From NCBI GenBank assembly GCA_009602725.1, contig WELB01000081.1:10204-56416 (forward strand): a DNA stretch of 46,213 nt, given 5' to 3'. The translations under genes were made by a program, and so were the position numbers. The notes under the pieces were generated by a model. The model worked only from the letters and a program-made list of their open reading frames with translations. It did no database searches and was not told where the DNA came from. The first letter of the stretch is position 1. Each line of letters opens with the position of its first letter. The DNA comes from Spirogloea muscicola. Taxonomy: Eukaryota > Streptophyta > Zygnematophyceae > Spirogloeales > Spirogloeaceae. This document shows positions 1-46,213 of the stretch, piece by piece.

Positions 1-1133
1 GCGGGGCGGGCCCCTGGCGAGCGCGCGGCGCCGCCCGTGGGAGCGCGGTGGGCGCCGGCGGCGGGCAGTTTGCGAGCGGGTTCTCGCTGCCGGCGCCCAA
101 GAGCCTGGACGCCATCATCAAGCTGGAGGCGGTGGCGGGCAAGACGGCCGAGGAGATTGCGGCCATCTGGCAGGGCTACCACCTCGGCCGCGGCCACGTG
201 AGCGCCGTCATGGCCGCGCGCCTCTTCGCCACGCTCGCCGACCGCGCCACGCGCTGGTGAGGGCTCTTGCCCTGCTCTTGGCCTGCTCGTGGCTTCCTGG
301 GGGTGAGAGACTTGGAGTGGCAACCTCGCCTGTCTTTAGCAGCCGATGATATACGTCCATCAATGTGCTTGCCTATGTACTTGGCCACTCAGGCCCTCCA
401 TCACTCTACACACAATCTCTTCCTTTAGCCTTGACGCTGCGAGCCACCCCGCGGCCTCATGTCACGCGCGGTGTCGCTGCCTGCAGCCCGCTGTTCGTGC
501 TGCCGGTGCGCAAGGAGCGCGGCTTCATTACCATGCTGCTCCAGGGTCGGTCCGCCCCTCTCCACCCCCCACGCCCACCCCTGTGCCTGTCGTGCGGTGA
601 CCCGAGCGCGGCTGGCGGTCCTCTGGGTTCTGCGCTCAAGGGGCTGACTAAGGGCGGATGCCCAACCACGCCCAACCAACCAGGAGAGCGGCGCGCGAGG
701 GCGTGTTGTAGCGCAGATGCCGCACCTGCTCTTCACGGGCCTCGAGGACTACAAGGCGCTGGGCCCGCAAGCGACGCCGTACATGACCGTCTCGCACTAC
801 AAGGACCTGGCTGACACCAAGGGCCTTGTGCTCGTGCGCGGGGATGTCGTGCTGCCCAGCAAGCTGAACGACGACGAGGTGCACGAAGAGGCAGCAACTC
901 CCTGGCTGGCCGGCTGGACCACCGGTCGCAGGAGAGGTTGTGCAGACGGCCATCAATCCCTTGTCGTGACCGTGATGTGGTCACTCCTGCAGGCAAAGGC
1001 GCTGCTCAAGGATGCGCACGCCTTCTTCCTTGAGGACAATAAGTACCGCCATGTGACAACATTCAATAAGGCCAGCGCTGATTTCAAGTTCGAGGAGGTG
1101 CTCAGGGAGGCCGGCGTGCCCTTCTCACCATGA
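1..1133 (+). CDS. ATP11: ATP11-family mitochondrial F1-ATPase assembly factor (5' end outside window)
   Basis: Members of this family (ATP11/ATPAF1) are matrix chaperones that bind free F1 beta subunit during ATP synthase assembly. Four exons can be joined in one frame: up to 256, 487-545, 712-878 and 993-1133, all with GT-AG introns. Exon 1 carries the segment around LDAIIKLEAV and EEIAAIWQGYH. Exon 2 reads PLFVLPVRKERGFITMLLQ, exon 3 MPHLLFTGLEDYKALG and LVLVRGDVV, and exon 4 the final helix region ending VPFSP. These are the conserved blocks of plant ATP11 proteins, in order. The reading frame is open to the left edge, so the transit peptide and true start lie outside the window. The acceptor at 711 is preferred over the one at 716 because it keeps the frame and gives AQMPHLLFTG. 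It is convergent with the next gene. Confidence 0.88.
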
Positions 1134-1630
1134 AGGAGCAAGACTGCTGTGATCGTGTAGCTGATCAAAGTCAAGCCCAATCCTGGGCCACTGTACAGAA
1201 AGGGAGTTTTGAAGGGGTGTTGACATTGCGGCCGACCTTCAGGAAAGTTGCAGAGAAGTAGCACTGCTCAGGACGCCTAGGTGCACCGGAGGCACAAGGC
1301 CATGGCAAGGGCCATCAACGACGGATCAGGGATGCTTATACACAGACGATGTATTGGAGTGTGCCCACACTTACATTCCAGCTACCTCCAGGCTTTCTGC
1401 CTGCGCTACTTGAGGCCTGCCTTGACCTGGACAGCTTGCAAATTAGCCTGTCGACCTGCGTGACCACGGTCCTTGCAACACCCCGGAAAAGGGCTCGGTG
1501 GCCAATCCGCAGCCAGAGGTATTTCAGGTATTTCATGTATAATTTACGGAGGTAGCAGCATAGTCAGCAGAATGCCCCTCACACGTGCCCAAGCACAGGC
1601 TGGCCCAGAGAAGGCCGACCTCAAGTACCG
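1134..1630. other. Convergent intergenic gap
   Basis: This 0.5-kb stretch lies between the 3' ends of ATP11 and the GH3 gene. I see no coding similarity, RNA gene or retroelement tail or hairpin in it. It presumably holds the two 3' UTRs. Short open frames here have no recognisable domain. Confidence 0.5.
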
Positions 1631-4505
1631 CTACGTGACAAGTAGCTGAGCTGCATGACCGGCTCTGTCAGCCAGCAGCAGCGTCTCCATGGGCAGAGTG
1701 TGACCGCTCTTGGTGAGGCCGAAGCCGAGTGGAAAGAGTGGATCGTAGTGGGCGCTTCCCGCTGACATTGGTAACTGAGAGACATTGCGGAACCATGACA
1801 CTGGCAAGCGGCCTGCAAAGTCGTAGCCATCACCCAGTAGGACTTCGGCAATGCCATCGCCCTCAGTACCAGGGAGCCAAGCAGCAACCAGGACGTCAAT
1901 ATGCGGCAGGAGGTGCTCAACCGTCAGCGGCCGCCCCGAGAGGAGTACCACAACGCACGGCATGGCTTGACAGACCACAAGAATGGCTGTCTCGGCAGCC
2001 GCATCCAAGACAAGCTTAGAGTCGTCCCCGAAATACTCCGCATACGGCTGCTCACCAGTGATGACAATCCCCAGGTCTCCTTGCTCACCCTGCCTCGGGA
2101 GCCGCATATGCCTCATCCTCGACTCACTTCCCTCCAGGAAAGCACTGATGCCATCAAGCACAGTCTTGCCTGCGTGTCGTGGGCAGCGTATGCATGAAGC
2201 AGCACGACACAAAAACTGACAGTCAGTCAGGCACATGGAGCGCTGCAGCACGATGAGAAGCAGGAGGGTGGCAGGAGCCGACCGGGAGTGATGGGCCCTG
2301 GAAGGCCCTGCCAGTAGATGGACCATCCGCCACACTGGAGGCCGATGTCGTTCGCGTGCGAGCCCGTCACCAGCACCCTCATTCCTCGCTTGCTCATAAG
2401 TGGGAACATTGTGCCGCCCCCGTCCCTCCTTTCGTTCTTGAGCAGCACAAGCGACTCGCGCACGGCTCTGGAGCGGCGGAGGTCAGGCCAAAAGGGTACT
2501 GTCAAGCGAGGCAGGACAATAGTGGCCCTACCAACACATCACGGCAATGCAGTAAACTAACGTGGGCCGGAATTCTACACAAACCTGCGGGCGAGTGCTC
2601 GGTGCGGCTTGGCTCCCAGCAGCGGCAACAGCGCGCTGTTGGAGCAGGCATTCTCGAAAAGCCCCAGCCTACGCTTCATGGCCAGGATGCGACTGACTGC
2701 GTCGTCTATCCTCTCCAGGGCAACGTTCCCTGCCCTTACCTCCTCAATGAGAGTCTCAATGAATTCCTTGTACGTGTCCGGCACCATGACCATGTCAATG
2801 CCTGCATTAATAGCTGTGCGCACCTGACCGCACCACAGCACCGTCAGCTTGGATGTCCAGCTGCCAAGCTCCACGACAAGGGCGAGGCACGATGACCGCG
2901 TCACGAGCGAGGGGACAGTGCCTGCGAACCTGAATTGTCCAGTTGCCAGGCAGCTGCTGGATTGCTGCCCAGTCGGAGACGACGAGGCCAGAGAAGTTGA
3001 GCTCCCTCTTCAGCACGTCTGTGATGAGGTAGCGGCTGCCGTGCATCTTGAAGCCGTTCCAGCTGCTGTAGCTCACCATGAGCGCCGACACGCCATGCCT
3101 CATGGCGTGCACATATGGTGGCAGGTGCACACGCCGCAGCTCCTCCTCGCTGACCTCGGTGTCGCCCTGATCGTGGCCCCCAGTTGTGCCACCGTCACCG
3201 ATGTAGTGCTTGGCGGTGGCCGCAACCAGGACATCGCCAGGGAGCGCGGACGTGGGGTCGCTAACGTCACTGCTCCATTCCTGCAAACCCGCCCCTTCGA
3301 ATCAGGCCATTCAGCACCACAGAACACCTGTCTTGGCCCAATGCAGAGGCCGCGCCCGCCCACCTGCTGCTGAACTCAAGCAGCTGCTGGTGGTGAGACC
3401 TGGTAACCAAGAATCTCGGCGGTGAGGGCGTTGACGATGCCGGTGTGCTCACTGAAGCTCTCATAGCAGCGCCCCCAGCGGGGGTCCCGGCATACTGACA
3501 CCGCCGGCGCAAAGGTCCACCGTATGCCGGTCGCCACCACCTCCTGCACGCCCGCCGCAGCATCCCACATCACTGCTCCTGGCAGGTTAGTCCAAGCATG
3601 CCAGCGGCGGTTAAGTGTGCCGCCTCACCCTCGCAGATGCTGCCGCGACAGCCGCCACAAGCTGGGGATCGCGGGTGGCGCCCAGCCCGACACGGTGGGG
3701 AAAGAGCGTGGCGCCCCACACGTTGTTGTGGCCTGCCCCCGACGCATAGGCGAGCCCGAGCAGCGCAGGTCAGAAAGGCAGCAAGCGGACACGCCGACAG
3801 CGCCATCGGGCAGCAGCGTCGTGGTGCGGTGGCGGGGGAGCCGGACCGTGGACGGCGTCGATGCCCCACAGGAGGGGGATGCGGAGGCGCGTGCGGCCGG
3901 CCTGCGCCTGCAGGCCGTCCACCATGGCCGCCCAGTCCTCTGCACTGTTGCCCGACAGCGGCGCGCCGCCGCCGCCGCTAGGCCACCACGGCGCGGGCGC
4001 GGGCACCAAGGCTCAGGCGCGGCGCAGCGGCTGGCGTTTCTGCGGCGGCTCCTCAGGAGGAGGCGGCGGCACCTGAGGGCGGAGCCGAGGGCGTAGGCGG
4101 CGACGTCGGCGCCGGCGCCCAGGACGTACTGGTTCACCTGCGCCATCTGGCCCACCTTCTCCGCCAGCGTCAGCTCGTCCACGCCCGGCACTGCCCCAGG
4201 GCCCCCCGCCGCCGCCACCAGGTGAGCCTGCCGCGGCGCGGGCGGCGCTGAGGCTGGCGCCCGCTTCCCCCGGCGCCGAGCCCGCGGGGCCCGCACNGAG
4301 CCCGCAAGGCCCGCACCTGGCACTCGTTGCGGCACACAGTCGTCGTAGCGGATGGCGGGCGGGCGCCAGAGAGCGCGCCACAGCGGGAGGCGATGCGGCT
4401 GGGTGGGCGAGGGGGCCGCGGCGCCGGGCGCAGCAGCAGCGGCAGCAGCAGCAGCAGCAGCAGCGGCGGCGCCACCAGCAGCGGCAGCGGCGGCGGGGGC
4501 GCCAT
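1631..4505 (-). CDS. Glycoside hydrolase family 3 beta-glucosidase / beta-glucan exohydrolase, plant-like
   Basis: GH3 enzymes remove terminal glucose from beta-glucans, often in the cell wall or outside the cell. Conserved blocks run in order on the minus strand over about eight exons: [15 protein letters not shown] (near 4150), [12 protein letters not shown] (near 3850), [20 protein letters not shown] (near 3700), [20 protein letters not shown] (near 3480), [10 protein letters not shown] (near 3200), VVSDWAAI (near 2975), [19 protein letters not shown], and the C-terminal [20 protein letters not shown]. The nucleophile Asp is codon 2972-2974. The acid/base Glu, in PYAEYFGDD, is codon 2036-2038. 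A Leu-rich signal peptide starts at ATG 4505. Exons 1-2 do not join cleanly: the frame changes around the N at 4297, so either an intron or missing bases lie there. Order and motifs match barley ExoI-type enzymes better than fungal ones. The C-terminus runs a little past the family's usual end. Confidence 0.87.
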
Positions 4506-4559
4506 GGGGCGCGGGGATGCGGAGGGCCGAGGGCCGCGGGCCGGTGGATTTAGGTCGTG

Positions 4560-4815
4560 CGTTTTAGGGTTCCGGAGGAGGGCTCTCTGCTCCCTGGCCC
4601 AGCCCCCTTCCTCGTACTTTGTTCATTCTTTTCTGGGCTGGCTTTTCCAGCCCCTATCCTCAGTGGGCGAGCCCTTCCCTCGCTACTGCCTCTGGCTCTG
4701 GCCAGGAGAAGAAAGGGCTCGCCAATTGAGGATAGGAGCTGGAAAAGCCAGCCCAAACAAGAGAAGTGCGCGCCCAAAAAAGAATGAACAAAGTACGAGA
4801 AGGGGGCCAGGGGAC
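4560..4815. repeat. Head-to-head retroelement 3' ends forming an imperfect inverted repeat
   Basis: A plus-strand 3' end (about 4593-4683) contains the hairpin GGGCTGGCTTTTCCAGCCC at 4635-4653, followed by a TCAGTGGGCGAGCCC block. A minus-strand 3' end of the same type (about 4700-4812) carries the mirrored hairpin near 4738-4754. Together they could fold into a long imperfect stem. No coding tail remains in this pair. It lies about 60-100 bp upstream of the GH3 start codon. Confidence 0.75.
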
Positions 4816-4821
4816 CCACTT

Positions 4822-5268
4822 CCAGGAAAAAGTGGCTCTCCCAATGGGGGCAAGGGCTTTGAGAAGCCAGCCCGAAAAGAATTGACAAGGTTCGAAGGGG
4901 CCTAACTACGCGCTAAGCAGCGACCTGCGGGGCCTGAAGAGGCTATGGCAGAACGGGGGAGGATGGACCACTCAGTAGTTACGAGTGAGGAGCCTCACAT
5001 CCGACAGACTAGCTGCCGGAAAACTATCCCCCTGACGAAAGCCGGAGGCCGCAGCGAGAGCACGGCCAGCACGCAGATGCAAGGCGTGGGCCATGGACCG
5101 CTGGAGGGAGACGGACAAGCGCATACGTATACCTGAGCCCACGAGCCAGCGGCGTTGAAGTCAGCCGGCTCATCGCGCCTGCGGGACAGCGCGCCGTGCA
5201 AGCTTGGCCAACAGGTCGAGCCAGTGGGATCCGAGAGCCCCCGTGCACGTCCACAGCCACTTGTTCTT
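4822..5268 (-). mobile_element. 5'-truncated non-LTR retroelement copy, subfamily C
   Basis: Read on the minus strand, this matches the end of the retroelement ORF at 13368-15075: the segment with VDVHG and a Leu-Ala-Arg-rich stretch, a region like FNAAGSWAQV, then the tail ending LLTRNY-stop near 4972. A 3' UTR follows, ending GGGCTGGCTTCTCACAGCC-type and GGGAGAGCCAC near 4825. Several frameshifts break the frame. The same subfamily recurs at 15145-15235, 15283-15515 and 16497-16895. Confidence 0.78.
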
Positions 5269-5335
5269 TCTTTTCCTGGAAGGGGGTCCCCTGGCAAGGA
5301 CTGACCGGAGGCCAATTTGAGCTAGTAGAATGTTC

Positions 5336-6078
5336 AGGCTTCCAGGAGCCTAGCTTCTCTGACCTGAGGCAGCTGAGCAGGGGTTATTGAGTAATACGTA
5401 GCTTCCCCTGGCCCCCTTCTCGTACTTTGCTCCTCCCTTTTCGTAGCTGCTTCGTTTCTTTTTGTGCTTGTTACTCTTCGTACTTCCCCTGGCCCCTTCT
5501 CGTCCTTGGTTCATTCTTTTTTGGGCTGGCGTTCTTGTTGTGCTTGTCTCTCTTAGCGCTTCCCCTGGCCCCCTTTTATATTATGTAGCCTTGTTTAGTT
5601 TGCACTCGCCTCTGCTTGAACTGTGTATTGGCTTGAATTGGCCTCCCTTTTCATTTCATGCGCCCCGCGCGCCTTTCTCTTTTTTTTCTCTCTTCTCGTA
5701 CCTTGCTCCTCCTTTTCTGGGCTGGCTTTTCCAGCCCCTATCCTCAATGGGCGAGCCCTTCCCTCGCTGCCTCTCGGGACCCACTTCCAGGCCTCCCTTT
5801 TCATTTCATGCACCCCGCGCGCCTTTCTCTCAGGAGCCTAGCTTCACTGACCTGAGGCTGCTCAGCAGGGGTTACTGAGTAATACGTAGCTGCTTTCTTT
5901 CTCGTTGTGCTTGTTTCTCTTAGCGTTCCCCCGGCCGGCCCCCTTCTCGTACCTTGCTCCTCCTTTCTGGGCTGGCTTTTCCAGCCCCTATCCTCAATGG
6001 GCGAGCCCTTCCCTCGCTGCCGCTGGGGACCCACTTCCAGGCCACCCTTTTCATTTCATGCGCCCCGCGCGCCTCTCT
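5336..6078 (+). mobile_element. Array of short retroelement copies (subfamilies B and D)
   Basis: Two B copies begin GGAGCCTAGCTTC at 5345 and 5833. Each holds only about the last 15 codons (SDLRxLSRGY-stop) and a 3' UTR with GTAATACGTAGCTGC, CTTCTCGTAC and a hairpin (5719-5737 belongs to another B end, 5969-5987 to the second copy). A D-type 3' UTR (TATTATGTAGCCTTG ... GCGCGCCTTTCTCT) at about 5576-5690 is interrupted by a B 3' end. Its terminal stretch of about 40 bp reappears at 5790-5830 and, less exactly, at 6040-6082. Near 5523-5530 a hairpin is cut after GGGCTGGC and joined to another B fragment. Confidence 0.78.
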
Positions 6079-6079
6079 C

Positions 6080-6512
6080 TCAAAGCAAGAGCGGCCAGAT
6101 TAACTGGTGGCTGGGAGAGGCCAGCCCAAAAGAATGGACAAGGTCTGAAAGAGAAGTGCGCGCCCATCGAAAAGAGGGGCTGGCTAAGCCAGCCCAAAAA
6201 AGAATGGACAATGTCCAAAGCCTAAGAAAGAGGAGCCGAAGAAAGAAGAAGAACAGAAAAGCGCGCCCATAGAAAAGAGAGGCTGGCCAAGCCAGCCCAA
6301 AAAAGAATGGACAATGTCCAAAGCCAAAGCAAGAGGAGCCGGAGAAAGGACTACACTACAACATACTGCAGAACACAGAAACGATGCAGAGGAAAGCTCA
6401 GTACCCACGAGTGAGCAACATCAGGTCCGAGTAGCTCGCTGCAGGGAAAGAGGCGCTTCGCCGAGACCCAGAGGCGGCGGCCATAGCACGGCCTGCACGC
6501 GTATGGAGGGCC
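6080..6512 (-). mobile_element. Minus-strand nest of subfamily E and A retroelement ends
   Basis: From left to right this holds an E-type 3' end (rev-comp of CCAGTTAATCTGGCCGC with a GGCTGGCCTCTCCCAGCC hairpin near 6100), then two A-type 3' ends with GGCTGGC..GCCAGCC hairpins (near 6178-6195 and 6281-6300), then an A-type body. The A tail (TRGY-stop) is read on the minus strand, with its stop at 6398-6400. The coding part continues to about 6510, where RAxAAASG-like residues are still visible. Confidence 0.75.
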
Positions 6513-6582
6513 CGCCCAAGGACTACACTGAAGGAGTCAGAGTGCTAAGGACTGAGACAGCAGTGAGCGAACTCTCAGTAAG

Positions 6583-6945
6583 TCTCAGAAGCCTAGCTTC
6601 TCTGACCTGAGGCTGCTCACAAGCAAGGGGTTACTGAGTAGTACGTAGCTGCTTTGATTCTCGTTGTGCTCGTTGTTTCTCATAGCGCTTCCCCCGGCCC
6701 CCTTCTCGTACTTTGCTCCTCCTTTCTTGGGCTGGCTTTGCCAGCCCCTCTTTTCTATGGGCGCGCTCTTCTTCCCTCGCTGCCTCTGGGGACCCACTTC
6801 CAGGAGCCTAGCTTCTCTGGCCTGAGGCAGCTGAGCAGGGGTTACTGAGTAATATGTAGCTGCTTTGTTTCTCGTTGTGCTTGTTTCTCTTAGCGCTTCC
6901 CCCGGCCCCCTTCTCGTTTCTCGTACTTTGCTCCTCCTTTCGTTG
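6583..6945 (+). mobile_element. Two further short subfamily B copies
   Basis: One copy starts at 6588 with GAAGCCTAGCTTCTCTGACC and has a damaged tail. It carries the hairpin GGGCTGGCTTTGCCAGCCC at 6729-6747 and ends in GGGACCCACTTCC. It is followed directly by a second copy starting at 6803 whose tail reads SGLRQLSRGY-stop (stop near 6846). The second copy loses its hairpin where the next element begins. Confidence 0.77.
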
Positions 6946-7200
6946 GTCGTGCCCTTGCAGCAGCCTCTGGCTTGCGCAGCGGGGTTGCTCTTCCTCCCCT
7001 CAGCTCATCTGACTTCCTACTGCTGACACGGGGTTACTAAGAGCTCCCTGGCTGTCTAGCCCGTGGCTCCGTCATGAAGACCTGTATGCATCTGGCTGGC
7101 TTTCACAGCCGCTCTTTTAATATCAGCAGCCGCTTCCTTCTTGGGCTGGCTTTTCCAGCCCGTCCTCAATGGGCAAGCCCCCTTTCCTCTGTGAGGGAGC
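6945..7200 (+). mobile_element. Truncated retroelement tail and 3' UTR abutting the IRE1 start
   Basis: The last 31 or so codons read GRALAAASGLRSG ... SSDFLLLTRGY with stop TAA at 7038-7040. The 3' UTR carries GGGCTGGCTTTTCCAGCCC at 7143-7161 followed by TCCTCAATGGGCAAGCCCC. It ends about 20-60 bp before the IRE1 ATG at 7221, so the IRE1 5' UTR or core promoter overlaps or directly follows this remnant. Its tail sequence differs from subfamilies A-C. Confidence 0.75.
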
Positions 7201-7220
7201 CGCCCCCCGGGCATACGGCC

Positions 7221-10200
7221 ATGGCGGGCGCGCCGCCGCGCCGCCCGCCNCGCGGCGACGGCTGGGCGGGCACGGTGCTGGTGGCGGCCGTGGACGGCAC
7301 GCTGCACGCACTGGACGCCGCCTCGGGCGCCCTCCGCTGGACGCTCGCGCTCGACCGCCCGCTCCTCTCCTCCCGCCACCGCGGCCTCGTCCCCCACCAC
7401 CAGACGTCGCCGCCGGAGGACGACGACGACGACGGCGACGCGCCGCTCGAAGGGGAGGTGGGCGGCGGTGGCGGCGGCGGCGCGGACTTCCAGGACATGA
7501 TCATCCCCGGGCCCAACGGCAGCCTGTACATGCAGGGCGGCGGCGGCGGCGGTGGGCAGCGCGGAGGCATCCAGCGCCTGCCGCTGTCAGCGCGCGAGCT
7601 GGTGGAGGCGGCGCCGTGGGTGACGCGCGACGGCGCCGTCATCGTCGGCGGGCGCCGCGACTCGGTGCTGCTGCTGGACTCGCTGTCGGGCGAGGTGCTG
7701 CGCACCTTCACCGCAGTGCCCGACAGCAACTCCTCCAGGCCGCCGGCGGCGGCGCAGGCGGAGGCGGTGCTGGACTCAGACCCCGCCCTGGCGCGGCGCC
7801 GCGGCGGCCGCCCGCTGCTGCTCAAGCTCACCGAGTACTCGGTGCGCGCGCTGGAGATGGGCAGCGCCGTGGGCGCGGACCCCGACCGCGGCGCTGAGGA
7901 GGAGCGGTGGGCTGTGGCGGTCGGCGAGCTCAGCGCAGCGCTGCTGCCCTGGCAGGGCCGCCCCGGCTCGTCGTCGGCGCCGGCGTCGCCGCCGGCGTCC
8001 GGGCTCTGGTCCATGGACGCCAACAACACACTGCGCCGCCTGGACGCTGCGTTGGGCCGGCCCAGCTGGGCCGCCGCATTCCACTCGCCGCCCTTGAAGC
8101 TCTTCTTGGGCGACCCGCTCGTGGAGGAGGTGCTGGTGCCAGAGGCCCCCGAGAGCTCCGTCGTCGGCGGCGAGCAGATCATGCTCGGCACGCTGCGGGG
8201 CCAGTACTTTGCCCTGCCAGCAAAGCGCGCCCCACCAGCATTGCCCGTCGCGGGCAGCAGTGAGGGGCCGGCAATACCCCTTGCCAAGCATGGCAAGTAC
8301 ACTGCATCCTCCTCCCCCAGCAGCGCCTCAGACAACGTGCCTCTCTCGCCAGGCGCAGTTGCGGAGCTCAGGCCCTCCATGATCGTCCTCGAGGACGGCC
8401 CGCCAGGTCGGAGTGGCCCCACGGCACTTGTGCCCGTGCCCATCACCCCCTACACGGCCGTCGCGAGCGACCTCTGTGAGGCGCCATCTGGCTGGACGAC
8501 CATTAGGCATGGTGCGCTGCCTGCTTTGACAGCCCTGCCAGCTGCTCAGGCCCACCAAGCGCTACCCTCTCCAAGTTCCTCTGTGCCACTGGACACGCTG
8601 GCTCCCTCCCTCCAGACTTCCACGGCGCTGCTTGTGCTTGGGGGCTGCCTTGGAGGCCTGCTCCTTGCTGCGCTGGCGGCAAGAGTTTTCCAGCGGGCCA
8701 CGACCAAGAAACACTCACTGCTCAAGCACGCGGCGTCTGAGAAGGGCGGCGGCGGCGCAGCGTCTTCTCGTGCCCGTAAGAAGGCCCGTGGCAGCAGCGC
8801 CAAGTCAAGAGCAGGTGCAGTGGAGGGTAGTTCCACCAGCACAATCATGAATGGGCATTCGCCGGCGGCGCTGGGGGCAGTGTTTCCAGCTGAGGAGCGG
8901 GTGAAGCTATCCCGGGAAATCGGGCGAGGAGGCGGAGGAGGCGGCCTAGCAGAGGTGGCAGCAGGTGAGGTGGCAGAAGGATGGGTGCGGGTGGGGCGGC
9001 TCGAGGTGAGCAACAAGGTCATCGGGTACGGGAGCCATGGCACGGTGGTGACCGAGGGCCGCCTGGAGGGTCGTCCCGTGGCGGTCAAGCGCCTGTTAGC
9101 CCAATTCTATGAAAAGGCGCGAAAAGAGATTGCGGCGCTCATCGCCTCCGACGAGCACCCCAACATTGTGCGCTGCTTTGCTATGGAGGAGGACTCCGAC
9201 TTTGTGTATGTCGCGCTCGAGCGCTGCGCCTACTCCCTCTCGGATCTCATCCTTGGCTACGGCCACGAAGACCCTTCCGGCGGCGCTATCCGGGACGGTG
9301 TGTTGCCGCCGCTCCCTGTGGACTATGTCCTTGGCGAAGCCGTGAAGCAGGCCATTGCTAAGCTCGGTGGTCTCAAGGAGCTGGTGCTGTGGGACGAGCG
9401 CGACCGTCCTTCGGCACTGCTGCTCCAGCTCATGAGGCAAGCCGCCAACCACTCCCCGATACTCGCGCGGCCTGCTTGGCACCTGCTACTCCTTCTTTGT
9501 CGATGACCGCAGACCCTGTTTCGCCTTTGTTACCAGGGCAACCTGACTCAGAAGACCTTGCTCTCCTGTCATGACGGCAGGGACATTGTGGAAGGGCTCG
9601 TCCATCTGCATGCACTTGGGATTGTGCACAGAGACCTCAAGCCGCAGAACGTACTCATCAGCTGCATGAGTGGAACCCGGAGCAGCAGCTGCTCTGGGCC
9701 TGCAATGCGCGCCAAGCTCTCCGACATGGGCATCAGCAAGCGCCTAGCCGAGGACGCCTCGTCCTTTGACCCAAACGCTACTGGTGGGCGTGCTCTGCCC
9801 ACCCTTGCCAAGAACAAGCATCTGCTGTGCCCACACTCTTCCCCCCCATTTTCCCCCTCTTACACCCCCTCTTCTTACTGGGCTTGAGTCTGCTGCAGTC
9901 ACCTCTAGAACCTTACCCAAAAAATAAGTCTGCGATGGACCTTCAGTGCTAAATTTTGGGCCGTGCGCTTGTGGGCGCAGGAATAGGGAGCAGCGGGTGG
10001 CAGGCACCAGAGCAGCTGGCACAGGGGCGCCAGACGCGTGCTGTGGATGTGTTCGCGCTTGGCTGCGTGCTATTCTTTTGCTGCTCAGGTGGTGCGCACC
10101 CCTTCGGCCACCGCTTGGAGCGCGATGCCAACATCATGCGTGGCCAGTGTGACCTTTTCCCCATCCAGCACATCCCCGAAGCGCGCCACCTCCTGGCCTC

Positions 10201-10821
10201 CCTCCTCCACAAGGACCCGCTGCACCGGTTGACAGCAGCACAGGTGGTGTGCCACCCACTCTTTTGGGATGCTGGGGAGCGCCTGGCATTCTTGCGAGAT
10301 GCCAGCGACCGCGTGGAGGGTGAGGACCGCGAGGAATCCTCCACGCTGCTCAAGGTGCTGGAGGAGCGGTCCAGTGAGGCTCTCGGCGGCGGGCCCTGGG
10401 ATGAGAAGCTCGACTGGGAGCTGATTGACAACCTGGGTCGCTACCGCCGCTACCACTTCCGCTCCGTGCGTGACCTGCTCCGTGTCATCCGCAACAAGAG
10501 CAACCACTTTCGGGAGCTACCCATCCACATGCAGGTGTGGCCAACAGCCCTTCCTAGCATCGGCTTGCCACACTTGCACATTGACGTGTTGCTGCTGTCA
10601 AACTGCAGACACAAGCAAGCACGAGGAGGCGGCTAACCTGCTCCTCGTGCAATGTGCGGCGCTCGCTTCAGGAGCTCATGGGGCCGCACCCGGAGGGCTT
10701 CGAGTACTACTTTGCGGTGCGCTTTCCCGAGCTGCTGATACAGGTGTACGAGGTCCTTCAGCAGGAATGCGTGCAGGACCCGGCCTTCAGGCACTACTTT
10801 GCGCCCTTTGCCTCATCCTGA
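7221..10821 (+). CDS. IRE1: IRE1-type ER-stress sensor kinase/endoribonuclease
   Basis: IRE1 spans the ER membrane, senses unfolded proteins and splices bZIP mRNA with its cytosolic RNase. Exons are about 7221-9436, 9581-9783, 9981-10534 and about 10606-10821. The luminal part opens with a PQQ-like strand (VLVAAVDGTLHALDAASGAL). A membrane segment follows at 8615-8700 (LLVLGGCLGGLLLAALAA). The kinase has VIGYGSHGTV, VAVKRLL (Lys codon 9087-9089), HRDLKPQN and SDMGISKRL in place of DFG, as in other IRE1s. The KEN RNase domain has DWELIDNLGRYRRY and RNKSNHFRELP, and the protein ends in HYFAPFASS. Intron 1 appears to be GC-AG (9437-9580). No clear signal peptide follows ATG 7221. The N at 7250 may hide lost sequence, or the start may lie further upstream. 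Confidence 0.92.
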
Positions 10822-11573
10822 CGTGGGCCCTCTGCCGACTCTGTACAGCTTCCCATTGTGCCATGACGAGCTCAAGCTCGTCACGATGCAGCTCGCTCGC
10901 CCTATGCAACTGCCTCCTGGAGAGTGCTGCTTCCTGTTCGTGTGCCATATCCACTTCCTATATTGCTCGTATTCTTGCTAGCAATTGCATTGCTAAGACT
11001 AAGAGCAGGCCATGTCACTTTTTGGAAAGAAGCTTTCTACACCCTCTATGGCAGTGAGTGCATGCTGCCCAGCAGCGGCGGCTGGAGCAAGTGTCAAATG
11101 AAAATTGCTGGCCACCTGATCGTCAAATATGGGCCATCGAGTGACACTGCATGGCTCAGCCCCAGTACATGAGATGCAGCTCTCTATGGGCCGTTGGAAG
11201 AAAGCTTAAATCAGAGCAGGAAAGGCAATCAAGCAGAGGCATTTCAGCAACTTGGCTACCTGTTGAGGAGAATTGATCTGTAGCGAAAATATGCCAAGCG
11301 TTGCTCATTCATATGCGCAGGACGGGCAGCGATTTCGAGAGTGAGACTAAGAAAGCGGTAGGTCGTCAAGTGCACACGGGAGCATGGCTTTCCAGAGAGA
11401 GTATTCAGTGGGGACTTGAGAGGGCTGCTCAGCGGCGCCTTGGAAGGGAGGCGCATGGTAACTGCAACCAAGGGCAGAGGGCAGGGAGTGAGGGAGGGCA
11501 ATAGTGACCACACCAAGAGCTGCTGTGGGTGCATGCCCCTGCCATCTAGGTGGAGCAGCACACGCCCCGCAAT
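10822..11573. other. Convergent intergenic gap
   Basis: This 0.75-kb stretch lies between the 3' ends of IRE1 and the HMA-like gene. I see no domain-bearing reading frame, structural RNA or retroelement tail or hairpin. Base composition is lower in GC than the flanking exons, as expected for 3' UTRs. Confidence 0.5.
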
Positions 11574-12530
11574 TTAGGCCGTGGCTGTTTCGCCCTCGGC
11601 GTCCAGCATGTTGTCATAATCGGCGCCGTAGCCATTATCGTCCTCCAGCTCGTCGTCAAAGCCCAGGCTGAGGGCCTGCATCTTGAAGCCGGCGCGCTGG
11701 ATGACCTCCACCAGCCCTGACGCGACGCCTGTTGCCTGCACACTTGCCAGCTTCGTGCACTGCAAGCCGCGGCACGCGATCGGAACGAGCACCACATCAG
11801 CAGAGCGCTCAGGAGGCACAGTAGGGTCGTCAAGGGTCGCACAGGTTCTCTTGCAACTGCACAGAGAAGTTGAGAAGAGTGTCCTGGCCGACACAGAGAG
11901 GCGGAGGTAGTGAGGGCCAGTTCTGGTGCTTGGAGAGGGAAAGAGTGGACTTGATGTGGCCCACCACCGCAGAGGTGCGCGTGCCTCACCTCAACAGTGG
12001 CGCAGCCCTCGGAGAGAGACACCTTCACTCTGCTCACACCTTCCACGGCCTGCAGCACCGACAAGGCCCCGATCAGGGGAGAGCCCAGCAGCTCCAAGGA
12101 CTTGGGGCGGCCACATGCGCTCAGCCAGCTGTCAGGTGCAGCAGCGGCGGCGACCCAGGTCGGAAGGCGGCCAAGCCAAGAGGCGGGGGGGGCTGCGGTG
12201 TTCACGGCACCTCCAGGGCCTTGACGACGCGCGGAGCGGCGGACTCGCTCAGCCCGCCTTCAGCCTGCAGGCACACGCCTGGCGGGCGCATGAGCGCCCG
12301 CAGGCCCATCTCGGTGCTGGCACGCCACGCATTGCGGCTGCGGGCCGCCTCCTGGCGCCGGGAGCGCCAGCCGGACCTTGAAGAGCATCGCGACCTGGTC
12401 ACCGGGGCCGGCGGCGTACTCGGCGTCCTCGGCCGCCGCGGCGGCGTCCGCGAGCTCCGCGCCCTCCGCCTGCGGCTCGTCGAGCGCAGAGGTCGCGGCA
12501 GCCGCCGCCGCNGCAGCGCCGCCATGGCGG
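11574..12530 (-). CDS. Small HMA-fold (heavy-metal-associated-like) protein, possibly without the metal-binding CxxC
   Basis: Two exons can be joined into an HMA-like beta-alpha-beta-beta-alpha-beta pattern: ALSVLQAVEGVSRVKVSLSEG followed by CATVEV (about 12110-11990), and GLVEVIQRAGFKMQAL (about 11725-11670). The protein ends in an acidic tail (DDELEDDNGY ... ETATA, stop 11574-11576). I infer an intron between SAD and ATGVASGL because a GTGGTG donor and a CAG acceptor restore the helix. The usual metal site CxxC would precede the first helix; there I read SPLIGALS, with no cysteines. A GC-rich first exon starting near 12530 (ATG followed by Ala-rich sequence) contains the N at 12512, and its frame is unresolved. 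It could bind metal differently or act as a protein-interaction domain. Confidence 0.5.
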
Positions 12531-12629
12531 GGCTGCCAGGGAGGGGGGGGTTAGCGGCGTACTGGCGCTGGGGAGGGGCCAAAACCCCGATAGGAAGTAA
12601 GCCCCCGCAAGCTCAGGCTCATGCTTGGC

Positions 12630-13290
12630 ACCAGAAAGCTGTTCGAGCCTTAGCCGGTGCCTTGCTATGGCTTTTGGCGCACCCACGTCAACCGTGTCTG
12701 GCTGGGCCACGTCCAGCGCGGAGCGCAAGAAGGAGCGGCACTACCAGGACCATCCCCGAGGGGACCATCTTTGCCCGTGTGCCATGGATATCCACGGCGG
12801 CTACGGCGTGAAATGGTCCTCCCTGATCCAGCATCTGGCCCGGCTGGTTGATGCGCGTCGTAAAAGTCGGGGGGCAGCTTGGGCCACTCCAGCATTCCAC
12901 AGGCCTTAAGTGCATATTATAGAATGCGGCTCTCGCTTTGTTTGCTGCGCTCGCAAGCATTGGCTCTTCATCAACGTGCAGGGCGCGCTCTAAGTCAGGC
13001 CTCCGGCTTTCGTGGCGGCGCTCCAGCTCCCCAAGTTAGCTTGTCCGATTTGTTTGTGCTCTCCCGTGGGTACTAATGTCACCTTAGGCACCTTAGTTTA
13101 GGTCTCTGTATTATGTAGCCTTGTTTAGTTCGCTTTCGCCTCTGCTTGAACTGTATATTGGCTTGAATTGGCCTCCCCTTTCATTTCATGCGCCCCGCGC
13201 GCCTTTCTGCTGCTATGGCTCATCAAGCTGCCGTCCGTTGTTCGAGCATCAGTTAGCGACCTCTGCGTGCTGGCTCGTGGTTACCGAGCG
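12630..13290 (+). mobile_element. 5'-truncated retroelement copies, subfamily D
   Basis: The first copy begins with ERKKERHYQDHP (near 12718), matching the Lys-x3-Tyr region of the nuclease domain. It continues through MDIHGGYG and LIQHLARL, shifts frame, and ends QRAGRALSQASGFRGG ... SDLFVLSRGY with its stop near 13074. Its 3' UTR (TATTATGTAGCCTTG to GCGCGCCTTTCTG) runs to about 13210 and has no GGGCTGG hairpin. A second tail fragment, SVSDLCVLARGY, follows at about 13246-13283 with a mutated stop. Confidence 0.75.
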
Positions 13291-13367
13291 GGTCCGCTTG
13301 GCAGCAGGCAGGCGGTGTACGCCTGTCAATGTGCTTGCCCTTGTACTCGGAGGCCAGGCCCCTTGTG

Positions 13368-15075
13368 CCGACATACGCTGATGACACCACGCTGGTGGGG
13401 AAGCCAGAGGAGGTCACAGCTGCCTTTGACACCCTCCAAGTGCAGCTGAACGCGATCGGCCTGGATATTCGGGCAGACAAGTGTAGCGCCTTGTCCCCTC
13501 AGGGCCTGCCAGCCCACCTGCGCCTGCCCGAGGGTTGCCAGACACCAGCCGGGGGCCTCACCCTCCTCGGCGTCCCCCTAGGCGCACCTGCCTTCGTGAC
13601 GGAGCAGCTGCAGGCGCGGCTGCAGGAACACCTCCGGCCAGCGGACCGTCTCCACACGCTCCACGACATGCAGCTGGCGACTGCGATGTTGACACGGTGC
13701 ATTGCGCAGCGGCCACAATATCTGGCCCGCACCATCCCCCCCCTCGTCGGCGGTGAAGGCAGCGTATGCGGCCTTTGACTCCGGCATCCTGGCGTCCGCG
13801 GCCACCCTGGTGCAGCACCCCGCGTTCCTCACCACACCAGCTGCGCTGCTGCAGGCTAGCCTGCCGATCAGCCGGGGCGGCATGGGATGCCGCTCAGTTG
13901 CCCGCGGCTGCGAGGCGGCCTACATGGGTAGCTGGGCTCAGGTGGCAGCTCCAATGTGCCAGAGGTTCCTCGTGTACGGCCAGCGCCTCCTGGAGCGGGT
14001 GGCAGCTGAGGTGGAGATCGGTCAGCTGCCTTTTCAGGTTGCCCTCCGCTCTGCCCGCGACGGGCTCCTGGCGGTCCACCCCCACATGTCGGAACAGGCC
14101 GTTCCTTTCATCCACCTCGCCCACCCCCCAGACCGGCGTGCCCAGGCACGCTTCTCGGCGCTGGTTGAACAAGCGGCCTCCGACCAGGTGGTGGAGCTTC
14201 TCCCTTCGGCTGACCTACGAGGGCGCGCCCGGCTGCTCTCAGCCTCCTCCCCTGGGGCGGCGGCGTGGCTATCAGCGCTTCCACTCCACGCGGCGCTCAC
14301 TATGCCCGACGAGGTCTTCCGGACGGCGGTCCACAGGCTCTTGGGCCTCCTCCCCCCCTGCCTCGTGGGCGTCACTCAATGCGAGTGCGGTGCCCGACAC
14401 GTTGATCCCGCGGAGCTGGCCGCCCACATGCTCCGTTGCGCCCACGGGGGCGAGCGGACCGCTTCCGACGACCTCCTCCGCGACGGTATGCAGGGGGTGT
14501 TTTCGGAGGCGGGCTTCAAGGTCGCGGTGGAGCACTCCTCCATCATGCCCATCAAGCTGGGCGCGGACGGCCAGCCCCATACGCGACGAGCCGACCTGGT
14601 CGCCATCCCGCCCGGCGGCGGTCCCCGCATCATCGCTGACGTGGTGACAACTGACTGCATCGACTCCGCCAATCCCACCAGATCGGCGTCGTTTGCAGGG
14701 CACGCAGTCGGCCAGGCGGCCCGGGGCAAGGAGCGAAAATATGCTGATCACCCGGTGGGGGATGAATTCGCGGCCCTGGCGATGGATGTACACGGGGCTT
14801 TCGGCAGCCGCTGGCTGGATTTTATTCAGCGGCTTGCCCGCCAGGCCATTGACCGGTGGCCGGGTCTGCCAGGGGCGATGCCCGGCTTCAACGCTGCCGG
14901 TTCGCTCGCACAAGTCTTCCGCATGCGCCTGGCCGTATCGCTTCAACGCTCCCTTGCCCACGCCATCCACACGCGTGCAGGCCGTGCTATGGCCGCCGCC
15001 TCTGGGTCACGGCTGAGTGCCTCTTTCCCTGCAGCGAGCTACTCAGACCTGATGTTGCTCACTCGTGGGTACTGA
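13368..15075 (+). mobile_element. Longest non-LTR retroelement copy: RT fragment, zinc knuckle, restriction-like endonuclease
   Basis: The copy starts inside the reverse transcriptase at TYADDTTLVGK (RT catalytic box, near 13370). It continues through RADKCSAL and LTLLGVPLGAP and then shifts frame near 13740. From 13745 to 15075 one frame is open. It includes AAYAAFDSGILASA, a zinc knuckle with Cys-Glu-Cys, His and Cys at about 14380-14440, then a nuclease core of RRADLVAI and IIADVVTTDC. It ends with Lys-x3-Tyr (KERKY), MDVHGAFGSRWLDF, and the tail SYSDLMLLTRGY-stop. This knuckle plus R-x-D ... D-V ... K-x3-Y order is that of the C-terminal endonuclease of R2/CRE/Dualen-type elements. The 5' half of the element (N-terminus and most of the RT) is missing. 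The stop codon is at 15073-15075. Confidence 0.83.
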
Positions 15076-15144
15076 GCTTTCCTCTGCATCGTTTCTGTGT
15101 TCTGCAATGTTTTGTAGTGTAGTCCTTTCTCCGGCTCCTTTCTT

Positions 15145-15235
15145 CAGAAGAAGTGGCTCTCCCAATGGGGCCAAGGGCTGTGAGAAGCCAGCCCGAAAAG
15201 AATTGACAAGGTTCGAAGGGGCCAAACTACGAGCT
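15145..15235 (-). mobile_element. Subfamily C 3'-end fragment inserted in the A 3' UTR
   Basis: On the minus strand this is the last 90 bp or so of a C copy: CCCCTTCGAACCTTGTC, hairpin GGGCTGGCTTCTCACAGCC, GGGAGAGCCACTTCTTCTG. It is flanked by the direct repeat CTTTCTT (15138-15144 and 15236-15242), a probable target-site duplication. It is extremely 5'-truncated, as expected for target-primed reverse transcription. Confidence 0.8.
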
Positions 15236-15282
15236 CTTTCTTCGGCTTTGGACATTGTCCATTCCTTTTTGGGCTGGCTTTG

Positions 15283-15515
15283 CTCTCGCTGCGGCATCCG
15301 GCTTTCGTCAGGGGGATAGTTTACCGGCAGCTAGTCTGTCGGATGTGAGGCTCCTCACTCGTAACTACTAAGTGGTCCATCCTCCTCCGTTCTGCCATAG
15401 CCTCTTCAGGCCCCGCAGTCGCTGCTTAGCTCGTAGTTTGGCCCCTTCGAACCTTGTCAATTCTTTTCGGGCTGGCTTCTCACAGCCCTTGCCCCCATTG
15501 GGAGAGCCACTTCTT
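15283..15515 (+). mobile_element. Subfamily C copy inserted in the hairpin loop of the A element
   Basis: The insert begins in the coding tail (GCGGCATCCGGCTTTCGTC), passes the LLTRNY-type stop near 15368, and ends with the C-type hairpin near 15470-15488 and GGGAGAGCCACTTCTT. It is flanked by CTTTG at 15278-15282 and 15516-15520. Removing it and one repeat restores a perfect A hairpin, GGGCTGGCTTTGCCAGCCC. The insertion point is therefore the loop of the 3'-terminal hairpin of a related element. Confidence 0.85.
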
Positions 15516-15562
15516 CTTTGCCAGCCCCTCTTCTCTATGGGCGCGCACTTCCCCCTTGTACT

Positions 15563-15960
15563 CAGCGGCTTGCCCGCCAGGCTATCGACCGGCTGCCGGG
15601 TCTGCCAGGGGCGATGCCCGGCTTCCACGCCGCCGGTTCGCTCGCCCAAGTCTTCCGCATGCGCCTGGCCGTATCGCTTCAACGCTCCCTTGCCCACGCC
15701 GTCCACACGCGAGCAGGCCGTGCTATGGCCGCCGCCTCTGGGTCTCGACGGAGTGCCTCTTTCACTGCAGCGAGCTACTCAGACCTGATGTTGCTCACTC
15801 GTGGGTACTGAGCTTCCCTCTGCATCGTCTATGTGTTCTGCAGTGTTCTGTAGTGTAGTCCTTATTCCGGCTCCTCTTTCTTTGGCTGTGGACATTGTCC
15901 ATTCTTTTTGGGGCTGGCTTTGCCAGCCTCTCTTCTCTATGGGCGCGCACTTCTTTCTCT
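15563..15960 (+). mobile_element. Second subfamily A copy, 5'-truncated
   Basis: It starts CTCAGCGGCTTGCCCGCCAG, equivalent to QRLARQAID of the longest copy. It runs in one frame through FRMRLAVSLQRSLAHAVH and RAGRAMAAASGSRRSASF to SDLMLLTRGY-stop (15809-15811), and is then followed by a full A 3' UTR with hairpin (near 15913). Over its length it is nearly identical to the end of the 13368-15075 copy, which suggests recent activity. It abuts the end of the previous A 3' UTR. Confidence 0.82.
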
Positions 15961-16305
15961 TGATGCCCGGCTTCACCGCCGCCGGTTCGCTCGCCCAAGT
16001 CTTCCGCATGCGCCTGGCCGTATCGCTTCAACGCTCCCTTGCCCATGCCGTCCACACGCGACCAGGCCGTGCTATGGCCGCCGCCTCTGGGTCTCGGCGG
16101 AATGCCTCTTCCCTGCATCGAGCTACTTAGACCTGATGTTGCTCACTCGTGGGTACTGAGCCCTCTGCATCGTCTATGTGTTTTGCAGTTTTTTGTAGTG
16201 TAGTCCTTTTCCCGGCTCCTCTTTCTTTGGCTTTGGACACTGTCCGTTCGTTTTTAGGCTGGCTTTGCCAGCCCCTCTTCTCTATGGGCGAGCAATTTCT
16301 TGTAC
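15961..16305 (+). mobile_element. Third subfamily A copy, 5'-truncated
   Basis: It starts TGATGCCCGGCTTCACCGCC, about 50 bp further 3' in the ORF than the previous copy, directly after that copy's 3' end. The tail is close to the other A copies, but a frameshift separates SGSRRNASS from the final TRGY block (stop 16157-16159). The 3' UTR ends with the hairpin GGCTGGCTTTGCCAGCC near 16257 and CTATGGGCGAGCAATTTC. Confidence 0.8.
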
Positions 16306-16307
16306 TT

Positions 16308-16496
16308 GGAGCCTAGCTTCTCTGACCTGAGGCTGCTTAGCAGGGATTACTGAGTTATACGTAGCTGCTTTGTTACTACTTGTGCTTGTTTTTCTTAGCG
16401 CTTCCCCTGGCCCCATTCTCCTACTTTGTTCCTTCTATTTTGGGCTGGCTTTTCCATCCCCTATCCTCAATAGAAGAAGTGGCACTCCTATCCTCA
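16308..16496 (+). mobile_element. Short subfamily B copy
   Basis: It begins GGAGCCTAGCTTCTCTGACC, the same point as the B copies at 5345, 5833, 6588 and 6803. The tail reads SDLRLLSRDY-stop. The 3' UTR holds TACGTAGCTGCTTTG and CTTAGCGCTTCCCCTGG, then a hairpin with one mismatch (GGGCTGGCTTTTCCATCCC, near 16442-16460). Confidence 0.78.
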
Positions 16497-16895
16497 GCGG
16501 TCCATGGCCCACGCCTTGCATCTGCGTGCTAGCCGTGCTCTCGCTGGGGCCTCCGGCTTTCGTCAGGGGGATAGTTTTCCGGCAGCTAGTCTGTCGGATG
16601 TGAGGCTCCTCACTCGTAACTACTGAGTGGTCCATCCTCCCCTGTTCTGTGTCTCAGTCCTTAGCACTCCGACTCCTTCAAACCTTGTCCATTCTTATGG
16701 GCTGGCCTCTCCCAGCCACCAGTTAATCTGGCCGCGCTTGCATTCATGCCATAGCCTCTTCAGGCCCCGCAGTCGCTGCTTAGCTCGTAGTTTGGCCCCT
16801 TCGAACCTTGTCAGCTCTTTTCGGGCTGGCTTCTCACAGCCCTTGCCCCCATTGGGAGAGCCACTTCTTCTCATCCTCAATGGGCGAGCCCTTTC
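16497..16895 (+). mobile_element. Subfamily C copy interrupted by a subfamily E end, just upstream of CWC27
   Basis: The tail MAHALHLRASRALAGASGFR ... SDVRLLTRNY-stop ends near 16625. An E-type end (CCTTGTCCATTC, hairpin GGCTGGCCTCTCCCAGCC, CCAGTTAATCTGGCCGC) lies at about 16680-16745. The C-type 3' UTR then resumes (CATAGCCTCTTCAGGCCCCG) to GGGAGAGCCACTTCTTCTC near 16873. A short B-like piece (TCCTCAATGGGCGAGCCC) ends about 100 bp before the CWC27 start codon. Confidence 0.77.
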
Positions 16896-16991
16896 TTCTT
16901 GCACTCAAGCCCTCCCTCACTCCAAACACACCGCATTCCCACAAGGCCCGCCGGGGCGGGGCTTCCGCAGGCAGCACCCCCGGCGGCCGCC

Positions 16992-19657
16992 ATGTCGTCG
17001 GTGTACGTGGTGGAGCCGCCGACGCGCGGCAAGGTGGTGCTGGCCACCACGATGGGCGACGTGGACGTGGAGCTGTGGCCCAAGGAGGCGCCCAAGGCCG
17101 CGCGAAACTTCGTGCAGCTGTGCGCGGACGGGTACTACGACGGCGCGCCGTTCCACCGCGTCATCAAGGGCTTCATGGTGCAGGGCGGCGACCCCACCGG
17201 CACCGGCACAGGCGGGGCGTCCATCTACGGCGCGCCGTTCGCGGACGAGATCCACTCGCGGCTGCGGTTCAGCCACCGGGGGCTGGTGGCATGCGCCAAC
17301 GCCGGGGCGCCCAACAGCAACAACTCCCAGTTCTTCTTCACGCTCGACCGCTGCGACTGGCTCAACAAGAAGCACACCATCTTCGGCAAGGTCACGGGCG
17401 ACACCGTGTACAACATGATGCAGCTGGGCGACGTGGAGGTCGGCGATGACGACCGCCCCCTCGACCCCCCCTCCATCCTCTCCGTCGAGGTATGGCCGCC
17501 CATGCTGCCCCTGTCCCAGCCTGGCCCCAGCTCCGCAATGCCCATCTGCCGTGCCCCTGACGGCGGCGCTGGCAGGGCGCTGGAGGCGCAGGTCATCTGG
17601 AACCCGTTCGACGACATGTCCCCGCGCAAGGGGCTGCACGTCGAGGAGGAGAGGAAGTCGGACGGGGATATGCTGGCAGCGCCGCCGGCCGCCAAGGAGA
17701 AGGAGAAGAAGTGTGCTCCTCTGCCTGCCCACCGGCGATGTGCTGTAGGGAATTGCTCGAGACTCCAAGCTGATGTAATGTGGATTGGCGCTGGTGTGCG
17801 GTACGCACCTGTCTTCATTTGCTTCAGGAAGCTGAATCTGCTGTCATTCGGGGAGGAGGCGGAGGAAGAGGAGCAGGAGCTGGACAACGTGCAGGTGAAG
17901 ATCAGGAGCAGCCATGATGTGCTCCACGACGACCCGCGCCTCCTGCGCGGTGACATCGCCGATGACGACTCCAAGCCCGTATGTTCTGCTGCCTCCATGG
18001 CAACCTTGAGCTCGTTTTCATGTTGTGAGACATTGAGTGCTCACACAAGCATATTGAGGAGTCTGAGTTGCTGTTTGCTTTTGCAGGACCCAGAGGAGGT
18101 GAAGAGGAGGGAAGGCTTGAAGGCAAGTGTCAGGCAAGCCCTGGCCGCTGGCAGCCGAAAGGATGCACTGCCAAAGCTGGAGGAGCCAGCTCAGAGCGGC
18201 GATGAACGTGTCGGTGATGACAAAGCCGCCAGAAGCCCTTTGGAGGGGGAAAGTGACGATGACAGCAAGGACGACAATGACTTCGACGCCCGCATGCGGA
18301 GGCAGATCATGGAGAAGCGGCGCACTAGGGGTGACACCTTGGGCGCCAAGGCTGACAGGCAAAGTCAACGTGAGGCGCACAGCTGCCTCACAAACTGCGG
18401 CAAACAGACTACCTGGTCAAGCAGTTCTGTGTGCAACCTAAGAAGCAGGGTCCTGCATGAACCATCGTAACTTTATGGCAGGTAACTGCTGACTTTTCCT
18501 TAGTCCAAGACCTGATTTCAAATGCAATGACGGACTGCCATGGGTGCGACAGGCTCGGCGGCTCACAGTCAAAGGCCGCCACCGCCCCCCCCTGACAAGC
18601 CCGCGAAGCAGGAACCTGTCTCCAACTCTGACCTTTCTTCTGATGAAGGGTAGGTTTGGACGTCCACAGTATGGCCGTTGCTCTATCAGTTACAAGCTTT
18701 CCATGCGGAGGGCGATCAACTACAGAGTTATGGTGCCTTGAGGTAGTCATCTGACAAGGCTGGCATGCACTGCGGCAGGGAGGATTCTGAGAGTGCCGAA
18801 AAGGAAACTGGAGTGTCCAAGAGAGGAAGGAGGAAGGTGGAGAGGCTGCTCCTGAAAAAGAGGGGGCTGGGCTCGGAAGGCCGAGCTGCTGCGGCTGCAA
18901 AGGCCGATACAGAGGGCCAGATGCTCACGCCCCTGGAGCAGGAGCGGCGCCGTCTGCAGCAGAAGAGCCGACTCCAACGTGGGCGCGAGGACGAGGCACG
19001 ACCATGCACTCCTCTCTCTTGCATGTATCTCAGATGTGTTCTTGAGCGCTCTGCTCCCGGTGGACCTCATCGATCATGATCGAGTAAGGTGTGCTGCCAG
19101 GCTGGGCCTCATTGAGGAACATAGAATGTTGCAGACTCTGGCTAAGCTCAAGGCCTTCAGGAGGAAGCTTCTGGAGGCCCAAGCTGCGCCTCCTGCAGAG
19201 GCAAGTCAGACCGTCAGGGAGGCCCCAAAAAGTGGCGATGATGATGATGAAGAGGGTGACCGGTTCTTCCTGATGCATCGCCTCAAGTTTGCTGTCGACC
19301 CCTTCAAGAAGGTCAGCCTGGGCCCTTGCTGGCCTACAGCTATGCTGGTACAGCCAACTTCATTGCTCAAGCGTCTTGGGGACTGGGCATGCCCCGCGGT
19401 CATGATCGTGCGGCCTGTTGCTTCTTGGCATCTTACGTGACAAGTTGCTCAGGAACATGTTGACGTACACCAGCTTCGGATACTGCTGAATGCCCTTGGC
19501 GATCCTCGACCTGCAGGACGATATGGCGAGGAACAATGACCCCAACCAGTATGTGGTCCTCGACCCCTTGCTGGAGCGGGGGAAGTCTACATTTAATAAG
19601 GAGCAGGCGAAGCTCAAGAAGCGGGGCCGCAAGTGGGCTGGCAAGTCCATGGACTAG
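16992..19657 (+). CDS. CWC27: CWC27-type spliceosomal cyclophilin (CYP57-like)
   Basis: CWC27 is a nuclear peptidyl-prolyl isomerase-fold protein that joins the activated spliceosome (Bact stage). Exons: 16992-17489, 17592-17710, 17828-17978, 18087 to about 18369, then pieces near 18560-18650, 18780-19000, 19130-19310 and about 19517-19657. The N-terminal domain has MSSVYVVEPPTRGKV, FHRVIKGFMVQGGDPTGTG and LDRCDWLNKKHTIFGKVTGD. The conserved WNPFDDM and KLNLLSFGEEAEEEE follow. The C-terminus DDMARNNDPNQYVVLDP and WAGKSMD is typical of the family. Arg of HRV and Trp of DWLN, which correspond to the cyclophilin catalytic Arg and substrate-pocket Trp, are both present; as I recall, human CWC27 has Glu in place of the Trp. 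The start is chosen at MSSVY although the frame is open further upstream. Middle exon borders are approximate. Confidence 0.92.
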
Positions 19658-20238
19658 CTCCCCACTAGCTCAGGGTGCTGCCATATGTTGCCTCTGTGAC
19701 TCATTAGCCATGAGTGTGATGCTCCTATCCTCATGACGAGTCAGCGAGAGCCTCGGACTTCCATGCCAAATGGGGCTGCACACCAGCCCCCGTGTGGTGC
19801 AAAGCAGATGCCAACATGATTGTGGAGTGGAGATGCATCCACATAGGAGGCAAGAGATTGCTTGTGCAGAATAAGGGGGGGGGGGTTCCCCACCTGGGTT
19901 TGGCTACCACTGTGGTAAATCTTTCAGAACCAGAAACAACACTTGGAACGAGTGCCTTTGTAAGCATGGAGAGTGCAATTGAACCTATCACAAGTTGAAC
20001 CCCTGGTGGCAACATGTGAGAGTGTGATGCTCCACGTCAGGGGGCTGACCTGGGTCATTGCCCATTGGCTGCCACTCCTATTATGCCACAAGAGCGCAGT
20101 GCGACAGTGCATGAACACGGCGAGCCTTGACCGAAATATTGTGCGCACTCTGGCTGCATTCGGGCTTGACCTCAAAATTGTCGGTAACCAGTGCCAAAGG
20201 ACAACTGGCGGCCCAGTACAAGCGTACTAGGCAAATGC
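19658..20238. other. Convergent intergenic gap
   Basis: This 0.58-kb stretch lies between the 3' ends of CWC27 and FBPase. A G-run lies near 19877-19888. No coding signal, RNA gene or retroelement piece was recognised. Confidence 0.5.
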
Positions 20239-21651
20239 TCACACATCGTACTTCTTGGTGGATATCTGCTGCACGTCACCGTAACTCTCCAGCTCCGTAA
20301 TATCTGCCGGGCTGCCCAGGAAGAGTGGCAACCGGTGGTGCAGCTTGGCGGGTGCAATGTCCAAGATTCGCCGGGAGCCATCAGAGGCCCGGCCACCGGC
20401 CTGCTCCGCCAGCAGTGCCAGCGGGTTGGCCTCATACACGAGGCGCAGGTGCGACCTCGGGTTGGCAGCCACTCCGCCATACAGTAGCGTGCGGTGGAAG
20501 TCGGCAACCAGCGAGCAGATGTAGCGCGCCGAGTACTGCTTCCCGCTCTCGCCGCGCCCCTGCCGCACTGCATCAATGTACCGCTGGAGGCCTGGCGGCC
20601 AGTCGAAGTACCGTGCATCATTGAGCGAGTAGATTTGCCCTGGCCGCCGCCACGAGCGCCAGCCAGAAGGTGCCCGTCAAGATATGATTGGCGATCGGGA
20701 TACGATGGGGCCCTGCCCCATTTTGCATCGTTCAGCTTTCTGACAGACTAACACAGCCGTGAAGGCACCTCCGCCGGGCCTCACCTCGCTCAGGTATGCG
20801 GATGTCGGGGTGCGTGAGCACGAACGAGCCGAGGCCGCGGTCGAGCGTGAAGCCATGAGTGCCGCTGCCGACCGTCAAGACCAGCATGGTGGCAGACGAG
20901 TAGAGCGCATAGCCCGCCGCCACCTGCTGCCGACCGGGCTGCATTGCAGGGGGGACCAGGCGACGGCCAGAGAGCAGCAGTCAGGGCCCGTCCGGCAACC
21001 CATGTCAGCCCGTGTTGGGCGACCTCAGCTCGGTGGCAGTGCCAAACCTGCAGCGCGAAGCTGGTGGCAGAGTCGGTGCCAGTGGGGCCCAGCGAGGGGT
21101 CGTTGCGGTAGACGCCGAAGATGGTGCCGGTAGGGATGGAGGCGTCGATGTTGCGCGACCCGTCCAGCGGGTCAAAGACTGGCAGCCAAGAGCACGGCCG
21201 CCGCCAGCCGTGGCGGTGTAAGGCCAGCGCGGCGGCGGCGCCCGAGCGACCTGGCCGGCCAGGCGCACGGCGACCATGGCGCTGCATGGTCCACAGCGAG
21301 CGCTCGGCTTGTGAGGCTCACGACACTCGGGCCTCTGCAGCGAAGGGTCAGAGGGTGGTCCACAGTCAGGGGTCCAGGGGCAAGGGGCGCCAGGGGTCGG
21401 GCTGTGGCTGTGGCGGCGGCGGCGGCGGAGGCAGCGGCGGCGGCGGCGGCGGCGGCGTGGGCGCTACCGACGGTGAAGCCGCCGCCGGCGGGAGGCGCGC
21501 CCGCCGCCACCACGGGCTCGTCCTCCTCCTCCGACGCCATGACCGCTACGCGGCCCGTGCGCGCCAGCTCGGCCTTCATCACCTCGTTCTGCGCCGCCGC
21601 CGCGCACGCCCGCTCAGGCGGCCGAGCGCTTCGCGGCGGCGGCGGCGGCAG
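20239..21651 (-). CDS. FBP2: Fructose-1,6-bisphosphatase, chloroplast type II-like (5' exons missing)
   Basis: FBPase converts fructose-1,6-bisphosphate to fructose-6-phosphate in the Calvin cycle and gluconeogenesis. Minus-strand exons, in order: [20 protein letters not shown] with acidic EEEDEP (near 21560), [20 protein letters not shown] (near 21160; metal and phosphate site), [20 protein letters not shown] (near 20900), [20 protein letters not shown] (near 20620), [39 protein letters not shown], and [10 protein letters not shown] ending KKYDV (stop 20239-20241). [16 protein letters not shown] and [10 protein letters not shown] fit the plant cpFBPase II subfamily rather than the redox-regulated type I. 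I see no inserted Cys-bearing loop. The N-terminal third, with the first helices and NVQGE-type motif, is absent. The GC-rich exon stops at the N at 21652, so missing assembly sequence is likely. Confidence 0.85.
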
Positions 21652-22599
21652 NTTATCATGAGTTGTCTTGTTGCTCTTAAATGGTGGCTGCGACGCTGTT
21701 GAAGTGTTGTGCAACTTCCTAAACAGTTCTGCGAGGAATGGCATTTCAGAGATTTGGCGAGTATGCGGGATGGGCACATAACGCTCTCTTCATTGCACAG
21801 CTGGCTTCGACCAGGTCAGCTAAGCATTTCCTTCAAAGTGCATTTGTGATGGTGATAGCTCTTGACTTGCACTCTGTGCAACAATTGATCTGATCTGCAC
21901 ACTTTCTGCAGCAAGAGCAAGTGTTAGGTGGTTGCCACTTGTCAGACCAGATAAAGCATCATGATACGTGACTTACGCTAGGTCATCTGCAACTGCATGT
22001 AGCTGCTGATTAAGGGTACAGGATTAGGAATATCTGAAAAAGCTCTTCTCTGAGCTTTATACTGAGCTTTTTGTTGAGTTTTATTTCATACTGAGCTTTT
22101 TGACCTATGTCATCAAGCCCATATGTCAGACATGCTGTTACCAGGGCTCCTTTCTTCATGCTCTGTTGGTTTAAATTTGTTCTCACTTCGCATCTGTTCC
22201 ATCTGTGACAGGACTGAGCTGCCGGTGGACCTTTTGTCGGGCAAGCAACAGAAGAGGGCAGCAAGCAAAGTGCTGCTCAAAGGTGACCAATAGCAATTGG
22301 GCCGGCACTTCTCCTCTGCCTAGTGACACCAGCTTTGACAAAGAACTGAGGTTCTCATCCTTCATTCTTCAAACTTATATTCGTTCCTTCTTCTGGGCTG
22401 GCCAGTCACAGCCATCGCCTTCTACTGGAGAGGACTCATTTTTACGGGCGTTGAAAGTGTGAACCTTTGTATGCCATATGGCAATATGGGCTCTTGGTGG
22501 CACAAGCGCCGTATGTCTGCTGACCCACTAGGCGCCCCTACTGTTTTTCCAGTTAGACCTTGCATTGCAGTGCTCATGCGTTGAGTAGCTACACTAATG
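21652..22599. other. Divergent intergenic region between FBPase and SDR, with one retroelement remnant
   Basis: The region is AT-richer than both flanking exons. A near-direct repeat (CATACTGAGCTTTTTG-like) occurs around 22050-22105. A retroelement 3'-end remnant lies at about 22376-22445: GTTCCTTCTTCTGGGCTGGC, CACAGCCATCGCC, TACTGGAGAGGA. The missing 5' exons of FBPase could have been here but I cannot find them. Confidence 0.55.
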
Positions 22600-24512
22600 G
22601 AACATGAGATGCATGCCTCGAGTCATGAAATGCATCACCGCCGGCGCCGCCGCAGCGTGCCCGTCGCTGGCCCGGGCAGAGCAGGTACGGGCGCGCGCCC
22701 CGGGCCCGGCGGCCTGCCCCGACGGCCGCAGTGGCAGTGACCTCTGCCCACCCGCCCGCTGCGCAAGGCGGCCGCGGCCATCTGGGCACTGGGCGCGGGA
22801 GCGTCGGTGGAGGCCGCGGAGCTGGACTTGCGCAGCCAGGCGTCGGTCCGGCGCTTCGCCGCGCGCCTGGCGGACTCGCTGGCGGCGGCACACCGGCCCC
22901 TGCAGCTGCTCGTCAACAACGCGGGCGCTGTCGCGGCGCGCCGCCGATGGACTGAAGACGACCTCGACTGGTCCGGTGCTCTCCAACACCACCCGGCACT
23001 CGCTGGAGAGGCTCCGGGACACCTTCACCAGCTCCGATGAAGGCGACGATCGCAGCCCTGACATGCGCTATCCCCTCCCTGGCAGCATGGTGGCCGCCAA
23101 CTACCTGGGCCCTTTCCTGCTCACGCAGCTCCTCCTGCCCATGCTGTGCGCTGCCCCGTCGCCCGCCAGGGTCATCAACCTCGCCTCCTTCACCCACCGT
23201 GCAGGTGCGCCACAGCCGATCGATGCTGCCATAGTGACAGCAGTCGGTGTCCCAGAGCAACCTCCAGATAGGCATGATCACTTCCGACTGGTGTGCTCTG
23301 CTTGGCAGTGGGGAGGCTGCACGTAGACCCGGCGTCGCTGGCAGCCGGTGCCACGTCCGACTTGGCACATGAGGGGCCACGTGCTGCTGCCCGCCCCTAT
23401 GCCTTTGCACCTAACTATGCGGCTTCCAAGCGTAAGTTATCTGCTGTCACCAGCAGAGCCCTCATGTGAGTCAGGTTGTGCAGGAATTGGCAGTATTTGT
23501 TTTCAGGAGGCACAGCCTGCAACCAAATTGAGTTTGCTGTCCAGGGCTTGAGGTTGTGTCTAATTTTGGTTTGGGGTCGAGGTATAGTGTTGGCCCGGAC
23601 GTGAACGTCAGATCACAGCAGGGGTGCCCCTGGTGAGCAGTTCTGGTCGCAGGCTTCCATGCCCTTTCCTGGTGAACATGACCTTCTCTGATATCTGGCT
23701 TACGATGCTGGGCCATGCTCGTCAGTCTGCATGACTATGTTCTCTCTGGAGCTCCACCGACGACTTCACTGCTCAGCTGATCGCAGCCGCGTGAGCTGTA
23801 TGTAAGTGCACCACTCTGCCGGACTTCCAGCAGGCCTTGTCCTAGCCCAATAGCTTCTTACCCTCACCCCTCAATCTAGGACGCTGAGATCTTCTATCTG
23901 ATGCCTGCTGTGTGTGTTCACAGCTCTTTGCAATGCTTCCAAAGGGCCTATGCTGCCTGGGCATTGAAGTGCACCAATTGCCAGCGTCATTTGCTGGGTC
24001 ACTGTGGCTTCAAGAAATTAATAATACCACTCTGCTCTGCACCTGCAGCGCAGTCGACCCCGGGCTGGTCATGACACATCTTCTCCGAGAGCTGCCAACG
24101 TGGTACGTGAAGCTGGGCTTTGGTGTTGGGCGTTGCCTGGGCGTCCTAAGGTCGCCAGAGCAGGCGGCCGCAACCGTCATGTTTGCCGTCGATCTCCCTG
24201 AGGTTAGCCCTGACTCTTTGCTGTGGACACATTGTTGATCCTTCTGGATCAGATAATGTGATTCCTGATCCAGCCTCTCTATCTTTGAAACCTTGAATTT
24301 GGCAAGAAAGATAGCAGAGCATGCTTGTCTCACATTCTATGGTCTCCCTGAAATTCTAAGCAAGCTTGCAGGAGGCGTCAGGAGGCTACGTTTTCGGAAG
24401 GACATTCCAATCTCCGTCAAGGCTTGCCCAGGACAAAGAGGTTGGCCGGGAGCTATGGGATGCCTCAATGAAACTGACAACAGGCGAATGCAAGATCGTT
24501 GGTCAAGGATAG
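22600..24512 (+). CDS. Short-chain dehydrogenase/reductase, FEY/retinol-dehydrogenase-like
   Basis: SDR enzymes are NAD(P)-dependent oxidoreductases. Visible blocks in order: VEAAELDLRSQASVRRFAAR and LQLLVNNAGAVAARR (near 22810-22945), NYLGPFLLTQLLLPML and RVINLASFTHRAG (near 23095-23205), NYAASKR with the catalytic Tyr-x3-Lys (near 23412), FSLELHRRLHCSADRSRVSC (near 23740-23800), AVDPGLVMTHLLRELPTWYV (24052-24110), SPEQAAATVMFAVDLPE, and a last exon GYVFGRTFQSPSRLAQDKEV ... VGQG ending at TAG 24510-24512. A clean splice joins RSRVSC to AVDPG. The RVINLASFTHRA block and C-terminal layout resemble Arabidopsis FEY. The Gly-rich cofactor motif near the start is not visible, so the first exon is incomplete or lies upstream; the start given is approximate. 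Confidence 0.8.
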
Positions 24513-25161
24513 CCATCGCCAAAAGGGGGGGAAACAGAAGGAAGGTCAAAGAACACTTCACATGATACGCTATAAAGGGTCATTACTGTCCTCAATGTCG
24601 GCCACAATGGCGGCGTTGTCAGGCTCTGTCTCCTTTTGCCTTCCATTGGATGAATTGGATTGACCTCAATGCTATCATCCCTCTACATGCCGTGCCGTGC
24701 ATTGGTCGAGATGAGGTCCCTCCTTACAGTCCAGTTGGTATTTGGCACGTGCTGCGGTCGTCATACGCAAGGTTTCCTAGACGCAATCGTGCCCTGAGGC
24801 GTGGGGACTGTGTTCACACTTACTTCACATGAAATTGCTGGCGTGGTGCGTGCTCAAAGAAACACTTTACATCTACAGCAGCAAACAATGCATCGTGACG
24901 CCGTCTGTTTGCGAAGGATCTGGACTGCAGGTACTTTGAGCTGTAGAATTGTTGCATGAGTGACTGCCACATGGACAATGACCTCCCTGCACTTGCTAGC
25001 AGTGCTGGCACCCTATGGCAACACAGTGCGGCTAGAGAACATGGCAGCTGCCTCCAACCTTGACACACCAGCTGCTCCAAGCCAGTGAGCTGGGTCGTCG
25101 TGGGCCGAGGGGTAGGTGTAGGCTTCCGATTTTGAGTTGGAACGTAAGTTTCAGTACCACT
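24513..25161. other. Convergent intergenic gap
   Basis: This 0.65-kb stretch lies between the SDR stop and the JmjC-gene stop. Open frames here have no recognisable domain, and no retroelement tail or hairpin is present. It is probably 3' UTR sequence from both sides. Confidence 0.45.
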
Positions 25162-28100
25162 TCAGGAGAGCTCTGGCGGCCTTGCCGGCTTCACCTTGGG
25201 GCCCATCAGCCCTGCTCGAGGATCAAGCCCCATCTTCTTCAGGAGCCGTGCCCGCACCCCACCTGTGGGGGCTGGCGGCTTCTTCACAGGCGGCGCGCCT
25301 CGACAGTCACCTGCTTGCTCCTTTGGGCTCTGCAGACTCGCAATGAACAACTTTGACATCAGTTCGCACTTATGTGAAGGTCAATGGCCAAGTCTCAGCC
25401 GTCATATATAGTATGATCTGGCGACAGCTCATTCGGGCATATCATGAGATTCCGGCATTAAGATTTGGAGTATCACATCAGGACAGGCTGTCATAGATCC
25501 TTTGAGGCCGATTCGGGTTCTGGCAGCACACGAGGTGAGCAAATTTTGATGCTAATATTCCACCTTATGGGCTGGCCCAGAGGTGGCCTTCTTATGCCGC
25601 CGGGAGCCACGGTCTTCTGCAGAGAGGTCATCGTCTTCCACCACCTCAGCAGCATCCTGTCCCCTCTCAAAGGCATCAGATTCGTCGTTGTCGCTCAGGG
25701 AGCCGGGGGGGGGCACATATTCGTCGTCATCTGACGAGCCCAGCCTGTCCCCTGTTCTCTGCATGCCAATGGGAGACAGATTTGTTTAACGTGTTGAATG
25801 TCTGGACCGCTAAGATTCTGCGGACCATAGACTAGCACGACTCAAGCAACGAGACACCTCAGGTGTCTCCAGCTGAGGAGCAATCTTACCTTGACTGTCC
25901 ACTTGGCTCCGCCAGCCACATCTCTGACAGGCGATTGCAACTGCCATACACGTTCTTGCACATCGTCATGTCAGCGTCGAAGTCGTCAGCTAAGCACATA
26001 CTTTTTCCTTTCTCACAGAAGTCTTGTGAAGACATGGACTTCAAGAGAGCGATATGGCTCACTGTGATTCGGATCTTGTTGGGACTTTGTTGGGACTCAG
26101 CAGCTCGATTCCCCCCACGAGGACGTATCATCTGCAGAAACGACAATGCTACGTCAGTGACGCCGACTTAGCTGTGCTTGCACTGCTCATCTGTTGGTGA
26201 GATAGAGGCACATCACACCTGACATTGTCTTCTTCACACAAACCATTTTTTCTTGGGGCTCTACCAAGCATGCCTGTTATCATGACTATACATGTAGCAT
26301 TTTGATATCATATTCAGGGAACATGAAGAGCTCACCTGTACTCTACGACCAAGTTCGGCAAGCATTGCACCAGAATCAGCTGTGCCTCGCCAGGTGGCCT
26401 CTGGAGCTTTGACCTTGAAAGGCAAGACCACAACTCTCACTCCAGCGACTCATCGTCTGCAAATCTTGCCGATCAGGGAGGCTTGAATGTGCCAACAAGA
26501 GCCTCCGCTTTGGGGGCTTGCAAAGCGTGTGACAAATGGTTTGGTGTAGGCAGCAGCACACCTTTTTGGACCAAGACTTGAGGAGGGCGAGAAGGAACGG
26601 CACACCTTCTCTTTCTCTTTTGCTCAAGCTGATGCACGTATCTTCAGCAGCCCGTCCTTGGCCCCGGAGAAAGTCCAAGTACCACCTTCCTGCATACCTG
26701 TCTCAACAAGTGGCGGCTGCCTTTGAACGTGGCAGCGAAATCATTGAAGGAGAATGCTCTGAATGGTAAATCCTTGAACAATGACACCAAACCAGTGGGG
26801 TCAAAATGCATCCTGTTTTATCCTAGAAAATCTGCCAGCATTGTACCACATGAGCTGTTGATATACTGCCAGGCTGCCACTGGATGGCCTCCCTAGGCGC
26901 TCCTCCAATCCATACGTGATTTTTCCCAAAACAATTGCATGAGTCAAGGAATCTGCACTTTTGAAGACGCATTGGCATGCTCTGTAATTGTTCTACCACT
27001 GGCTATGCACACCCTATGCGGTGCTTCTCACAGTCATATTGTGTAGGGAGGCAGCATGTTAGATGGTGCATGGAGGATATAGGTGAAGCTGCAGCGGGAA
27101 ATTGTAGGGAGTGTGAAAGCTGCCGCCCAGGAGCAATGTGTCTTCGACTGCCGCTATGGTGTGAGCCCAGCCACCAGGTCTGCGGGGAGCAAAGCAGAGC
27201 AAGGAGAGCGAGGAGGGCAGTCAACCATAGTGCCTTGTCATCGCCACCATGAGGATCTAAGCTTACATCCTGTAATGTAAAGCGATGGCGGAGTTGCAGC
27301 AAGGGCCAGAGGGATGGGAGACTCACAGGATGAGTGTGTCCCCAGCGTGGAGCTCACACTTGCGGCAGGAGACGGCCATGTCGAGGAAACTATCAATCTG
27401 TGATTTGTACAGCCTGCTGAGGCTGCTAAGTGAATAGCAGATGAAGCATGGCAATCTGACATGCTTCAATGAAGCCTCTACTATGGCTCCTCAGGCTCTT
27501 GGCTAATACTCTGAAGCATTGGGCAGACCCAAGAAGCACCACAGCCTGGAAGTACTAAACAACGGGGTCGTGCAGGTGAGTAAGGTACCTTCTTGTTGAA
27601 GCACCACCGCTCAAATTCATGCAAATTAGCAGCAGTTGGTGGAGCTATGACCAGTGCAGCTCTGCCCCTGACACAAAGATTCAGCGTCAGGATCCTGAGA
27701 GAGAGCGTCAGAGGCCACGGTTGCACCATTCGTATGAAACGGGAACAATCTCAAGGTAGTAGTGACTTACTGGACAGCATGTAACCAGAGAGAGGAGCCG
27801 TGAGGCGCAATCACAAAGTCAAAGACGCAGTTCTCCCCATATGCGGCCAAAAGTATCTGGGTTAGGCGCATAGTACTGACATCAGAACGAGGGCTCTGGG
27901 AGAGGTCAGGCAAATTCTTCGTCAGAAGTGCCTGAACCCACGTAAGACTTCAGAACACTTCTAGTAAGAAGAGAAGCCTTGAAGCAGTGCTGCCAGACCA
28001 TAGCTCTGAGCACTCGGCTTCCTGCCACTGCTATATTCAACACTCTGTACATAACGTTGTACTACACCAGTCTATAATGAGGCCATTGAGTAACTAACTT

Positions 28101-29237
28101 GCGAGGATGCAGGAGCCTTCGATGGCCAAACCTTTGCCTGCAAATCTACATCTGTGACCACATCTGGGGCTCTTACCTGCGAAGCAGCAAGAGAAGCCAA
28201 CCAAGGAGCACCATGGCACTTTTAAAATCAACACCTAGAGCCGCATCTGCAACTCTAGGCAAGGGCAGAGGTTCCAGGCTACAATATACAATCAGGCATT
28301 TCAGTTGAGGTGATTACTGAATCAGGTTGAGCGACACCGGTCGGTACTGCAGCAGCAAGGGCAGACACAGGCAGGCAGGGTGCTTGTCCAGCAGCCTCTT
28401 GGCTAGAGGACACAACTGGTGGCCTGAGCTTCTTCTCAGTGAAAGCCAGGTGGAAGCTGCCCAAGTGGTGCAGGCAGAGCACCTCCTTCACCGTACCATG
28501 CTGGCCAGAGCCGTGGTTGAGACATCCAGGGCGGGCAGCGCCAGCAGCGGCTTCCGAGGCGCCGGCGAGGCCATGTACCTGGCCCACTGCTTCATGCTGT
28601 ACTGCGGGCCAGCACCCTGCTCCTCGGCCATGACACCCAGCTCGCTTGCTGGTGAGGACGCCCGATGGCGTCAAACCGAAGCAGGTTGCCATACCCTGAA
28701 GTCCTAAGACCTCAACCCTCACACCACCTTCCTGGAGCTTGCAGTACATCCTTGATCATGCATGCACAGTGGCTGTGCACAATAGACAGGGGTCGAGACT
28801 GCAGGTGGCATGCAGACCTGGGTAGCGATGTCGTAGGTTGCAGCGGGCTTGCTGCTCCCCACGAGCTGCACCAAGCGCTTGGAGCTCGCTGCCTCCACCG
28901 GCACCCTGCCACGCTCCGCGCCAGCAAGAGCAGCTCAGGCAGTGCCGAGAGAGGTCCAACGAGCAATGTGCGAGGGGCACTGAGCCTCGACCAACCTCAT
29001 GCCCATGGCGTCGTCGGGGCGGCCTGAGAGGCCCCGGATCACCGCAGGAGACTGGAGCTCGTCGCGCCGCAGCGCCGAGGCAGCCTCCGCAGCGCCAAGG
29101 ACCCGGGCGTCAGGCGCGGGCCCTCCGCGGCCTCCACCACGCCGGCGCCCGTCAGCGGCCACCACCTCGATGACGGTCCTGAAGAGCGCCTTGTGATCCG
29201 GCTTGGCCGACGCCCGGCTCCTTGCGCCGCTGCCCTT

Positions 29238-29268
<31 letters not shown>

Positions 29269-29333
29269 GTGGCGCCCTCGTCGTCGAGCTTGGCATAGTC
29301 GCGCACCACACGCGGGCGCTTGGACCGCCGCAT
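25162..29333 (-). CDS. JmjC-domain protein of the KDM2/KDM7 type with lost cofactor ligands
   Basis: Active relatives demethylate histone lysines using Fe(II) and 2-oxoglutarate. Minus-strand pieces in order: MRRSKRPRVVRDYAKLDDEG and an Asp-rich stretch (near 29330-29230), SPAVIRGLSG, SSKRLVQLVGSS (near 28880), MKQWARYMASP and LLALPALDVSTTALASMV (near 28600-28510), PDVVTDVDLQAKVWPS (near 28160), CVFDFVIAPHGSSLWLHAVQ (27835-27775), GRAALVIAPPTAANLHEFER (near 27660), FLDMAVSCRKCELHAGDTLI (near 27390), and PGGWAHTIAAVEDTLLLGGS (near 27170). C-terminal acidic and basic exons follow (SSDDDEYVPPPG near 25735; KPARPPELS, stop 25162). The splice joining AVQ to GRAALV is clean. No PHD finger was seen. 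At the Fe-binding HxD position the protein has V and A. Exons around 26300-26800 are unclear. It may be a chromatin-binding pseudoenzyme. Confidence 0.75.
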
Positions 29334-29375
29334 GGCCTGCCCGCTGCCGCGCTGCTGCCCGCACTCGGCTGGCAC

Positions 29376-30345
29376 CGTTCACGGCATCGATGACGCGCGG
29401 CCAGGCCAGAGTTGCAGTGGCTCTGGAGATGGCCAGCTCGAGGCGGGCTCGGCCTGCGTTTGCAACGCAGCTCTGACTGCGACTTACGGCCAGCACTTCA
29501 CAGCCTGCGGGGTGAGACAGCAGGTAAGTTGGACACCAGCGTTCATAGCCCGGGCTCTTCGAGCCTTGTGCTACGCAGTGAAGGTGTGCTGCAGCCAACC
29601 CCCAACCCAAACGCCCGAGTGTTTTGGCACTCAGCACTGGTAAGAGATGGTAGCTAGGCTAGCTGGACCAGGACCGCCATTCCTTCAAGCCCCACCTTTC
29701 TACCAGAGATGTGTTCCTCTCTCTCGTATACACTACCATCAGAGATCCTGAGAACAAGCTCGCTGGCAGAAGCCATCCCTTGCTTTATAGAGCCAGACTC
29801 CGCAAGCCTGTGGGACTGAGTCCTCTGCTCAAGCAACATGAGCCTCAGCATCAGCACCCCTAGCTGCTCCAACGGAAGACCTTATCAAGCTGAGGCATCA
29901 CAGTCACGAGATGCCAAGCGGATGACCGACTCACGCCAACTGCCTGCAATGCTACACTTGATGCAAACGTCTGCCACGCTGCTGACATTAATCTTGAAGC
30001 GATCGAAATGATAATGATGCATCATAGTCACTGAACGCATACGTTCCCAAGTCAACATCCAACCGTCTTGTCAGCCCACTGAGATTGTTCATCTGCAAGC
30101 ATCAGTCTGCAAATACGTGCTGCCCAAGTGCATTGACAGAGCATTCAGCAGATAATCATGCGCAGGGGCGACGATTATACATATAGGTTCCGAAGCTGGG
30201 AAGGCATACAGATGATAATGCTAATTCCCTGTCGTAGTCAAGACTACAAGACCTCCAACTGACTGTACATTCTATGCGCGCCTTGCTGAGGAGCTTGTAG
30301 CTTGTAAGGATTGTCTCACAACCACTCCATAGTTTGCCCTCTTGC
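29376..30345. other. Gap between JmjC gene start and FREE1-like gene end
   Basis: This is about 0.97 kb of AT-richer sequence: the 5' region of the JmjC gene and the 3' UTR of the FREE1-like gene. I recognise no coding segment, structural RNA or retroelement piece in it. Confidence 0.45.
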
Positions 30346-33195
30346 TCAGCTGTTCGCTGCCACCAAGAACGGGTGCTGGCAAACGCCACACTCCACAGTC
30401 TCAGTGCCATGCGCAGGGATCTGTACCTGCATGGAAGTAGGACTCAGGAGTCAGAAAGTCAGGTTGAGAGCTAAGATCATGAGGTTGCATGGTATCACGT
30501 GCACCGGCATGCACCTCCTGCTTACTGATCTGCAGTTTTACACTGCCACACTGCCATCAAGTAAGCTAGGAAGGATAGGCTTAGGTGCGGATCTAGAGCT
30601 TGTAAGAGGACCTGAAGATGCACAGTGCACGTCGGGCAGGCCACGTTGCGCATAACAGGATCGGTGCTGCCGCCGCCGCCGCTGGCAGGCCACAGGTGGG
30701 GCGGGCCAGGCGGCAGCTGCCCCAGGTTGTTGCCATAGCGGTGATCGCTGACGGCAGCAGGGCTGCCATGAAGGCCCCCGTCCATCGTCGCAAAGCAGGC
30801 TGGGCACACTGCTGCAGCTGCCTCTGGCACCAGCGACACGGTGCTGCACTTCCCACAGGTCACCACGGTCGTCCGACCGCTGCCCTCAGACCTCAAGCTA
30901 CTGTCACCTCCACTGCCGCCGCTGCTGGTCGTCTGACGTGCAGCATTCTGCTCCATCTCATCCTGCCAATGCGCATTCTAAGTGCAGCTTAGTAACCACA
31001 AATTATTAGACGAAGCACTTCTTGTAGCATCAGCAATGTGAAGTGCTGATGCTACACGAGAGCATTATAATGGCAGCTGCATGCTGCGAAGCGCGAAAAT
31101 CGTCCTGCCACTTGTCCTTCTGCTGACGACAGGACCTCATACCCGTAACTTCTTAGCAAGGTCTTCGTGCGTGCGCTGGCTCGAAACCTTGGCCAAACCT
31201 GCGGCTCCCCCCCCCTCCTGGATGTTGCTGAGTCGCTGAGTCACTTCAGCCTGCGCTCGACAAGTCAGCGCTTGCAGTCACAACTCAAGCACCAGCTCAG
31301 GCAGCTTTGCCTTGACAAGCTGCACGTGCTTTTGTGCTTCTGTGCACAAGAAGAAAATGAAGAGCAGGCTTTGCTAGAGCAGAGATATACGCACCAGGCA
31401 GCGATCGCAGACGCGCACAGGTAAGGCGTCCAGCTCGGCAGTCAACGGTGTCCTGCCTCGCGTGCACTTGTCGCAGAAAATGTCGCCACAATTGCGGCAG
31501 TGGTGCTGCACAGCATTGCAACAGCAAAAGCAGCACTGGTCAATGAAGCTGCCATTTATTCACCAAAGATGCACATTCAGATCTGAAGAGTAGCACTGAA
31601 TATGCAAGAAGGGCCATTGCTTCAACGCACCCGCCGATTAAAGGTCCCGAAGTCGGAAGCACAGCTGCTGCATTTGACGACGGCCTCATCAGGCACCTGC
31701 CAGGATTAGCGCCAATAGCACAGATGTTGCAGGCCCGTGCATGGAGGTGGCAGCACATGGCGCACACAGCAAGCTTGTGGTGGCAAGAGCGTTTCGGCAG
31801 ACAGGAGGAGGGGCGCAAAGGTTGTGGATGCCACGGCCCTGACTGACCTACCCAGTGCTGCTTCTCCTCTTGAGCGGCCGCGCGGCTCCGTGAGACGACC
31901 CAGTCAGCAATGGACGATGCACGCCGCGGCTGCTCGCTGCCACCACTGGGCCCTTCCGAGCCCCCCTTGCTGGGGCTTGCAGCATCCCCGCCGCCGCCCG
32001 CCCGCTGGCCGTCCTTACCCAGCATCTCACACAACTGCACGAACTGAATCACCCCTTCAGCTGAGCACGTTCATGATGACAGCGTGCACCCAACAATCGA
32101 CTGGAAGGTGCTACGTATTTGTGTGGCATCAGTCTGGACCTGTATGCAAGCAGCCGTTAGGGCGTCCAGGATGGCTGTGGTCGTGTACGCCGACGACAGT
32201 AGGCGCACGGTACGCTGCTCAAAGTCCACCGCACTCTTCGCCCAGAAGGTGAACACCGCCGGTTCCTTAACCTGCACACGGGGCTCTCAGTGCACCACTG
32301 TTACATCTGCCCCAACATCTCCTCTTCGTGTTACTCAGCAGCGGCAGCCCAAGACGAGCCCAAGGCTGAGAGGCAACTGACCGCCCAGCGCGTGATGGTC
32401 TCTAGGGGGTAGATGCGCAGCGAGCGGCCCGAGCCGGGCTCCAGCATCCGCACGCCGTCCAGCCCAATCTGCACGCAGTCCCCCATGCCAGGTGGCTCCG
32501 GCTCTCAGAGAGACTGCGAAACGGCTACATCGCGGACCTCCGCAACCGGCTATGCCCTCGTGAAGACGCGACGGTGGAGGTGGCAAGCAGCGAGCGGCCA
32601 ACGACAGCTGGCAGTGGGCAAGGTCAAGAGCGACGTAATCCGCTAGCGGCCAGCTGCGGCGATGACCGGCACAGTGGTGGCTGCTGTAATTGGCGCGGCA
32701 GCGAGGACTGTGAGGAGACGGTGGGCTCGCCTGGCACGTCACGTCCTTGGGCGCCTCGCCGTCAGCAAGGAGCTTCACGCGGAAGCGTTGCGCTCCGCCG
32801 TCGGCGGACATGCTGCCGGCAGCTCCGAGAGCCTCGTCGCTGCCGCCGCCGGCGTGCGGCCGCTGCGGGAAGGCCTCGTAGATGACCGCCCCGGGGCTCT
32901 CGTACCCGCCGTAGTGCGACGGGGCCGGCGACGACGACGGCGGAGGCGGCGGGGCGTACAGATGCGGGGGTTGGTGGTAGTATGCAGCGCCGCCGCCATA
33001 GGGGCTCGGGGGCTGCGGCAGGTCGTAAAGGCGGGAGCCATAGGCGCCGTGCAGCGGCGGCGCGCCCGGGCGGCCGCCGTCGTAGGCGTGGACCTCGCCG
33101 GCGCCGCCGGGCATCATGGCGGCGGCGGCGGCGGCGGGGCCAAGTCGGAGGCAGGCAAGCGGCACTGCGGGAGAGGCGGGGGGAAGCCGAGACAT
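30346..33195 (-). CDS. FREE1: FREE1/FYVE1-like endosomal ESCRT protein
   Basis: In Arabidopsis, FREE1 (FYVE1) binds PI3P and ubiquitin on endosomes and works with ESCRT in vacuolar sorting. Exons in order: a Pro/Tyr-rich N-terminus starting at 33195 or 33117 (SPYGGGAAYYHQPPHLYAPP) through RFRVKLLADGEAPKDVTCQ; IGLDGVRMLEPGSGRSLRIY (32468-32382); FTFWAKSAVDFEQRTVRLLS (32271-32140); a linker with SIADWVVSRS and KQHWV; PDEAVVKCSSCASDFGTFNR (near 31690-31630); HHCRNCGDIFCDKCTRGRTP and VRVCDRCLVRI (31507-31400), which complete the FYVE zinc site; a Ser/Gly-rich exon with two Cys pairs and RNVACPTCTVHLQ (30956 to about 30610); and VQIPAHGTETVECGVCQHPF, stop 30346-30348. Every block matches plant FREE1 in order. 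The second exon is preceded by a GC-AG intron (32469-32730). Confidence 0.9.
31023..31056. repeat. Perfect 13-bp inverted repeat in an intron of the FREE1-like gene
   Basis: TGTAGCATCAGCA (31023-31035) and its exact reverse complement (31044-31056) are separated by 8 nt. The repeat falls between the FYVE exon and the following zinc-finger exon. It could fold as a short RNA hairpin; function is unknown. Confidence 0.7.
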
Positions 33196-33249
33196 GCCAC
33201 CAGCGGCCCGGAAGCAGGCACTTTCATAACGTTACGTTGGGAGAGCAGT

Positions 33250-33345
33250 TTTCGTTTCCTGTTTCCTTTCCTTGGTTTGGGAAAGCCAGCCCGACAGGAC
33301 AGGACAGGATGGACAAGGCCCGAAGGGGCCAGAAAAGAGCGCTAC
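33250..33345 (-). mobile_element. Retroelement 3'-end remnant upstream of the FREE1-like gene
   Basis: On the minus strand it reads GGCCCCTTCGGGCCTTGTCC, a short CCTGT tandem run, then GGGCTGGCTTTCCCAAACC. This is the family 3' end with a decayed hairpin. It lies about 55 bp upstream of the upstream-most FREE1 ATG. Confidence 0.65.
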
Positions 33346-33424
33346 AACACACAAGCGGCGACGGCTGGCAGCCCACGCCCCTTGTCGCGAAGGTCCGGAA
33401 GTAGACGGACCTTTGCGCTGCGAG

Positions 33425-34140
33425 GAGTTAGGGCCGGGTTGCACTGGGTCGGGCGGCCGCGCCGAAGGGTACGCGTTGCGCGTTGTATGGAATGACCGTG
33501 CGTTACATTGGCGCGGGCCCCGGTTGTGGCCGCACGCCACGAGGGCGCCACATCGGACGCTGACTTGCCTGGTGGGCGCGTTAAAGGAGGAAAACGCGCG
33601 CGTTTGCCACGAGGGCGGCCGAAATCGGGACCACCTCCCGAGGTGGTCTCGATTCCGACCCCCCCCCCCCCACCCCGGCCCCGCCCGGAAAGGGACAGCT
33701 GGCGCCAACCCCCTCCAGATACACGAGAATTCAAACACGATCCGCATGGGCAGGCGGCCTCTGCCTCCGTGGCAGCGACACCCCCCTTGACCCGGCGGTC
33801 AAATCAATTCTGGCCGATCGTCCCGGGGTAACCCGGCCCTGAGGGCTGCGTTACGCCGGTCGGTCGGCCTCGCCGAGGGGTACGTGTCGCGCGTTGCATG
33901 GAATGACCGGTGTTACACGGGCGCGGGGCCGGTCGTGGTCGCACACCACGGAGGCGCCACATAGGACGCTGACCAGGACGCCTTTTGGGTGCGTTACCCT
34001 CCAAAAACCCCAAAATTCTGTTACCCATCCGCACGTGCAGGCGGCCTCGGCCTCCGTGGCAGCGACACCCCCTTGACCAGGCGGTCAAAACGATTCTGGC
34101 CGACCGACCCGGTGTAACCCGGCCCTTAGCTGAGACTTAC
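33425..34140. repeat. Two diverged tandem repeat units
   Basis: Unit 1 (about 33425-33835) and unit 2 (about 33836-34120) share landmarks in the same order: GGGTACGYGTYGCGCGTTG, ATGGAATGACCG, GGCGCCACATMGGACGCTGA, GCAGGCGGCCTC, TCCGTGGCAGCGACACCCCC, TCTGGCCGA and GTAACCCGGCCCT. Unit 1 has about 120 bp extra in the middle, including a strong inverted repeat (33617-33660) and a C-run. No protein is recognisable. The nature of the repeat is unknown. Confidence 0.72.
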
Positions 34141-34184
34141 CGAGGCAAGCCGGTCACGGACTGCTGACGCACCTCCCTAAAACA

Positions 34185-35050
34185 TACTTCCTTGCAGGCC
34201 GCGCTTTGGCTGCTGCGGCTTTCGCCGTTGTGACACTTCTTCGGCTGCAGCCCCCTTTGACGTGCGGCTGCTGCTAAAGTGATCATTGATAAGGACGTGA
34301 TTGAAACAGAGGTTAGTGAGTGCTTTGTGGCTACCTGATTCATCGTGTGCTTCAGAGCTTTCTCTGGCCCCTTCGAACTTTGATATATTATTTCTGGGCT
34401 GGCCTCTCACAGCCACTGCCCTTTACTGGAGGCGTCTTCTCTTCAAAGCTTTGAGCAATACCTGCTGTAGCCACTTGCATAGCTGTGTGTCTTCCACAGC
34501 CATCGTACCCTGCGAGGAAGGGCTTTGCAAAGGGATGAGAGAGAGGTTCGGCAGTCGCTGGCTGGACCTTCAGCAGCGGCTTGCACGGTGGGCAATCGAC
34601 GTCGGCAGGGACAGCGACGTGGGCTGCCCAGCTTCAACGTCGCCCGGTCGCTTGCCCAGGTGTCCGTATGCGGCTAGCCAATGCCAACGGTAGCAGGCTC
34701 ACGCAATGCACTTACGGGCAGGCCGTGCCATAGCTGCTGCTTCTGGGTCTCGTCGGGGTGCCTCTTTCAAGCGCTCCCAGGCACTCGCGATACACCAGCG
34801 TGCAGGTCGTGCATTAGCACAGGCTAATGGCTTCCGTGGTGGTGGTTTGGCGCCTCAGCTTAGCTTGTCAGATATGCATGTGCTCACTCGGGGATATTAG
34901 TGTCCCCCTTAGCCAGCTCATTACCCAGTTAACAGGTCATTTGTAAGGCTTGAATTGGCCTCCCTTTCAATTTCATGCGCACCGCGCGCCTTCTCTCTCT
35001 TTTCAGCTGCAAATTACTCCGACATGCGGCTGCTGACTCAGGGTTCTTAA
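34185..35050 (+). mobile_element. Series of degenerate retroelement tails and 3' ends
   Basis: Four decayed pieces. (1) AGRALAAAAF, a frameshift, then FDVRLLLK (34193-34275). (2) A 3' end with GGGCTGGCCTCTCACAGCCA near 34398-34417. (3) A longer copy starting FGSRWLDLQQRLARWAID (near 34549), frameshifted, with RAGRAIAAASGSRRGASF and then a second RAGRALAQANGFRGG ... SDMHVLTRGY-stop near 34900. (4) A D-type 3' UTR piece (GAATTGGCCTCCCTTTC, 34950-34995) joined to a tail NYSDMRLLTQGS-stop near 35049. Confidence 0.72.
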
Positions 35051-35340
35051 GCTCTCATCCGCCGTAGTCTCTTGCATAGCTATGTAATACTGGCGCCTTT
35101 CGCCCCTTTGGACCTTGTGTGTTACATTGAGCTGGCCTCTTTCTTCGTGAGCTGCTCCATTGCTCCCATCCGCAGTGGTTATCTGCTCTCCGGCTTCTTG
35201 GACCTTGTGGTATCTCAATTTCACAGCCATCACCCCTCTTTCGAATAGCTACTGGAATGTCACAGATAGTGCCCCTTTTGAAAGAGCTTCTTCCCTTCTC
35301 GACCTGGTGCTTATCACGCTGGAAAGAAACAGCGCTCTCT

Positions 35341-35412
35341 AAGCAAGGCAATGGCTGTGAGAGGCCAGCCCAAAAGAAATGAACAAGGTTCGAAACGGCC
35401 GGAAATTGCAAA
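35341..35412 (-). mobile_element. Retroelement 3'-end remnant
   Basis: On the minus strand it reads TTTCGAACCTTGTTCATTTC, then TTTTGGGCTGGCCTCTCAC and AGCCATTGCC. No coding part is attached. The sequence from here to about 36000 holds nothing I recognise. Confidence 0.65.
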
Positions 35413-36009
35413 CAAGCGAGGGGAGCGGGAGCAGCAGATCAAAGCCAATGAAAGGGCCACCTTCAAGGTCCAGGTCGGGACAAGACCTGGGCCGGTACGT
35501 ACCCGCGTCACGAGGCTGACGGCCTCATAGCTGATGGGTTCCTGGATCTGAGCAACTTTGGGGAACTTGACCGCAGACACACATGAGCATCCACATCACT
35601 GTTGGCGCTCGTCAGGGCGGAAGCGTTTCAAAGTCGCTGTAGAATATGAAGCATGCCTTCAAAGCTTGTATGAATCACGCTTGCCTGAACAGGGCCGGAT
35701 AACTTGCCCGCACGGACAGGCTGAAGCGTGAAGACAACCTGAACGAGAGGAGGATCTGAAACCCGCCTTCAAGCCCAGACATGGTTTCGTACTGTAAACA
35801 ATAGCCTCCGAAGATGCTTATCAGAATGTTGTTCTACATCTGCTGCACACCTGCCGCCATCAGATTAGCAGGGTATACCTGGCGATAGATCATGCGTCGA
35901 ACTGGACAATCAAGCTTGGGCAGATCAGCAGTCTCCTGAGCCCATAATTAGATGGAGAAAGAACACATTGCATTGAAATGTGATATTGCATGGTATACGT
36001 GGTACCTAA

Positions 36010-36660
36010 ACAAGCCGCGCTGTTTCTCTACCCACCCTGGATGTAGCGATGTTTACATGGCTGGAATGTCAGTGCCGCAGGAAAGGTCTGACAGGTACCT
36101 GGAGATTAGACCCCACGTTTGGCCGACAATGACTAGGCTGTCAGTGCCGTAGGAGAGGCTTGACATGTGCCTGGAGACGGGATTCTTTACCAGGCTGACG
36201 ACTGGGAGAATTGATTCCTTCCTCGAGCTGAGAGCGGCGCACCCCGGAGTCGTGACGCGCGAGACAGCCTGGTGCTGGCGCTGGTACGGCGAGGGGAAGC
36301 GGCAGCGGTGTAGACTACCTTGACGGCATCGTTAGCGGCCGTTGATTTTGACGTGGACAATAGACCGTCAGTTGCGATTGACGGGGCATTGACGGGGGAC
36401 CGTCCGGTGTGGTGGTGGTTGTCCGTGTGGTCCACGTCAACATCAGCGGACGCTAGCGATGCCGTTAAGGTAGTCTACACAGCTGCAGCCTCCTTTCGCC
36501 GTTTCAGCGCCAGCACCAGGTTCCTGCGGCACGGACAGTAGATTTGTTGTCAGCCGGATGAGGTGTCTAGTCTCCAGGCATCTGTCAAGCCATTCCAGCG
36601 GCACTGACAATCTGGCCATATGAGCATCGTGACACTGCATACACTCCTCATTACACTCTA
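36010..36660. mobile_element. Foldback (long terminal inverted repeat) element
   Basis: Left arm about 36040-36355 and right arm about 36440-36650 are inverted copies. Shared blocks from outside in are TGTCAGTGCCGC, TGACAGRTRCCTGGAGA, CCTGGTGCTGGCGCTG, GTGTAGACTACCTTRACGGC and TTGACGTGGAC. The spacer (about 36356-36435) is GC-rich with repeated GACGG motifs. The left arm contains an internal duplication of the GTCAGTGCCG block. There is no transposase frame. It is a non-autonomous element by structure. Confidence 0.72.
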
Positions 36661-36894
36661 CAGGTGAGCATGCTTATCACTGCAGTATGCCACTCTTCAC
36701 CCCTGGCGACCTGTCTATTTCGGTTGGCTTGCAACAACCTATCCCTACACGCACTTAGTTTATCTTACAGCCAACAAAATACAAAGTTGTAAGTTTTGGA
36801 AACCCTTGCATCTGGAACACGTCTCGACGATAAACTCAGCATGCCAATCACTGTATGAGATATTCTCGATCAGCAGCCGTGACTTTGCCACGAG

Positions 36895-36990
36895 CTTGTA
36901 GAGCAAGCGCGGCCAGATGAACTGGTGGCTGGGAGAGGCCAGCCCAACAGAATGGACAAGGTCTGAGGAGTGAACAAACAATAAATACCG
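36895..36990 (-). mobile_element. Subfamily E retroelement 3' end
   Basis: On the minus strand it reads CAGACCTTGTCCATTCTGTT, hairpin GGGCTGGCCTCTCCCAGCC, CCAGTTCATCTGGCCGCGC. It matches the E ends at about 6085-6150 (minus) and 16680-16745 (plus). No coding tail remains. Confidence 0.7.
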
Positions 36991-36999
36991 TATAAGGCG

Positions 37000-39900
37000 T
37001 GCTATAAGCTTGGTAAACAACAGCCCTGCTTGATGTTCCTGAGGTACACCTCTCATTTGCACGTCATACGACTGAAATGGAAGTCGAAGTCACCCAACCT
37101 ACAGCAATGAAACTATTTAAGAAGTAGACTATAGATATATTGGACTCTACCTCTGAGCCGTTGATCCTGCTTGCATTCTTACCATTAGAGGAGAGGAGTA
37201 TGCAAGGCAGATCCTCAGCAGACGTACTCTGGATTTGCATGTCACCAACCCCTTTCTGCTGCCTCACCATTTCTGACTCAGTGTCTTTTTGTGGCGATGC
37301 GTCCGACTTGAATTGTAGTGAATGCTTTCCTTGTCAGAAGAGCTCTGCTCATATTCCTGCTCACACAGTCAAATGGTTCACCAGAAGGGCTCTATGGACA
37401 CCTGTAGCACCGAGGAGATGTACCTGACCAGGATAATTTCTGGCCCCAAATGCCAAGCTCCAACCATACGAGTTCATAAGCGCTCGACGTTGGAGGTCGG
37501 GCATTTAGCAAATTTGCCATTGGAGACTCGATAACAGCCCAGGAGGAGCGAGATAAAGCGAGCACAGGTTGGAAACGGCGTCTGTAAATTTGCATTTCTG
37601 TATGCATACCAATACGCCTTAGTTAATGCACTTGCAGCAGGCCACAGAACGGTAGCAGGGGTGAATTTGGCTTCATGACAACGCACAATTTGAGCCGAAA
37701 TGAGCAGTCATAGCTGCTCGGACGGCCTTCCATCCCCCTAGCGTGCCAAGATCAGCATGCCCTCTGACACATTGCAATGTGTGCTAACCTCCTAATTTGG
37801 TAATTGGGCCCGTGCGTTCGTGGTCAAGGGCCTGATCATGTCGACATAAAGCTAGTGCCACAGCCCAAAAGCTCGCGTTATTGCCGAAAAGAGTGTACAG
37901 AAGGACAAGTCAACTGCTTGAGTTTCAAACATCAAACAATCTGGCAGAAGAAGTAGAGAATACCTGCTCAAAGCTCTAGAGTCGACTTTAGTGCTCTCTG
38001 TAGCCCTCATCAACAGTGCATTCATGGTCAATGCAGGCTGATGCTGTAACGTCCCCTCCCGTTTGGGCGTGCCAAACGGTACCGGTCAACTTTTACAAAC
38101 GGTGTCGTGCCATCGATACAAATGGTCCACCAACGGGATATCTCAGCGGTCCGAGGCCCTGAGGCTTTGTGCAGCGTGTCCACGTGGGTTCGTACCGCGC
38201 GTGCACGTAGGCATTTTTTCGGGAGTCATGCTCCGTCCGGGGTGGTATGGTGCGTCCCACCAGACCCTCCGAAGAGTCACCGCCTTTCAGCGGTGCCTTA
38301 GGGTAAGACTTCGGCTGCGCAGTATGCGCGAGTACGCGCCGTGAGCGCTGGCATTTCACTGTATATGGGGCTAGGCTCCAAAATCCCCTAGGTCCGAACT
38401 CCATTTAAAGGCGACGTACTAACCCCTGTTTGTGTAGAGGGATCAGGACGTCACAGAGGCTGCTCAGTTCGCCCTTGTCCACAACCGAAACGAAAAGCTG
38501 CTGGGAATTTGATCTACAGAAGCAGACATCAAGAAACCTACTTCGAGGAGCGTACCTCAAGGTGCAGCTGACCTGCAGGCAAGACACTCGGCAACATCTT
38601 CTGAGCATAGCCGAAGGATATGTGGATACCACGACTGCAGCATGCCAGCCTGAAATCCCAGCTTGCAAGCCTAGTTGGGCTTGGTACTATGGGCAAGGTT
38701 TTGTCGCTGCCTGACTCTGAGGCTCTTGTGCTTGTCAGAATCAAAAGCGCCTACCTTCTTCTCTATAGTCCATGTATCTGACTTCAGCTGCTCACTGACC
38801 AGACCAACAAAAGATGCCCCCTCTACACTCCACCCAAGCCCTTGGACTAACATCAGACTTCTCAGCCTTCAAGCACGTCAAACATCGTCTTACCTCCAAA
38901 ATTGACTCCTTGTTGTGCTTTCATAAATGCATGTGGAAATGAGGATCTGAGAACAGATCCTGCAACAAGAACTGTAAACATAAGCATGAGCAGCTTTGCG
39001 TCAGTGCCGAATGCTGCACTATCAATGCTGCACCCAGGAATGATTCTTCGTTCTTGGGCTAGGAGTTGCCGCAATGTTGAAGCAGTTGCTCCAAGCTTGT
39101 TGGCTTGCTCTGTAAACACTTAGGCCCATCTCTTGTCCAAGCCAGGACCTTCACTTCTTGGTACTGGGCACTGCGGGCTTTGACTACACCATCTGCTTGG
39201 CAATTTACAAGATAGCCCTACAGGTGGCACAACTAGCTACACTCCTTCCCTGTAAGACAGTTTTTAGGGTCGAGGATTGACTTTAGATTGAGCAGAGTGA
39301 CTGCCATTTGCTTTCAGCAAAATCCAGAAATGAAGGCTGGAAACTTATAAGATTTCATCTGTCCAATTGTCAGACATACGAAGCCGCTGCATTCAGTGCT
39401 TTGCAACTTGACGATTTGGACAGAAATTATGGAGGTGCTCTCACTAACTTGCAAACTTTCTCCATGCACTGGCTTGAGCACGACGTGTTGTCTGGGCTGG
39501 TGAATACTTGAGTACCACAGAAGCCATTCCCACTGCAATGTGATACCACTATTAAGGTCTAGCTTAGTTTCTGTCTTTGCCTATACGAACAAAATGCCTT
39601 GCTCATGTAGCGTGATTCTTCTAGCTCCTCAAGGAATGGAGTGTATATCAAGTGATGGAGGGCCTGTGTGGCTAAGTAGAAAGGCAAGCACACCGACATA
39701 TGTACATCACCTGCTGCTAAGCTGACCCGCTCAGTAAGCACATGTCAGCACATAGAGGTCGCTAACTGATGCCCGAACACTGGATGCCAATCGACATCAA
39801 GGATAGGAGCAAGAAAGCAAATGACATGAAAGGAAGGTACTGGAGCAGCACCTGCAGTAGTTTGTTTTGCAGTTTGGCAGAGAGGTAGAGTTGCACAAGG

Positions 39901-41360
39901 TCTTGTTGTTTGTAAAGACAACAGTATAGCAGCCCCCAGTGCTGAGCAAAGAGAGACACGGTTATCATCAGTAAGCACTCTGCTGCTCACCTACGCACGA
40001 AGCAGCATGACAGAAGTAACAGAACAATCGACGTATATTCGAAATGTTAAATTCATTTGAAGCTGTAGAAGCACCTAGGGTCTGACCTACACAGCTTTGA
40101 GACCTATGCCATGACATGGCATTGGATGTGAGCTGGTGATGGGATAAGAGTGTCAAAGCACAACGAGCTCATGCTTGGTCATAGCATCTATACTTACCTG
40201 TTGCAAGTAAGATGGTAGCAACCAGAATTCCACTGAGGATTTACTGGGGGATCATCCGATGGAAAGGCATTCTTGCACGGTCTTCCAGGATGCGGAAAGG
40301 CTGTGCAAGTGCCATTCCTGCAGCCAAACAGAAGTGAAGTTACATGGACAAGCACACATCTCTTCATGGTCAGGCTGCCACGTTATTGAATGATGGTCAA
40401 TCTAGACTTGTACCCATGGTTAGGCAAGTCACATATGACTTGCCAAGGGACATGGTACAGTACTGAACCACTACATCAATGTCGCTGTGGGATGAGATAC
40501 TGCGTTCCCATTGAACAACCTGCAGAGATGATCTTGGCATTGGCCAAAAGCTCCAGAACAGGGGGCACCATTGATTGCTTGCTGTGTCACGCAACTTCCC
40601 TTCCTGCAGCAGACGGATGAAACTTTTAATATTTTTCATCCACTCCCATGAAGCGAAAGCTGACTCCACCATCGAGAATACCTAGCAACTCAGGGAAGCC
40701 ACTAGTCCATTCTGCAAGCCTGCAGCCAAGCTTTTGACACGGTATCCTTCTCTCACGACATGCATTGATTTGTCAATTGATCACTTATTCCTTGTACTCA
40801 GGCATTACAGAAATGCTGAGCACCTAGCCACAGCAATTTGTAGCTCATCACGTCCACGTGCTAAGTCAGCAAGTCTTCTCAAGCCTGCTTGCAAGACTGC
40901 GCTTTGAGTACAAGGCAGTCAAGTACCCATCACAAGAAAGCTCCTGCTGGCAGAACTGAGCATCATCACGCCAAACGGGTGGGTAATATACAGGGTATAT
41001 CCAGCAAGGACTTTGTGCAGGCTGGACGACATGCAAGCATCTCCCACTCCTGCAGCATCATGTGCACACAGGGGTCAGGTCTCCAGAAGGAGCTACTCCC
41101 AGAGGGCCTGCTTTGAGCTGATATGGTCTGGGTTATGCTAGAACCTTTTGCACACGTCAAGCATATCTCAGATGTATTTGTAGACAAATACATGTGAGGA
41201 GAAGTCCTTGTTCACCTGCATACTACGGAAGCACAGTCGGAATCGTCAGAATCTACGTCATTGGGGCATTCTGTGGTACTTCCTTCTGTGGTGCACTCAG
41301 CTGGCAAGACACAACAAAGTGAGGGAGCTGCCATGTCATGCAGATTAGAAGGTCAGGACC
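37000..41360 (-). other. Unresolved region with minus-strand exon-like fragments (Cys-rich and hydrophobic)
   Basis: I could not assemble one gene here. Candidate minus-strand exons with plausible splice sites are ECTTEGSTTECPNDVDSDDS ... VVCR (near 41300-41220), HKVLAGYTLYITHPFGVMML (near 41000), SGFPELLGILDGGVSFRFMG (near 40700-40640), CRNGTCTAFPHPGRPCKNAF ... SGCYHLTCN (near 40325-40205), a hydrophobic run LLQVLLQYLPFMSFAFLLLS (near 39840), and a stretch with LLMLMFTVLVAGSV (38985 region) plus the frame 38853-38671. The first candidate follows the Pro-rich C-terminus of the LRR gene, where a GTATTTG donor is possible. These may be further 3' exons of that gene, giving an extracellular Cys-rich part and a membrane anchor, or a separate secreted protein. 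Confidence 0.3.
38035..38462. mobile_element. Small element with 11-bp terminal inverted repeats
   Basis: The ends are CTGTAACGTCC (38044-38054) and GGACGTCACAG (38446-38456), inverted with one mismatch. AGGCTG occurs at 38035-38040 and 38457-38462, a candidate target duplication, although 3 nt separate it from the left end. The interior is GC-richer than its surroundings and has no recognisable protein. It may be a MITE-like element or a solo LTR. Confidence 0.5.
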
Positions 41361-41388
41361 TGTCTACAGAGCTGGTGCACCTCTGGCA

Positions 41389-44300
41389 TCACCTGCCAAA
41401 TATGAGTGCTGGACAAATACCAGGTGGTTGAGGTGGGGATGGTGGAGGTGGCGGCGGCGGCGAAGGTGGTGGTGGCACAGGAACACCGTAAAATAGCTGG
41501 CACTCAACATTCGGCCTCTGGCCTGCACTAGGCATGTGACCGCCTGTGGTGAAGCCAAAGCAGTTCTTTGTGAAGTTAAGGAACACCCCCTTGGCTGTAA
41601 TGTTGGGCTGCATGCCCGTAAGGTAATTTGAGGCCACACTGAGTGTCTTGAGAGCTGTGGAGTTGATCAGGGGGATGAGTGACATGGGGAAGCTGCCACT
41701 GAAGTGGTTGTCATTTAAGCGCCTGCAGGGCAGGATTATCCTCTCAGCACGCTGCTTGCTATTAAGTGAATTGAGGGTTAAGCAAACCCCCTGACACCAT
41801 GGAACAGAAACGGCAATAACAATGGCATGCAAACCAAAGAGAGATCGAACAACAGCAGTATGGTGACTCTGTTGAATTTGAATGAGTCATTACTTACAAC
41901 AAAGTCAACTTCTTGAGGCTTGTCCCAAGACTTGCTGGTATTGTTCCATTGAGTTCGTTCCCATTGAGTATCCTGCCATGAGACTCTCAGCCTGCTCAGT
42001 GGCCAGCTGAAACAGCACTTCTCAATGTCTAGGGTGGCCCTGCTTTGAACAACAAGATTGACAAGCACTCGGCCAGACAGTCCCTAGCCACCAATGCCTG
42101 CAAGACTAGCACTTGCCGGGGTCCAATGCAGTTTGTGAACATACAGCAACTGCAGATTTGTGAGGCCAGTCACATAAGAAGGAAACGGCTGCTCAGTCAG
42201 GTTGTTCCGAGAGGCGTCACTGCCACGTGACTAATGGCATGTATCAGCTGTTTATAGAGACATTAGTGACATGTAGCGATAGGGCTCATGATGTTGTCAG
42301 GTGCACTGGTGTGACAAGGTCCATGGTAGCAGTACATGCTGGCCAAGCTTCCTATATCACAGTCTGCCTGTGAGAGGCTAGCAGAGTAAAGATGTCCATG
42401 CTTTCACTTCAAGCTGCCTTCGTGGGGGGTAAAGTATGGCATAGGCATGAACGTGCTTCATTCTGATGCAGTAGTTGTTGTCACTGCGGGAAGTCTAAGG
42501 GTTCGGGGTTAGGTAAAGGGGTTTAGGGCTTAGCAACGGTAGCATGCTTACAGGACTGTTAGGAACTGGAGCTTGCCGATGGAACTTGACAATGCCGAGA
42601 TAGCATTGCCACCCACAACACTGAGGAAGATGGAACAAGTGCCCACTATCGTCAAAGGCCACACTGCAATCAGCTAACAGCTTTGCAACCAAGAACCTTG
42701 AGACGCTTGAGAGAAAGGGAATTTTTCCGTACAGCTTCTGCAACCCCGTGAGTCGATTCAATGTGCTGGGCAGAGGTCCACTCAGCTTGTTATCATTGAC
42801 AATACTGCAAAAACAGGCGGAAGTCCCTGAGGATCGTGACAAACCGACTTAAGCATTGCAAGCTATCACCAACCTGTGTGCCCTTTGTAACCTGACAATC
42901 CATGAAAGGATAATAAGTAAGAAAGCAACACTAGTACACTATGCAGCCCTGAAATGTCCACCATATGCTTCACACAAGTGGCAAACTACAATATTCAATT
43001 TTGGCGGGCTAGATTTGATGCTTTCTAGGATTCTCAAGCACTTTGCAGAGTTGCTTTCTCAGAATATTACTCACAATATCGCAAGCTTTGTTAGTGCATT
43101 GATTGAAGATGGTATTTCGCCAGTCAGTAGATTGTAAGCAAGATGCCTGGAGCATATTCCAAGAGAATGTCAAGACAACCCGCTTCGTCAGTGAACCAAA
43201 TAAAGGCAAGCAGTCTTCAATATTACTGACCAGAAGAATCTTGTGAGGCACAAATGCTCCTTGGTCATCGGCCTCACAATATGAAAGAGGAGGAGGAGGA
43301 GGAGCGGAGCCATGGAGGAAAAGTCATGGATGCAAACTTGTATTTTTTATGTGAGCTCTCTCACAGTAGCAAAAACCATGGATGCAGATGGTTTTGACCA
43401 TAAGAGCTCTCTGGTCTGGACGGAGACCACTGCCTTGACAGCACAAGAACCTCAGAATCTGCTTACAACAGTGTCAGATTCTTCAGGTTGCCAATGGAAG
43501 TGGGAATTGGCCCGTTCAGGCTGTTGTTATCCAAGTTCCTGAAAGAGGGTCCAAGAAATGGCACTCCAAATTTGAGGATGTTATGCCCTAGAATACCAAT
43601 TTGCGCAAGGTTGGCCACCTACATTTTGATCACTATCGACAGTCATCATCTCTCCTCAAACACCCCATGGATACTCCCCCTTACTTTCAGGAGTGAGACG
43701 TCACTCTACACATGAGCTCCAGCACCACATGATCACGCAGATGCAGTCATTTTTGCGAAATTTCCATGTCAGAGGTCTTCATAGGATATATACATACAGC
43801 AGACTGAGATTGTGAAGGCTTCCTATGCTGGAAGGGATCTGTCCAAAGAGCCGATTCCCGTATAGGTGCCTGCAAATATGCAACAGCAACTTTTGGATGA
43901 GGACCAAACCCTTTCACCAACCAAGAGCCGGGCATTACAAGGTCCACCTGCCTCTTCATTGCTGCATGCTCCGCAAGAAGCTTAATTTTAATGACAATCC
44001 AGCATGATGCACACGTGACACCCTGGTGACTGGTAAGGCCACCTTGAGGACTTACAATGTATTGAGGTATTCGAGGTTCCCTATGTTGTATGGAATCGCT
44101 GTATTGATGCCAAGGTTGATGAGTTGTCTGAACACACGCACAACGTGTGTGTCACATGCCGGTCCGCCGAGTACAAAAGCTGAGGCAGCAGGCACGAAAG
44201 TCTGGTTCGCTTGGGGAAGAGTCAGGCTAGGGTGGTGACACTCACAATGCGGAGACCCTGTGAGAGGGGATGTCGCAGGTGATGCCATACCAGGCGCAGC

Positions 44301-45440
44301 TGCCCGGGGCGGTGGTGCAATTTGCACACGGGTCTGTTCCTTGCCAGGTTGCTAGCTGAGAAGGTGGATTGAGCTGCGATAGCTTGAAATCTCGAAGAGG
44401 AGCATCTGTCACAGATGGTCAGCCAGTGGATTCTGAGCAAGTTGCAAAGTGGCGAAAGTTGAGGTGATGTCGAGTCACTTGACTCGTCTGCTATGACAAG
44501 ATCAACTTCGCCAAAGCACTGAAGCATTGTAGAGTTTGACGCACCATGACAATTGATTCAAGCACCTTACATCTTAGGTATTTGCATGCAACACGAGCTC
44601 GCTGACAGGGTGGTTCATCAGACAGCCACTTCGTCTTACGGGCACCACTGTGAAGAGTATCATAACCCTGTCAAAGCTGTCAGCCTCTCAGTGGCGGCAA
44701 GAAGCTCACAATCTGGGCTGGTTGTCTGGAGCAACTTCCTTGACGGGCCCCCACTTCCAGATGCAGCAGCAACCTGTGCCAGAGGCACCACCTGGTGCCA
44801 CAATCAATGCACGATAAAGACGACATATGACTCTATGCTGGTGGGGCAGCCAGAAGCTTGCTGCTGTTCGTCCAAGCCAAGGCGTGTGTTTCGCGGCTGC
44901 TGTGCCAGCACAGTGGGGGCTTGCAGCAGCAGGCGTGTCATGGGCGCAACATTGGCCAAGTAGCTCTGTCACAAGTGTCTCCTGAGCTCAGTGAGCAGAC
45001 TTCTGCATGATACCATGATGACCACCACAGTTCAGGACCGAAGGAGAGCAACACCACGGTGGCATCTCCACGACTGGAACGCTCAGGTGCACTACCGAGA
45101 AGATAAGGACTGCTCGGGCGGGGAGAGGTCTAGAGCTGCTCACATCCTCGGTGGAGGTGGCATGCTGCTGCAGGGCTGCCGCCACGGTCGCTGCAGGTGG
45201 AGATGAGAGAGAGTCGTCAGATGGAGGCTTGTAGTGGAGCTTCGAAAACCCAGGGTCCTCCTGGTCAGCATGCCCTGGAAGGCCCAGGGAATGCATAGGA
45301 TGCGTGCTGCGTGCTAAAGCGTGAACCCCAAAGCCTGCAGCCCGCGCGGAGAGCAGCGCGCGAGCGCTGTCCAGCGCGGGGGCGCGGGGCGCCTCAACGG
45401 CGGCGAGCAGCAGCGCCAGCGCCGCGGGCGCGAGCGCCAT
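41389..45440 (-). CDS. Secreted leucine-rich-repeat protein with hydroxyproline-rich C-terminus
   Basis: A putative signal peptide starts at 45440 (MALAPAALALLLAAVEAP). An LRR N-cap exon near 44400-44265 reads LATWQGTDPCANCTTAPG and SCAWYGITCD. LRRs of the xLxxNxLxGxIPxxIGxLxxL type then occur about one per exon: near 44100, 43860 (GNRLFGQIPSSIGSLHNL), 43530 (NNSLNGPIPTSIGNLKNL), 43145 (YNLLTGEIPSSINALTKL), 42800 (DNKLSGPLPSTLNRLTGL), 42610, 42205 and 41965 (NGNELNGTIPASLGTSLKKL). The last exon adds NDNHFSGSFPMSLIPLI and a PPPPSPPPPPPPSPPQPP run, ending FGR-stop at 41389. The proline run suggests a cell-wall glycoprotein resembling LRR-extensins. Exons between 45440 and 44530 are not well defined, and a donor in the Pro run could extend the gene downstream. 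Confidence 0.75.
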
Positions 45441-45539
45441 GGCGCCGGGGCGGGCGCGTGGGCGGGGCGGCGGGGAGGAGGTGGCGGCTCTGGACCAGCC
45501 CCCGGCCCCTTTCGGACGAGCTCACGTTCCAAGGAAGGA

Positions 45540-45625
45540 GGTTGCTTAAGAAGGCATTCTTGTTCCTGGGCTGGAGACGGTCACAGCCATCGCCCGCTGC
45601 TGGAAGAGTCGTGCTTCCTGACGAC
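45540..45625 (+). mobile_element. Retroelement 3'-end remnant upstream of the LRR gene
   Basis: CTTGTTCCTGGGCTGGAGAC, then GGTCACAGCCATCGCC, TGCTGGAAGAGTCGTGCTTC. It resembles the remnant at 22376-22445. The hairpin keeps GGCTG and CAGCC with a longer loop. It starts about 100 bp upstream of the LRR gene ATG. Confidence 0.65.
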
Positions 45626-45663
45626 GAGCTCACTTCCCTTCTTGGACGTGGGCCCGCCACGAG

Positions 45664-45783
45664 AGAAAGGCGCGCGGGGCGCATGGAAGGAAAAAGGGAG
45701 GCCAATTCAAGCCAATACACGGTTCAAGCAGAGGCGAGTGCAAACTAAACACGGCTACATAATACAGAGACCTAAACTAACTT
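45664..45783 (-). mobile_element. Subfamily D 3'-UTR fragment with 13-bp target-site duplication
   Basis: On the minus strand this is the D 3' UTR (TTAGTTTAGGTCTCTG to CGCGCGCCTTTCTCT), close to 13085-13208. It is flanked by a perfect direct repeat GGCCCGCCACGAG at 45651-45663 and 45784-45796. Only the last 120 bp or so were copied, as in target-primed reverse transcription. Confidence 0.83.
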
Positions 45784-45796
45784 GGCCCGCCACGAG

Positions 45797-46009
45797 GGGG
45801 CCAAGTGGGGCGGAAGGGCCCATAAAGCCACGCCACAGGTGCAGATGCGATGCGGTGCTGCTGTGGATGCGAGCGTGGCGGGGCGTGGCGCTAGTGGCAA
45901 AGCCCTGCCGGCCCGCGACCCGCGGGCGCCGGCGGCTGCCGGCGGCGGCCGACTTCCCGGCAGCCCGCCCGGCCGGCCCGCACGCGCGCTCCACCTGTCG
46001 CGGCGTGCT
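45797..46009. other. GC-rich stretch without recognised feature
   Basis: The stretch is GC-rich (GCCGGCGGC-type runs near 45925-45960). Open frames on both strands look like composition effects. No domain was recognised. Confidence 0.4.
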
Positions 46010-46213
46010 CGCCTCCTGCCCACTTTCTCCTGGGCTGTCCAGATTACAGCCGTCGCCCTCTCCTGGAAGCGCCTTCTCCCTTTGCAAAGCCAGTGAAAAG
46101 CAGCTTCTCCTTCTTCTCTTTCTTTCCTGTCAGTCTCGCTGCAGCCGTCCATGGCACGCGCGTTGCATCTGCGTGCCGGTCGCGCAGATGCAACGGCAGC
46201 CTTCTCTGGCTCT
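46010..46213 (+). mobile_element. Retroelement 3' end followed by a truncated coding tail, cut by the window edge
   Basis: GGGCTGTCCAGATTACAGCC (46033-46052) with GTCGCCCTCTCCTGGAAGCG is a family-type 3' end. After it, from about 46148, the tail MARALHLRAGRA begins, matching the LAHAVHTRAGRA segment of other copies, and runs off the window. A perfect 12-bp inverted repeat (46162-46173 and 46183-46194) lies within this tail. Confidence 0.65.

Follow-up and report, generated by a model that had tools for sequence, protein, structure and literature searches.

Why copies of a retroelement should lie upstream of gene starts and be missing downstream of genes is a question raised by a 46,213-nt stretch of Spirogloea muscicola DNA (GCA_009602725.1, contig WELB01000081.1, positions 10,204–56,416, forward strand), hereinafter designated the window. 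A preliminary description named two possible causes, integration guided to promoter or nucleosome-free DNA and selection removing other insertions. We find that the 5'/3' asymmetry of element copies around genes is real and that promoter targeting by the element is not shown; we lean towards the non-survival of insertions 3' of genes as its cause.

Element copies in the window

Pfam matches support ATP11, GH3, a protein kinase (at the IRE1 position), a cyclophilin (CWC27), FBPase and SDR at the places and on the strands assigned to them earlier, the SDR match (21.0 bits) being under its cut-off of 26.6. For the HMA-like, FREE1-like and LRR pieces the Pfam search found no family above its cut-off, and these names are labels of the preliminary description. 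Gene bounds were set by hand and gene starts were inferred (IRE1 ATG, 7221; CWC27, 16992; LRR-like, about 45437). The element copies, the convergent gaps and one empty site are as follows.

336..423, plus strand: remnant inside an ATP11 intron (258–486, limits read from frames)
1134..1630: convergent gap ATP11/GH3; free of elements and alignable with haplotype C236
4591..7190, both orientations: nest of 5'-truncated LINE 3' ends of several subfamilies, divergent GH3/IRE1 gap
10822..11573: convergent gap IRE1/HMA-like; free of elements and alignable with C236
12610..13350, plus strand: LINE 3'-end pieces, HMA-like side of the HMA-like/CWC27 gap
13257..15072, plus strand: longest element piece, with reverse transcriptase end (YADD), cysteine/histidine motif and restriction-like-endonuclease-like domain
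14606..16873, strand not given: nest of 3' ends of subfamilies A–D, HMA-like/CWC27 gap
19658..20238: convergent gap CWC27/FBPase; no element
22388..22450, plus strand: short 3'-end remnant, divergent FBPase/SDR gap
24513..25161: convergent gap between SDR and the next gene; free of elements and alignable with C236
29587..29588: empty site, 254 bp upstream of a minus-strand gene (inferred start 29333); C236 has a 155-bp insert here
33270..33345, minus strand: degraded remnant of a 3' end, seen by eye and without a library match, about 150 bp ahead of the FREE1-like start
34362..35412, strand not given: remnants in the tandem gap, 1.2–2.3 kb ahead of the FREE1-like start
36902..36965, minus strand: 64-bp solo 3' end, 3.8 kb upstream of the FREE1-like start
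39633..39795, minus strand: remnant inside the assumed LRR gene span
45558..46213, strand not given: remnants upstream of the LRR-like start

Consistent with the preliminary description, the biggest nests fill most of two of the three divergent gaps (GH3/IRE1 and HMA-like/CWC27), and the third (FBPase/SDR) holds a small remnant. The final element base of the GH3/IRE1 nest is about 30 bp from the inferred IRE1 ATG, and the 14606..16873 nest reaches to about 120 bp ahead of the inferred CWC27 start. Between GH3 and IRE1, non-element DNA amounts to just 114 bp when blocks are merged by hand and 401 bp by strict library matching, so both genes may need a transcription start in or through element DNA. 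A hairpin, GGGCTG-loop-CAGCC, marks both nests and the small remnants at 22395, 34396, 35371, 36945, 45568 and 46032; it occurs 31 times in the window on both strands, compared with 2.02 expected (sd 1.66), and none of 100 shuffles gave as many.

The claim that remnants lie close upstream of starts is borne out in part: some are 30–150 bp from inferred start codons, where selection would be expected to act strongly against them, but those in the tandem gap at 33.1–38 kb are up to 3.8 kb away. The claim that introns contain none fails, with one remnant in the ATP11 intron (83 bp by strict library count) and another within the assumed LRR span.

The four convergent gaps were described as empty, and they contain zero matches to the element library. 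A short hairpin-like match at 19773–19789 in the CWC27/FBPase gap, read on both strands, is at chance level, and haplotype indels of 68 and 82 bp in this gap match no library element. Because the convergent gaps make up 28% of residual intergenic bases and there are only 5–6 independent insertion loci, the significance inside the window is weak: with hand-set gene bounds, the chance of no insertion in these gaps is 14–19%. The window by itself proves little about the asymmetry.

The element family

The longest piece ends in ...SDLMLLTRGY and has a frame change between 13693 and 13775. Of the reverse transcriptase domain, the window contains no more than the end (RVT_1, E 0.0035, 17.5 bits; cut-off 29.6). 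The C-terminal domain of the piece reads RRADL...IIADVV...KERKY, namely a PD...(D/E) pair followed by KX2KY, with A or V in place of the P of PD. One other alignment row, L003, spans the whole motif (RRVDL...LLLDVV...KELKY), and rows covering part of it read DVV...KAAKH, DVV...KERHY, KEIKY, KAAKH and KLQHY. In the excerpted text of PMC5678591, RLE LINEs have KX2KY after the (P)D...D pair in the C-terminal domain, and the CCHC knuckle before the endonuclease is CX2-3CX7-8HX4C. The element reads CX1CX12HX3C, and because this spacing differs from the published one, its C-terminal domain is best termed RLE-like, short of a settled RLE LINE member, as judged from sequence motifs. The domain had no match among PDB sequences up to E 10, and its single-sequence structure prediction (pLDDT 37.6) was unusable for fold search.

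First-look candidates for the element C-terminus number 20,869 in the genome. The hairpin pattern has 3,766 matches genome-wide and, among the 100 listed, these are spread over contigs C1 to C38. The APE family PF03372 gave 10 matches genome-wide (27 of 27 candidates scored), a count that could miss divergent APE domains and is affected by the 5' truncation of many copies. One of the 10 is upstream, on the same strand and within 5 kb, of one of the 152 listed C-terminal places (contig C20, 4.35 kb); in 900 bp fetched between the two, no RT-like frame was seen by eye.

The 3' hairpin is invariant. In an RNAalifold alignment of 12 3' ends the five stem pairs are unchanged, giving no covariation evidence either way. 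Many 3' ends close with pyrimidine tails such as ACTTCTTCTTC. At 41 of 56 3' ends another copy follows within 130 bp, with the same orientation in 26 cases and the opposite in 15; for copies no more than 20 bp away the numbers are 15 and 4, so that 15 of the 26 same-orientation neighbours begin no more than 20 bp from the preceding hairpin.

ARAGORN was run in its bacterial setting, which could miss intron-bearing tRNAs, on the window and on 21 fetched loci, several of which are partly N. It predicted no tRNA gene, and tRNA targeting of the element was rejected on this result.

Haplotype comparisons

The HMA-like/CWC27 gap has different nests in the window and in C236, where a piece like 12610..13350 lies on the HMA-like side in the opposite orientation. 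Over about 23.5 kb of the window alignable with C236 (genes, introns and convergent gaps), the 155-bp insert at 29587..29588 is the one element insertion difference. Guided integration also predicts such haplotype-specific nests and such an upstream insertion, and to that extent they tell against selection. The solo 3' end at 36902..36965 is missing, by coordinates, from contig C193, where its flanks abut with a 2-bp overlap. The ATP11 intron remnant is common to both haplotypes, because no indel of at least 25 bp separates the window and C236 here; this persistence is in keeping with selection.

Contig C14 was ruled out as a clean allele, since its match is limited to 1.2 kb and a GGC repeat in it looks like a joining point. 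When alleles of two 5' flanks were sought by coordinates, the places listed included only repeat copies.

Gene flanks outside the window

Codon-model gene finding on 20 random pieces was too weak for gene-by-gene annotation, and domain-anchored gene flanks outside the window were used instead (5' flanks, 20 fetched and 17 usable; 3' flanks, 22). The counts of flanks with elements within 800 bp are 7 of 17 for usable 5' flanks and 1 of 22 for 3' flanks (Fisher p 0.013; one-sided permutation p 0.015), or 7/20 and 1/22 with all fetched 5' flanks counted (Fisher p 0.018). The reported excess of elements 5' of genes thus extends beyond the window. The prespecified half of the test is weak by itself (6/14 versus 1/14, p 0.077), as is the count widened to 1.2 kb over all fetched flanks (7/20 versus 2/22, p 0.062), and both values weigh against the selection reading.

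Within 800 bp, element bases make up 13.0% of 5' flanks and 1.7% of 3' flanks. In random 10-kb pieces they make up 15,827 of 137,614 bases, or 11.5%, with self-matches to the own piece excluded (11.7% with each piece's own library entries allowed); 13 of the 20 sampled pieces contain matches and 3 are all N. The 5' flanks are therefore near the genome average, while the 3' flanks are about 7-fold depleted. Specifically, the 5' profile is 0% in the first 200 bp, then 12, 15, 25, 25 and 24% out to 1.2 kb, with a plateau of 24–25% from 600 to 1200 bp; the 3' profile is 0% in the first 200 bp and 0 to about 3% out to 1.2 kb.

The preliminary description named strong enrichment within about 200 bp upstream of starts as the sign to look for. 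In the 200 bp beside the N-terminal domain edge of 19 genes, 0 of 3,799 bp is element DNA. Distances were counted from this edge, which is not the start codon and so leaves room for a narrow promoter peak. As observed, the profile has the shape of avoidance levelling off to a plateau rather than that of a promoter peak, and fits exclusion from genes and 3' flanks better than aimed integration.

Copies in 5' flanks are no younger than copies elsewhere by best identity (median 89.8, 54 bins, versus 88.8, 323 bins), as the selection reading would have it. DNA beside element clusters is GC-richer than random loci (0.596 versus 0.560). With the window included, 17 of the 31 flanks of at least 65% GC have coding that runs outward, 4 have coding directed at the element (one of these being the element's own reading frame) and 10 are undecided, whereas flanks below 65% GC have no such bias (8 of 49 away, 11 of 49 toward).

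Discussion

The asymmetry that both of the causes first proposed address is supported, and the enrichment within about 200 bp that would mark guided integration was not seen in the domain-anchored flanks. We consider it moderately probable that insertions 3' of genes do not survive, and this is likelier than aiming at gene starts. A very numerous non-LTR family with RLE motifs inserts often as short 5'-truncated copies that keep the conserved 3' hairpin and a short pyrimidine tail, as the loci read show. Newer copies are often found at the tail of older ones, a pattern that suggests growth of nests head to tail. Selection would remove insertions in exons, 3' flanks and terminators, leaving mainly the spacer before gene starts as tolerant DNA; the convergent gaps are short and are probably 3' UTR throughout. 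Copies do persist upstream of genes and, in this small sample, are nearly missing for about 1.2 kb past coding ends. Active promoter aiming is probably not needed. Exclusion is preferred because the first 200 bp are at 0%, the plateau lies farther out and the 3' flanks are at 0–3%.

Integration guided to open, nucleosome-free 5' chromatin, a true promoter-region preference, is an unlikely but serious alternative. It would account for the excess of 5' over 3' flanks, for the different nests of the two haplotypes in the HMA-like/CWC27 gap, for the sole insertion difference lying 254 bp ahead of an inferred start, and for the GC-richer surroundings and outward coding of GC-rich flanks. However, there is no peak by starts, the 5' flanks are hardly above the genome average, flanks of lower GC lack the coding bias, and the haplotype-specific copy at 36902..36965 is 3.8 kb from the nearest inferred start.

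RLE-type LINEs are known chiefly for the strictness of their target sites. In one form of guided integration, which we think improbable, an RLE-type LINE lacking a fixed target sequence would be directed to the open spacer 5' of protein-coding genes, where its nests would replace promoters. The same gene pair would then have different promoters built from the element in different haplotypes.

A target in sequence rather than chromatin is very doubtful. Pyrimidine (TTC) tracts in the element tail, and perhaps in promoters, would attract the endonuclease and so produce both nests and promoter proximity. The pyrimidine tails and the close spacing of same-orientation neighbours to the preceding hairpin are consistent with this, but template jumping by reverse transcriptase would yield the same head-to-tail junctions. 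Some RLE elements target microsatellites, according to excerpts of PMC4640811. The flanks of the empty site at 36902..36965 have no TTC-repeat run, though one side is GTTCACTCCTC.

That repeat-bearing contigs were wrongly joined at GC-rich first exons, placing nests between divergent genes, is hardly credible: single Ns do occur in or beside GC-rich first-exon DNA (4297, 7250, 12512, 21652), C236 has Ns at or near matching spots and C14 has its apparent join, but in both haplotypes unbroken sequence runs through the HMA-like/CWC27 gap into CWC27 from directly after the N, the flank test draws on loci from many further contigs, and an N in a 5' flank loses elements rather than adding them.

The preferred reading, exclusion by selection, can be set against aimed integration directly. 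Because the assembly retains several diverged haplotypes, which reveal empty sites, this dispersed, very numerous RLE-type LINE with its strong 5'/3' gene bias makes it possible to test directly which of the two lies behind transposon distribution near genes.

Comparison with known systems

A literature search for LINE nests upstream of genes with empty 3' flanks found no report among the papers covered, which does not prove absence. Zepp is an L1 LINE of APE type. Excerpts of PMC8226300 describe nested insertion of Zepp/ZeppL into existing copies and frequent 5' truncation, giving arrays mostly of 3' ends, with strictly one Zepp cluster per chromosome in Coccomyxa; the Zepp 3' end is (A)n (PMC3747384, excerpt). 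The Spirogloea element likewise forms arrays of 3' ends stacked at older copies. Unlike Zepp, its nests lie between genes on many contigs, not in one centromeric cluster per chromosome, and it has pyrimidine-rich tails and RLE-type C-terminal motifs.

Dualen/RandI of Chlamydomonas are green-algal LINEs with RLE and with 3' short repeats other than poly(A), and some SINEs share their tails (PMC3747384 and PMC4640811, in excerpt). Dualen encodes both APE and RLE, whereas the few PF03372 matches in the Spirogloea genome stand against its thousands of C-terminus candidates, a comparison that is not a strict test. The KX2KY motif after the (P)D...D pair is as in the RLE LINEs R2, R4, NeSL, CRE, HERO and Utopia. 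R2, R4, NeSL and CRE are mostly target-specific and HERO includes many non-specific families, according to the same PMC4640811 excerpts; unlike the former four, the Spirogloea family is dispersed.

The gene-dense genome of Dictyostelium contains the non-LTR element TRE5-A, which inserts upstream of tRNA genes at a distance of about 47 bp (PMC5391098, excerpt). The Spirogloea element resembles it in lying upstream of genes and differs in its broad distances, with no tRNA genes found by ARAGORN. The earlier view that aiming upstream of genes would be unusual for non-LTR elements possessing an endonuclease of their own was too strong, since TRE5-A does just that.

Element content of the window

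The window (contig C81, 10204-56416) belongs to an assembly of 153 Mb in 471 contigs; the kinds of genes present point to a green alga. Six gene assignments of the preliminary description, with their orientations, are backed by Pfam, the SDR one under the cut-off. Remnants of the non-LTR retrotransposon were placed by self-comparison of the window and by the 3'-end hairpin, which occurs 31 times (2.02 expected). For the gap tallies, element blocks were joined, and genes delimited, manually; strict library matches served as a second count.

Element bases in the intergenic gaps of the window
Divergent gap 1 (GH3/IRE1): 2,600 of 2,714 bp hand-merged; 2,313 bp strict
Divergent gap 2 (HMA-like/CWC27): 3,296 of 4,467 bp hand-merged; 2,614 bp strict
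Divergent gap 3 (FBPase/SDR): 66 of 1,037 bp hand-merged; 34 bp strict
Two tandem gaps: 1,234 of 5,272 bp hand-merged
Four convergent gaps (1134-1630, 10822-11573, 19658-20238, 24513-25161): 0 of 2,479 bp hand-merged; 0 strict

Because the convergent gaps make up 28.3% of the element-free intergenic bases in the window, chance would leave them empty with a probability of 0.19 for five independent loci, or 0.14 for six. Two copies escaped the preliminary description: one lies in an intron at 336-423 and another at 39633-39795 in the assumed LRR gene span.

By eye, and in few cases, the 3' end of the start-nearest copy often faces the gene (7143, 16823 and 22395 on the plus strand; 33270 on the minus strand); the LRR copy at 45568 is an exception. 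A second repeat with two internal near-copies lies upstream of the FREE1-like gene (33447-34129). A foldback element with long inverted arms occupies 36042-36634, and 27 further places match its first part at 75-81% identity among the best 40 of 1,675 candidates. The LRR-like region at 38024-39600 has more copies on C81 (63554, 74966, 76735) and on contigs C236, C24 and C27.

Element distribution in gene flanks

Flank samples, all of them small, were used in place of genome-wide mapping of elements against transcription starts and ends. The first batch, intended as one haplotype per gene under a selection rule fixed beforehand, comprised 14 5' and 14 3' gene flanks of 1.2 kb from genome-wide UBC, Ras and proteasome domain matches. 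The second, added once the first result was known, covered 800 bp beside mitochondrial carrier genes (6 5' and 8 3' flanks). Flanks were measured from domain edges, not start or stop codons, with some coding sequence and perhaps introns on both sides; some 3' flanks begin at a match ending 10-15 residues or more short of the domain end.

In the first batch, 6/14 5' flanks contain the element versus 1/14 3' flanks (Fisher p 0.077; p 0.026 minus two mostly-N 5' flanks). Over both batches, it occurs within 800 bp in 7 of the 17 usable 5' flanks (three of 20 fetched being more than half N) versus 1/22 3' flanks (p 0.013; p 0.018 with all fetched flanks), and within 1.2 kb in 7/20 versus 2/22 (p 0.062). 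Element bases within 800 bp amount to 13.0% (95% interval 4.2-24.3) on the 5' side versus 1.7% (0-5.0) on the 3' side.

In 200-bp steps from the domain edge, the element share is 0, 11.6, 14.7, 25.5, 25.2 and 24.0% on the 5' side and 0, 0.7, 2.9, 3.1, 0 and 1.6% on the 3' side, the values beyond 800 bp coming from the first batch only. Background is 11.5% in random 10-kb pieces, same-piece matches excluded (11.6%, interval 7.1-16.3, over the 16 pieces with >3 kb of sequence). Since the 5' share rises to a plateau and the 3' share stays near zero against this background, the empty 3' flanks are the notable feature. Such a profile is what gene avoidance looks like.

The preliminary description is thus partly right, and its 5'/3' asymmetry extends past the window in these samples. 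The enrichment within 200 bp upstream of starts, proposed there as a check, is not seen: sampled 5' flanks hold 0% element in the first 200 bp and plateau farther out. The same profile argues against guided integration, which we consider improbable though by no means negligible. The simplest mechanism would be that copies persist in upstream spacer and are lost elsewhere, and self-nesting would add to the build-up there. By best identity, copies in 5' flanks are no younger than other copies, which helps neither guided integration nor selection.

GC content is high at gene starts and lower at gene ends (0.60-0.75 versus 0.47-0.67 in the first 14 + 14 flanks), which in window genes and flanks marks the 5' end independently of strand.

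Comparison of haplotypes

Genome-wide, conserved genes of the UBC, Ras and proteasome families are found as 2-4 copies that score almost the same, and a 93% copy of the window's IRE1 region lies on C236, a contig read as a haplotype counterpart. Several diverged haplotypes or subgenomes are therefore probably present in this assembly. C236 aligns with window 1-32756 in four blocks at 88-94%. Across these blocks, introns and the four convergent gaps included, there are four length differences of at least 25 bp, one of which is the element:

Window 29587: 155-bp element insert in C236, on the upstream side of a minus-strand gene and 254 bp from its inferred start

The remaining differences (68, 82 and 25 bp) are without a library element match. 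Nests were compared in the HMA-like/CWC27 gap, C236 having N in the other two divergent gaps; the nests of one haplotype are not those of the other, and similar pieces face opposite ways. A second empty site, judged from coordinates only, is on C193, another counterpart contig: it lacks the 64-bp solo 3' end of window 36902-36965, and the flanks abut there with a 2-bp overlap.

The lone Ns at 4297, 7250, 12512 and 21652, all within or next to GC-rich DNA of first exons, resemble assembly joins whose length is unknown. C236 carries two copies of the 5' portion of ATP11 (fetched locus L021, 2561-3541), possibly an assembly duplication; one N and a piece of the element separate them.

Nest growth and relation to known elements

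Another copy lies within 130 bp past the 3' end in 41/56 cases (26 in the same, 15 in opposite orientation); for next copies starting within 20 bp, the counts are 15 same versus 4 opposite. Head-to-tail nests are compatible with insertion at an older copy's tail or with reverse-transcriptase template jumping, which yields the same nest pattern; both would give them.

One hairpin pattern with up to three mismatches has 3,766 matches (reversed control, 0), and an invariant GGCUG/CAGCC stem is common to twelve divergent 3' ends. Fetched locus L026, 561-861, matches at least 32 places at 98-99% among the best 40 of 5,855 candidates, all ending at query 856-861, a sign of recent amplification and of a sharply defined 3' end; their common start at 561 may be no more than the beginning of the L026 copy.

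A 260-aa C-terminal query gave 20,869 first-look genome candidates, of which 147 were scored. Some matches lie within open frames of ~1,400 aa, a length that GC-rich DNA can inflate. The RT piece in the window is short. PF03372 (APE) has 10 matches genome-wide. A single one of them precedes, on the same strand, one of the listed C-terminal matches, and the 900 bp read between the two show no RT-like frame.

The C-terminal domain reads RRADL...IIADVV...KERKY; one other alignment row spans the whole motif type and further rows keep portions. Structure prediction gave no fold support for a restriction-like endonuclease (RLE) domain, and no PDB match was found. By its residues, the motif fits the KX2KY motif that PMC5678591 describes for RLE LINEs, whereas the C/H motif spacing does not match. 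In their growth, the nests match Zepp, for which PMC8226300 describes nesting of 5'-truncated copies.
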